Shown: positions 1 through 64,000 of the stretch, piece by piece | How positions within the stretch are numbered: the first letter of the stretch is position 1 | How the letters are laid out: each line of letters opens with the position of its first letter | Assembly (NCBI GenBank): GCA_951799445.1 | Contig: OX637292.1 | Location: 13,767,296 to 13,831,295 of the forward strand | DNA length: 64,000 bases | Source: Pseudisothecium myosuroides | Taxonomy: Eukaryota; Streptophyta; Bryopsida; Hypnales; Lembophyllaceae | Direction of reading: 5' to 3' | Notes under the pieces: generated by a model | Databases searched by the model: none | What the model was told of the DNA's origin: nothing | The model's input: only the letters and a program-made list of their open reading frames with translations | Made by a program: the position numbers and the translations under genes

Positions 1-661
1 GAAACTCAGGTGCCAGTAGCTCACAAGCGAAAGAACACGCCCAATAAGACTTGAGAAAGCAAGAAAATAGGTTCGGACGACCTTCTTCTTTTATAGGTGT
101 ATCCGGGACTCCCCTGTAATCTTGCCTGCAAGACCACTCGCACTGATAAGACATTGTTTTGTTACATGACCAAATTCCCTTAAAACTATGGGAGAACCTG
201 ATCCCGTCTCATATAGGGCCCCCAGTAACGAACAACTCATCTATACGCTAGGCTGGACTTATTAGCAAGTGGTGTAAGCATGACCTAGCTAAATGTCCAT
301 GGTCACTCACCTGGAATGAAAATGGGATCATCTCTACTGTACCTTTCAGTGAACTTAACCCTAACGCTAAGAAATTTTATAAAAAATTCATAAAAATTTA
401 ATGTCAACAGATTCTGCTCTTTAACCTAAAAATTCTTCACAGCTCGACATTTTGCTCCCAAAAATCACGAGACACTATTTGTTATTACTCAAATAGAGCA
501 TTCTCTATGTGTTTCTAGCTGTTGCCATCACCACACAACCAACTTTCTTTTACAAAATTCAATTCATAACCTCTTAAGGACAATTCATCATTTTGAAATG
601 ACCATTTTTGATCGATCATATTGTAGAAAGCATATTTGAAACGGAGAAAATCTTTACATCA

Positions 662-2685
662 TTAGATTGATTGAGGAACGACTGCATCCTCGGCTTGACG
701 TTGCTCATACTTGGCAAACACATCCGGAGGTAAGGCACGTTTCACCTGCAAAAAATGCAATAGACCCAAACACAAAATCAAATACATTTTCCAGGTTGAG
801 TATGTCTTTGAAGACAAATAGAAATAGTAGTAATTTGATTGAATGTCAAGCTCATAGTACCTCAGACCAAGGGATGGATTCTTCACAGCCACTTGTCTCA
901 ATGCAAGGAAGCGAATTGGATGCTTGCGATCCACCAAACTTAGACTCCTCTACTCTACGCCGCAAACATGTGAAGCAATGAAGGTGCCCTCCTGCACACT
1001 ACAAGAGTCTTCGAACCTAAGAATCCAAATTTCTAGATGTGAGAGTGGCAACATGCATTGTGTTACACATACACCATCCAAAGAACCACAAATGCGATGA
1101 GGCTAAAATGCACGGTACATCTAACTTGTAAAAGGGTTTTTACCTGGACCATTTCTTCAAATCGGTAATCTGAACACCACCACCAACACTCAATGTTTGT
1201 AGATGTCTCACCCTCACAAGCATTCATGTGAGTCCCGCACTGAGAACAACAACCCCCACAATCAATGTCTGAACATGTCTCACCCTCACAAGCATCCATG
1301 TGAGTCCCGCACTGAGGACCAGTATCTATCTTCAACTTCTTTGTAGCCAGTTTTGCACCTTCTGCTGAAGCATTCTGGATACTTTGCAGCTCTCTCTCAA
1401 AGATAGAGCATGGCTCACATGGTGGCTCAGGTGTTGGATCACGAGGTATCGGACGGAGTTTGGGATACCCTTGTAGCCTCCCTGGTTTTCTGCCATGCCC
1501 TGTTACACTCAATAAGTGAGCAGCGTGGGAGTTCTGTTGTTAGAGCAAGAAACACCGAAGAAGCACATCTTGCAACAATCTAGACACCTCACGTGATTAC
1601 TTGCACGATTGTTGTTAAGTATTAGTGAAATAGATGATTTGAAACAGATGCCCTAGATGATTTACAGAATTCCCGACAGGAAAAGTAGCCTGCATGCCGG
1701 GAAAACAGGACGCACGTCACTGCCACCAACGAAGTAGTGAGGAATGAGAATAATGGTAACTTGGCATATGCAAAACTGACCGACTGTACCCAAATCCCCA
1801 AAGTCATACCTCTTAGTTCTGCAGCGAGGGCAGCTGTGTAATCGGAGCTAATTGCTTTGTAGCTTGAAGAATACTGACTATTGTTCTCGTGCAGCACTCT
1901 TTTCAGCTCCAGAACAGGGTATCGGGGGAATTCATTCGCCAACGTATAAAAAGTCCAAATATTATAGTTAGTTTTTACATATAGAGGTAAATCCTCAGGA
2001 CCGAAGTCCCCCTGCCACTCCCCGTGATTACTGGTTCCAACCCTATGCACGTTTGGCCTCGCGAAGACGTCCATTGGCTTCTCAATCGCTTGAGGAGGAT
2101 CTGCGATCCACAAGCGGGAACCCGACAAAGCGATTCACGACGGAATAATTTACCGCATCAACAATCTATCACTGTTACAATCAAGGTCGATTCTACTTAT
2201 GAGGAACGAGAGAGCACGAACACTCGAGATATTTCACAGGATAGGAAAAAAAATGATCATGACTGACAGACTTGTAGCAAGTCCACAAAATATTTGCAAC
2301 CTCAGGTCCTTGCCTGGATCGACGACTGGATTCTAAGACAAAATCATTCTGTATTTCTCGAATTTATCATACCAAGCTTTGGTCCTTCTTGTGGTACTGG
2401 CTCTGCCTTCGGCTCGCCATGCTCCATATATCGGAGAATAATCCTCTCCAAAGCCTTCCCCGGTGAGGTTTTCTTCAACTGCGATGCCAAATCTGCAGCA
2501 GCTACACTCGGGCTTGCATTTGGAAATATTGAGAGAAGTCTCGACAATTCTTTGTCAAGAACCTGATGGTTTTGTCTTTCAGATATAATTTTAATCGCTG
2601 CCGACATCACCCAGGGTTCATCGCCAAGCTCTACCGGAGCCTTTTCATTGCGTCTTTCCCTCTCCCCCAACCCGCCTCCCACCAT
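662..2685 (-). CDS. RNF216-like RBR E3 ubiquitin ligase, 5' part of gene
   Basis: Five exons on the minus strand join in phase: 2685-2373, 2100-1810, 1499-1144, 998-861 and 745 to about 662, each intron with GT...AG ends. The product starts at MVGGGLGE. It has two CUE/UBA-like helical segments (around LSRLLSIFPN and YTLANEFPRYP), then a Cys-rich duplicated stretch, then RING1. RING1 is recognised from FEEMVQ joined across an intron to CAGGHLHCFTCLRR, and the next exon carries KRALPPDVFAKYEQRQAED, the spacing seen in RNF216/TRIAD3 proteins. These proteins transfer ubiquitin through an RBR catalytic module. No IBR or RING2 exon was found downstream and the last exon meets a TAA at 662-664, so the gene is either truncated or continues beyond the window with an unseen splice. 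The expected CxxC knuckle of RING1 reads CWWWC, so one zinc ligand may be lost. The family call is inferred from motif spacing, without a database search. Confidence 0.6.
1173..1316 (-). repeat. 72-bp tandem duplication inside the RNF216-like exon
   Basis: Two 72-bp units (1245-1316 and 1173-1244) encode 24 residues each, both starting QCGTHM and containing ACEGET. The unit includes the first zinc knuckle of RING1: the N-terminal copy reads DCGGCCS and the copy attached to the rest of RING1 reads ECWWWCS. The duplication is in frame. Confidence 0.8.
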
Positions 2686-4388
2686 CCTGACAGCAATCTT
2701 GAACGCTAAAACAACCAAGTGAAAACAACGTTTTCGCCAATGCAGCAGTACCTAAAACTTTGGGGTCATTCAAGTGGTTGATATGATCCACTCTCAGGTG
2801 CCGGTTCCCTCCTGTCGACACTCTTTGATAGACGTACAAAAAAACTCTGCAGCATATCAATATCAGAACAAGAAAACAATATTAGCACTCTGGCAAACAA
2901 GTACATTAGCACCCCAAACCAAACGATCCCAACGACAATTTCGAATAAGGAAAAATTACAAAAGACCGCCAAAAAGGCACAAAGAGTTGGTCGCCAACAG
3001 ATTTCGAAACAACATACACGATAAGAATCAAGGAAACCTAAAACAGAAGATAGCTCGAAAACCAAAGAAACAACAGTATCATCACCTCTTTGCACACTAC
3101 ACAAGTTAAATCAATTAGTGCGAGACACCAATTGTTTTACGCTGCATTTTTCTACTACGAATCATTCTATTTGTTTAGTGGACACTAAGAGAGGAAGCGA
3201 GTATACAGTGCTTGTCCCTGAAATCATTAAAATTTTGGAAAAAAAATTCAGTCAAGCAGATACATACGATATAAATTAATTAGTTAGACGCACTATCTAA
3301 TTGAATTAGCTTGTGCAGTCTAATGACAAAACAACAATATTGCAAACAAAAGGATCCTAAAAACAATTTTCCCTATGAGCAACGAGGAATGATTTAACAA
3401 GATCGCCAACACGGGACCAAGAGTCAGCCACGAAACTACAGAAGAGAAATCAAAGAAACCTAAAACAGCAGAACTACAAGCAGAATCACAAGCAGCAAGT
3501 GCAAACTGCTGTAATTCACCAAAAACACAGCCCCTTCGACAACTGAAGGGAGAATTAATTTCTGAAGAAAAAGAGTCTAAATTTCTGAAAAGAACGGAAG
3601 AAGTGTTGCAAAGCAGCTGTAACTTAAAACATAAACAGCAGATAGCTCAGATAACTAAGCAGCCAAGACCTTTGCCGTAATTCACCAAAACAAAGCTAGC
3701 TCCACCACCACATAAAATCTCGCACATTGTAAGGAAGCAGAAAAAGGAAACTTGAAAAGCTTTTCAAAAGTTGCAAAACCCGCCATGCACGCATACTCCG
3801 GCCTCGAGTCCATTAAACTCCCCTGCCGCCAATTCAACTGACACAGATCGAGACATAGAGCCTCCAAGTGAACGCTGACAACAACACGAACCCAATCAAA
3901 TACAGTTTTCGCTACGGGAGAATTTGGCGCACCAGAGATGACCATTGCAGCAGTTTCGCGCTCAATGCAAGGTGAAATTGCAATCGACAACAACGACTGA
4001 GGCCGGCGTCGAGCTAGAACTGAAAGAACAGAAGAAACTAGCTGAGAACTGGAGCAATACGGCACCAAGGACGAGAATTCTGGGCTTGCTGGGAAGCTCT
4101 TGGCACATTGAAGAGCATTCGAGAGTCGGCAAAGACAGATTCAGGGCTTTCATTGTTCATCGCGGCTGTCGAATTGACAATGTACTGAAACATGCAGTTC
4201 ATGAAAAGAGGCCCACGTCGCCACTTTGACGGCTGGAGCTGACGTCCTGGTGCCAAGTCGCGTGCTGCCTGGTTGCCCCATTATGGCGGTGCCGCCAGCG
4301 GTGTTAGGGCCTGCCCTTTTTTTTTAATTTAGTTTCTGAGAAAGTGCAAGGATCACTTAATTTTTGGTGAAGCATTGTATAACTTATC
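2686..4388. other. No clear gene; possible 5' region of the RNF216-like gene
   Basis: Open frames here are short and resemble no family I know. Base composition rises in GC around 3,900-4,310, which would suit a promoter or 5' UTR of the minus-strand E3 ligase gene, but no core promoter motif is convincing. Confidence 0.3.
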
Positions 4389-4390
4389 TA

Positions 4391-4800
4391 AGGTAGGAGG
4401 CTCAGAAATGGAGCATCTAAGGGCTGGTCCCCCTTTTTCATGTATTTCCTTGGATGGGAATATTTTTAGCTCATTTTTCAGACATAGAGAAATTGATGAG
4501 GAATCTAACCCAAGTGGTTTCGTATTTTTCCGAGCATTTTTGAATTACTTATGAATTTTCAAACGAGTTAGGTCATAGGTCCCTATTTGTGACCCTAGGT
4601 CTTTCATAAACGGTTCACTTGCAATTCTAAATCAAAATGGGGAAAGCAAAGAGAATGATTGGCTCTTGCAATTAAAAATGTTTGTTCCCTTGATTCATTC
4701 AATGACTATATTAATCAGTTTCAGAACCAACTCATGTCCATTTCCCAGCCATTTATAGGATCCATTCTAAATGCTCGCTCTGTTTTACAGCCTCCTACCT
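4391..4800. mobile_element. TA-type MITE, family AGGTAGGAGG, copy 1
   Basis: The termini are inverted (AGGTAGGAGGCT at the left, AGCCTCCTACCT at the right) and each is flanked by TA, the target duplication of Tc1/mariner/Stowaway elements. Length is 410 bp, with no coding capacity. Related copies of nearly identical length lie at 6359-6766 and 39736-40145. Confidence 0.85.
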
Positions 4801-4802
4801 TA

Positions 4803-5051
4803 CACAAAATAGTGAAATTAGATTGCCTTAACAATTAGGTTGCCTTACAACTTGAAAGTTACTTTACAAGCCATTACAGTCAACAAATCTTTCTAAAAAT
4901 AGTTTTATTTGCACACATGGAGGTTCATGAGTCTCAATTACAACAATATCGAATTCAAAAATAGTGTATTCTTGTACAATAACTAAAAATATTTATTTAG
5001 TGTCAAATGTCAAGAAATTAGTGTGGGGCAACCTAATTTCACTATTTTGTG
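4803..5051. mobile_element. TA-type MITE, family CACAAAATAGTG, copy 1
   Basis: A 249-bp element with inverted ends CACAAAATAGTGAAATTAG and TA on both sides. Its left TA (4801-4802) is also the right TA of the preceding MITE, and its right TA (5052-5053) is the left TA of the next copy. Confidence 0.8.
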
Positions 5052-5053
5052 TA

Positions 5054-5780
5054 CATAAAATAGTGAAATTAAATTGCCTTAATAATTAGGTTGCCTTACC
5101 CCCAAGAAAGTTACTCTACAAGCCATTAACTATTAGGTTGTCTTACTTTAAGAAAGTTACTTTACAAGCCATTAGAGCATGGCCATGGTTGCCTGGCCAA
5201 ATGGGCATGGGCAAGCCAGTCTGGCGGACTCAATACATTTGCTACGCAACTGTGACTCTGGGACCCCCACCGTGGGCCGAGCAATTAGTTCAATAACTCC
5301 AGCATTGAAGGTGCCTTATTTTTTCCAAAAAAATCCAACTTCATTGAATTTCATTGGCTCCTGATTCAAGGAAGTTCTAGCTAGTCAACTCTAGGCTCTG
5401 AGAAAATTCCCCCATCTACTGGATGCTGAAGGAGAATTGGAATGATCTAATGTGCTCAGAATCAGAGAATTTTTTGGCAAATGGGAGTTGATGCCCTGCC
5501 TCCCAACCTCTGCCAAACCCACCCGCCAGGTTTGGTGAGTGGGGGTGGGCATGCTCTTAACAATTAGGTTGCCTTATCCCAAGAAAGTTACTGTATAAGC
5601 CATCAAAGTCAACAAACCTTTCTATAGATACTTCCATTTGTACAAATGGAGGTTCATGAGTCCAAATTACAACATTAATTAATTCAAAAATAGTGTATTC
5701 TTGTACAATAGCAAAAAATATTTATATAGTGTCAAGTGTTAAGAAATTAGTGAAGGGCAACCTAATTTCACTATTATGTG
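5054..5780. mobile_element. TA-type MITE, family CACAAAATAGTG, copy 2, with nested insertion
   Basis: This second copy of the preceding family (start CATAAAATAGTGAAATTA, end CTATTATGTG before TA) is enlarged by an insertion at 5175-5556. Its left part contains short tandem repeats of the phrase TTAGGTTGYCTTAC followed by AAGAAAGTTACT. Confidence 0.7.
5175..5556. mobile_element. Tourist-like MITE nested in a TA-type MITE
   Basis: Inverted ends GAGCATGGCC and GGGCATGCTC are flanked by a TTA duplication (5172-5174 and 5557-5559), as expected for PIF/Harbinger-type elements. The 382-bp interior is more GC-rich than its surroundings and has no recognised coding sequence. Confidence 0.7.
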
Positions 5781-6255
5781 TACATTCATCCATTTTTAGA
5801 ACCTCAAAACACTTTTCAATTGTATTCATGCATTTTTTCATCCAAATTTGACAAAAAAAATTGGCAAAAAAAGATTATTCACTTTTGGCAAGAAGTAGAC
5901 AATCATTTTGAAATAGTGCAATCTAGCCCCATGGTACCTAAAAAAAGGACTCCGCTTCCTTTGTTGTGAGATTATCATCCACTTGTTCCTCATTTGCCCT
6001 CTCTTGTCCTTACATATTCTCACCATTGCAGCATACGCAAGTGCTTACTAATCACCAGCCGCTCCATTTATGGATTTCATTGTATGATTTTGTGAGTAGG
6101 GTGTTCGCTATTACTTTTGCAATAGTAGTCTACAATTCTAGAACGTAGCCCTTATGGCCAACGTAGCAGGAGGGGAAGGGTGTATTGTTGTGATTGAATT
6201 GCAAGGAATCTCTTGGCTCTAGTTGTATCATTTCATCATTCATTTTGCATGTTAA

Positions 6256-7285
6256 CCCTTAAAGTTTCATAACTATGTTTTCCCGAAAACGCTCAAAAAC
6301 TGTCATTTTTTAGTACAAGTACCAAATTTTTTATTAAGAACTTTTTTTGACACATGTAAGGTAGTCTGCTCTAAAAGCGAGCGGCCTCTTCAAATCGTTC
6401 CTATATTTAGGTCTGAAATGGACATTAGGTGATCTTAAATGGACCTCTCAAGCCATTGAGATAATCGAGAGAAAAGCATCATCTATTGCAAGAGCCAATC
6501 ATTGGCCTTCATTTACTCAAATCACTTTAGAAGTTGCAAGTGGTCAGATTTTGGAAGACCTAGGGTCAGAAATAGGTGCCTACAACAATTTTTTTTGAAA
6601 ATTCATAAGTAATTCAAAAATGATTCAAAAAATATGAAACCACTTGTGTAACGTTCCACATCCATTTTTCTTTCTCTGAAAAATGATCCAAATTTTTTCT
6701 TATTCATGGAAACTTGTAAAAAAGGCAGATCAGCCCTTAAATGGTCACTTTTAGGCCATACTACCTTAACGGTAGGATCATGTAGCATGCTAAGTTTAAA
6801 CCTTGTGGTAAAAATTTCAGAAATTTCCACTGTGTAGATTACAAGATATAAGCATTCAAGTCCATTGAAATCATTTTTTGGGCCTGGTGAAAAATAGGGT
6901 AGCTATACTTTACAAGCTCACTTTTCTATGAAAAAATGTCCAAAATGGTGGTGCTTCTTTGGATTCTCTTTCCTAGACAAGTTGCCGCTACATGCTTAAA
7001 AAATTTCAAATCATTTGGAGTTGGAGAACATATAGGAATAAAATAGTAAGTAGAAAGAAGTAGAGAATGATTCAATATACTAAATTGGTATGACATTACA
7101 TATTACATATTAGGCCATAACTTTTGACTCCTATTTATAAATGTCATGAAATTTGGTGCATATAAAAGATATTACTTATCCCCACCTTCTATTAAAATTT
7201 CAGCCTAATATATGGAAATCTCTAGTCTTACGTACCTACCCAAAATTTCTATGTTGCCAAAAAATGCATGCTGGTCCTTTAGGGG
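6256..7285 (+). mobile_element. TTAA-family element, copy 1, split by a MITE
   Basis: Starts after TTAA (6252-6255) with CCCTTAAAG and ends with CCTTTAGGGG at 7285. Internal sequence matches the copies at 10107 and 13805 (for example the segments around TGAAAAAATGTCCAAAATGG and GGCCATAACTTTTGACTC). The right TTAA has decayed to TCTT. The MITE at 6359-6766 sits inside it. Confidence 0.7.
6359..6766. mobile_element. TA-type MITE, family AGGTAGGAGG, copy 2 (inverted)
   Basis: 408 bp, ends AGGTAGTCTGCTC and ATACTACCT, flanked by TA (6357-6358, 6767-6768). The interior is the reverse complement of the 4391-4800 and 39736-40145 copies. It is nested in a TTAA-family element, so it is the younger insertion. 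Confidence 0.8.
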
Positions 7286-10102
7286 TCTTTGTAGACTTCA
7301 TTAGTTGCTTACTGGTAAATATGAGTTGCAATGGAGGTTTATAAGAGCTTTGGATCTGTGATTTTTTCATGTTCTTTTTCTGTTGTTGGCTCATGTGTGT
7401 ATATTTAGCTTGTGTGATTGTCGATTTTTACTTTTATAATTTTTTTAAATTAGTACAATTAAATTTTGGCATCTATTTTTAGATATTTTGTCAGCCTTGA
7501 CCTCTCAATATGGTAGTATATAGCCTAATTCCTTAGTAACTTTCTTTTTTAGTTGTAGCGTATTGAAATATTAAAAAATTATAATAAAAACTATTTCATT
7601 TCAATGAACTTTGTGAAAGAGAATAAATTAAACATACTAAGTGTCTAAATTTTAAAAATGAACAAAATGAACCAATTTGAAATTGATAATTTTTGAGTTT
7701 TTGAAAGTTTGAAATTATAAATTAATCATCCAATAAAATTTTATTTTATTTTATTTTGTTTCCCTCCCCCCCCCAAATAAAGAACAACTCAACAAAAGAC
7801 TCCCACAAATAGAGAGAATAACACGAATCATATATTAAAGGAGAATAAATCTCCTTGAAGCATGGTATAGGGCTAATGTAGACCAACACATTTCTGTTTG
7901 TTACCTATGGGAGGCAACCCATTTTTAAAATAGTGCTTTAATTTTGTAGCCTAAATGTGATGCTTGGCAAGTTATATTCACTATTGAATTGGGTTTAGTA
8001 GCTTGAAACATTCCAAAAAAATATTGACAAAATTCACTCTCTGTCGACAATTCTCTCGAAAACCAAGCTTGAGGGGCTTAGCCTATGATTTATGGATTAA
8101 AGTGATTAGCCTACATGAAGAGACTGTTCAGTGAACAACATAATGGCCAACAACAAGAATTTTGATGGCATGGCTTGTTTGGATTGCCTCCGAGCAACCA
8201 TACTATAAACCGTAATCATGGTTCTTTGTGAGATTCATAGATATAATAGGATTGTTAATGAAGACTACAAGGTAATTATAAATTTCTTGTCTAGATTGGA
8301 ATGATTAATCACCAAGTGTTTCAATTCCTACTACAAGCCAATTATGAACGGTAATGACCATGCATAATGACCATTTGTAATGATCGTTTGTAATGACTTG
8401 TTGGTAATGATCGTTGGTAATGAACCATTGGTAATGTTTGCTGGTAATGATTGTTGATAATGACTATTGGTAGTGTACCCAATATATTTTATAATGGAGC
8501 TACTACTTCTTTCGTTTCTCTCCAATTGGAGAACTCATTTATTGGCTAAACTGGTTCACATCATGGCTATTACGGCATATCTAGTACATTATAAATTTAT
8601 AAACTAGTAAAATTTAAGATTTTAACTTGTCAAAATAGTGTTGATTTATAGTTTGGTCTTCTAAATCTTTTATTCATATAAAACACGTAGAAAATAATCA
8701 TTTTTTGTAGCCTTTCAAGTTTGATATGAACAATCATGTTGTTTACTCAAGTAAATCCCCACCACTTCTTTTTTATTGTCCCTATCTTGTCAATTTTTTC
8801 CTTAAGTTTAAGCTCAATTTAGAATGATGTCAAATTTAAATTTATGAAATCTAATTATAAATATTATATGCTTGTACTATGTATTTATATAGGAGTGATT
8901 AATTCATACTAATTACATTATTCAAAATGTCACTAAAGGCTCTTCTTACCTTGTGATTAGGGGTTGGTTCAAATAAAGGCTTTCAATGCTTCTAGAGGCA
9001 TTTATTGAAAACCGCCATTATGTGGATTATTGTTATGACTCTTGAATAAGTAATTAGATAAATTTTGAACTAAACTTTGAAAAAGAACCCTTTTAGACTA
9101 GTAGATTAAAAGATTATAGTGTTTGATGTTAAAAATTCTTTGAAAGGTATAATTTTTTTGTAGCGTGGTTATAAGGTGACAAAGTTTTTTTTGCTTTTTT
9201 ATTTATATAATGTACATTTGCAATTCTACAAATTTATAAATTGGTAAGTTCTTAATTATATAATTTGTAATGTCTTTTAAATGTTTCAAATTGAATTTAT
9301 AAACTTATAACATTTTACTATACAAACTTGTTATGTAGCAAAAAAAGAGGATGTAATATAATAGAACAAATTTCAAATACTTTATTATGCATTCAAGATG
9401 AAAGCAATTAAATTGAAAGAATTAGTGTCCTTGTAGATGAAAGGACATACAAAAGGATGAGCAAAGCTTAAAACAATGGTAGCTTTAAAATTATGGAGAT
9501 TTACATGTGGCAAGTGGTTTAAAGTTTTCATGGCTTCATTCATCTCGCTTGAAAGGAATGTTCTGCACTTCATCCTCAAAAAAATCCAAGAGTTGTTCAA
9601 AATTGACTAATGGACCTTGTAAATGTCATGCTACAACCTAAAGCTTAATGTTGAATTCATTTTAGTGCTCCAATCCAACTTTGATCCATTAGATCTAACA
9701 AGCCCAATACTTGTATGGTTGAATCTTTGCACTCTATTATCTTTGAAAGGCTTGCAACAACCTTTCTAATACAAGAAGTCCATTGAATATTAAATTGATT
9801 TTTTTCAATATGTCCAATCTCTACATTCTAATCATATTTTCATATTTGTAACTTTAGTATAAGATTTTGGAGCTGCAAATGAAAATATACAAATTGCTAA
9901 TAGAAATATTGTTCTACGTGAAGAATTTTTCAACTTCAAACACTATAATCTTTTGATCTACAAGTCTTTTTTATGTATTCTAGTTTGAAATCAATCTAGT
10001 GGCTTGAACCTTTGGTTATGCATCATGTACACAAATATTGTGACAAAATTGAAGATATTATCTATATTTAGAAAGTGCCTCTGTAAGCACCAATAGCTTC
10101 AT
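7286..10102. other. AT-rich intergenic DNA, no gene seen
   Basis: Low-complexity A/T-rich sequence with poly-A and poly-T runs and frequent stops in all frames. Apart from the short tandem repeat at about 8345-8475, I see no supported feature. Confidence 0.5.
8345..8475. repeat. Degenerate GGTAATGAYCRTT minisatellite
   Basis: About nine imperfect tandem copies of a 13-16-bp unit built on GTAATGA followed by C/T and a T-rich spacer. Boundaries are approximate. Confidence 0.7.
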
Positions 10103-10106
10103 TTAA

Positions 10107-11039
10107 CCCCTAAAGGTCAGAGACTATGTTTTCACCAAAACCGCTTCCAAATTGCCTTTTCTAATACAAGTACCAAATTTTAGAAAAAAAATATTTTTGT
10201 AAAAATGTAACCATTGGATCTTGTAGTAAACTAGTTTGAGAAGTTGAGGAAAAATTTTCAGAAATTTCCACCGTGTGGATTGCAAGGTAATAGCGTTTTA
10301 ATTGACGAAAATCCTTTTTTTGTCCCTGCAAAAATCCGGGCAACTGCACCTCACAAGGTCACATTTGTATGAAAAAATGTTCAATATGGTGGTTACTCTT
10401 TGTATTCATTCTTCAAGGCAAGTTGGACACATGCTCGAAAAGTTTCAGTTCATTTGGAATTGTACAACATATAGGAAAAAATAGTAAATAGGAAGAGGTA
10501 GAGAATTTTTCAAAACACCAAATTGTTAAGAATTTAGATATGGAATTGAAAAATGCCAATCCCAACGGTTGTAATGTTGTAATAAACAATATACACCCAA
10601 TGTTTTTATTTTTTTTCAAAAACAATGAAAATTGAGTTAAATAAAGGATTTCAATGTTTATTTTAGAGTAGGGATTCCATAACTACCCTCAAACTAAGAA
10701 TCCTCATAACTTTTGACTCAATGATCGGAATGGAATGATTCAAAGCTTCCCGCGTATGTATAAATCTAAAGAATAAATTTCAAATTTTTATTTTAAAAAA
10801 AAGTAATTTTTAAAGAAGTTTTTTTGCTGCCGGGCTGCCTGCCGACCAATGAAAATGACATATCATGCAATAACTTTTTAACCATGTAGTCAAAAGTTAT
10901 GAAAATTATTGGGCCTTAAAGCTACTCCTTGGACACATCTTGTGTGGAAATTTCAAAGAAAAAAAAATAAAAGCTCCATTTGTAGTGAGCTGCCCAAAAT
11001 CGCTATGTTGTCAAAAAATGGTGTTTGGTCCTTTAGGGG
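10107..11039 (+). mobile_element. TTAA-family element, copy 2
   Basis: Perfect TTAA flanks (10103-10106 and 11040-11043) enclose 933 bp with inverted ends CCCCTAAAGG and CCTTTAGGGG. No coding capacity is visible. TTAA targets with CCC-starting ends are typical of piggyBac, and Kolobok also uses TTAA; which applies here cannot be told from a non-autonomous copy. Confidence 0.8.
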
Positions 11040-11043
11040 TTAA

Positions 11044-13800
11044 TGCCTTGAACTATTGAATTCTATCTAGTAGGACTTGAATGCTAGAAGGTCCAAAATG
11101 AATACTTTTAAAGAGTGTTATTTTCTAAGTAAATAAGATGAGGAACTACCTATTGGATTGATTCAAAGTATGTTGGATTCAGGCTATTAACCTTTAAAGG
11201 ATATTTTATATTCGAAGTGGTTTCACTAGTTTTCAGTATTGAAACACAAATTTAAAAAAAAATCAGTATCTTTTCTGTAGTTCTATATATTTAAAATTTA
11301 TCTTAATTTTTTATGATTAAAAACATTAAAATGATTTTAAAATGATTTTTTAGTGTAGCTTTTGTATAAAAATCATAATAATTATATAAATGTTTAAAGT
11401 ATTATGAAATTTTGAACAAAATTGGACATTATAGTGACAAACATTATTATGGTATAATTGATGAACTTTTTAAGCTCATACTAAGAGAAATTTGATAAAA
11501 AAAAAATTCAAAAGTGGTGTATTTTAAGCTTTCAAGAGACTTCCTTCCAAGTGTTACAAAATTACATTATTAACAAATTTTCAAAAAATCAATACAGAAC
11601 AAATGTCGATTATTGGAAATACATTTTTTTAGTTAAGCTAATTTAAAAAAAAAATCAAGAACTATGTAAAATTTGAGTTTTGACTTTCAAAATGTTCCAA
11701 GCTTGCAATGTCCTTAAGGATTAATATGAGATGTCATTTGTTGATTGGATGGCAAATGTCTTTCAGGTCAAAAAAAAGAAAGTAGACAAAATATCATTTT
11801 AAATAAGTGAAGAATTATGAAGATTTATTTCTTTAAGGATTGCACTAGCAGAAAAAACAAACTACAAGAGTCCAACTTGTATAGTGCTTTTTAATCTTTG
11901 GGCCCTCAATTTATAAATTTTTAGAAATATGATAGGGTCTAAATAATCATACAACAAGATATTTTTGGAATATTTTTGAAATATTATGAAATGATTGTAT
12001 TTTGAAAACATGACTTATAGGTTACTATAAAATATCCCTCAGACACATGTGCGTACAAGATTTATATGTGTGTGCCCTCCATTCTTTGAGTTTTTTTCTA
12101 CACATTGGTCTCATTTACATTTCTCTCTTGGAGGTAGACATTAAGATACATAAACCATTTGTAGATAGAACAAATATTCCTTATACCATGTATAAAGGCA
12201 TATTTATGAAAATTATTATTATTTAATTAAAATTTGAAAAATAAAATTGATGTTAGTAGTTTCTTAAATTTTATTAGAGCTAATATAATTAGTTATGAAT
12301 TGGTTATAGATAATCATAATATATAATAAAGATGAAATTTTATGTTATTAATTAGTATGACCATTCAAATTGAAAATGAATTTTCTTTTATGCATCCAAC
12401 GGTCAACAATTATAATTCAAAATTGTTCAAATTTTTTGAATCTTAGTCATTCTACTAAGGAGCCTACTTAGGATTTTTTGAAAACTTAGGCATGCTTTAT
12501 TAACTTCATAAGTTGCAACTTTATTTTAGTAAGGATGCTAATCATTCTAATCTACATGAGAAGCTTTATTTTATGTCATTATGATGAATATTGCAAAATT
12601 TATAAGCTTTTAAAAAATTTCAAAATGTCAAAGTGGGTAGCTAAAAATAAATTGTAAAAAAAATTAATTAATTTTAGTTGATTGTTTAGATGGATACCTA
12701 CACAAAAATATTTGAACCATTCAATTTCAAATAATGTGATGATTGAAAGTTATGAGTTCTATATTGCGGGCTATGAAGATAGAAAAACTTATAAAGTTGA
12801 TTTTTGGATTGAAATTTGAAATTTTCTAAAAAAACGCAAGATATGTATCTTACTAGAACAATCATTCTCCCATTGGGATTTGCAATCTCAATTTTTTTTT
12901 CAAAGTTAATATTAGTGATTTAGGTTTTCTTTCATCAAGTACTACCTTTTATTTTACAGTTTTTTAAAAGGTAAATATTATATTTCATATAGTTAAACCT
13001 CTTTTCATATCTTTTTAATCCATTTTTCAAACATATTGACTAAAGTACACAAGTTAAGGAACATACATGTTTTTTTTTTAAAAGAGTTGAAAGACAAAAC
13101 TTCAACTTTAGAAGGACTAGGAAAAAACTACTTTTTGAAGTTTAGATACATCACTTGAACTTGCAATAAGTGGGGAATTTCACTCTAAAATTTTGGGAGG
13201 ATGTATTTCAACAAATTAACTAAAGCATCCTACTATTAGATATGTTAACCCCTGAAGGACCTAGGGATGAGTATAGCTCTTAATTTCTTGACTAGCTCTT
13301 GTAACAAGCACAATTCCTGATTTGCGTAGAATAATTTTGATGATTACCATTGTTGAAATAAAAGAAGACTTATGCAACTATCCTATGAAAAAAGATAAAA
13401 AGAATTGCAATTTTTTTGTAAAAATGTCATTATTTACAAGTTTAATAAAAGATGTTTGGTTAGGTGGTACTTTGTACATGTGTTGAAATCAAAATGCTCA
13501 AAAGCTCTCCAAAATTTTGGATTTTTTTCCACAGGTACATATTTGGATCATTTTTATATGTATAAAAAAGATATAAAGATCTAGAGTGATGGCCTAGAGC
13601 CCCTTCCTCATTCTAGAAAAATTCACCAAAAATTGCAAAATCATTTTTTGATTGGATTGCACCAATAGATTCAACATAAAAAAACTCTAGGATCTCTTTG
13701 TAATTCACGGACTATGTACTAGTGAAGTTCACATTTCAATTTTTTTGCAAATATACTTGCAGAAGTCAGCTGATGGCCTTGTGGTCCTTTGGAAGTTTAC
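11044..13800. other. AT-rich intergenic DNA, no gene seen
   Basis: A/T-rich with many poly-A and poly-T runs. No open frame of note and no paired element ends recognised. Confidence 0.5.
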
Positions 13801-13804
13801 TTAA

Positions 13805-14729
13805 CCCCTAAAGCACCAGCCTACTATTTTTAGCAACATAGCAATTTTGGGCATGTACTTGTGACTAAAAATTTCCATATTTTAGGCTGAAATTTTAATA
13901 GAAGGTGGAGACAAGGAATATCTTTCATATGCACTAAATTTTATGACATTTATAAATAGGAGTCAAAAGTTATGGCCTAATATGTTGTTTGAATCTTAAC
14001 TCGGGCAATCCGGGCAGATAAAAAAAAATCACTTTTTGCAGAATCAAAAATTTGAAATTGGTTGTCTCTCTCTATATATATACATGGAAAGCTTTGAATT
14101 ATTCCATTTCGAGCAATGAGTCAAAAGTTATGAGGAGTTCTAGTTTGTGGGCAGTTATGGATTCTTTGCTCTAAAATAAACTTTGAAGCTGTTTATTTCA
14201 CTCAATTTTTAATAGTTTTTGAGAAAAATAAGATTATAGGATGTAGATTGTTTATAATAACATAACAACCAATGGAATTGACATTTTTCAATTCCATTAT
14301 TAAATTCTTAACAATTTTGTATTTTGAATCATTCTCTACTTTTTTCTACTTACTATTTTTTTCCTATATGTTGTACAATTCCAAATGATTTGAAAATTAA
14401 AGCATGTAGCCAACTTGATTAGGAAAAGAGTTCAAAGAAGCACCAACATTTTGGACATTTTTTCATATGATTGTGACCATGTGAAGTGCAACTGCCATGT
14501 TTTCTTTAGGGACAAAAAAAGGATTTCTGCCAATTCAAATGCTAATATCTTCCAATCCGCATGGTGGAAAATTCTGAATTTTTATCACGTCTTCTAAAAC
14601 TAGCATACCACAAGATCCTATATTTCAGGTGTCCAAAAATGTTTTTTTTCTTCTAAAATTAGGTACTTGTACTAGAAATGGTAGTTTAAGAGCGTTTTTG
14701 GTGAAAACGTAGTCAAGGAACTTTAGGGG
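13805..14729 (-). mobile_element. TTAA-family element, copy 3 (inverted)
   Basis: TTAA at 13801-13804 and 14730-14733 flank 925 bp that is the reverse-complement counterpart of 10107-11039. Ends are CCCCTAAAG and CTTTAGGGG. Confidence 0.8.
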
Positions 14730-14733
14730 TTAA

Positions 14734-15898
14734 AGAATAAATACAAATGAAGATTTAAGCCTTGCATTGAGTATTAAAGAATTTTTGAAGCAATTTTAGG
14801 CCTCAAAACACCATAGTCCTTAGGAGCTAATCCCTAACTTCTATTGGTATAGTTCAAAGTATTGGAATAGTCCATAGGTGTAAACATTAATTATAACAGG
14901 AGCTTTTAAGAAAATTCCATGATGTTTTTGATTTAATTATATATGATCCATATTCCACAAATCCTATCTAAACAACAATTAGATCTATGATTGTATTAAT
15001 TAATATTTATTGATAAAACTTAAAATCACAAATCTAAACATCCCATTCTAAAATCACTTATAAATATGAATTAATAATTTCTACAATTTTTTGGCTAAGA
15101 GTCTTATTTTCTTACATTTATTAATGGTAAAAATGTAAAATATGTACTATTTTTGTCCTTTCTATAAGTTTATGAAAGAATTCTAGCTTCTCCATAGAAT
15201 AGTAAAGATTTGGATGCAAAAATAAACTCTGTTCTACGCTTTTTTGTGTGTGGTAGTTAGAGGGGTGGTGAAGAACTTTATTGATTATAACTACTAACCA
15301 AAACATAAAATATTGTCTATTGCTATCCAATTGTTGGTCTAGATTTGTATGTAATTGATGCTACTAAATTTTTTACAGTTAGTATAATTTTATCAAACAA
15401 TAAAATTGTAGGAAGATCTATTTTGTTTAAAAGCTCATTTTTTGGTAAAAAAATTAGAATTTTTTTGGCAAAATATGCATGGTAATCTTTAAAATACAAA
15501 TAAGAGAATCAAATTTGAATGGATACAATACAAATTTGTAGATGAAAAATTGATTACTTTCTAAAAATGACTCTAGGCACGATGATTTATAGTCACTCAG
15601 GAATTTTTTTAAATCTTCACAAAATCCTAAAAAAATGCTTGTTATCCAATTGGTTGATTTTTTTGTACAAGCACAAGTCTAGAAGCTCATTGCAGACCAT
15701 TTGGTTACTATCCATAGTTCAATTATTGGATTCATAATTTCTTTTTAACAAAATAATGACAATCAAAGAATATTTTACAATTATTTTGGTCAATTCATTA
15801 TTGAAAAAGAAGATAGCTACATTACATGCAGTCAAAGCAAAATCACATAGCTTCCCATTATAGACTCTAAGTAGGAACTATACTTGTCCTTTAAGATA
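14734..15898. other. AT-rich intergenic DNA, no gene seen
   Basis: No supported gene or repeat pair. Short open frames here are in low-complexity A/T sequence. Confidence 0.5.
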
Positions 15899-15902
15899 CT
15901 AA

Positions 15903-16799
15903 TTCCTAAAGGACCAAGGCACCCAAACCACTAAAAACTGCCAATTTTGCTGTGATCACTCAAGAAATCAATTTTTTCTCTCTTTAAGAATCTTGTACTT
16001 CACTTGTCTCAGATCATGTAGTAAAAATTTCATGAAGTTTGACCGCATGGATTGGAAAATATTAGCATTCAAAGTTGAGTATATATATATATATTTTAAG
16101 TGCTAGTTTGCAATTTTAGATGACTTTGATTAGTTTGTGGAAACTTTTTGCACTATTAATCATAAATTTAAAATTTTTATGTTGAAAATTTGAATTGAGA
16201 AGATCAGGGATATTTATTTTAAGAAAAAAACACTTGATTTTCATTCATTAAAAAATTGTGAAGTAGAAATAGGTCCAAAATTGGACGAAATACTAAATCA
16301 TTAATAGTTCTAAGATGGAATTGAACCACGGTAATTCCAATGGTGAGATTATTCTTGCCAACAAACTTAACCTTGTCAAAAAAAAATTGAATTTTTTTGA
16401 AAATTGGATTCAAAAATGAATTCTATTAGTTTTTTGTTTTTTTTAAGATGTTTAGATTGCCTCAAAAACAAGATTGTTCATAACTTTCTCATTATTAGTT
16501 TAAACAGAATGAATCAAAGCTTTAGATGTAGACAAAGACACGATCTGAGAAAAAAATTAAATACTAAAAAATTTTAAATTTTAAATTTTTTTGGTTCTGC
16601 CCGGCAAACAACTTTCTTGACTTAAGGTGGCATAACTTTTGCTTCCAAGCACCGATTGGAAAAAAAATTATATTTTTAAAAAGCTAATGTGATTTCCTAT
16701 CTTCTAAACAAGTTTCAAAAAATCAGATCAAAATTTCAGGTCACATGAGCCTGCTTGAAATCCCAAGTGTCCCTCGAAAGGACTTTGGTCCCTTAGGGG
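15903..16799. mobile_element. TTAA-family relative with CTAA flanks
   Basis: Ends TTCCTAAAGGACC and GGTCCCTTAGGGG are inverted, and both flanks read CTAA (15899-15902 and 16800-16803). This keeps the 4-bp duplication while departing from strict TTAA. Length is 897 bp, non-coding, and the interior has diverged from copies 2 and 3. Confidence 0.65.
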
Positions 16800-16803
16800 C
16801 TAA

Positions 16804-18072
16804 TGTGTATCCAAATTCTCTACATGATTAAATGACATTTCAAATGTGTTCCTTCACATTGTAGATTCATGCAAGGATTTTTTACCATGTGTAGAAGCCA
16901 CACAATAATGTTTAACAAATTAATTTCTAAATGGTCGCTTTTCAACCCAATTTCCAAACTATGCAATTTTTACTACATAAGATGCAAGAGAACATAATTG
17001 GATCCATGACTAGGGATTTGAATTAGGTGCTAGTCCATAATGGATTTTTCAAGTCTAAAAGGGGCAACATTAAATTGTTGACAATAGTATTCATGGATGG
17101 AACAATTTTCAACTAAGAAGTAAAGTAGGAGGTTCTGAAAACAAGAGATGATTGCAATTTTTGAAGGTTTAGACATTTTTGGACTGTTGTCCCTTTGGGG
17201 GACAAATGTGATTTCGGGCAAGTACCTATGGGCTGAAATTTTGTCTTGATTTTTTGAATTTTGTTTTTGAAGATAGAAGAATTGATAAGCTTTGTAGGAA
17301 TATAATTTTTTTCACAATCGTAGCTCGGGAACAACAATTATGACCAAATAAGCTGAAAACAAGGGACGGGGAGCAGTTCGGGCAGCAAAAAAAATTTGCA
17401 AAAATTTGACTTTTAAAAAAAAATATTATTTTCTCATAGATTATATTTTTGTCTATCTGGAAAGCTTTGATCCATTTCATTTGGATTTGTTATAAAAAAG
17501 TTATGGACATTCTTGTTTTTTGGGCAGTTAGAGCATCTTCTTGAAAAAAAATAACTTGTAGAATTCATTTCTGAATGCAATTTTTCAAAGTTTTCATTTT
17601 TTTTTGCATGTTTTGTTTTACTTGCTAGAACAGTCTCACCATTGGGATTAGTGCATTCTAATTCCATCTAAACTATCTGAATATTTTAGATTTTCCTTCT
17701 ATCTTGTACCTACTTCTACTAAACAATTTTTTTAAGAATGATAATTAAGTTTTTTTGAATTTTTATTTTTTTCTTGGACTCTCAACTCAATTCTTTACTA
17801 CAAAGATTTGAAGCTCAAAACTTTATAGTGCAAAAAATTTAAGTTGAAAATGTTTAAAGTCAAGAAATCTCTGAGAAAAATCTAGCCCCGCAATGTGCTG
17901 AAAAACTTGTTTTTTTCACTTTAAATGCAGATATCTTGCAATCTTTGCGGTCAAAAATTCTAAGAAAAATTCCACACATTCTTATACTACGTACTAGTTA
18001 GGTATAAGATCCTATAGTTAGATGTGCAAAAAAAACATTTTTCAAATTTTTTTACTCTTTGCTATAGAAATG
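16804..18072. other. AT-rich DNA, left part of an older TTAA-family element
   Basis: The last few hundred bases before 18073 resemble the TTAA-family interior in copy-3 orientation (for example CTATAGAAATGGCAG compared with CTAGAAATGGTAG near 14,675). The matching right part lies at 38405-38455, beyond the giant element, so this is its insertion host. Confidence 0.5.
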
Positions 18073-18076
18073 GCAG
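18073..18076. other. Target-site duplication GCAG, left side of copy A
   Basis: GCAG directly precedes the left terminal inverted repeat and recurs at 38401-38404 directly after the right one. Joining both flanks through a single GCAG gives a sequence that aligns with the intact element end at about 14,675-14,733. Confidence 0.75.
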
Positions 18077-18101
18077 AACCCCAATTTAACTAATTCTGGA
18101 C
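18077..18101. repeat. Left terminal inverted repeat of copy A
   Basis: Begins AACCCCAATTTAAC and continues TAATTCTGGAC. The reverse complement of 38376-38400 matches all 14 leading bases and most of the next 11. Copy B starts with a near-identical sequence at 54957. Confidence 0.8.
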
Positions 18102-18178
18102 TTTGGGACCAATTATGAACAAAACCAGGTAGTTTATGTCCCCTCCGACAACCAAAAAACAACAAAATAAGTGTCAAG

Positions 18179-18812
18179 TATCGGCGGCCAGCCAACATAT
18201 TTAGCAAATTGATACTGGAATCAGACCAAACATTTCAGAAAGTGACCTGGCAAGCAATAATTTCACACCCAATTGCATAATACACAAGTCGTGACAGCTC
18301 GCCAACACAACTGCAGACATAGAATTTCGTGGCTGAAAATAATACAATCGATTAATTATTTTCATAAGTGAAATGTACAAGCCAGAGCCACTATCGATGC
18401 CCTACGTACATGAAGTTCTGAAGATCAAAGTATCGGATGGCATCCGACAACGGAACTTACTGAACCCTAAATCCTAATCCTAAAACCCTAAACCCTAAAC
18501 CTTCAAAACCCCAAAAGGCCGTTAGCATATCGGCCGCTGGCTAATAACTAATCCGTCGACAGAGAAGTAGTTGCCAGCAGACAACTACTTCGTGCTTCCT
18601 CGGTATGACACTACATGTCTGGTAATAGTTGGTACCAAAACACAGTCAACTAAGGTATCGGCAGGTAGTCGACATACAAGAAATGTATCGGCCGGTATCC
18701 GATACACAAGTAATGTATCGGCCGGTAGCCGACACACACGTAATATATTGGCTGCTAGCCGACACACGTGATATATCGGCTGGCAAACGACAACCACTGC
18801 TTACTTGCCGGC
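18179..18812. repeat. Left subterminal palindrome cluster of copy A
   Basis: Imperfect copies of the palindrome lie at about 18179, 18431, 18527, 18657, 18687, 18717, 18748 and 18774, the last five about 30 bp apart. The copy at 18431 reads TATCGGATGGCATCCGACA: both arms changed together, so symmetry is kept. No gene here; it is the 3' side of the leftward gene. Confidence 0.7.
18462..18503. repeat. Interstitial telomere-like repeat
   Basis: Several contiguous copies of AACCCTAA, the complement of the plant TTTAGGG unit, some degenerate, lying inside copy A close to its left end. Confidence 0.7.
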
Positions 18813-21655
18813 TTAATCTTCTCCACCGTCATCAATATCTGGATCGACCATGGCGCCAGCAGCTTCCAAGTTTTCCAAAGCTGCAGTAACTGAAGGTTCA
18901 GGAATTAAATGAGTCCCTGGAGGTCCTTTCTTTGCATGAGAAGGCATTCGGTGGGAGAACAAGACAATCTTTACATGGACCATTTGGGGAAGGTTTTGTT
19001 CCTTCTGCCATCTACGGGTCCAACACTCCCTTGCAACGACGGCCTTGCTCTCTTTCTTGCCTCTCATTGGCGTCCACCATTCCACCTTGAATTTCCCATA
19101 AGTTGGGCCTTGGGTTAGGTCAACACATTCCAGCACTCGTCCAAGCCAAACTGGAAGGTAACTGCGTCTATAGGGTCGACAAAGAACGAAGTCCCCAAGC
19201 AATACGTCTCTATACGGATTGAAGCATAGCTTTGGTTTGTCCTTAGCAGGACCACAATATGGAATGGGTTCCGCTTCATCCTCTGGTGTGATGTCTTCCG
19301 GATTATGAGGATCTGGTCCATTATCAACAAAGACTGGAACATGATCTTCTTTCCAGTCTGAGAGTGTCCAGAATCCCTCTTGAAGTTCTGAAGGTGTAGT
19401 GGACAGCGGAGAATGAATCTCTGCAAGGATTCGCGCCTAGTACGCCACAACTCCGGCCATTTCATCGGCGTACCTTCTGTTTCGTGCCATTCCAGACTTC
19501 CAGTGTTCGATATACTTGGCAATTCCATGTTTGATGAAGCTCTGTTTCTCAATACATTCGCCAGCCCTTGCCACTTCCTTCTCGACGTTCAACTTCTTTG
19601 CATTGACCTCAACGTTTCCCCACAAGGCCTTAAAAGGAACTGGCTTAGGTACGCCAGTTGGAATCTTGGGCTTGCCTTCAGCATCTGCCCTCCACATCTT
19701 CACCGGATTTCCTAGAGGTAGCCATGATGAATCAGTTGCTCTCTTCTTATATCTCATGACCGGCCATCCTTGATCTGGACCATCCTCTTCAACGTAAAAT
19801 TTGAAGAGATGCTTATCCCCCAATCCGATAATTTTGTTGACTCCATCGTGGTGAAAGTCCTTGACATATGATTTGAAATCAGCAACCTCTTGGACAAACT
19901 CTGGAATGAAGGCCACTGTCTTCTGAGAGTCCATGAATGCCTTCATGAGATCAACAAGGACATAGGTGTTCTTCCTCTTAATTAGTTTAGATAAGTAACT
20001 GAAGTGCGCGTCTATATCCTCGTGGGTATGACCCACAATGAGAAAGCCAACTGTCACTTCCTTAAAGATTCGTCTTGCAGTCAGTAATGAACAAAAGGCC
20101 ATAACAAATCTGTTCTTGTTGTCCTTCGCTGAGTTATCAAGCTGCAAGTAGAGCTTCTTCGGAAGCGAAATACTTGGTCCTCTAGGTCGAGGAAGGGGTC
20201 TAGTGACTTCTGTGGTCGATACGTTAGTTGCATGTCGGCTGCTAGCCGATACATTAGTACAGGCCTCTGTGGCCAACGGTATCGAAGATGTGCATCTCGA
20301 TTTCCCGTGGAGTAAAGCCTCGAAGAAATCGTTCTGAGGTGGAGTTGTAAATAACTGTTTGGACTCATGTGAGCTCCCAATTTGTCACTTGGGACTCGTA
20401 GAATTATTTTTTTGGAAATTTGCAATTTAAAGTTGATAAAAGTATACAAAAACCCATAAAAAGAGTGTAGAACCAAAATAGGGTTGTGTCATATCCATTA
20501 TAGTATTTGGTCTAGATTTGTGTTTTTACTTAGAATCCCCCAAACCTTGCCTAAAAATAGTATAGAAATAACGAATTGGCTAGATTTGGAGGATTTGGGT
20601 CACATAGCCCCGAAAGGGCTAATTTCCACCATGAATGTGGCGATTCATGGCTAGGTTGGTCCGAGGGACCCACAGCGAGGCCATTACGTCAGGTCCTAGA
20701 GTTAGATTTAGAATTCCCCATTAGATCGACAAATTCCCAAAGTCCCGATTGTTAGCATGCAGGAGCCACTTACGTAAGACCGGGCCCGTGGAGGAATCTA
20801 CAGCCCAAGGATGGCGTTCTAGGGTAAATTCCATGCCAGGAATTCAACAGTGAAATCGGTTTGCCAAGATTCCTCTACCTGCAGAAGATTCCCGCACCGT
20901 CGCTAATTCGAGGAGATGGCCAGTTTTAATCTCCATTGACCAATCGTGCCAGGTACAAAAACACACCCTCACGTCTTTCATGCGACTCCCTGAGAGGTCA
21001 CGTGAAAAATCCCGGCATCTTCCGACTCGCAAAAGAACCTTCTCCGGGTGGTCAACCCTCCTAACCTCCAACGGGAATTTCATGGAAATTACCCAGGTTA
21101 CAATAAAATCTCACTAAAAATTAGACTAGCTTGTTTTATGTTAAATAATGCGCTCCGTGAAGTTTCACGACATTCCGATAGCGGCAAGTACCCAAACCGG
21201 CAAGATTCCTCGGGAATTAACCACGTGGCGGGTCCCCGCCACGTTGACCGGCATCCCGGGACCATACGATGGCAAAACGAAGTCAACCAAAAGTCCTTCC
21301 CAACTTTCTCGCACCTACCGGAGACCCTAGGCTATTCACATTTCTCAAAATAGGAGACCCCCAAGATCTAGGATTTTACCATGATTTGGTTTTTAAACTA
21401 AATTAGCCTACGATGGGTTTTTGGCCTCGGTAGGGGGGGTAGGCAAGTGTAGGACTAAACACGGCGATCTAGATCCAACGGCGCAATCCGTTTGGCGATT
21501 GGAGCTAATCTCCAAAAGTTAGGATGTTGGTCCAGCATAGATGGTAGAAGTAGATTTTTAGGATGTAGGATGAAAATCTTTGAGGATGAGGATGAAAATC
21601 CTCGTTGATAAGGTTACCTTAGAACTTTAGAGGGAGGGGTGAGCCCTTGGAAACC

Positions 21656-21664
21656 TATATAAGG
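21656..21664 (+). promoter_or_regulatory. TATA-like box inside the solo LTR
   Basis: TATATAAGG in a locally GC-rich context, followed by a CT-rich stretch at about 21,672-21,683. It would be the LTR promoter if the insert is a solo LTR in plus orientation. Confidence 0.4.
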
Positions 21665-22099
21665 GCCCCATTTCTCTCTCTAGAACACCTCCAATACTTG
21701 TTTTTGGGTCCGTGGGTCCAAGTTATTTTGGATATTTTGGCGTTTGAAGCCAAAAACCTCTACAGTGTTTTCGGAGCACTTTTGGCTCCATTGTTGCTAG
21801 ATTTCGAGCTTTGAAGGTCCTTGGGGGTCCTTCTACCTCGCTTAGTATACTCTTGAGTGAAGTTTTGGTACCTTGTTGTAAGTAGAGAGCCTTTCTCTCC
21901 TTCTTGTGTTGTTTTGTGAAGTTAACGTGTGAGGTTTAAGAGTCCTTTTTGGGGTCTTACACTAATCCTAAAGTCACCCCCCACCGTACCTTGGCGATGC
22001 CCCTTTGGGGGGCCTTTAGCATGTAAGCTTTGTGTTGTCAAGTGATCTTAACTCGTGTGTTCTCTCCTTGTGTTGTTTCCTACATCCCTTGCTAACCCT

Positions 22100-22590
22100 C
22101 TCCTTGTTGAGTGGACCCCCTTGGGGAATGGCGAAGCTTTGGCTTTGTCACGTATCTTCTTTAAGTGTGTCTCCTCCTACCTTCTTCTAAAGTCTTCCTT
22201 TTTGTGTGGACCCCCCTGGGGAACGGCAAAGCTTTGACTTTGTCCCTAGGCTAGTCCTATAGCGTGTGTTAAAACAAGTCCTAGACGGCGAAGCTTTGAG
22301 CCCATGAAGCATCACCAGTCCTAAAGTTGGTGTTAAATCCAACCTTACGGCGGAGCTTTAAACCCCCATCGCTCTTAGTTCCAAAGTCTAGTTTCCAAGA
22401 TCTTCTTGGAAAGGTCCAAAGTTTAGCTTCCAAGACATTAGTATTAGCATGGGATAGGTATTGTGCGTTCAAAGTTTGGGCAAGACGAACACCTACACCC
22501 GGAATTTTATCCTAGAGTCTAGTAGTTTAAAAAATCTCGGACCTCACCCCTCCGAACGGCAAAGCTCTGGCTCTGGCCCTAACCTTCAAG
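22100..22590. repeat. Degenerate repeats with GGCGAAGCTTT core in the LTR
   Basis: The phrase CCCCYTGGGGAAYGGCRAAG followed by CTTTGRCTTTGTC occurs at about 22,110 and 22,207, with shorter related copies near 22,283, 22,350 and 22,555. Confidence 0.5.
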
Positions 22591-22669
22591 AAATTCCAAT
22601 TTTTATTCTTTGTGTGGGTTCCCCTAAGGGAACCCGGAGGTGGATTTAAGAATTTGGACCAAGCTAGTA

Positions 22670-22770
22670 GTACCAGCCATATACACAGCAGCTGTACCGG
22701 CGTGGCCCCAAGCAACAGTACCAGCCATACACAGCAGCTGTACCGGTCGTGGCCCCCAGCAACAGTACCG
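22670..22770. repeat. About 48-bp tandem duplication in the LTR
   Basis: Two near-identical units start AGTACCAGCCATA and contain CACAGCAGCTGTACCGG, followed by the beginning of a third unit. Confidence 0.7.
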
Positions 22771-25700
22771 GCCGCGACCCTAGCCAAGGCTGGCACCCGC
22801 CCAGCCGGCACCTTGCCTGGCCCTCCTCGCTGGTCCTTCGTGACTGAACTTTTCTTCGTGACTGAACTTCTCTCACATACATACATGGCTGGAAATCAGT
22901 CCACACCGGGATGATACCCTGCGGGGTCCCAACTTTCCCCTTTTTTTTGTGATTTTTGACAAATCAGGACCTAGTCCAGAAATCAAGTTACAAAGGTATT
23001 TTAGAAATTCAGACATAGAGCTAGTTTAGGAGCCCAGTTAGGAAGCTAGTTCATAAATCAAGCTATAAAGGTAGTTTAAAAAATTAGACGTAAGGCTAGT
23101 TTAGAAATCAAGTTTTGAAGCTAGATTAGAGTCCAGATTACAAGCCAGTATACACTCAGTTGGGAACCAAAGGGTCACAAATCCAACTTGTAATTGGAAA
23201 AAGGGAGGGGGAAGAAAAGAAGAGTCAACGCCTCTAAATCACACCTGCACACAACCTTGCATATTCCACTCTAACCAACCAAACACGTACACAACTATGG
23301 AGGGAGATTAGAGAAGAAGAGAGGAAGTAAGGAACCAAGGGAGGGAGACGATAAATAGTGACCTAGCCCTAGGAGTAGGTAGGTCTAAGGAGGAAATCTC
23401 AAAGAGCCCCTTGTGACCATTGGAAGAAGGATTAGGATGACACAAAGCCAAATTGTGTAAGAAGATAGTTGGCATCTTAAAAACCTCCTTGGAGTTTGAG
23501 ACCATAGTGTAAGACTCATAAAAGCTTAGGTGGAATAGTACTAGTGTAGAAGGAGAGAAGGAGAAAGAAAAGAAGGGAGGAGAGGAAAGAAGGAATTTAG
23601 ATCATCAAAAATTGTAATATTTTTTCTAAATAAGCGGTGAACTCGGAAAAAATCCAAAACAAAACCAAAGACTACAATGGAGCGTGAGGATGTATACGTG
23701 GACGTGGACGAAGTTATTTCCGAAACCGGTAGTGAAGAGGTGAGTTTTTGATTTAATCTTTGATGTTTTTCCCTAATTAGCATTTATTTTCCTAATCAGC
23801 CTTTAAAGCGTGATTAGCATCCGAGATTAGTGCAAATTAGGAGTTTAGATTCAAAAAGTTATAGATTAGAGATAGAGGTCTCCAAAAACATATTACACTT
23901 AGGATTTGGCTTTAAATCGACCGCGTTAGGCTAAGTTAAGCGGTAGGGGGAAGGACGGAGGAACTTTGAGTAAAATTCATCCAAAAAGAGTCATGGACGG
24001 AACTTAGGGGTTTAAATTAGAAAGAGGATTTAGGATTAAAATTAAGGATTAATTAGCGGTTAGAATTAGAATCAGTTTACATTTTTATTTCTTAAAGTTA
24101 AAATTCTAAGGTCAAAATCTAGAGTTAACTTTGGGAAGTTAAAAAATAGAATTAATTTGGAAGTGTAACTTAGGGGGTTAAAATTCCCAGTGAAACCTTA
24201 GGGTAGTTAGAAAAGGAAGTTAGGGTTAACTAGGAGTAAAAAATCCGAGTAAGGAGTAGAAATTAAAAGTAAAAACTTTACACTAAAAGTAGGGGGTAGA
24301 AATTACGAGTAGAAATAGGAGTTAAATCTTGAAGTTAGAAATTCGAAATTAAAGTGAATATTAGAGGCCAAAAGCTAGAGTAAAATTTAGAAGTAAAACT
24401 TGAAGTAACATTTAGAGTTAATCTAGGATTAAAAGGATAGGATTAAATTGGGAAGTAGAAAGTCAAAAGCCTAAAGTCAAAAGTTAAGATTAAATTTAAA
24501 GGTTAAACTTTAGAGTCAATGGGGAAGTAAAAAGTTAGAGTAAAAAGCTAAAGTGAAAAGTGAAAAGTTATAGTAGATTTAGAGGGTAAATCTTAGAGTT
24601 AGTTGGAAGTAGAAAAATCTAGAGTCAAAGTGAAAACGTAGAGTCAAACCTAGAGGATAAAATGGGGGATTAATTGTAGAAGTAAAAATTTAGAGTTAAA
24701 AGTCAAAAACCTAGAATTTTACGTAGAAGGTAAATTTAGAATAAAAATAGGGAAGTGAAAACTTGACGTTAAAGTTAAAACATAGAGTTGACTTTAGAAG
24801 GTAAATTTTAGAGTTAGGTTAGGAGTAAAAACTTGGAGTCAAAAGTCAAAACAAAGTCAAACGGTAGCATTAAATTTTGAAGTTAAATTCTCTAATTAGT
24901 TTGGGAGCTAAAAACCTAGAGTACACTTAGAAGTTAAAAGTTAGAATAAGAGTTAAAACTTTAGGGATAGCTTTTAAAAGTATAACTTCTAGGTGGAGTT
25001 CAAAAACCCAAGATAGTCTTAGAGGTTCATGGAAGGAACATAGGGGTTCCCCTTTTTAGGTAGTTAGGGACGTTAGAAATGACGCCAACTACCCAGTCTA
25101 CCCTCGACATAGGATAGATAGTTAGGGAGTTAGAATTTTACCATTACCCCTGAGCATTGCAGTTACCTTGTGAGTTACTACATGCATTCTAATTATTCGT
25201 TGCCATCCACGACACTTAAGAAACGTTAGCAAAAAAGATCCATTACTTGGAAGGCACAGTGGACCGCGCTCACATCACCCCCATATATTAAAAATGTAGA
25301 TAAAGGCATAGAACCTGGTCGGTGTTCACTCTATTACCAAGGGTGGGTAATCTAGCGCCCACAACTCACGAACAGGCGGCTTTTCCAAAGCACGCAAAAC
25401 ACGACACAACGAGGAAATGGTAAAATTCGAGTCCCCCGGCCAAAGTGAAGTCGCGTAATGTGCATACGCTCCATCACCATGACCGTGGGTAAGCATGCCA
25501 GTACAAGATATAGGAATCTGCTCGAGACCACAAGTTGCCTTGGTGATTCTCTGCATTCGAGGGATAGCTGTCTTGGTCGTGTCCATCTTGTCATGAATAA
25601 TACAGAGGAAGTCTGATGGATTCTGAACAGACTGTGCACTCCAGCCACCATAGATATTACGGCAAGCTCTCTGGTAATTGAGGTGGCGATTTCTGTCCTC

Positions 25701-25885
25701 CACTAGTGATTTCCACTCGTCACATCCTCTGGGGTATTTTGCGATAATCTCCACAAGAAAGTCACACTCGGTGCATTTTGAGAAATTACTGCCCACAGCC
25801 TTTACTTTCACATTCCTGAAATGCGATTTTCGAAGCCAACTAATTGCAGATTGCGACACAGATTCAGGTTGCATTTTTCATTAAC

Positions 25886-26260
25886 CTGTTCAAAACAATG
25901 AAATGGAAGCATAAGAACTGGAAATCCAAAATCCATCAGCTTACAACTTACATATGTATCGGCTGGCAGCCGACACAAGCCTTTCAGTATCAGCTTACAA
26001 TTTACATACATATCGGCTGGTAGCCGACACAAGCCGACACAAGTAGTCTATCAGCTACCAGCCGACATAAGTAATCTATCGGCTACCAACTGACATAAGG
26101 AGGCTATCATGTACTAGCCAACACAAGTAGTCTATCATGCACCATTCGACAAAAGTAGTCTATCGGCTACCAGGCGACATAAGTCTACCAGGTAGCAATA
26201 CAACAAAGAAGAAAAGATATATCATCAGATATCTCATAGAAATGGATTGAAGATTCTTAC
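25886..26260 (-). repeat. Palindrome-bearing intron of the copy A transposase-like gene
   Basis: Between donor GTAAGA and acceptor GAACAG there are seven or eight copies, intact to degenerate, of the element palindrome (best at about 25,959 and 26,011), about 30-50 bp apart. The intron at the same position in copy B (57898-58113) holds two good copies. Confidence 0.75.
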
Positions 26261-28327
26261 GTAATTGACTTCATCCCGCATGTGATCCGAATTCATGGCT
26301 GACGGAAGAACCATCAAATTGTCCACATGCTTATGACCAATGACTCTAAACTCATTTGGCATCTTATCACAATTCTCGCTGATGATTGTTGTTAGAGTTG
26401 CTTGGGCTTGAACTGTTTGTGGACATGGTCGACGAGTCCCGGCGTTTCCGTGCGTCCCACTAATGCAACCTTCCAGTGCAGCGGTCTTGTAGAGGTAATA
26501 AGCTGACCGTGAAACTCCATGAATAATGTACCATGCATTCTCGCATACGTCACGGTTAGCAACGGTAATGTATTTCCTGCCAGGACGAGCAACCGCATGT
26601 AGTTCACTTTGAACACTGTAAGCCGTTTCTCTTCTCTGCTGAAAAGTGCTTGCGTAGTACCTGTGGCGGAGATTCCTTGTGGCTTCCCAAGGAAAACGCT
26701 GACAACAGCTTTCTTTGCAGCACTTCTGAGAACTGACCTTTCGAACTTCTACCTCCAATGTCTTCTTCTTTAACTTGGATTTACACATGCAATCTCTAGG
26801 AAGAACTCTATGACGGACCGATCAGTAGGCATTCTTCGGAACCCCAGCGATGCCTCCATCATCTGAGTCCTCTAACTCCGCAGCCTCAGAACATAGGGTG
26901 ACAATTTCTGAGAGGAGTCGACCACCTTCTAATCTTGCGTGTGTTAATCTCCAACGCATGGTTGTCATCTGGAGTGTCTCATGCTCCGACACAAACAATA
27001 CACCCACGTCTGTGTCACCAAGGACATCCTCGTCGCATGCTTCGTCCGGGAGGCAGACCTGGATCATCCCGATTCCGAATAGGGATAAATCATCACTAAG
27101 TAGTTCACAATACTTGTTTCTCCACAGTGGCTGGTCCGGCCAAGGAAGGCCAGGTCCAAATCCTGTACTGTTGCTCTTGCCACTTTGAGCAGCACCTGAA
27201 GGAGTACCACCATCGCCTTCATCAACGAATTTCGTGCGACCTTCAATGCTACCAGCCGATGGAGGTCTAACATCGCGAGTATCAACGCTGACGGTACAAT
27301 TATCATTAATGTTTGGCATTTGATCACCAAAATCCACGTCCTCATCTTCCGAACAGTAAACCCGATCAATTCGGTCGTCTTCATCAGAAGCATAGGCAAA
27401 GTTGTCCTGGGGTCTGCCTTCTTGAGCCCCAACTTGGACATCGCTTGAGCTCTCGCTGCTAGCGAGATGCTCACCGTCGACTGTGTCACTGGACTTCTTC
27501 TCTTCGGGTTCCAGTTTGATCTGCTTCAGTGTCGGCAGTGTCGGCTGTCGGCAGTGTCGGCTGTTGGCCGATAGAATGAGCACAAGAGATAGCAGAATCG
27601 AGGGGTCTCACTTTGTACCCACTCCAGAGGATTAGGTATCCAATACATTGTCTTAGGGTTGTGAAATGCGGAATTTGACAATATGCGATATGATCTAAGA
27701 AATCGTGATTGACCTTCTGCAATTTCACAACGACAAAGAAACTGTGTGGGATCTGGAAGCCTTCCCATAATCCTTTCGGGGAGTACTCAACTATCTCACC
27801 GATTCCCACACATCGAAGGTTTGGACCATCACCATGCAAGAGAGCAACATCCATGCTGACAGTAAAAGTAAGGAACTCTTAAATCAGCTTTTCGTCAAGA
27901 AGAACCTCTGACGGCTGTCGATAGACATCTGAAGCATTCGTCTTCTCCAATTCCACATATGGTTTAACATATATCGTTCTTCCCAAATGATGGTCCGACC
28001 TTCGCATTGACGAAGTTACTTTAAGTCACCCTCAGGGAAGGGAATGCACATATCGATATTCTGTGCTGCATCAAGCACTTGCACATACAGAAGACAAGGC
28101 TCCCTAGAGGCCACTTTCTCAATTACTGCTCGTCCTGCGTAGTAGAGGCCATCCAGTGTGAGAGCCACCTCCACGCCCTTCCTCAAAGTCCATCTTCCAG
28201 AGCTCCCATTCTTTGTAAAAGATGTGATTGGTTCGGTATCCAATACCATGTCCAGTGGTCTTTTCATCTCTTGGTCGCTACAGGATTTCTAGTGCAGGTA
28301 ATGACTCCGGTCCAACACTAGACGGGA

Positions 28328-28565
28328 TTGTATCGGCCGGCGGCCGACACAAAGAATGAAACCTATCAAATGGTGGCCAACCCAGGAGGTGTATTCTATT
28401 GGCTTGGGGCCGAAACAAAGAGGCTATGTTCTATCGGCTGGCGGCCGACACAAGAGGTTGTTTCTATCGGCTGGCGGCCGACACAGGAGGATTGTTCTAT
28501 CGGCTGGCGGACGGCACGGGAGGTTTGTTCTATCGGCTGGCGGCCGATATAGGAGGTTTGTCTGT
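28328..28565. repeat. Tandem array of palindromes, period about 36 bp
   Basis: About six units, each containing TATCGGCTGGCGGCCGACA or a close variant followed by AGGAGG. It lies just upstream of the leftward gene's likely start codon. The array is open in several frames only because the unit lacks stops. Confidence 0.75.
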
Positions 28566-28589
28566 TGCCTTGTACGGATTAGTAAAAAG

Positions 28590-29696
28590 TAAATCTTAAA
28601 AGTAGAAAAGTATAATTTAAAGTTTAAAAGTCGAAAAGTATATCCGAATTTCTATAGTTTAGAGGTTGTATGAAATGAAGCAACCACAGAGAAGATCAAA
28701 AGTTGCACGATGTGAAGCAACAAGAGAGAAGATCAGAAGTTGCACAAAATGAAGCAACAACAGAGAAGATCAGAAGTTGCACGAAATGAAGCAACATGTT
28801 GGAAGCACAGAGAAGCACAACATGAAATTTATTAACTTCAAACTTCAAACCATGTCCACAACACACTTGCGCTCTTCCTGATCTGAAAGCGTACCTAAGT
28901 CCTTCCTGAGCTCTCAAGCTCTATCTCAAATTTCCTTAGTCCAGAACCACTTAACACAGTAGCGTTTGACTCAATGCACAAATAAATCAAAACAGAAATC
29001 TTGGGACGCTAATCCTGAGCATGACGCCTCACAGAACACTCCTTCAAGCGCTTATCTCTCTCTCAATTTCACAACGCAGAACTCTTAACAGTTATCACAC
29101 TCATTGTTGCGACCTAAAGCACTCTTGAACGTGATCTTGGAGCCTTGCAAATTCCCTTGAAACGTGATCCTCAGCCTCACAGAATCACTCGCAAAACTCA
29201 CACTCGCAAAACTCGCTCGCTCCAGAATCACTCGCAAAACTCACTCACACACTCGCAAAAGTCACAGCGCTCCAGCCTCACGAAATCACTTGCAATCCTG
29301 AGCTCCAAGAATCGCGTCAACAAGAGAAGAGAAAATGATCTCAAACTAGAAGAGACTGGCTGTCTTCCCCCAAATTTGGGCGGCTGTCCGAATTTGAATT
29401 GGAAATGATAACAAGTAGTGGGGATTTTCAAATTCAAAATGCAGTTACGAGAGGTAGTGGGCCGAGATTTTGAATTCAGTCACCAATTGCGACAGGTAGT
29501 GGGGAATCATCTCGCCGAATTCACATAAAAGGACACTCATCACGGGAGTCTGTACAATTCCATTTCGGCTACTTGAATGAATAATGGAAGGTTTTCGTTA
29601 AAAATTGAACTGGATGGATGAACAATCAAGTAGATGAATGAAAAATCAACCGCGGGTGGATGGAAAATCTTGAGTACTGAGCTTGATTTGACGGCC
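28590..29696. other. Upstream DNA of copy A without palindromes
   Basis: No gene recognised. It contains three tandem copies of an about 42-bp unit at 28,676-28,800 (phrase GAGAAGATCAGAAGTTGCAC) and a short CTCGCAAAACTCA repeat at about 29,185-29,265. The matching interval in copy B is far shorter, so this may be a later insertion or expansion. Confidence 0.5.
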
Positions 29697-29830
29697 GGAG
29701 GGAGGGGGGTATACCCCCCTGAGCTGCACGCTCACAACCTCATTTTTATTTTCTCTCCCGGCAGCTCTCATCTCTCTCCTTCCTCTCCTCTATCTCTCCT
29801 TCTTCTCCTCTCTCCCTCGACTCTTTCCAT
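29697..29830. promoter_or_regulatory. Putative divergent promoter of copy A
   Basis: GGAGGGGGGTATACCCCCCT forms a perfect GTATAC-centred palindrome between the two divergent units, followed on the plus side by a CT-rich tract (TCTCTCCTTC type). The same arrangement is at 60414-60545 in copy B, although most surrounding non-coding DNA has diverged. Confidence 0.55.
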
Positions 29831-29916
29831 GTGAGCTCTAGAGGCGGTGCGTGAGCTATGGAGTTGCAGCCGGTACAATTAGGGTTGTAGACTTGTAGTT
29901 ACAATTAGGGAATGCA

Positions 29917-30140
29917 TCAGCCAATACATTAGTATGCATCAGCCGATAGAAAGTAAGTTCATCCGCCGATAGAAATGCACCAGCCGATACACTAGTGCGC
30001 ATGAGCCGATACATTTTTCTTTGATCCGCCGATAGAAATGCATCAGCCGATACATTTCTTGTTCATCCGCGGACACTTGGGCATCAGCCGATACTGAAGC
30101 GACATCAACCGATACAATTGTCGGTTGCTCGCCGATACTG
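29917..30140 (+). repeat. Half-site cluster in the leader of the plus gene, copy A
   Basis: About ten copies of CAGCCGATA, half of the element palindrome, mostly preceded by GCAT or TTCATC, lie just upstream of the exon 1 start codon at 30222. Full palindromes are not seen here. Copy B has a half-site cluster in the same position. Confidence 0.65.
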
Positions 30141-30319
30141 GAGCGCATGGAGACCCCACTGGAGCGAGGAGACGATATTGGAGCAAGAGCAGACGATACT
30201 AGACCGACAGTGGAACGAGCAATGGAGAGTGAAGGCAGCCAGGAACAAAGGTACGTCTCAATTTCCAACTTCGACCTTACATTTCTATAGACATTCATTC
30301 ACCGCACAATACATTAGTT

Positions 30320-31270
30320 GTATATCGGATGCTAGCCGATACAGTAGTTGTGGACCCTATAGCCGCCCTAAACACTAGATTGCTAGCCAACAATGTAGTT
30401 GTAAACCCTAAAGCTGCCTATAAGAATTATTGCGTATCGACTGCATCGTTCCATATCGGCTGGCAGCCAGTACAATATTTATGCGCGGGCTGCTTGCCAT
30501 AACGTTAGTTCCGTATCGGTTGGCAGCCGATACATTAGTAGCTTATCGGCTGACAGCCAATACATTATTCTTGAGCGGGCTGCTTGCAATGACGTTAGTT
30601 CCGTATCAGTTGACAGCCGATACATTATTCTTGAGCGGGCTGCTTGCCATAACGTTAGTTCCGTATCGGCTGGCAGCCAATACATTAGTAGCGTATCGGT
30701 TGACAACCAATACATTATTCTTGAGCGGGCTACTTGCCATAACGTTAGTTCCGTATCGGCTGCCAACCAATACATTAGTAGCGTATCGGCTAACAGCCGA
30801 TACATTATTCTTGAGCGGACTGCTTGCCATAACGTTAGTTCTGTATCGGCTGGCAGCCGATACACTAGTAGCGTATCGGCTGGCAGCCAATGCATTAGTA
30901 ACATATAGGTTGACAACCGATACATTGCTCTTGAGCAGGCTGCTTGCAATAGCGTTAGTTCTGTATCGGCTGCCAGCCGATACATCAAGGTCGCATTCTC
31001 TGATAGCCGATTTAGTAGTTGCATATTGGCTGGCAGCCGATACATTAGTAGCGTATCGGCTGGCAGCCGATACATTATTCTTGAGCGGGCTGCTTGCCAT
31101 AGCGTTAGTTCTCTATTGGCTGCCAGCCGATACATCAGGGTCTCATTCTCTGATAGCCGGTACACTAGTTGCATATCGGCGGGCAGCCGATACATTAGTA
31201 GCGTATCGGCTACTAACCGATATCCTAGATGTGTATCAGCTGTCGACCAATGTGGTTGTAGTGTATTAGC
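30320..31270. repeat. Expanded palindrome array in intron 1, copy A
   Basis: About 25 copies of the palindrome and its variants, joined by recurring spacers such as CATTATTCTTGAGCGGGCTG and CATAACGTTAGTTC, in a higher-order pattern. Most copies keep the arms CGGCTG and CAGCCG; some are changed symmetrically to GGTTG-A-CAACC. Long open frames on both strands (about 280 and 238 codons) are a by-product of the repeat. Confidence 0.85.
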
Positions 31271-34200
31271 TGGAATAGTTCGTTTTACAGGTGGTGGCCG
31301 ATCCAGCTTTTGTTCATTGGCTTAGTCGTCTCATTATTGTTTATGGCTCTGATGCTATTTCTATTTCCTTCAAGAAGCCACCAATTCTGGCGAAACTACT
31401 TGGCGAGCGAGTCAACAACTCACCTGTGACTTGTGGCGGGATTCGTCCGCGCGCTTCCTGGAATGGGAACCCCCAGATTCAAGATTGGGGACTTACCTGG
31501 AGAGAAGGTTCGGACAAGCGCGTTGAAATTGCTTGCACTTTCGTCATGAAAGGCACTATCATGCCCGGCTACGGAAGTGTCCTAAATGTCATTGAAGCGG
31601 GGGAGGATGTCCACATCTTAATATGTGTCCCTCCTATTGGCGATACGGAGGGTGGGCCGGACTATGTCGCAGTTGCCTTGCCATGGATTAAATGCAGTGA
31701 TGAAGTTTGCGGTGATGCGGCGAGAACACAGGGCATGATTTTTGAAGGCGCACGTCCTAAACATGCGAAAAAGGTAGTCGAGTCATGGGGTACCCTGAGC
31801 ACCGGGTGAGACATTAGGAACAAATTTCTTGATGATCTAGCCGCCAAGGGAAAGAAGAAAGTGCCGAAGCCACAGAAGAAGATGGATGACGTTGAAGGTT
31901 CTCAGGCGATTGTCGAGGCAGAGGAAACCCCAACTCAGCGCAAGTCGAAAGGCAAATCCAATGCGATGAAGATGACGTTGGACGAGGCCTTGTTCAAGGC
32001 AAACAAACTTACTACAAAGACCAAGGAAACTGAGGTTGAGGCAATCTATAATGCTTTGGAGTATGGACTATCAGGTGCATTTCCATACAAGAAAGAGCGA
32101 ATCCCAGGAAAGATCCATTCGGACAGACTGCACATTGCGCCAAAGGAGTTGAAGTATAGGACGGTTTCGCATGACCGACTTGTTCAGGTAGGTCTTGAGG
32201 TCTAATCTGAAATCTTCACCTCATTTATTCGATGTCGGTTGCTAGCCGATACGATTGATCTGTTTTGTTGCCTGCCAGCCAATACACTTATCGAAAATTT
32301 CTGATCAAGTTTTATTGCTTCCTTCTAGGTTAAGCGGACCTTGATGGGATATGGATCGATAAAAAAGAAACCGGAAATTTATGCCATTTCCTTGAAGCGA
32401 GCTCCAACACCCGAGGACAAAGGTCTTGACGCGGTAATGGCTTCCATGCCGAAAGAGGAGGATACCGTTTTATTAGAATCTGGAGAAAAAGTTTCGTAGT
32501 GGCAGGCTCCTAACGTTCATTGGTACATTATTGGAGGCCAGCATACGGTGACGACATGCCGCAAGTTGGCGGCACAACATCCTACCCGGAAAGATCTGCT
32601 TGAGTTTGAGGTCATTCCCGTGTTTAGTGATAAGACAGAGATTCTTGTTCGCGTCTCCAATGCTTTAAATTTGAATCTAGATGAGAAGGTTGCAAAAGAG
32701 AACTTCCGATCATGCGCTGAGCTAGGAAGAGCTGCTTGGGAGAAAGCTGGGTTCCCGCAGCCTCATAAAGGTGGTGGCAAACCGTCAACAGTGTTTGAGG
32801 TAGTATTCCTCCTTCTTTGTGCGATCACCCTATTAGTGGACTAGATTGTGTATGTTTGGTTTGATGTTGTTAGGATGTCGGCTGTCAGCCGATACGTTCT
32901 GATTTCGTCTAGGCTGCTGGCGGATAGACTTTGCTCGGGCCTGTGTCGGCTACCAGCTGATAGACTGACGTGCTTCCCGTGGTCTAATTTCTGTCTCTTT
33001 CATTGATACAGACTGCAAAAGCAAATGTCATGGCGCACTTTGTAGAGGACAAAGCCTCCAGTAAGCTTCCGCTTCTCTTTGTGAACGACGCAACATGGAA
33101 AATTTGGGGTGAGGTTTTTGACCAGTGGGAGGCAGGTCAGCTCATATTTGAAGACGGGAATATCAGGCCCCCGAAAGAGGGTGTGTTCACCAAGCCCATC
33201 ATGCACATTACAAAGTCAAATGTGACCACAACTCTGGGTTTGCAGGACTCTGACCTTCAGGAACTAGCCCGAGAGATTCTTGCCAAGAGAGTGAGCATAA
33301 AAAATACAGCAAAAGTACGAGCCGCTGGATGCTTAACATTGCTAGAATGGTGCAAGGATAAGAAACTTGATCGGGTCATCATGAATGAACTCATGTGGCT
33401 CAAGAACCAGCACCCTCTACCATGCAAGGACACCCACTGGGTTCCCTACACCGATGAGGCTTGGCAGATACTGGCTGATCAGCGTGGCTACTTTCCTGCA
33501 ATCATCCGCAACATTTGGAAGGAGCTCAAGAAGGACACGAAGAGCGCCAAGTGGTTGGACGGACGCGTTTCGGCGATGAGTCCGACTACGGATAAGTCGC
33601 CTAATGGCAAGGCTCCTGCGGTTTTTTCACTGCTTTGAGCAAGTTCACGGTGCCCGAACTTCCGCCCGTGGCAACTCCCGCAACGACGCCCGGTTTGGTC
33701 CCAACACTGAACGTTATTGAGTACGAATGTCGGCACGCTGAATCATTGCCTGACGTATTTGAGTCATTGAAGACGGGTTCCAAGATGTTTCCACTTCCGA
33801 ATGGTTCTCCGAAATTGTTTGTGTTATTTGCGTACACGACTGCCGGTGAAGCTGTGTCAGTTTCGAAGAAGGATATTCAGGAACTTGCTTTGTTGGCTGA
33901 GCATGTTGCCCCTGGCACGGAAGTTCCTTTTATTGAGGATGGTAGCAATGATGAGAGCAGCAGGCCACCGCCGATTCCACTTCCTATGTTTTTCATTGCA
34001 AACTCTCGGGTCCGAGATAACGTCGTCTCCGCCTCGAATAGATTGGATTCCACTTGGACTGTGTACACCATGTACTACCAACCTGGGGTTCGGTGTGGCT
34101 TCAAGAGCTCAGGTATTGACGCAAAGCCTTTAGTGACCATATCAATCTCCTATCCTTATCCAGAAGATTATCCTAACGTGTTTCCTGAGTTCAAGAAGTT

Positions 34201-34727
34201 TACCGGAATTCAGAAACCCTTGGATCCGACCCATTTTCCCATCGATGGTGAAGTCGATTGGAACCATGAAATGTGCGGAGTCAGCCATGGTCTACTCGAG
34301 CGGATTTTGAGGCCGAGTATGAAGGCTTACTTAGCAACTATTATAAACATTTGGGGTGGTGGAAATATTACGGAGATAGCTCTGGTATGCCGTCTTACCA
34401 TTATTGTATCTCCCTTATCGGCTGCTGGCCGATAGAATTCGAATTGATCATCTCGTGTCGGCTGCCAGCCGATACATTCATTAATTACTTTCTTGTTCTT
34501 GTGTCAAAGGCTGGCAGATAGAATTATTACTGACTGTTTATTGATTTTATGTTTTTGTGTAGCGAATTGGGAGACCTGTATTGGAGTTTGTGCGTGAAGT
34601 GGACCATGTTGCTGTTGCTCAAAATCGCATCAAGGGATTAAACCTTACTATCAGTTCCGACATCTTGGCGGCATCCAACCTCCCCTCCAATGTTGAACCT
34701 ACAGTCCCTCCTGCATCCGGGTCGTAG

Positions 34728-34901
34728 CCCCAGGACCCTGTCCAGTCGCATGTCCCTGCCCCTCGTGGTGTATCGGCTGGTAGCCGACACGGAGAGGAAC
34801 CTGGAAGCTTGCAGCCCCAGGACCCTGGCAGCCCGCATGTCCCTGCCCCTCATGGTGTATCGGCTGGTAGTCGACACGGAGAGGAACCTGGCAGCTCTAA
34901 G
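34728..34901 (+). repeat. 87-bp in-frame duplication carrying a palindrome
   Basis: Two 29-codon units, each starting PQDP and containing VSAGSRHGEEPGS. The VSAGSRH part is the palindrome read in frame. The unit lies in exon 5 of the copy A ParB-like gene. Confidence 0.8.
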
Positions 34902-35978
34902 AGAGCCTTCTTTGACCTGACTGCCACTACGCGAAAGAACCGGAAATCCTTGAGCCCTGGGACTGTGGTCATTAATCTCGAAGATGGCCATGATGGTTTC
35001 CCAGATAGTACAACCTTAATTGAGAAAGCCGTGAGCCTTGTGAATGTATCCATTGATTGTGATGCACGGTTTGATGGACTTCCAATGACGCCGGGAAGAG
35101 GTAAGGACTTTGACAAGTCTACTTCCCTGGAGAATCCCGATTCAAAGGTGGATACCGTAAATCCTACATGTCCTTCCAATTTGGGGGTTGAAAATACTTC
35201 CCCTTCCAAATCGGTCATACAGACTTCCCCTCCCCAAATTCTGCCTCTTGACATTTTACAGCCGGTTGCATCTAGCGCCGGACATATAGCGCCGCTTTAT
35301 GTCCCCCTTCAGGTTCCACCTACTTCAGAGGTGGTAACCAGATTGGCGGAAGGACATCAGCCCATGAAAGGACCTGACCGTGGTTCGGTGGAGGAACCTC
35401 GAGAGGCAGTGACTTGTGATGGGGAAGAGCAGGACCTTATCGGCAACCAGCCGATAGATTCAATTACGGGCCCTTTGAAGCGTCGTAGAGGTAGGGATAA
35501 AGACAATGCTGTAGAATCTTCGGGCTCTTTTGACTCTGTTCGCTCTACTCGCTCGAAGTCAGCAAGGGGTCGGCAAAGGCATAGTCGCGACAAAACTTGC
35601 GGAAAGTGGAGGTCCAGGCGTGGTTCCGGATTCGGATTTGCCTAATGAGCGGCTGTCGCCGATACCTTCTAAGTGTCAACGCACTTCTGGAGGTCGGTCC
35701 TAGGCAATGGAAATTGTAGTATTTGGTAGTGAGGTCGTCTTAGAAATCTTGTCTGCTAGAATACTTGTAGTTTTGTTGAACGTTGCAACTTGTAGCACTC
35801 TAGCGTAGTTCATTCTTATATTGTATCGGCTGCCGGCCAATACGTGTTATGTGTCGGCTGCCAGCCGATATCCCTTATTATAAATTATACACTTCTATTA
35901 TTTTCATCATCTTGTCTGATCATGATGTGGGACCTGCAGAGTTGTGCCTAACCAAGTCAGGACAAAAAATGTAGCAGG

Positions 35979-36779
35979 GACAATTCGCCATCGGGGGCTG
36001 ACGAGGACGATGGTGTCGCTCAGCCACTGGAAAAGGGAGATGGTGCTTCGCCCCATTCAGGGCACCAGGTAGCGCCTCGAAAATATTTCCTAATACTAGA
36101 CATCAATGGGACGGTCTTGTACTTTGAGCCTCTTCTAATGAAAAACAACAAGGTTATTCGGAGGGGTTGCACGCGAAATAGACCGGGTCTGGAAGCCTTC
36201 TTGAAATTCTGTCTTGCGCAGGGATTTGAGATTGTTTTTTGGTCCAGCATCATTGAGAAAAATCTAGAGACCCGCTTCCAAGGCATCTGGGAACTTGTTC
36301 CTGAGCTCAAAAACTGTTGTCGATTTTCACAGACCATGTGTGACACAAGCGCTTATATTGACCCCCAAAACCCCAGTTGACAGTGGTTCCTGAAGCGTTT
36401 AGCATGGTTGCTTACGTCCCCAAAAGGCTTGCTTGGTACACATGCAACTCTAGATAATTGCCTTCTTGTTGATGATTCGCCCTACAAGAATATTTTGAAT
36501 GACCCCTATTCTGCATTTCACCCTCCTACTTGTACAAAGTATTCGGAGCAGAAGGTGAGTCCTAGCAAGACATACCTGGAGAAGGTCATGATTTCGTTCC
36601 TTGAAGGATTGCTGGTATCTGGGCTCTCAGTTCCAGAGTATTATAAGTCAAAAAAAGAACTTGGTAACCCTCGTTGCTTTCCGAGTTCTATTGAGTACAA
36701 TAAGTATATTGAGCTTACTCCCGAATCTCGAGCCGGATTTGAGGATCCAGACATTGAGATGGAGATAGGGGAGTAGGAT
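35979..36779 (+). pseudogene. NIF/FCP1-like HAD phosphatase module 1
   Basis: The reading frame has FLILDINGTVL (HAD motif I, nucleophile Asp then Asn where classic HAD enzymes have Asp), EIVFWSS (motif II) and CLLVDDSPYKNIL (the DD acidic pair of motif IV), in the order and spacing of NLI-interacting-factor-like small CTD phosphatases. The frame is broken by TGA at 36378-36380 between PQNPS and QWFLKRL; it continues after that to TAG at 36777. The start is probably an acceptor AG at about 35978 rather than an ATG. Whether it is a separate gene or spliced to upstream exons is unknown. The matching part of copy B lies beyond the window. Confidence 0.65.
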
Positions 36780-37340
36780 CTCCTGAACTAAATATCCTCT
36801 TACAAGAGGACACTTAGCGTGTCGGCCGCCAGCCGATACACTTTTTTCGAAATTTTGTCTTGTAATTAGCTACAGTACATGTATTGTAATTAGCTGATGG
36901 AGATAGAAGACTGGGATCTCGCAAAGTAAACATCCTCTGAACGGAAGACGCTTAGCGTGTCGGCCGCTAGCCGATACATTTATTTAGAATTTTGATTGTA
37001 CATGTCTTGTAATGAGCTAGTACTCACGGATTTTGGACCCCTACTTACTGGATAATTGTATAAATTTGGGGGCTTTATTTTTGGTACACGAAGTATTGTA
37101 GATTCAATCCACTGATTGTCTTTTTCAATGATGTATGTTTTGGCTTTTCTTTGAGATGTACTCAATAATATGCATTTGCATCTATCCTTGAATGTCATTT
37201 ACATCTTAATTTCATAGAATGAAAAATATTTTTGTTGCTAGTTTGCCATACCATTTCACTTGTCGGCCGTCGGCTGATACCAGTATCAGCGTTTTAACTC
37301 GTTCTAATGTATCTCTTATTTGGAGGGCTTTGCGATGTGT
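36780..37340 (+). repeat. Palindromes and AT-rich DNA between HAD-like modules
   Basis: Palindrome copies occur at about 36,820, 36,957 and 37,260. The first two sit in a short repeated context: CGCTTAGCGTGTCGGCCGC near 36,950 and a near-identical stretch near 36,813. No gene seen. Confidence 0.6.
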
Positions 37341-37346
37341 TGTTCA

Positions 37347-37995
37347 GGGATCCACCAGCGGTCCAAGACATCCCGTCAAGAAATGTGTGGTTCTTTGTGT
37401 TACGGGATTGCTTTGTTATGTCGACCCACATATCTCTACGGATCAATGGAATCCGCATCGAAACATTGTGAAGCGTCCCGGGCTTAAACAGTTGTTTGAG
37501 GTGTTGTTGCGTGGATTCCATGTGGGTATATGGTCAAAGATGCCCATGCACGAATTGGGTCCTCTACTATTACACCTACTCCCAGAGAATATCATTCCCA
37601 GGTTGTCATTCATTTTTGGGCGAGAATATTGTCTCGATAAGGAAAAATTTCCTTGGTGCTACAAGGTGCTTTCTACGCTTTTTTCAAAGCGGCGGTCTAG
37701 GGAGGTTTGTATGGAGGATCAGGTCCTCATGGTCGATGTTAGCCCACTTTCGCTTCGTAGGACCCCAAATCATGCTTGCTACCTTCCTTCTCCATTTGTC
37801 GGAGAACTTAGGCGCACAAATAACAGAAGTGTTATTCCTAACGTGTGTGTTGATATACTTCAGTTCATTGATCCTTTAGCTAACTGTAACTCTGTTTCAG
37901 ATTATTTGAAGTCCGCTCAAAGGCCTGGCCAGTTTCATTATGAGGTGGCTCAATCCATTTTCTATGGACGGCCTGATTGGCATGGCCTTTTCTGA
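37347..37995 (+). CDS. NIF/FCP1-like HAD module 2, catalytic Asp missing
   Basis: Open to a stop at 37993-37995, probably starting at an acceptor near 37346 because upstream codons are palindrome-derived. KKCVVLCVTGLLCYVD occupies the place of HAD motif I but has Cys-Val where the nucleophile Asp pair should be; GFHVGIWSKMP fits motif II (WSS/WSK) and VLMVDVSPLSLRR fits the DD-SP motif. I read it as a HAD fold that has probably lost activity, paired with the more canonical module at 35979-36779. It is the last coding segment before the right end of copy A. Confidence 0.5.
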
Positions 37996-38375
37996 TCCGT
38001 AGTTCTTTAGAAATGTACCGGCTGCCATCCAACACGCAGGCTGCCACTCTGAAGTATATTGATACTGAATCTGTAATTCAGTAGTTATTCAGTTCAGAAT
38101 CTGTAATTTTGTAGTTTGATAGATCAGATCTTTAGTTCCGTAGTTTGGTAGTGAAGATCCGTAGTTGTGTAGTTTGGTAATTAGTGCTGTAGCAATTTTT
38201 TTTCGGCTGCCAGCCGACATATCTCCATCGGCTTATGCCTTATCTTTAATGAAATGCACAAGCTTGCTTTTGTATCATCCATATATTCGTCTTTCTCCTC
38301 CACGAGTTTACATTACTCTTAACTGGAAAATGTGATGTCGGCCACTAGCCTATTTTAATTTTGGACTGGAAAATA
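37996..38375. repeat. Right subterminal region of copy A
   Basis: Palindrome copies, mostly degenerate, at about 38,014, 38,203 and 38,336. Short repeated phrases TAGTTTGGTAG and TCTGTAATT occur between them. No gene seen. Confidence 0.6.
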
Positions 38376-38400
38376 GTTCATAATTTGTTAAATTGGGGTT
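38376..38400. repeat. Right terminal inverted repeat of copy A
   Basis: Ends GTTAAATTGGGGTT, the exact reverse complement of the first 14 bases of the element, and is followed by GCAG. Confidence 0.8.
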
Positions 38401-38404
38401 GCAG

Positions 38405-38907
38405 TTTTGACTATTTTTGGGCAAAAAAAAAGGCCTTGGGCCTTCAGGAGTTAAAGAATTAGTTATGAATTTTGAAGTTGGATTCACATAAGGATCTAGA
38501 AGTATATCTACATCTACATGTCTATTGTTGTTTAGTGAATAATGCAATATGTACCTCTATATTAGACAATGATTTTAGAGCCTAAATTGTTTTAGTACCT
38601 AATACCTTAGAGTTGTTTTGTACTATGTTCTATGTCCTTGCCCCACTAAAGTTTGAAATTTGATTGAACCTCTAAATTTAGATAGGTATATAATATAGGA
38701 TGCAATTGTCAATAACTGAAAACACATGTAGTGCAAAACTATTACTCTAGGAGTTCAAGTCTATTGACTTTGTCCAAAAAAAACTTTTTTTTTTAACTTC
38801 AAATGCTATAATTTCTCAATCCACAAGCTCAAAGTTTTTGAAACTTTTTCTATACATTCCTATAGTAGTCTAGTACAATTATATGCAGTTAAAGTTTTAA
38901 AAAAAAA
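38405..38907. other. Right part of the insertion host, then AT-rich DNA
   Basis: TTTTGACTATTTTTGGGC to GAGTTAAAG (38405-38456) aligns with the end of TTAA-family copy 3. From there to 38907 is AT-rich DNA without a gene. Confidence 0.55.
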
Positions 38908-38909
38908 TA

Positions 38910-39714
38910 CTCCCTCTGTTCTAAAATGATCTTCATGTTGGACAAAATGTTCTGGATTAAGGCTGAAAATAACATTTAAAAACCCATTTTGAGATACAAG
39001 TAGAGTTTGATGCATTTCTATTGTCCTTGAAATTTGAGTTTTGGATTATTTTTTAAAGTATAGTATTGAAAGTTTTGAAAATGAGATTTTTTGGCCATTT
39101 AAAAGGAGCATTGCTAGCCAATCATTTCTTTATTCCGACACTACCTGCTGTCTCTGGTACAATGTCTATTGTCCTTTTTGCACTGCCCACAACATTAGTG
39201 AAGAAGTCAACAATTTTTTGTTATAGAAGATAAACAATGTAGTATGAAGAAATATTCCATAGGTAGCTTTGCAGCTTCTCTGGAATTTGATACTTTGATC
39301 CCCCAGATTGGACTTCTGATGTATTCCAACCAATTAGGAACAATGTGCTTTCTACCAACCAACCTCAGTTCCCCAATACCACATGAAACAAGCTTAAGAC
39401 AAATGTAGGTCTTTAGAATTTGACACTTTGATCCTCCAATTTTCCTCATTTTGATTGGACTTATGATGTAATTCAACCAATTAGGAGCAATGTGCTTTTC
39501 ACCAACCGATCTCATTCCTTCAATCCCACATGAGATGAAAACTTGAAACACATGTGCGTCTCACCTGATATGTTTGGATCTTCTCCATGGAAGTATTAAA
39601 AACATTTCATTATTTTCTTCATATTTTGTGGGCCCTTCTTTCCACTCACAAACATCATCATTTTGGAACAAAATACTAAACCACTAGGAAGATCATTTTG
39701 GAACATAAGGAGTC
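38910..39714. mobile_element. Stowaway-like element with CTCCCTCTGTTC ends
   Basis: The left end CTCCCTCTGTTCTAAAATG is the form common to plant Stowaway/mariner elements; the right end (39690-39714) is its degenerate inverse, sharing the arm CCAAAATGATCTTC. TA flanks are at 38908-38909 and 39715-39716. Length is about 805 bp, non-coding. Confidence 0.6.
39285..39560. repeat. About 131-bp direct duplication
   Basis: Two diverged copies carry GAATTTGAYACTTTGATC, then CAACCAATTAGGARCAATG and TGCTTT. They lie within the Stowaway-like element. Confidence 0.7.
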
Positions 39715-39735
39715 TATTTTTCATTTTTCTCACTA

Positions 39736-40145
39736 AGGTAGGAGGTGCAGAAAGCGACCCTTTAAGGGCTGATCCGCCTTTTTCGCAGGTTTCCATGGAC
39801 AAAATGATTTTTAGCTCATTTTTCAGAGAAAGAAAAATAGATTTGGAACACAACACAAGTGGTTTCATATTTTTCTAAGCATTTTTGAATTACTTATGAA
39901 TTTTCAAAGATTCAAGTCATAGGTACCTATTTGTGACCATAGGTGTCCCAAAATTTGTCCCCTTGTGACTTGTGAAGAGATGTGCGGAAACCAAAGACAA
40001 TGATTGGCTCTTGCAATTAAAAAAACAAATTTTCTTGAATTCATTAAGGGACCAAAGAAGTCCATTTAAGGATCACCTTGCATCCATTCTACAAGTACCT
40101 ATAGGACGGTTTGAAGAAGAGGGGCGGAATTGGAGCCACCTACCT
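39736..40145. mobile_element. TA-type MITE, family AGGTAGGAGG, copy 3
   Basis: 410 bp, ends AGGTAGGAGG and CCACCTACCT, flanked by TA (39734-39735, 40146-40147). Long stretches match 4391-4800, including GCATTTTTGAATTACTTATG. Confidence 0.85.
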
Positions 40146-40147
40146 TA

Positions 40148-40920
40148 ACCTAAATAGTGATCAATTAAAAAAATTTATGCCAAGAATGTGCTCTAGTCCT
40201 TTAGGAATTAAGTTCATAGGACAACTTTTTTTTAGTACACTCACTTCTTATTATTGATTGACAAAGTTTCACAAGAAAAAACTTGTTCAATGAGCTTCTA
40301 TGAACTTCATTTCATTAGTTTAGCTCAAATTCATAGCCAAATTGAAGATAGAAGTTGTCTACATGGTGATCCATTTTCACCCATTAATTATGGAATTAAG
40401 ACCTCATGTACAAATCAAACGTACTATCAATGACTTGAATTTAGTATGGTGACATGGCATAGCCATTGAAAACCTCAACAAAATGAACAAATGCAAAACA
40501 TCAAATCCAGCCTTGTCATTCAAAGGACAAAAATCGATTGCAGGGTCCTGAGACCATGTTCATCTCATTAGTACTGTACAAAATCACACAAAGACACCAA
40601 GTAGGCAACAATATGAATGAACAAATGTTCTCTACTAGCGATGACGTCTTTTCCACTAGGTAGAGCAGCCACATGGCCATGTGAAGTCAACTTCGGAAGT
40701 CTTTTAGAATCCAATTTGTACAATATTACAAAATTGAAGTAATCTACCTATTAACTAAACCTTTCTACATAGATTCCTTCCCAATTGGCAAATGCTCCTA
40801 CAGTCCTATTTGCAATACGAAACGTCAACTGGCTTCACTTTGAAGAAGCAAATTGAAAAGTCAATGAGTCAGCAGTTGGTGAAACGGCTCAAACTACATG
40901 TGAATGGCATGTATTACATC
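40148..40920. other. Intergenic, no gene seen; 3' flank of the WD40 gene
   Basis: AT-rich with a TTAA-family-like end (TAGTCCTTTAGGAATTAAG) near 40,200. It probably contains the 3' UTR of the minus-strand gene. Confidence 0.45.
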
Positions 40921-43900
40921 TTACGACTGCAGATAGGGCAATATTGTCAACGTACCCCATTCCTCTTCTGTTTTCAAAGGCTCAATCACTTGAACACTCC
41001 CATCACTTAAGCCCAATGCAAATTGATTGGGCTTTCTTGGATGTGCAGCAATCACAAGTGGATACACAATGGGCCTGACACAAACATGGCTCCTATTAGT
41101 ATTTCAGAAACTTGACTTTACATAAACCTCGAGTACAAAATGGAGGAAAGTGGATGAGCTTTTTGACCTTCGCTGATATATTCTACTCATGCTTTGATGA
41201 GAACCTGCAAATGGATGCATATGTAAATGACTGTGATAATAGTTCAGCATATGTACGTACCCACTAACACCTTGAGGAATGTAAACCGACGGAGCAAGCT
41301 GGCAACGCGGTAGTAACCTATCCGCATCAAAGATAACGACAGAACCGTCAACAAATCCCGCAAAGACGAGCTCGCCATCACACGAGTAGGCGGCATTTGA
41401 AAGAGGTGCCCAACGTCGACTTTGGCGCACCCACTGCATATGCACTCAACACACCGAAACGATGTAAGCAAAATGCCAACACTGGCTGTAAAACCAGCTC
41501 GACAGCCTGCAAATCACAAAAACTTTAAAATCTAGAGTATGGATTAACCAACGAGACCTGAAATATAGGATATTGAAACCTCAAGAGATACTCTTACCCA
41601 AAAGCACCGACAAGGGACCTGTTCAATTTAAACTCATCCATATTCTTCGCACGAGTCTGGAAAAGAATAAAAGAAACAACTAGCAAACAAAGTTTACATG
41701 GAAGTACATTGCGCCTAATCAAAACTGACCTGGTGGAGGCAGCCCAACTCGATAACATCATAAACGGCCAATTGTGACTCATGTACAACAAGGAAGCTCA
41801 CTTGGTCGCAGTGGAATTCAATGTGTATGTCACCCTTGAACTGCGAACTCCCGCCTGAATCTACTCGCACAGATTGAGTACAACGATTTTTCCATGTCTC
41901 TGTACTCCACAGACATAACTGCCATCCAAAAATCATCAGAGCAAGCACCGTGCCAGATTGGAGGTACCAAACAAAGTGCACTTCCAAATGTGGTCAAAGC
42001 AAATCTTCTGCGTGTAAGAATCATAAGAGGTTTACGATGATCTCGACTTAGTGAAATGCAAATACGTCACATTTCTATGGTAACAATATTAGGTGCTGAC
42101 GTGATTATGCAGATACCTGGGCATCCGCCCCAGCTGATACTAGCACATTACAAGCGCTGGAAAAAGCCAAGCTGGTGATCCTCTCTTGGTGTCCTTGTAA
42201 ATTGGCCATCACCTGCTCAAGAAGTGGGGAAACCAATCTTAAGAAATCACAATAGAAGCAATCGCTTTATACTGGTTAGGAGACATGTCAAAACGATACA
42301 CAAGATGATGTACACGGATCAAACTTACATATCTGTGTTCAAACACAAGATGAATATCAAATCAAGGGTGAAATGATTGATTTGAGGAAGGAAGAAATTA
42401 AAGTACAGACCTTATCCACGCGTAAATTATATATCCGGATGGTAGAGTCCTCCATCCCAACAGCAATGATGTTGTTGTCTCGAGGAAAGAATACTAGGAA
42501 TGTAACGGCTGGTGACGGTGCCATACACCTCATCATGACCTGAAGCAAAAGTTCACAACACTGAGTCAATGTGTGAACGAGAACAAGGAATATTAATTGC
42601 ACAATGCACATTTTAGCCTACAAATCCTAGATGGCTGTACCCTCTATTTTCTGATCTCGCCAACATTGCATCATATTGCAGCTAGGCTTTTTGTCTAGTT
42701 TTCAGGTGTAGTGCGAAAAATCACTAACAACGAAGTTAAAATCGGAGCCTACTAACATTCCGCAACCAAATCTGTCGTCTGCCACCCCTAGTGCTTACCT
42801 TGAATGTCATAATATTGAAAAGAGACACCATACCCCCTGAGGCTGATACAATGTATGAATCATTCTTCGAGAGTGCGATGCAATGCATTGCTTCCTCAGG
42901 ATTGATATCAATAATATCATTAGTCAAAAGCATACCATGTAGAGGTTGCCACAATAGGGGAGGGACGCTTGCAGTAGCCTGCCAAATTCAGATTCCACAA
43001 CAGAAGCTCATAAGTCAATTGCCAAGCACCACTAGAAACGTCCAAATAGACTCTCAGCATATTACTTTCAAGAGGTCCGCATCAAGACTTTCAGTCCTTG
43101 GTTTACTAAACATCTTAGTAATACTCTGCAAACAATGCTAAAAGGTAAGGAGAGACTAAACACAATTTGGCATGAAAAGTATACTTCGACATGCATAGAC
43201 TTGAGCTCATAAGAATATGATGTGACGCACACCTTGCCAGACGGATTTCGTATATTGGCAAGCCATTTCCAAAGCTTGTGGACAGCATTGGATCCCAATG
43301 CAAGCAAATTATTTCCAGAATTTGTGTACATCAGTCTCCTGATCTATGGCAATCAGATGCATCCATAAGTGCGTTGAATCCCATGTATAAAAAAACAAGC
43401 AATGTCAAAGTCAAGCTCTACTTCCTTTGCACAACAACAATTATTTAACAGCTCTCAACAATTTTGGCTCAACGTGCAGATCTCACGCTGTCACAGTAAT
43501 GGAAATACTAGAGATTTACCTTGTTTGGCCGTTGGGGGTCCGTTAGTCTCATCGAACGGCATTGGGTAGAATCGTGGATCCTCAGCATCACACGATCAAA
43601 CACGAGTTCCAGCAGCGGCACAGGAAGGTTTCCCCACAACAAAGGATCCATTACCTCTACACTCTCGCCATGTTGATAGCGAATCCCACCCTTCAATACA
43701 GCTCGTCGCTTGGCCTTCACATCAGCCCTAACCAAATGATCTGATAAAACTTTTCTTTTGCCTTTCGGGTCACCTTGCAATAGAACTCTACGCTGAAGTT
43801 CCACACAAGAACCAACAACAATCTCGACATCGGCTATGAGCTTTCCTACGGCCGTTCCCATAATGCGAGAAACATCATCTGTAGAGCCCTCACCATCTAT

Positions 43901-43984
43901 CCCATCCTCAACTTCTTTCAAAATCACCAGAGTATCCTTATAGGTCTGCAAGAGATGACGAATTTTCTGCGAAGCTCTCTCCAT
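40921..43984 (-). CDS. Chimeric F-box-like / TOPLESS WD40 protein, 498 aa
   Basis: Eight exons join in phase: 43984-43520, 43343-43233, 42978-42799, 42539-42411, 42212-42117, 41918-41730, 41433-41261 and 41074-40921, all with GT...AG introns. From CRSMRL onward the protein follows the C-terminal propeller of plant TOPLESS/TPR co-repressors almost residue by residue (RLMYTNSGNNLLALGSNAVH, ALSKNDSYIVSASGG, DNNIIAVGMEDST, VVHESQLAVYD, HPLVIAAHP-like near the end). The first 140 residues are unrelated to TOPLESS: a helical region starting MERASQKIRHLLQTYKD, a basic stretch, then MDPLLWGNLPVPLLELVF, which looks like the start of a plant F-box. The LisH/CTLH and first propeller of TOPLESS are absent. 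If expressed, it could be an F-box-WD40-type adaptor or a dominant-negative co-repressor; both are inferences. The TOPLESS part is secure, the F-box part probable. Confidence 0.85.
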
Positions 43985-45383
43985 CTCTACAGGGCATCCA
44001 AAATAAATGCTAGGCTCTTGTCACTCGCTAGAGCCCTACATACAAAGCTCCAACATGTCCTGTTCCACTCTCTTTAATATGTGAATCTAAGATGCACAGA
44101 GAGATGGATCCACAATCGCAAATTCACCAATTTCTGCATGCGGCTCCCTCAATACCATGACTCTCTAAAACTTTGCAGTCCAAATGTTGTAATTGCGTGA
44201 CATCTCTAAACTTTCGAGTCGAAACTGCAAAGCTTATCTACGGGATATCTCTAAACTCTGCAGTCGAAACTTCTCTATGACACATAACACTTCTCTCTAA
44301 ACTGAAGCCACGAAAGTCAGCACTACCGGGCCATCTGCAGACCCTGCCAAAAAATTACACAGGAATTAGAATCCAAAAATAATGCTTAGCATGTAGGCAC
44401 TTCGATCCACCATCGTCACCAATATCACAGAGAATCTGCAGCTGACGCATATTTCCTGGACTCTGCTAGAATCTGAACACTCTAAACCCTAAATCCATAA
44501 GTCACATACGCATTGGATGGAAAATCATGCAGCAATCGCCCAACTAGGTGTGGAAAAAGGAAAAAAAAACTACACTAGACACAAAAAAACAAAGCTCAAT
44601 ATCCAGAAGTGAAGAACCAGCATGGCATCAAAAATTGCAGCAAAAGCCAACCCTTAAAGGACCAAGAAGCCCAAATTTGGACCTCACCGCTTTGAGTAGC
44701 ACATACATGGACTTCCTTTTCCCCAAATTTATTCCTTACAGACCAAAACATGCAACACTCTTCACTAATTCTAGTGATCAGAAACATGTTCCCATTTGTA
44801 CTATTGATGTTCACAATCGAGGGCATCACTTCGAAACCATAAATCCGTGGCCTTTCAGGTGTTAATAGAAGGAACGAAATGGACGGTAACGTGCAATTCA
44901 TTGCTAGAGTTCGAAAGTTTACCGACATATGAACAAAACCGACCGCTGTTGCAGCATCTACAACAAGTTGTTCACGGCAACAATGTTTCGGCATTGACAC
45001 CAACAAACAGTCCATTTTCGGTAACGGAGTCAAGATGATGTTTCTTCTTGCACCTGTTTCGCCAAAACCAGAAGGAACAGGGAATACTGAACCCTAATTC
45101 GACTTGAGACTCTCAAACTCACGATCGTCGCTCCCTCTCCTTCCCAACATGCACCGACGCCACCGAAGCTCTCGTCCACAGGTAGCACGACGAAGTTGGC
45201 ATTTGAGCATTTGCAGAGATCGAAAATCAGCAAAGAGTGGGAGCTCGAAACCCTAAACCTGCCCCTCATGTACTGTAGAGTACTTCATGCGTGATGAGTG
45301 TGTCGTTTGCAGTGGCGTTTTTTCTGGTTCCCAAAACCGTCACTTTGGCTTCCCCTCTTAAATGGGTCTCGTAAATGGGTTAT
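43985..45383. other. 5' region of the chimeric WD40 gene
   Basis: No supported coding sequence. Telo-box-like AAACCCTAAA motifs occur near 44,485 and 45,250, as in many plant promoters. The 145-codon minus frame at 44,596-45,033 resembles nothing I know. Confidence 0.4.
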
Positions 45384-45430
45384 AAGAGCATCTGCAATGG
45401 AGCCCGGAATTTGGCCCTCCAAATGTACAT

Positions 45431-45696
45431 TTGACTTTTCATTGTTTTGGAATTAGAAGTTGAAATTTCTATCATTGGAAGCGCATTCAAAAATACTTTG
45501 CACAGGTACAAGAGAAACTCAAATTTGGATATTGGACAATGAAAATAAACTACTTCAAAGGTAGCTAAAAGACAAAAATCATGAAGGAATTGGCAAATCA
45601 CAATTATCAATGCAAAGTTCAGTCCAAAAGGCTTTTGAATGCACTTCCACTAATAGAAATTTCAACTTCTAATTCCAAAACAATGAAAAGTTAAAT
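45431..45696. repeat. Long inverted repeat, arms about 62 bp
   Basis: 45431-45492 is nearly the reverse complement of 45635-45696 (core TCATTGTTTTGGAATTAGAA). The transcript would form a long hairpin. Confidence 0.75.
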
Positions 45697-45710
45697 TTGT
45701 AATTGCATAA

Positions 45711-45846
45711 AGGTAGGAGGTCCTTAAATGGACCATTTAAGCCCACCTAGCTTATCAATGACAGTAGTAGATTTTTCAGAGAATATGTCACTCATTCCTA
45801 GATAGGGACGCATTTAGAACCCACTCCATTTAAGGATCTCCTACCT
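45711..45846. mobile_element. TA-type MITE, family AGGTAGGAGG, short copy
   Basis: 136 bp with 22-bp inverted ends starting AGGTAGGAGGTCCTTAAATG (one mismatch). TA follows at 45847-45848; the left flank reads AA, so one TA has changed. It is an internal-deletion relative of the 410-bp copies. Confidence 0.7.
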
Positions 45847-45848
45847 TA

Positions 45849-46134
45849 GAAAATTTCGACTCTCTAGATGGGTGCTAAGAAGTGCCACAAGGGACCCATG
45901 AAGACATTTATTTTGTTGTATAGGAATTTTTTTTCTATTGTTGTTCCTCTTGTTGGATTGGTTGGAACACCCAAATGTTAGAGCTCCTCTTGTTGGATTG
46001 GTTGGAATACAAATATTCACCTTGTATGAATATCCTTTTGTATTAGAGATATTGTCCTTTTCTAGCTTAGCTAGGGTTGTTGATATAGACTTGCTTGTCA
46101 AAGCTTAGCGACCTTCTAGAGAGTCGAAATTTTC
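45849..46134. repeat. Nested inverted-repeat element, 19-bp ends
   Basis: GAAAATTTCGACTCTCTAG at the left is exactly inverted at 46116-46134. Inside is a direct duplication containing CCTCTTGTTGGATTGGTTGG (about 45,948 and 45,990). Confidence 0.7.
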
Positions 46135-46175
46135 TCTAATGGAGGGCCAAATTCCGGAATGAATTGTAGATGCTC

Positions 46176-47454
46176 TAAGAGCATTGTCACCCTTCTTCTC
46201 CAAATTAGACTTGCCAAATGTTGCTTGCTAAGCTCAATTCATTTATTTGTCCCTTTCACTTGCCCATGCATGCCCCCTAATTCTTGCTCATTCCCATCAC
46301 GCCAAAACATTAACGTAAAATCACCTAAAAGCAATCCTTTTGGGGGCCTCAACATCTCATAGGTCAAATGACCAAGCAAATTTGATGAGAATATTAGTGA
46401 ATTTAAGAAAAATGCAACTTGAGTGCAGGGTTTCATGATTTTGCGATGTTCTAATAGTAATTATTTTACAAGTTTTTTAAGTTGTAAATATAGGGAAGCC
46501 TATACATTAGATTCACATTGAAATGGCATTAGAGAAAATTTGGGCCTTGTAGAAGGTTGTTTGACTTTTAGCAAATGTGCAAATATAGTGAAATAAATAA
46601 AAGTTAAATAAAACTAATAAATCTTTAATCAAAAATCTGACTAGGCAAATAAGCTGTTTTTCACAGGCAAGATTCCTTATGAGACAATTTAGGTTGATAA
46701 TTTTTCCTATTGCACATTTTCATGTAGTCAAATATACAATCCTCCTAAGGGCTGAAATTTTCTCTTGTGACACCCTTGAAGCATAAAATGTGACAACTTT
46801 CATTGGTTCTTTTGAAAAATTGTGGTGGTTTTGAGCTACATAATTATTCATTCAAGGCCAAGTTTTTGGTACCAAAAAACAGAAAATGCACTAGTAGAAA
46901 ATAGTCTCTTAATCGCAACAAAACAAGTCTAAATCAACACAATTTTTTAAATTTATGTCTAAATCAAGCTGTCTAAAGCAACAAAATATATTGATTTGGA
47001 CATTTTTTTCTACTATTAAAGGTGTTTCTACCTTATTTATATACAATCCATATACTATTTACATAGTAAAGGGCCACCACATTGATTTCTATTCATTTTA
47101 GATGATTGCAACAGCACTAAATGCAAAATTTGTGGACATAGCCCTGCAATACTCTAAAATTCCATACTAAGTTCATTTTTTGGAGCGGACAACTAATGTT
47201 TTTTAGCTCCTTGAACAGAACCCATGCCAACAAATTCACGTTCACAACACTCAATCTACAGATGCAGAAATTATACCTCAAATTTCAAATTGCCACCACA
47301 TGCTAAAAAATGATCCAAATCACAAACCACAAAGTACTTTGGAAAGATAATAAACTCTAATTTACTAATGTCTTTAGCATTTTTTTAAAAACTTGTAAAA
47401 TTATATAAGTATAATATTTTTTGACAAAGTATTTACTATCTAGTGCTACCACCA
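46176..47454. other. AT-rich intergenic DNA, no gene seen
   Basis: A possible very small CACTA-like remnant (CACTAGTAGAAAA at about 46,890 and an inverted partner near 47,007) is too weak to annotate alone. Confidence 0.4.
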
Positions 47455-48290
47455 TTAGCTTTGTTTACAGCCATCATATGGTGAGGCATGCTAACAAAGA
47501 AAACTTTAATCATCTCTAGAGACACCGCTTCCCTTGTTCTTTGAACGGTGTTGACTAATTCTTCTTGGTTTTGCAATAGCACCTCACTTTGGACAGTGTC
47601 TTTCACAATCTTCTACAAGTTTTCAATGGAGTTTAAGTCAGGAGAGTTGATAGGCCATGAAAGCTTTTTCACGCCATCCACTTGCCTCCAATCACTTGAT
47701 TCCTTGCTACGGTGTACTAGAGCAACATTTCCTTGAGTATAAGTGTTTCAGGGTGATTGTGGAAAAAATAAAAGCCACTCAATCGACTTTCATAAACTAT
47801 GTCCACAAAGTCCTACCCCTTTGTCTATCATGTAACATTATAATAATTATAATAAGAAAACACTTATTGAAACTAATGAATGCACCCCATGTCATCACTA
47901 TTGAATGAACAAATTTTTAAAATGGTACTAAACAATCCAAAGAAAAATATTCATGTGACTTTTGTGATACCTTCACTTACTTGATCTTTTTCCATTTCAA
48001 ATGAAGATTTATCTGTCCATATTACATTTTTTTAGTTAGATGCAGTCCAATGTCGGTGTTCATAGTCCTAAAGCACACCTTACACCACCACTAAAGTCGC
48101 TTGTGACAATCAAGAACACCTACAATCTCATACAATCTATTTTTGTCTTTAGAGGTACACCTACTCATCAAAACACACATACACAATGTATCCACAAGTT
48201 ATCACATTGCTTGGCCCAGGCATGTTTTGCATTGATATTTCATGAGAGGTTGTTGAAGCTCCACATATAAAGCTCAAATTGACAAAAATT
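47455..48290 (-). pseudogene. Tc1/mariner-type transposase relic
   Basis: On the minus strand, NVIWTDKSSFEMEKDQV near 48,025-47,975 fits the first catalytic Asp region of Tc1/mariner transposases, and LSWPINSPDLNSIENL near 47,665-47,615 fits the second, PDLNPIENLW, with the final Trp now a TAG stop. HRHWTA upstream also fits. Several stops and frameshifts separate the parts, so it is inactive. It could be the source family of the TA-type MITEs in this window, but no terminal repeats link them. Confidence 0.65.
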
Positions 48291-51200
48291 TGAATTGTGT
48301 TGCCTTTATAGTGTAGAAGCTACAAACGCAATTTGAAGTACAATGAATGCAATTAGATTTTCTTAGAGATGTGACTTCAATTAGCATCCAAATGACACCT
48401 AAAATTTAGTTAACTTGTTTTTCAACATTTAGATGGCATTTTCATGAAGTTTGGAGGTCTGAAGTAGAAGATATGATTACTCAAAGTTGCACTTCTTTTT
48501 CAATGACACTTAGAGCTCAAAAATTTGAACGTAAACTTCTTGGTGGATACTATACAAGAGACAATGGAGAATTTTTTTGAACCAAGGCACACCAAAAGCT
48601 AACTGGACCAACTTGGGCATGCAACTTGGATGGCAATGTACTACTACTCTTGAACTTCACAATATGGGACGCTTTGCTTCCAATGAATCAAGCTCTTTTC
48701 ACTATAAAAAATTCTTTGAATGCAAGCTCCCCCATGAATTGTGGGCTACTACACCTTAGATACTTTTGTTATAGTGGCATTATAGAAAGACCATAGCTTC
48801 TAGTAAATATTATTAGAGGGATAAAAAATGTTAGCCTTGTTGAGAAGAAACCAACACTACCGTAGTGTAACATGGTTTTTGTTTTTTTATTAATTCACTA
48901 ATGTCAAAATCAAATTTCTATAAAAAATTAAGAAATAAAGAACAAAATTTGTGAAAAATAAATAAGAGCTTTGTGCCTTGTCGAAAACTTCACTAATTAA
49001 TAAATATCAATGTTGGAAAGGTTTTGAATTTGTGAAAGAGAGAATTTACAAGACCTTGACTATTGAGTTAACATAGTTTGTTGTGGCTTGAAGACATTCT
49101 ATATATATTCAATACCTTGAACCGTTAACAAATAAATGAACCGCCACCAATACCTTGAACTGTTTCAAAGTCCATTTCTTCCATGTATGCATGATTCTCT
49201 TAAATTCCCGAGGAGATCACTCTTTGTAATTTAAGGTGTACACCTGAGTTAAGAGGGTATTTGATGTGGGGCTATTTACCTTGATTATTGTATTTAAGAT
49301 GACCTTATTTTTACATAAAAAGCTACGAGGGTATATTTCCAATACCTATGTTTTTTTATAAATTCATTCATGCAATTTTTAAAGTGGGGCTATCTTATAT
49401 ATACATTTTAAGTGTACAATTGATCAGGTTAAAAGACCAATTGTTTGTTGAATGATCAATTGAAAATCTAGATCGGATCCTATGAAATCAATTTTTGTCG
49501 GATGTTCACAAAATTTTGATACAAGGTGTGAACATGTTTCTCTTTAATGAAAATATACTTTTTCTTGATTGATTACCCAAATCAAAAGTTATATTGCCTT
49601 GAACTTTTTTAGCAGCTCGGACAATTTGGGCATCTTTTAGGCACCTTTTGCAAAAATGCTCATCAACTTTTGAAATTTGGCATGTACTTAATTAATAAAT
49701 ACAGCATACAATTATAAAAAAAAATTTAGTTCTCAAATCACATACTAAGAGGAGTCAAACTTCATTAGCTATGTTGGGGTGAATTAAAAAAAAACATTTT
49801 CTTCTAACTTCAAGCCCTATTATCTTGCAATATGTGAAGTCAAAGTTCTTGAAAATTTCCCACATATTCCAAATGTTTGTCTCTGATTTTTTATCCTTTG
49901 GATTTCAAGTTAAAAAAATTCTGATTGCACAAGAAATCATCAAAAAATGACTAGTATATTGCCAATGTACTTAACTTCCTTACATTGCAAGTTGATTTAG
50001 AGTAAGCTAGACTCCATATTTGCTTTTGAAAATTTTCATTAATAAACCTAACATCATATATGTATGAATGGCTAAAATCCTCATTTTTATGTAGAGAAAA
50101 AATTTAATCTAAGAAGGCTTGAAGTTTGCTGACTTTGTTTCGCACGAACAAAAAAAAGTTTTTTTTCTAACTTCAAATGTTATAATCTTTCAATCCACGT
50201 GGTCAAATGGGCTGAAATTTATTCCATACACTACCTTATTATTTTAATAGACTTTTGTATGGTTGGTTTTAAAAATAAATAAAATAAAATAAAAATTTGG
50301 ACAATGCATCAAAAATGGGTAGTTTGGACTTTTCCTCTTTTAAAATACCCTTTGGCCTTTAGGGATGAATAAAAGATTTACCATTGAACAGTTCAAAATC
50401 CCCATTGAACCTATTCCATGAACATTTTATTCAATATGAGTGCGCTTAACATTTATGGCTTCAATGAATGAAGTTAAACAGACTATAAACTTTATCCTCA
50501 TGGTGTACAGTTTTTAATTTGTTGAACACACTAAAATAAATCTCCCTATTTATACAATGTGACAATTTTTTCCACTTGTGGTCAATGCCTTACGTTTACA
50601 TTTCATTTTGTTGATATATACACTACTAATGTCGTGACACAATTTCAATCAACCACCATTCATTGTAGATTTTCTTGGCTATGTCCATTTTATCATCCAC
50701 ATGAAATTATTTGTCCACATTTATATTCATTGTACTATGAAAAATTTGCATGGCCTCTATTTGTCAAGGCTAACTTATTAATAAAAATTCCTACTATATG
50801 ATGTTTTATATACCCTAATTTATATATAATGGAGTATGTAGCATTTTATGGACCCTATAGTAGCCCTACATATTATATAAATTTTCTCTGTTTTGAATTA
50901 AATGGACCCTATCTTTTAACTCACTTTTATCTTTGAATTAAATAGATGACAAATTGTGAAATAATTACAAGACTACAAAACCAAAATCATCATTAATTAC
51001 ACATCAATGTAAACAAATCATTTTGGCTAAAAAAAAAAAAAATTTTGTCATTACAAAGACAAAACTCATGTCAGACTATGGTAGTCATTTCATAATTTTT
51101 GACATGTACATGATATTATGTAAATTTTCAAAGTTTAAAGTATAGGACACCTATTTATGTCACTAGACTTTCCTTAAACAATTGTGTGCTCTTGAAGAAA

Positions 51201-51480
51201 AAAATGCATTCATTTCCATTAAGAACTCAAAAAATTCTTCAACTTTCATTGGTTGCTCTTGAGAGCTTGTGGTAGTTTTGGATGAATGAAAGTGGCCATT
51301 CAAGGTTTAATTTGAATGCCATAAGTGGTGCAAAATGTGGTGGCGCTTGTAGGTGAATATACTTCAAGTGTTATTTTGGAGGCTTTGGTGATTTAAGGTG
51401 CATTTAATTTTCATTCAATTTTCTATCGTTGACTTCACCTTTTGTGTTAAAATTGGGTCCATAAAGCACTTTTATTGTAG
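48291..51480. other. AT-rich intergenic DNA, no gene seen
   Basis: Degenerate TTAA-family-like pieces (for example TTTGGCCTTTAGGGATGAA near 50,348) and poly-A/T runs; no supported gene. Confidence 0.45.
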
Positions 51481-51529
51481 ATGTAGGGTAGGAGTGGCAA
51501 AAATTAATTCTAAAAGGGCGGTTGCAAGA

Positions 51530-52545
51530 AAGAGTAGTGGTGCTATTTTGCGAGCGTGCGAGCATGAGCCTATGAGCATTGAGCAGGGATTATGTGAGTA
51601 TTGAGCTCAGAAATTTGAAGAAGCACTAGAAAACTTAATAATATTTCTAAAAGTAGATTCCATCTAAAAAATTTAGGTCAAAATTTATCATTTTTAGTCA
51701 ATTTTAGTACCTATTATTATGGACCTATTACCGTGGTTGTGTAGAATTCAGATGAAAATTATAATTTTTAGTGTTGTCTAAAATATTAGAAGTATACATT
51801 ATGAAAAATGATGAACTCAATTGATGTGAAAGTTGAATAGAAATGGAAATAAGTTTGTATAGAATATTGGTTGATCACTATCCTATAGCAACGTAGATCA
51901 CCTCAGGGCTGATAGGAAGGTACCAATAAGTTTTTCTTGATGCACTATTGTTAGAAAAAAATTTGTTGATAAGAATTATTTTTATATCTATTGATCTTTG
52001 TCACAATGAATTTTATTTTGGTTGGTCATTGTCTTGTAGCATCATGGATCTTCTCAGGGGCAATAGGAGGATGTCGACACTTTGTTCTTGATTTGCAAGT
52101 CGATGGACTTGTTTAGACTTTTTTTTAAAATTTATTGATAAGAATTCAATGTGTGGAAAGAACTTAGATCACTAGATTTTAAGAAGAAAAAAAAATTGGT
52201 TATTAATAGGATTTGTTTGAAATCGACTAAGGTTGTTCCATTGAGATTATGATCACTTCCTTCTTGGTGTTGGTCTCCCCTTGGTGCTAAGGGGAGCCCC
52301 TTAGCCGCAAAAAAAAACAAGAGGGCAATGATTATAAAAAACAAAATCTCAATAGAACAACCTTAAGCAATTTCAAGGTTGTTCAAGGGACCACTGTAAT
52401 AGGTCCACGGTAATAGGTTCATAATAACAGGTATTAAAATTGATAAAAAATAATAAATTTTGACCAAAATTTTTAGATGGAATCTCTAAAAAATTATATG
52501 CTCACAAGCTCACACACTCACAAAATAGCAACCTTGCAAGAAAGA
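51530..52545. repeat. Large inverted repeat, arms over 90 bp
   Basis: The region about 51,655-51,740 (TTCCATCTAAAAAATTTAGG to ACCTATTACCGTGG) is the diverged reverse complement of about 52,400-52,490. The loop holds a roughly 170-bp direct duplication (51,890 and 52,040, phrase GGATCWYCTCAGGG) and a nested MITE. Boundaries are approximate. Confidence 0.6.
52230..52363. mobile_element. TA-type MITE, family AGGTTGTTC, 134 bp
   Basis: Ends AGGTTGTTCCATTGAGAT and ATCTCAATAGAACAACCT are inverted and flanked by TA (52228-52229, 52364-52365). It lies inside the large inverted repeat. Confidence 0.75.
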
Positions 52546-53817
52546 GTGTCCGTTTTTGTTCCATTTTGGCTAATATTCCCAGTATTGTGAGCTTTTGGAC
52601 ACGAATTTTTAAAAACTAAATAAAATAAAATAAAAGTAATCAATATAATTAATATTAAAAACTATAGCAGATCACCAAAATTTCAAACCTAAAAAAATCT
52701 AAGTCGAAAGTTATTTATAAAAAAGAATGAGGTGAAATTTTGAAGAAAATAAATTTTGTGACACTTTAATTTGTAAAAAATAGAAAAAACAATTTTGAAA
52801 GAAAATAAAAATTGTCCATTTGGAAAGACTTCATGGTAAAGAGATTTCACCCAAAAAATGATCTTGAAACCATCATCAACATCTAGAATTGTGCTCTTTG
52901 TATAAGTGTAGAGGACATACAGTAAATATTTTTAAATGCTCTTTTGTAGAAATATGACTTCCTACTATGGAAATAGACCATACAAATTTTAGCTCTAGAT
53001 TATAGAATTTGAGGACTCCATAGTACTAAAAACCCTTGAAATTCAAAATGTGATATATTAATTCAATAAATCTTAAATATAATATGATTTTTTAAATTAA
53101 AAAATGGGATAGAATTACACTCAAAAGAAGCATCTCCAATAATATTCATGCAAATCATACTTCAATAGTTATTGCAAAAAAGCTTCAGCACTCCTTTTGT
53201 GATAAATCACCAATACCACTCTTTCTTGCAACAACCAAAAAATAATAGCCAAAGTTTTTGAAATATTGAAAAATTATTTTATCAATTTTTTTAATTGTAA
53301 AAAGATAGAATTCTAATAAAATGATCTATTTTTATCATCTATCAAACCCTAGTTTGCACTTTTCAAGAAAACTAAATATCTGATAAAAATGCAAGATGCA
53401 TCAATCTTATCCTTCACTTACAATTATCAATCATATTAATTTTATCATTATTTCTATAAATAAAAATTAATTAAAAATATTAGAATTATATTTCAAAATA
53501 TTATTATACAAATTTCCACAAATATAGAATTTTATAGTGACATTGATTGTGCTATGGCTTCTATAATTTCCTCTAAAATCCACACAACTTGAGAACATAT
53601 GATGGTGCCATTTTAGCCCCTAAGTGCTTTTGGGTGTCTTCAATACATTTGTACATTGCCTAAGTACGGTATACACAACCTTGCATGTGAATGATTTACT
53701 ATCCATTTAAAAAAATAATTGGTTGAATGCACGTCAGGTATTCAATCATGGCAGATGTGGATACGAGATTAAAAAGTTATTGCATGATATGTAATTTTCA
53801 TTGGTCGGCCGAGCAGC
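52546..53817. other. AT-rich intergenic DNA, no gene seen
   Basis: The last 70 bases (to GGTCGGCCGAGCAGC) are the reverse complement of part of TTAA-family copy 2 (about 10,826-10,890), so a fragment of another copy is present. Confidence 0.5.
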
Positions 53818-53821
53818 TTAA

Positions 53822-54460
53822 CCTCTAAATGCCGAAGGCACCCAAATGTGGTGTCGAAGAAACTTTGAAGTTAAATAAAACCTTACCAAATTGCTATTTT
53901 TAATAGTTTATATTTTTGAAAGATTTAAAAAAAAATCTAGTTTTAGTATCAAAAATTTGATTTTGAAAATGAACTATTATGATTTTTCTATTCAAGATTT
54001 TATGCAAAGGAACCCATTGCAATCTTGACTTTTTGTAGTGTTGAGGGCCCTTGGAAATGAGCCTCAAATACACTAGATCTTGGAGAAAAAAATCACACTA
54101 ATAATTAATTTAAAAAAATTGTAGAGTAGATTTTGAAAAGTCATAAATTGATTGGGGTTATATTTGTTAGGCCCTTCAACCTCATATTTTTTTGGTCTTG
54201 AACTTTTTAGATTTGAACATGCAGAAAGAGGGCTCAAAGATTTTCATAGTTTTAACACCTTCATGATCAAACATTATAATCTTTCAAGCCTTAAATGATA
54301 TTGGTATGTTTTCTTTTCCTATGTGATCTTTAACATGTCTAGTTTGAATTTCTATGGTTACAATTTAAAAAAAATTGATTCAACTTATCAAAATGTTGGC
54401 TTTTTGTTCAATTTAGAGCAAATTCCAAGAGGCTCAAAACAAGCCTTGGGCATTTAGGGG
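53822..54460. mobile_element. TTAA-family element, shorter variant
   Basis: TTAA flanks at 53818-53821 and 54461-54464; ends CCTCTAAATGCC and GGCATTTAGGGG. 639 bp, non-coding. Confidence 0.7.
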
Positions 54461-54464
54461 TTAA

Positions 54465-54795
54465 AAAACCCGCAAACTAAAACTCCTCATAACTTTCATC
54501 TCATAAATCAAAATGGAAGATTCAAAGCTTCCCGCGTAAATATAAATCTAAAGAACAAATTTCAAATTTTTATTTTTTGAAAAAGTGATTTTTAAAGAAG
54601 TTTTTTGAGCTACCCAAGTTGCCTGCCGACTAATGAAAATTACATATAGTCAAGTTATGAAAATTGTTAGGATTTAAAGCTACTCTTAAGGAATATCTCG
54701 TGTGAAAATTTCAAAGAAAAAAATAATAATTGTGTTTATAGTGAGCTGCCCAAAATCGCTATGTTGTCAAAAAATGGTGTTTGGTCCTTTAGGGG
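54465..54795 (+). mobile_element. TTAA-family element, 5'-truncated copy
   Basis: Matches the right third of copy 2 (CAAAGCTTCCCGCGTA to GGTGTTTGGTCCTTTAGGGG), ending before TTAA at 54796-54799. The left part is missing. Confidence 0.7.
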
Positions 54796-54956
54796 TTAAG
54801 AATAATGTTTTCTGAATTTTACATGAGGTCTAACTCCAAAATAATGATTGAAAATGGATCACCATCAAGTGTATTTAAGGGCCCTTCCACCTTCAATCCT
54901 TGGGTACACATTTCTTGTATTATACACGAGGGTTTGTCATTATTAAAACGGCTATA

Positions 54957-54981
54957 AACCCATATTTAACTAATTATGGAC
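54957..54981. repeat. Left terminal inverted repeat of copy B
   Basis: AACCCATATTTAAC, then TAATTATGGAC. Compared with copy A only two of the first 14 bases differ. The left flank is TATA; the matching right flank is outside the window. Confidence 0.7.
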
Positions 54982-55881
54982 AAATGCGCGAATTATGGAC
55001 AATTTTTTCACTTAGCCTCCACTGCAGAGTAGAAAAACATGCTTGAAATGATGGAAAAGTATCGGCTGCCCTCCCACACATTGTGAAAATGTACATTTGG
55101 TAAGTCATAAAATGTTGCCATGAAGGAAACTTTGTTTTCCAAATGGAAAAGGAAGTAGTGGAGTTGCTTATTTGCAGTGGTTTTCGTGTGTGGTCAGAAG
55201 GTATGCCTATAACCGCGCCCCTGAAATGAAGAAAACTCCCAGTACAATTCCCATAATCCAAATCCATGTCAGCCTCAAACAACATGTAGTCTCAGCCTGG
55301 TGAAATGTATCGGCCGGCAGCCAACAAATGAGTAGACTAATGTGCCTAGCGAGAATAAAACAGAGCAGAGAACATGAGTGAGAGCTGAGCAATCCGGTTG
55401 AGTAGCGCACTAAAGAGCATTATTTGTAAAACTGTCCTTAGGTGAACTTCATATAAACTGATAATAGAATTCCACAAGTTCGTCGCCATTCCATTACGAA
55501 ATGATGTGTCATCCACCAAGCAGGAGTACCAAAAACGTTTTAGAGATTGCTGTACAGACCTACATTCCATGTGTTGGCCGATAGTCGATACATATGGTAA
55601 CCATTAAACGCCCAGCCTGAACTAACTTCAGACATATAGTTACTCCCTTCCTGACCCCAAACGAGAGTACAAAATGTGGACGTTCCTGGCTTTACCATTG
55701 ATTGAAATCATCTTGTGGATAGAACAGTGCGCTTCGGCAGCAGCAAAGAGTGTTGTATCGGCTGGCAGCCGACACCTGCATCCGCGTACGAGAATCCCTG
55801 AGCGGAATGTCCTTGTAAATCCTCCGTAATCCGAATTCCGACTATCGGCTGGCAGCCGACCGATCCGATACCGTAGCAGCG
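54982..55881. other. Left subterminal region of copy B
   Basis: 3' flank of the transposase-like gene. Palindromes at about 55,060 (degenerate), 55,308, 55,570 (degenerate), 55,754 and 55,842. No gene seen. Confidence 0.6.
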
Positions 55882-58800
55882 CTAATCATGTCTTTGTTCG
55901 TCTGCATCTGTGTCCAATGTTGCTCCCGCGGCCTCTAGATTTGCAAGTGCAGCAGCCACGGATGCCTCCGGGATGACATGAGAGTTGGGAGGTCCATTCT
56001 TTGCATGCGAGGGCATTCTGTGCGAGTACAAGACCATGCTGACATGTACTATCTGTGGAAGAGTGAGTTCCTTGTGCCATCTCCTTGTCCAGCATTCCCT
56101 TGCCACCAGCGCCTTTCCTTCCCTCTTCGCCTTCATTGGAGTCCACCACTCTATTGTGAAGTTCCCATACGATGTCCCTGGAGTCCTGTTGACACATTCC
56201 AGTACCCGTCCCAACCAAACCGGCACGTAATTGTTTTGACATGGTCTACAGAGCACAAAGTCTCCTAGCAAAACATCCCTGAATGGATTGAATGTCAGTC
56301 TGGGTCTGTCTTTGGCTGGTCCGCAGTATAGAGTATTCTCTGGTTCGTCCTCCGGAGTGGTGTCCAGTGAATGATATGCTTCTGTCCCCTCCCCCGTAAA
56401 AGCGTCTCCGTGATCTCTTGTCCAGTCTGAGAGCGGCCACAATCCTTCTCGAAGCTCTGCTTGATTTTGTGGCATGACTGAATTGATTTCCTTGTAAATT
56501 TTTTCCCAGTAAGCCACACACCCCACCATTTCCTGTGCATATCGCTTGTTTCTGGCCATTCCCAATTTCCAGAATTCAATGTACTTTGCGATTCCATTTT
56601 TGATGAATGTTTGTTTCTCCCTGCATTCGCTCGCCCTTGCGACTTCTTTCTCTGCATTCCGCCTTTCTGTATTAATCTCCACGTTCCCCCAGAGTGCCTT
56701 GTAGGGCACTGGTCTAGGATCCCCCTGCGGTATTTTTGGTCTCCCATTTTCGTCCGCTGTCCACATTTTGACTGGAGGCCCCGGAGGCAGCCACGACGAA
56801 TCCGTTGCCCTTTTCTTGTACCTCATGACCGGCCATCCCCGATCATCTCCATCTTCGACTACATAGAATTTGAATATGTGTTTATCTCCGAGTCCGATGA
56901 TCTTGTTTACGCCCTCATGATGGAATCCTCTGAGGTATTCCTTGAAGTCTGCGACCTCTTGCACGACCTCCGGGACGAATGCCACCGTCTTCTGCGAGTC
57001 CATGAACGCCTTCATGAGATCTGCTAGTACATACGTGTTCTTCTTTTTGATGAGTTTCGATAGATAACTGAAGTGCGCATCAATGTCTTCGTGCGTATGC
57101 CCGACAATTAGAAATCCGACTGTAACTTCCTTAAATATGCGCCTCGCGGTGAGTAATGAGCAGAAAGCCATGAGGAACCCATTTTTGTTGTCCTTTGCTG
57201 AGTTGTCCAGTTGCAAGAAGAGCTTCCTCGGTAGTGGAATATGAGGCCGCCCTGATGTTTGAATGTTATTAACCTTCTCTTGTGCCTGCGGAATGGATGA
57301 GTTGCACCTGGATTTTCCATGCATCAGAGCCTCAAAGAAGCTATTCTGCGGTGGTGATTTGAAGAGCACCTTCGACTCCCGCACAGGTGGTGCTTCTAGC
57401 GCCCTAAGTACCCTACAGAGCGACGAAATTGTGAAATTTGAGTCCCCCGGCCAGAGCGAGGTTGAATAATGCGCATATGCGCCATCTCCATGGCCATGTG
57501 TGAGCATGCCCGTGCAAGATATTGGCAATTGCCCTAGCCCCGCGGTGGCCTTTGTGACGCGCATCATCCTTGGAATCGCTGTCTTCTTGGTGTCCATTTT
57601 ATCATGAATGATGCACAGGAACTCTGATGGATTTCTGACTGACTGCGCGGTCCATCCTCCATAGACATTTCTACATGCCCTTTGGTAGTTGAGATGTCTC
57701 TCTCTGTCGTCGACTAGCGCCTGCCACTCATCACAGCCCCTAGGATACTTTGCAATACACTCTACGAGGAAGTCACATTCTGTGCATTTTGAGAAATTGC
57801 TTCCCACCGCCTTGACCTCTACATTTTTGAAATGTGTTTTCCGAAGGCGGCTGATCGCGGACTGCGAGACTGGCTCCAAATTGCATACCCTATTGACCTG
57901 AAGGACATCATTTGGCAAATGAGGTTGCGCAATAAGGTTGAGCATTTGTATCGGCCGGCAGCCGACAGAGATGCAGAACCCTGACTGAGGAAAGCAGAGA
58001 AGTATGCCTAAAGCGCCTGCCAATGTGCTTCCATTCCATAAGTACATGGTATCGGCTGGCAGCCGACAAACAGTAGTATGTAATGTCTAAATAGAAGAAG
58101 ATGATGAACTTACTGAGTTTACTTGTTCGCGCATGTGATCCCACGTCATTGCCGAGGGCACGACCTTGAGACTGTCTACGCGCTTATTCCCAACTAGCCT
58201 GAATTCGTTTGGCATCTGATCTGCATTCTCATTGATGATTGTCATGAGAGTTGCTTGGGCTTGAATAGTTTTCGGACGTGGTCTTGTGGACCTCGCATTC
58301 CCATGCGATCCGCTGACCGATCCTCCTGCGGCCGCCGCCTTGTAAACATGGTATGCCGACCTTGAGACCCCGTGAATGATACACCAAGCGTTTTCGCATA
58401 CGTCTCTATTTGCAAGAGTAATGACTTTTTTACCTGGAACGATCCCCGGATGTATTTGAGTGTGCACCGCATATGCCATTTCCCTCCTTGTCTCGAATGT
58501 GGCTGCGAAGAACTTCCTTCGTATATTTTTTGTTTCCTCCCAAGGAAACGTCTGGCAGCATCTGAGATTGCAGCACTTTTGCGAGCTGACCGCACGTATC
58601 TCCAACTCCGAGGTCTTGAGCTGCAATTTGGATTTTCCACCGCGATCCTTGTGAGTGACTTTCCTGCGCACCGACCGGTAGGGATTTCTGGGCACCCCCT
58701 GACATCCGTTGTCATCCGGCTCCTCCAGCAGAGCAGCCTCTGAGCAGAGCGTGACCATCTCCGAGAGTAGCCTTCCCCCCTCTAATCTAGCGTGTGTTAT

Positions 58801-60048
58801 CTTCCACCGCATGGATGTCATTTGCAGTTCCTCATTTTCCGAGACCAACATGACCCCTACCTCTGAATCACTGAGAACGCGATCGTCGCAGGCTTCCTCC
58901 GGTAGGCAGACTTGTATCATTGCTCTTCCGAAGACTGAGAAATCGTCATTGAGAAGTTGGCAGTATTTATTCCTCCAAAGAGGTCTGTCCATGATGGGTA
59001 GCCCCGACTGCACGCCGTCCGAGTTCGCGTTGGATTCTCCACTACCTCCATGACCCCTAAAGTCGACCGCCTGAACAGAGCAGTCATTGCCGCTACTCGG
59101 ATAGCTGCCATCTACAGAGGTACTATAACCATGACCATTGTGAATTCCATGAGCAGATCCGCAGCATTGCCCGTCCGATGAGTAGAGCCTATCCTCTCGA
59201 TCGTCTTCATCCGATGCAGTGGCAGGAATCTGTTCATCGATCGAGTCCCCGAATTCCACGACTACATCGTTTGAGCTACCTCCACTCTCCGGGCTCCTAT
59301 CTAGCTGTGAGTGGATGAGATAGTCTCCTGTAATATCTGTCGGCTGGCAGCCGACATTCACGGTCGATGAACTAGGTGCCACGACCGGCCTCACCTTGTA
59401 TCCACTCCATAGAATTCTAAATCCCACACAGCGGTTCAGTGTCATGAATTCTGGAATCTCGCAGTAGGCATTTTGATCCTCGAACTCCTCGAGGACATGC
59501 AGAAGCTTGACGACGACGAAGAAGCTGTGTGGTACGCGGAAGCCATTCCAATATCCCTTCGGTGAGCATTCTACAATGGATCCCACACCAGCATACTGCA
59601 GGTCATTACCGACCATCATCAGAAGTACAACCTCCATATTGACAGAGAGTGACAGGAATTGCTGTATGGGTTTCCCGTCCGTGTTTCCATGTGTCGGCTG
59701 GCAGCCGACACCAACGGAAGATGACCCTTCCGACTCCGCATAAGGATAAATATTTTTTGCCTCCCATACAATCGACCTTCCTGCGCATTGCCGGAGGAAG
59801 TGCAAGTCTGCCTCCGGAAACGGAATGGGCATGTCGAGGTTCGATGGAACATCTATCACCCGAACGCAAACGAGGCATGGATCCTGCTGCACCACCTTCT
59901 CTACGACCGCCCTACCTGCGTAATATAGTCCTTCCAGTGTCAGCGCGACGACTGCTCCCTTCCGAATCTTCAACCTCCCAGAGCCTCCATTTCTTGTGAA
60001 TGCTTCAATTACAGTGGTATCCAGCCCCGGCTCATCAGATGATGTCAT
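55882..60048 (-). CDS. DUF7869-type transposase-like protein, 1316 aa (intact)
   Basis: Two exons, 60048-58114 and 57897-55882, joined in phase across a 216-bp intron (donor GTAAGT, acceptor CTTCAG). The start chosen is MTSSDEPG; an in-frame upstream ATG at 60177 would read through a palindrome. Residues 1-450 hold two diverged repeats (LYYAGRAVVEK and LQYAGVGSIVE) and a third domain, WRNKYCQLL onward. Next come a Cys-rich segment QKCCNLRCC and ANRDVCENAWCIIHGVSRSA, as in DUF7869 proteins. The second exon has IIHDKMD, LQLDNSAKDNKN and GHTHEDID, whose acidic residues are good candidates for a DDE/RNase H-type triad. The C-terminus (VPVWLGRVLE, EWWTP) looks like a small barrel. Three palindromes fall in coding frame as GCQPT. 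Transposase function is inferred from family, size and position in a TIR element. Confidence 0.8.
57898..58113 (-). repeat. Palindrome-bearing intron of the copy B transposase-like gene
   Basis: Two copies, TATCGGCCGGCAGCCGACA near 57,949 and TATCGGCTGGCAGCCGACA near 58,050, lie about 100 bp apart in an otherwise unrelated 216-bp intron. Confidence 0.8.
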
Positions 60049-60209
60049 GGTACACAATCTGAAATTAAAACCAGCGATGTCGAATCTCCTGTTCAGTTCA
60101 ATCGCGCTTCCCCTTGTCGGCTGGCAGCCGATACAACAATATCCATCACAGTAGACGACCTCATTGATGAGGATCACCTATTTTCTGAACATGAGACTGA
60201 CCTTGAGAT

Positions 60210-60413
60210 TGTGTCGGCTGGCAGCCGACACCTTGGACTGCATGGATATGAGAAGGACCTAAATCGAAACAGCTGAGGACCACTATAGCGGACAATATGA
60301 GCGCTGCAAATGACGATGACGCGTCTCAGACTGGATGAGAAACCATGGACGGATGAAAAAAGTGGATGAAATCGTAATGATTGCGCCTCCCGGCTGGCAG
60401 CCGTCACTTCAGT
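60210..60413. repeat. Upstream palindromes of copy B
   Basis: TGTCGGCTGGCAGCCGACA near 60,212 and an imperfect copy near 60,391, between the leftward start codon and the divergent promoter. Confidence 0.7.
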
Positions 60414-60545
60414 AGGGAGGGGGGTATACTCCCCTGATCACTTTCATTTCAGCTCATTTCTAACTCTCCACGCTCAGGATCAGTCTCTCTCTCTCTCTCG
60501 CGCTCTCTCACTCATGCTCTCGCTCTCTCTCGTTGTCTCTCCCAC
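60414..60545. promoter_or_regulatory. Putative divergent promoter of copy B
   Basis: GGGAGGGGGGTATACTCCCC followed by TGATCA and then a (TC)n tract at 60,481-60,545. It is the counterpart of 29697-29830 in copy A and lies between the divergent units. Confidence 0.55.
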
Positions 60546-60631
60546 AGTCTCCTTGTTTTCTGGTCCCACGGCTTGCAGCCGACACTCCTCGGGTCATATA
60601 GTATCCGCTCCCCCGCCGCCGCATTTTTTAG

Positions 60632-60767
60632 GTCAGCCGCTCCGCAGATTAGGTCAGCCGATATCAGATCTAGGGCAGCCGATACAATTGGAGGCAGTAG
60701 TGAGCAGACGACCTCACCAGCCGACAGGAGACGCAGAGCAGCCGACACGACTTCCCTGATCCAGAAG
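60632..60767 (+). repeat. Half-site cluster in the leader of the plus gene, copy B
   Basis: Five or more CAGCCG half-sites (three followed by ATA or ACA) immediately upstream of the exon 1 ATG, as in copy A. Confidence 0.6.
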
Positions 60768-63700
60768 ATGGCAACTGCCGATGCAGTCAGTGACAGGTAC
60801 CATTCAATCCCTGTATCGGCTGGCAGCCGATACAGTTTCCCCTTCCATGTTTTCCATGTTTGTATACGTTCGTTCATTGCACGAATTCTGTGTCGGCTGC
60901 CAGCCGACAGCATCAGCGCCTCCACTTTTTGTAGTCTGAATACATTATCGGCAGGCATTCAATATAGTTCATTTTGTTGTCATGAATTACCGGAACTTGT
61001 ATCGGCTGGCAGCCGATACATTGTACCCCCTTACCGTATCGGCTGCCAGCCGATACTATTATGTAGCACGCTGAACTCATGTCTTCTGTGTGCAGGAAAC
61101 CTACCCTGCTCTTAAGACTCCTCGGTGAACAGATTCCGAATTCCGGGATATGTTCCGACGGGATTTCACCACGCGCAACTTGGAAAGCAAGTCCAGCAAT
61201 TGAAGAGTGGGGCCTTTGCTGGAGGGAGTTGACTGACGGGATAGTCGAGATTGCGTGCTCGTACAAGATGAAGGGAAACATGGTCCCGGGCAAGGGGAAG
61301 GTCATGTCCGTTATGGCGGTCGGTGACGCTGTTCATGTCCTCATCTGTCTGCTCCCACTTGCGAATCCGGAAGGGGAAGCGGACTACATCGCGGTGGAGT
61401 TGCCCTTCGACAAATGCACGGAGGAGGTCTGTGGAAATATGGCGATGGCGATGGGCATGACATTCGAGAAGAACCATCCCGTGGATGCTGAGGACCTGGT
61501 GCAGGGATGGTATATTCTCAAAGCAGAAAGGGATGACCGTAATGCGCTTGCCATTCGGGACCTGCAGAAAGGAAAGAAGAAGGTGCCCTCCGCAAGAAAG
61601 AAGCCGTCCAGCACACCGACTGTGGAGGCGGAAACTGCTGTCGTGGAGGCGGGGTCACCGAGCAAACCCAAGAGGAAGGGGAAAGATCCCAAGAAGGCCT
61701 TCAAGATCACACTGGACGAGGCCCTACGTCGTGGGAATCACCTCACCACGAAGACAAAGGACAGCGAGGTGAACGCCATCTACGAGGCGTTGGACAAGGG
61801 GCTGGGGCATGCCTTCCCCTACAAGAAGCAACGTCTTCCGGGGGTCATCCAAGCTGACAGACTCCACATTGCACCAGATGATCTCAAGTACAGGAAGATC
61901 GCGAAGGACCGCCTGAAACAGGTATTGTAGCTCAAGATCTCTTCATTTGAACTGCCTTATATATAATATTCTACTTTTTATTCTATCGGCTGCCAGCCGA
62001 CACTTTGATGTAGGGTTTCTAATTGTCCAGGAAATCGTCATTGTAGGTGACAACGATGTATAAGGGATATGGGTCCATTCGAAAGAAGCCAGAAATCCAT
62101 GGAATTCCATTGAAGCGGAAGCCCTTGGAAACCGACAAAGGAATGGATGCTGTCATGGACAAGTGTCCCCTTGTGGGAGACACCACAACGGTGAACGGTG
62201 TTCCAGTGCCCTGGTGGAAAGCTCCTGATGTGCATTGGTACATCATTGGTGGTCAGCATACCGTTACAGCATGCCTCGAACTCGCCAAGAACTTCCCCGA
62301 TGGCTCGGACGCAAAGAAGGATCTTCTGGAATTTGAAGTCATTCCGGTTTGGGCGGAAGACGCGGACACTCTCGTCAGGGTTTCAAACGCCTTGAACTTG
62401 AACATCGCGGAGAAGGTGGCCAAGGAGACGTTCCGATCTTGTGCGGAAATGGGGAGACCGGCATGGGTGAAGGCGGGATGTCCGGAGCCACATCGCGGGG
62501 GTGGAAAACCGTCAACTGCGTTTGAGGTAGGCACTTCCGCTCAGCGTTCATTCTGATCATCGTATACGTAATGTGTGCACTAGTTCAAGACCTGCTTCTC
62601 AGTCGGCTGCCAGCCGATACAGATTCTCTTACAATTTCATGTTGTGAGTTGTGAGTCGTCTGTGTCTCTCAGCTGCCAGCCGATAGATCAGCCCGAGGTT
62701 CTGAATGTTGAGGACTTGCACTTCCGCAGGCAGCGAAGCTGAAGGTGATGGCGCACTTCGTGGAGGAGAAAGTGTCATCGAAGCTGCCCCTCATCTTCAT
62801 CAAGGAGAACACCTGGGAACTGTGGACGGAGGTGTTCGACGCGTGGGAGAATGGAGAGCTCATTGGAGATGACGGGACTCTTCCGATACAACTCGTCAAT
62901 CGGAAGCCGCTCACGCACATCACAAAGACGGATCTCACGCCGACTCTGGGGCTGCGTGATTCAGACCTCTGCGAACTGGCGGACGAGATTGTGGCCCTTT
63001 GCGTCAGCATCAAGAACACAGCCAAGGCAAGGGGCTCGGGAGTGATCACCCTGTACGACTGGTGCAAGGACAAAAAGCTGGACAGGGTGGTCATGAACGA
63101 GATCATGTGGCTCCGCGAGAAGTTTCCCCTCCCGTGTAAGGATGCGACCTGGGTGCCCTACTCAGACGAGGCATGGCAGAAACTCGCGGACAAGGAGGGG
63201 TACTCTCCGGGTGTCGTCAGAAACGTCTGGAAGGATGTCAAGAAGGTCACGGAGGGGAACACATGGCTGAACGGACGCGTCAACCCCATGAACCCGACCA
63301 CGGATAAGTCCACGGACGGAAAGGCGCCGGGGGTATTCTACACGACATTGACGAAGTACTCCACGGTTGCGGTTCCACAGGAGAACGTCGCAGGGAGTAG
63401 TTCAAACCTCAAGTATGAATGTCGCCTGGGACAGAACATCGACGACGTCCTGGATTCACTTCGGGAAAGCGCGGAGACAGACGGGCTGCAACCTACGGAC
63501 AAGAAGTTCTTTGTGCTCTTCGGGTATGCAAACGACGGGATTCCGTTGGGGATTAATAAGAGCGATTTCCAGGCCATCGCCAGATACGTCGAAATTCCCG
63601 GGGAGGAGGAAGGCCCGAACAACCCAGCACGCGATGGATATATTCCCCTCCCCATGCTCTTCATTGGGGGATCACGCTTCCGAGATTCGGTTGCATTGGC

Positions 63701-64000
63701 GTTGTTATCGTCATCGTCATCGTGGTACTTTCATACGGTCTATTACCAGCCATCTCCGCGGGGAGGCTTTAGGAGAGAAGAGATCGAGCCCAAGCCACTC
63801 GTCACACTCTCTCTCACCTTCCCCAAGCCAGATGACGGAGCGGAGCTATTTGGAGTCTTTAAGAGGATCACCGGGATCAACAAGCAGCTCGACTGGTATC
63901 AAGTGGATGTGGACGGGGAGGTCGACTGGAACGGAGGAATGTGTGGAGTGGGACATGGACTCCTAGAACGCTTGATGAAGCCCACGCTCAAGTCCAAGGA
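60768..64000 (+). CDS. ParB-like domain protein of the giant element, copy B (partial)
   Basis: Exons 60768-60796, 61096-61921, 62047-62526 and 62730 to beyond the window join in phase; at least 708 residues are visible without a stop. Exon 1 gives MATADAVSD and the start is fixed by the 29-nt exon shared with copy A. Exon 2 has an N-terminal domain of unknown type (AVGDAVHVLICLLP) and a basic linker KPKRKGKDPKK. The ParB/sulfiredoxin-like core starts at DRLHIAPDDLKYR, crosses into exon 3 (MYKGYGSIRKKPEI) and reaches HWYIIGGQHTVTA, in the place of the GERR/GxHR box. Helical sequence follows. Exon 4 (WVPYSDEAWQKL, DGEVDWNGGMCGVGHG) matches nothing I recognise except copy A. Bacterial ParB proteins bind CTP and act with palindromic parS sites; catalytic or binding activity here is untested. 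Confidence 0.7.
60797..61095 (+). repeat. Intron 1 of the ParB-like gene, with palindromes
   Basis: Perfect TATCGGCTGGCAGCCGATA at about 60,813 and 61,002, TATCGGCTGCCAGCCGATA at 61,037 and TGTCGGCTGCCAGCCGACA at 60,892, in a 299-bp intron. The copy A intron holds the same motif expanded to about 25 copies. Confidence 0.85.
61922..62046 (+). repeat. Intron 2 of the ParB-like gene, one palindrome
   Basis: A 125-bp intron with TATCGGCTGCCAGCCGACA near 61,984. The copy A intron (32188-32328) also holds palindrome copies. Confidence 0.8.
62527..62729 (+). repeat. Intron 3 of the ParB-like gene, two palindromes
   Basis: A 203-bp intron with GTCGGCTGCCAGCCGATAC near 62,603 and a degenerate copy near 62,671. 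The copy A intron (32800-33011) also holds two or three. Confidence 0.8.

Follow-up and report, generated by a model that had tools for sequence, protein, structure and literature searches.

A short palindrome recurs dozens of times in one stretch of the 387.9 Mb, 222-contig genome of the moss Pseudisothecium myosuroides, and the question that this locus raises is what such a repeated sequence is for. The stretch analysed (C6:13767296-13831295, 64,000 nucleotides) is referred to as the window.

A palindrome confined, within the window, to two DUF7869 transposons

The window contains two related DUF7869 transposons, elements A and B (Table 1). An earlier note on this DNA had treated them as one giant element; A (TSD GCAG) and B (TSD TATA) are two, with 16.5 kb of motif-free DNA between them. 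The TSDs of the elements are TATA, TCAT, ATAT, TTAA, and GCAG, all of 4 bp, and the TIR begins AACCC, with CACTA termini absent. GC content is mostly 43-54% in the elements and 28-43% in the window DNA beyond them.

The sequence TCGGCTGSCAGCCGA has 20 exact matches in the window, seven in A and 13 in B, and 59 when up to two mismatches are allowed (41 in A and 18 in the part of B inside the window). The scan covered 24,435 bp of element DNA and 39,565 bp outside (1-18075, the insert at ~20385-25340, and 38405-54940); the DNA outside holds no 15-mer that is exact or within two mismatches, and a single match at up to three mismatches, in 1-18075. In 100 dinucleotide shuffles of the element DNA, the mean was 0 exact sites and 0.05 at up to two mismatches. 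These counts bear out the earlier claim that the palindrome recurs dozens of times and only inside the element DNA. Almost all perfect odd palindromes with 7-bp arms in the elements (23/24) are TCGGCTGSCAGCCGA or two close variants. The motif had been described as a 15-mer with seven-base arms; the repeat is real, but column counts over the 59 sites give a motif of ~19 bp, TRTCGGCTGSCAGCCGAYA, in which 57/59 sites have T at -9, 57/59 have A at +9, 59/59 have Y at +8, and 55/59 have A or G at -8; preference is weaker further out. Similarly, the description of the site neighbourhoods as mostly unrelated holds for B and fails for parts of A, which contain tandem arrays with periods of 28, 33, and 30 bp.

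Genome-wide, 689 exact TCGGCTGSCAGCCGA sites were found, and the reversed control gave 0. Among the 50 sites listed out of 689, all on C1, 50/50 are at four DUF7869 genes; they form clusters of 19, 13, 7, and 11 sites, with a DUF7869 gene no more than 20 kb from each. Among the matches listed, the motif is therefore restricted to elements with this transposase.

Within B, the sites are spread through the whole element with no concentration at the ends, and they avoid coding exons. Only 2/18 sites are in coding sequence, which makes up 6602/9099 bp (P 9e-8), with exon limits for this test set from homology. The same avoidance is found in two related elements described below, family X (1/28 sites in coding sequence, P 1e-6) and L001 (0/7, P 4e-4).

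Table 1 Elements, genes, and palindromic sites located in the window
Feature	Position	Strand	Basis or remark
Element A, decayed copy	18077-38400		insert ~20385-25340 interrupts; collinear with B
Element A ends, TIR AACCCCAATTTAAC ... GTTAAATTGGGGTT	18077 / 38400		read from sequence
Element A TSD GCAG, 4 bp	18073-18076 and 38401-38404		read from sequence
Element B, 13,047 bp, TSD TATA	54957-68003, window part 54957-64000		runs past window end
Palindromes 3' of B DUF7869 gene	55756-55774, 55843-55861; weaker 55310, 55062		scan, B vs E alignment
DUF7869 gene exon 2, limits approximate	55885-57897	-	PF25273 E 5.6e-42
Two palindromes, B DUF7869 intron	57949-57967, 58050-58068		both aligned with family 2 sites; 87% vs flanks 40%
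DUF7869 gene exon 1, N-terminal part, limits approximate	58110-60042	-	tblastn, homologs; holds two in-frame palindromes
In-frame exonic palindrome, linker site 2, peptide VGCQPT	59338-59356		B DUF7869 exon 1
In-frame exonic palindrome, linker site 1, peptide VGCQPT	59692-59710		B DUF7869 exon 1
B divergent promoter region cluster	60115-61055		exact 60117, 60214, 60816, 60893, 61002, 61039; 2 mismatches 60390, 60568
Second gene exon 1, divergent from DUF7869 gene, limits approximate	61079-61924	+	homologs P0141-P0143
Palindrome, B second-gene intron 1	61984-62002		89% vs 39% flanks against family 2
Second gene exon 2, IIGGQHT motif	62050-62538	+	'ParB-like' by eye only
Two palindromes, B second-gene intron 2	62601-62619, 62667-62685		79% vs 39% flanks against family 2
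Second gene exon 3, runs past window	62735-63998	+	homology
A degenerate palindrome cluster 3' of DUF7869 gene	18656-18794		scan and sequence reading
A palindromes and 28-bp-period tandem array in DUF7869 intron	~25957-26181		repeat scan
A 33-bp-period tandem array directly upstream of DUF7869 gene	28326-28558		repeat scan
A 30-bp-period palindrome array upstream of second gene	~30.4-31.3 kb (30454-31222)		repeat scan
A scattered single sites along plus-strand genes	32233-38219, exact 34458, 35854, 38203		scan
A third gene, NIF/FCP1-like phosphatase piece 1	35952-36380	+	PF03031 E 1.9e-4, 21.6 bits, cutoff 21.8
A third gene, NIF/FCP1-like phosphatase piece 2	37210-37995	+	PF03031 E 7.9e-7, 29.3 bits

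Kept places and changed palindromes among related elements

Element B belongs to family 1 together with elements C and F (98-99.5% alike in aligned blocks), and elements D and E form family 2 (91-94%). The genome holds 30 full-length DUF7869 matches at 98-100% identity to the family of B, 25/30 of them without a stop, which suggests a recent spread of family 1. Comparison of B with E, whose DUF7869 exon 2 is 79% alike, shows that the palindromes stay in place between the two families while the introns around them randomise, which is a new observation. In the three introns compared, 5/5 B sites align to an E site, and the palindromes are 79-89% alike in flanks of 39-40%. In the 3' block, 3/4 sites are aligned (palindromes 82% vs flanks 50%). 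The promoter blocks align poorly and differ in length (1059 vs 2891 bp); 3/8 sites are common there, at 37% vs 14%. The copy number at each place varies while the place is kept, because A carries tandem arrays in the same intron and upstream regions.

More distant relatives carry other palindromes. Family X (L017, L018, and L019; 48-49% alike; 28 kb scanned) has a palindrome of even length, TCGTGRGATCYCACGA. Counted as YCGKGRGATCYCMCGR, a pattern drawn from the same X sequences, sites at up to two mismatches number 16 in L018, 12 in L019, and six in L017, against base-shuffle means of 0.06, 0.04, and 0.02, respectively. The two motifs are mutually exclusive in the sequences scanned, as the family-1 motif at up to three mismatches has 0 matches in the 28 kb of L017, L018, and L019, and the X motif at up to two mismatches has 0 in B, E, and the window. 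In L018, seven sites lie 3' of the gene, two in an inferred intron, six upstream, and one in frame in exon 1, where, at the place of linker site 1, family X encodes SGDPPMD vs VGCQPT in family 1. L019 is the next 8 kb after L018. Its divergent second gene is 25-33% alike to that of family 1; seven X sites lie upstream of this gene and five in an intron inferred to follow its first long ORF, which itself contains none. The gene layout of L018 and L019 together matches family 1. The kinds of place that carry the palindrome in family 1 thus carry a different one in family X, which is also new.

A third palindrome, TTAGCTCGASTCGAGCTAA, is present in L001 (33% alike, a 4.3-kb contig), with seven copies at up to four mismatches, all outside its ORF, against a shuffle maximum of 1. 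L001 is labelled as a cyanobacterial MAG, and we take it for eukaryotic contamination. Genome contigs also gave the distant DUF7869 loci L002 and L003, in which a repeated palindrome was looked for and not found, and the viral contigs searched gave no DUF7869 locus. A de novo palindrome finder ranked the family motif first in B (30 sites), E (27), X (24), and L001 (5), and an X-like motif in L017 (8). This finder was used without a shuffle control, and in the two stretches of the window that lack the motif it likewise reported AT-rich palindromes (11 and 4 sites); the 11 sites, in window 1-18000, outnumber those in L017 or L001.

The X palindrome has 1100 exact sites in the moss genome (control 0). 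Among 50 of these listed, all on C1, none is within 20 kb of the four family-1/2 genes, eight are near an X-type gene, and nine are isolated from other X sites. X-palindrome clusters are seen on C1 at 1.99, 16.95, 18.13, and 43.65 Mb.

It could be argued that the palindrome is a functionless tiny self-spreading repeat, or one homogenised by gene conversion. High copy number, the tandem arrays in A, and the isolated X sites would fit such a repeat. However, all family-1 sites listed stay at the element, the places are common to families with randomised introns, and a different palindrome occupies the same kinds of place in X, and we regard this explanation as very unlikely. Each of the three related DUF7869 elements has its own palindrome, and two of these elements share a moss genome and a matched gene layout; together they give a natural swap experiment, with the same kinds of place and a different code; the reader of the code and the origin of new specificities are therefore directly testable.

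Nature of the site and candidate readers

If the palindromes acted as RNA or DNA hairpins (in splicing, as small RNA, or as cruciforms), their arms would be expected to change together. Across 108 distinct sites of A, B, and E, no covariation between the arms was found, with 699 matching positions vs 698.9 +/- 7.5 permuted and 14 changes common to both arms vs 10.1 (P 0.12); the sample consists of sites with no more than four mismatches in total, a limit that can conceal some covariation. A dimer reading two half-sites therefore fits better than a paired stem. The sites are perfect inverted repeats and are present in 3/3 introns compared, as a hairpin would have it, but T/C and G/A mismatches in X sites 15928 and 5087 disrupt pairing on either strand, a centre of 1 or 0 nt is too short for a natural loop, some sites lie outside genes as modelled, and Rfam gave no match in 18000-64000. 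At the outer R/Y position the arms match below chance (37 vs 47.2 +/- 4.4), because mixed sites are oriented with transcription. Read in sense, there are 27 TGT..ATA vs 6 TAT..ACA (promoter rows left out; repeats not independent), a polarity that keeps G.U over A.C pairs and speaks for a hairpin. We note that a strictly symmetric site does not predict this orientation, and that a transcription-linked mutation bias could be behind it. Taken together, a hairpin is highly improbable. The structural role offered in the earlier note is thereby disfavoured, and its suggestion of a bound site gains support, as judged from sequence comparison, from the kept places in randomised introns, the absence of arm covariation, and the other palindrome in family X.

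Which protein might read such a site? DUF7869 is the sole transposase-like Pfam match of the element. Among named relatives of the window's DUF7869 protein, those of the moss Ceratodon purpureus rank first, at 70% identity and 59% query coverage, followed by Physcomitrium patens (66% over 61%). In a structure model, the core fold of the L001 DUF7869 protein appears to resemble DDE integrases and Mos1; a Foldseek search with the DUF7869 model returned nothing at E<=0.001. Searches of the second gene against Pfam, NCBIfam, and PDB sequences matched it to no known DNA-binding family, and modelling of its structure gave a poor result (pLDDT 48). The label 'ParB-like' given to it in the earlier note found no match in Pfam to E 10, NCBIfam to E 1, or a PDB profile search to E 10. 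Identity to X is 25-33% for the second gene and 37-48% for the DUF7869 exons, and identity to family 2 is 64-74% and 65-79%, respectively. The DUF7869 exons diverge no faster than the second gene, whose product (the GGQHT protein) would therefore be the first candidate reader, the alternative being the N-terminal half of the DUF7869 protein.

The palindromes might instead serve transposition, with the transposase or an accessory protein assembling the ends, as TNPA does on CACTA subterminal repeats. All examples, the 4.3-kb L001 contig among them, carry the DUF7869 gene, the putative DDE-like core modelled for the L001 protein would suit this role, and CACTA subterminal motifs likewise differ between families (accessible text of PMC2613891). 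We consider this explanation unlikely, as the sites lie throughout the element and cluster at internal promoters and within introns, and the ends are not enriched.

We believe, with a probability of about 0.55, that the palindromes are bound by a protein which the element itself encodes and provide family-specific self-recognition, most likely for anti-silencing like that by VANC. This DNA-binding protein would be symmetric (dimeric), and its sites would mark the promoter region, introns, and 3' flanks as well as one or two in-frame linkers in exons. Since each family has its own palindrome, each protein would recognise its own family only. The most likely effect would be that the element genes are kept active against host silencing, as VANC does for Arabidopsis VANDAL.

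The two B sites in coding sequence stand against the binding-site reading. At these exon sites, peptides such as IGGPPI, VGCPPT, and VGRQPT were recognised by eye at one or both sites in 17/18 proteins (18 of the 23 found). The 18th protein starts further down. Motif-like peptides were also seen by eye at apparently read-through introns in P0141, P0142, P0143, P0121, P0001, and P0008; no clear one was seen in P0003 and P0016, where another intron is apparently read through. In a back-translation test on 32 of 143 proteins, palindrome-compatible peptides gave 446 matches in 18,148 residues, which is barely above background (0.0246 vs 0.0207 per residue). The test is too weak alone, and the exon-site peptides are therefore only supporting.

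Comparison with known systems

No paper on DUF7869 was found in the literature searched, and nothing on this element came up there under moss, palindromes, or giant transposons. Sequence-specific anti-silencing by a transposon is best known from VANC of Arabidopsis, a protein that binds its target motif and removes methylation, and VANDAL is a MuDR-type element. According to the accessible text of PMC5735166, VANC21 binds a 9-bp motif that lies in the introns, intergenic regions, and non-coding termini of VANDAL21; conservation is much stronger for VANA, the transposase. VANC targets are described in the accessible parts of PMC5735166 and PMC10398659 as tandem repeats that differ between related elements. 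As far as these texts go, the moss elements show the same features: a short motif concentrated in the non-coding parts of one transposon family, a target that differs between related families (family 1, X, and L001), tandem arrays that vary between relatives, and a further gene beside a better-conserved transposase. They differ in having a DUF7869 transposase that is not of the MuDR type, a TSD of 4 bp, a long palindrome where the VANC21 motif is given as YAGTATTAY, and a second gene that is not recognisably VANC.

CACTA/En-Spm elements carry subterminal repeats bound by TNPA, as described in the accessible text of PMC2613891. They share with the moss elements a repeated, element-specific and family-specific motif proposed as the target of an element-encoded DNA-binding protein, but the CACTA motif is described there as subterminal and the moss sites lie throughout B. 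The moss elements, with their AACCC TIR and DUF7869, are also without CACTA termini or tnp2 transposase.

The giant Sola-1 element of Ectocarpus carries, on the opposite strand, a ParB-like/DNA-methyltransferase gene whose product may bind the transposon that encodes it and modify it (accessible text of PMC12477816). As described there, it is likewise a giant DNA transposon with a second gene on the strand opposite to the transposase, but that text reports no palindromic target, and the moss second gene matches neither ParB nor methyltransferase models. The moss gene may be a far relative of the Ectocarpus gene, with no support from Pfam, NCBIfam, and PDB sequence searches. The moss elements have 4-bp TSDs, as the Sola superfamily does; the AWWT-type TSD reported for Sola2 does not fit all of them.

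In the bacterial ParB-parS system, repeated palindromic sites are read by a DNA-binding protein. The moss elements share the repeated palindromic sites, but their second gene has no detectable sequence homology to ParB. The best reading of the motif is a recognition code, specific to each family, of giant moss transposons. More tentatively, the whole giant DUF7869 lineage could possess a switchable palindromic address code, in which promoter region, introns, exon linker, and 3' flank are kept as places and the palindrome is changed between families, even from odd to even length. The code would be read by the co-diverging GGQHT protein, which would load at many sites and mark or coat the element. 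Such a system would be the eukaryotic equivalent of ParB-parS or of self-methylation and would shield the element from silencing while leaving its relatives untouched.

Base features of the palindromes

The outer bases of the window's palindrome follow the direction of transcription, with TGT..ATA in the sense orientation 27 times versus 6 in a tally over the window sites. Each half-site contains one CpG in all three palindromes (the ~19-bp motif of families 1 and 2, the even palindrome of family X, and the third one, in L001), and GATC forms the centre of the family-X palindrome (L018:6774-7243). The central GATC and the half-site CpG may be relevant to methylation.

Features of L017 and L001

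In the family-X stretch L017, an array of a further long palindrome, CAAAAGTTTGGAG-ATCC-CTCCAAACTTTTG, is located at 8884-9563, upstream of an X-type DUF7869 gene. L001 (CADCWO010000071.1), which contains a DUF7869 transposon-like ORF, is labelled as a cyanobacterial MAG and is probably eukaryotic contamination there.

Insert and phosphatase pieces of element A

Consistent with the earlier note, which found the 5-kb insert of element A (a decayed DUF7869 transposon) free of the palindrome, no sites are present in it at 3 mismatches. One or both of the phosphatase pieces are also matched in families 1 and 2. A telomere-like run, CCCTAAA/CCCTAAACC, lies near the left end within element A (window 18468-18510).

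Features within element A
Feature	Window position	Remark
Putative LTR element (label from the earlier note), ~5 kb	20385-25340	Insert; interrupts DUF7869 exon
NIF/FCP1-like phosphatase pieces	35952-37995	Within the transposon
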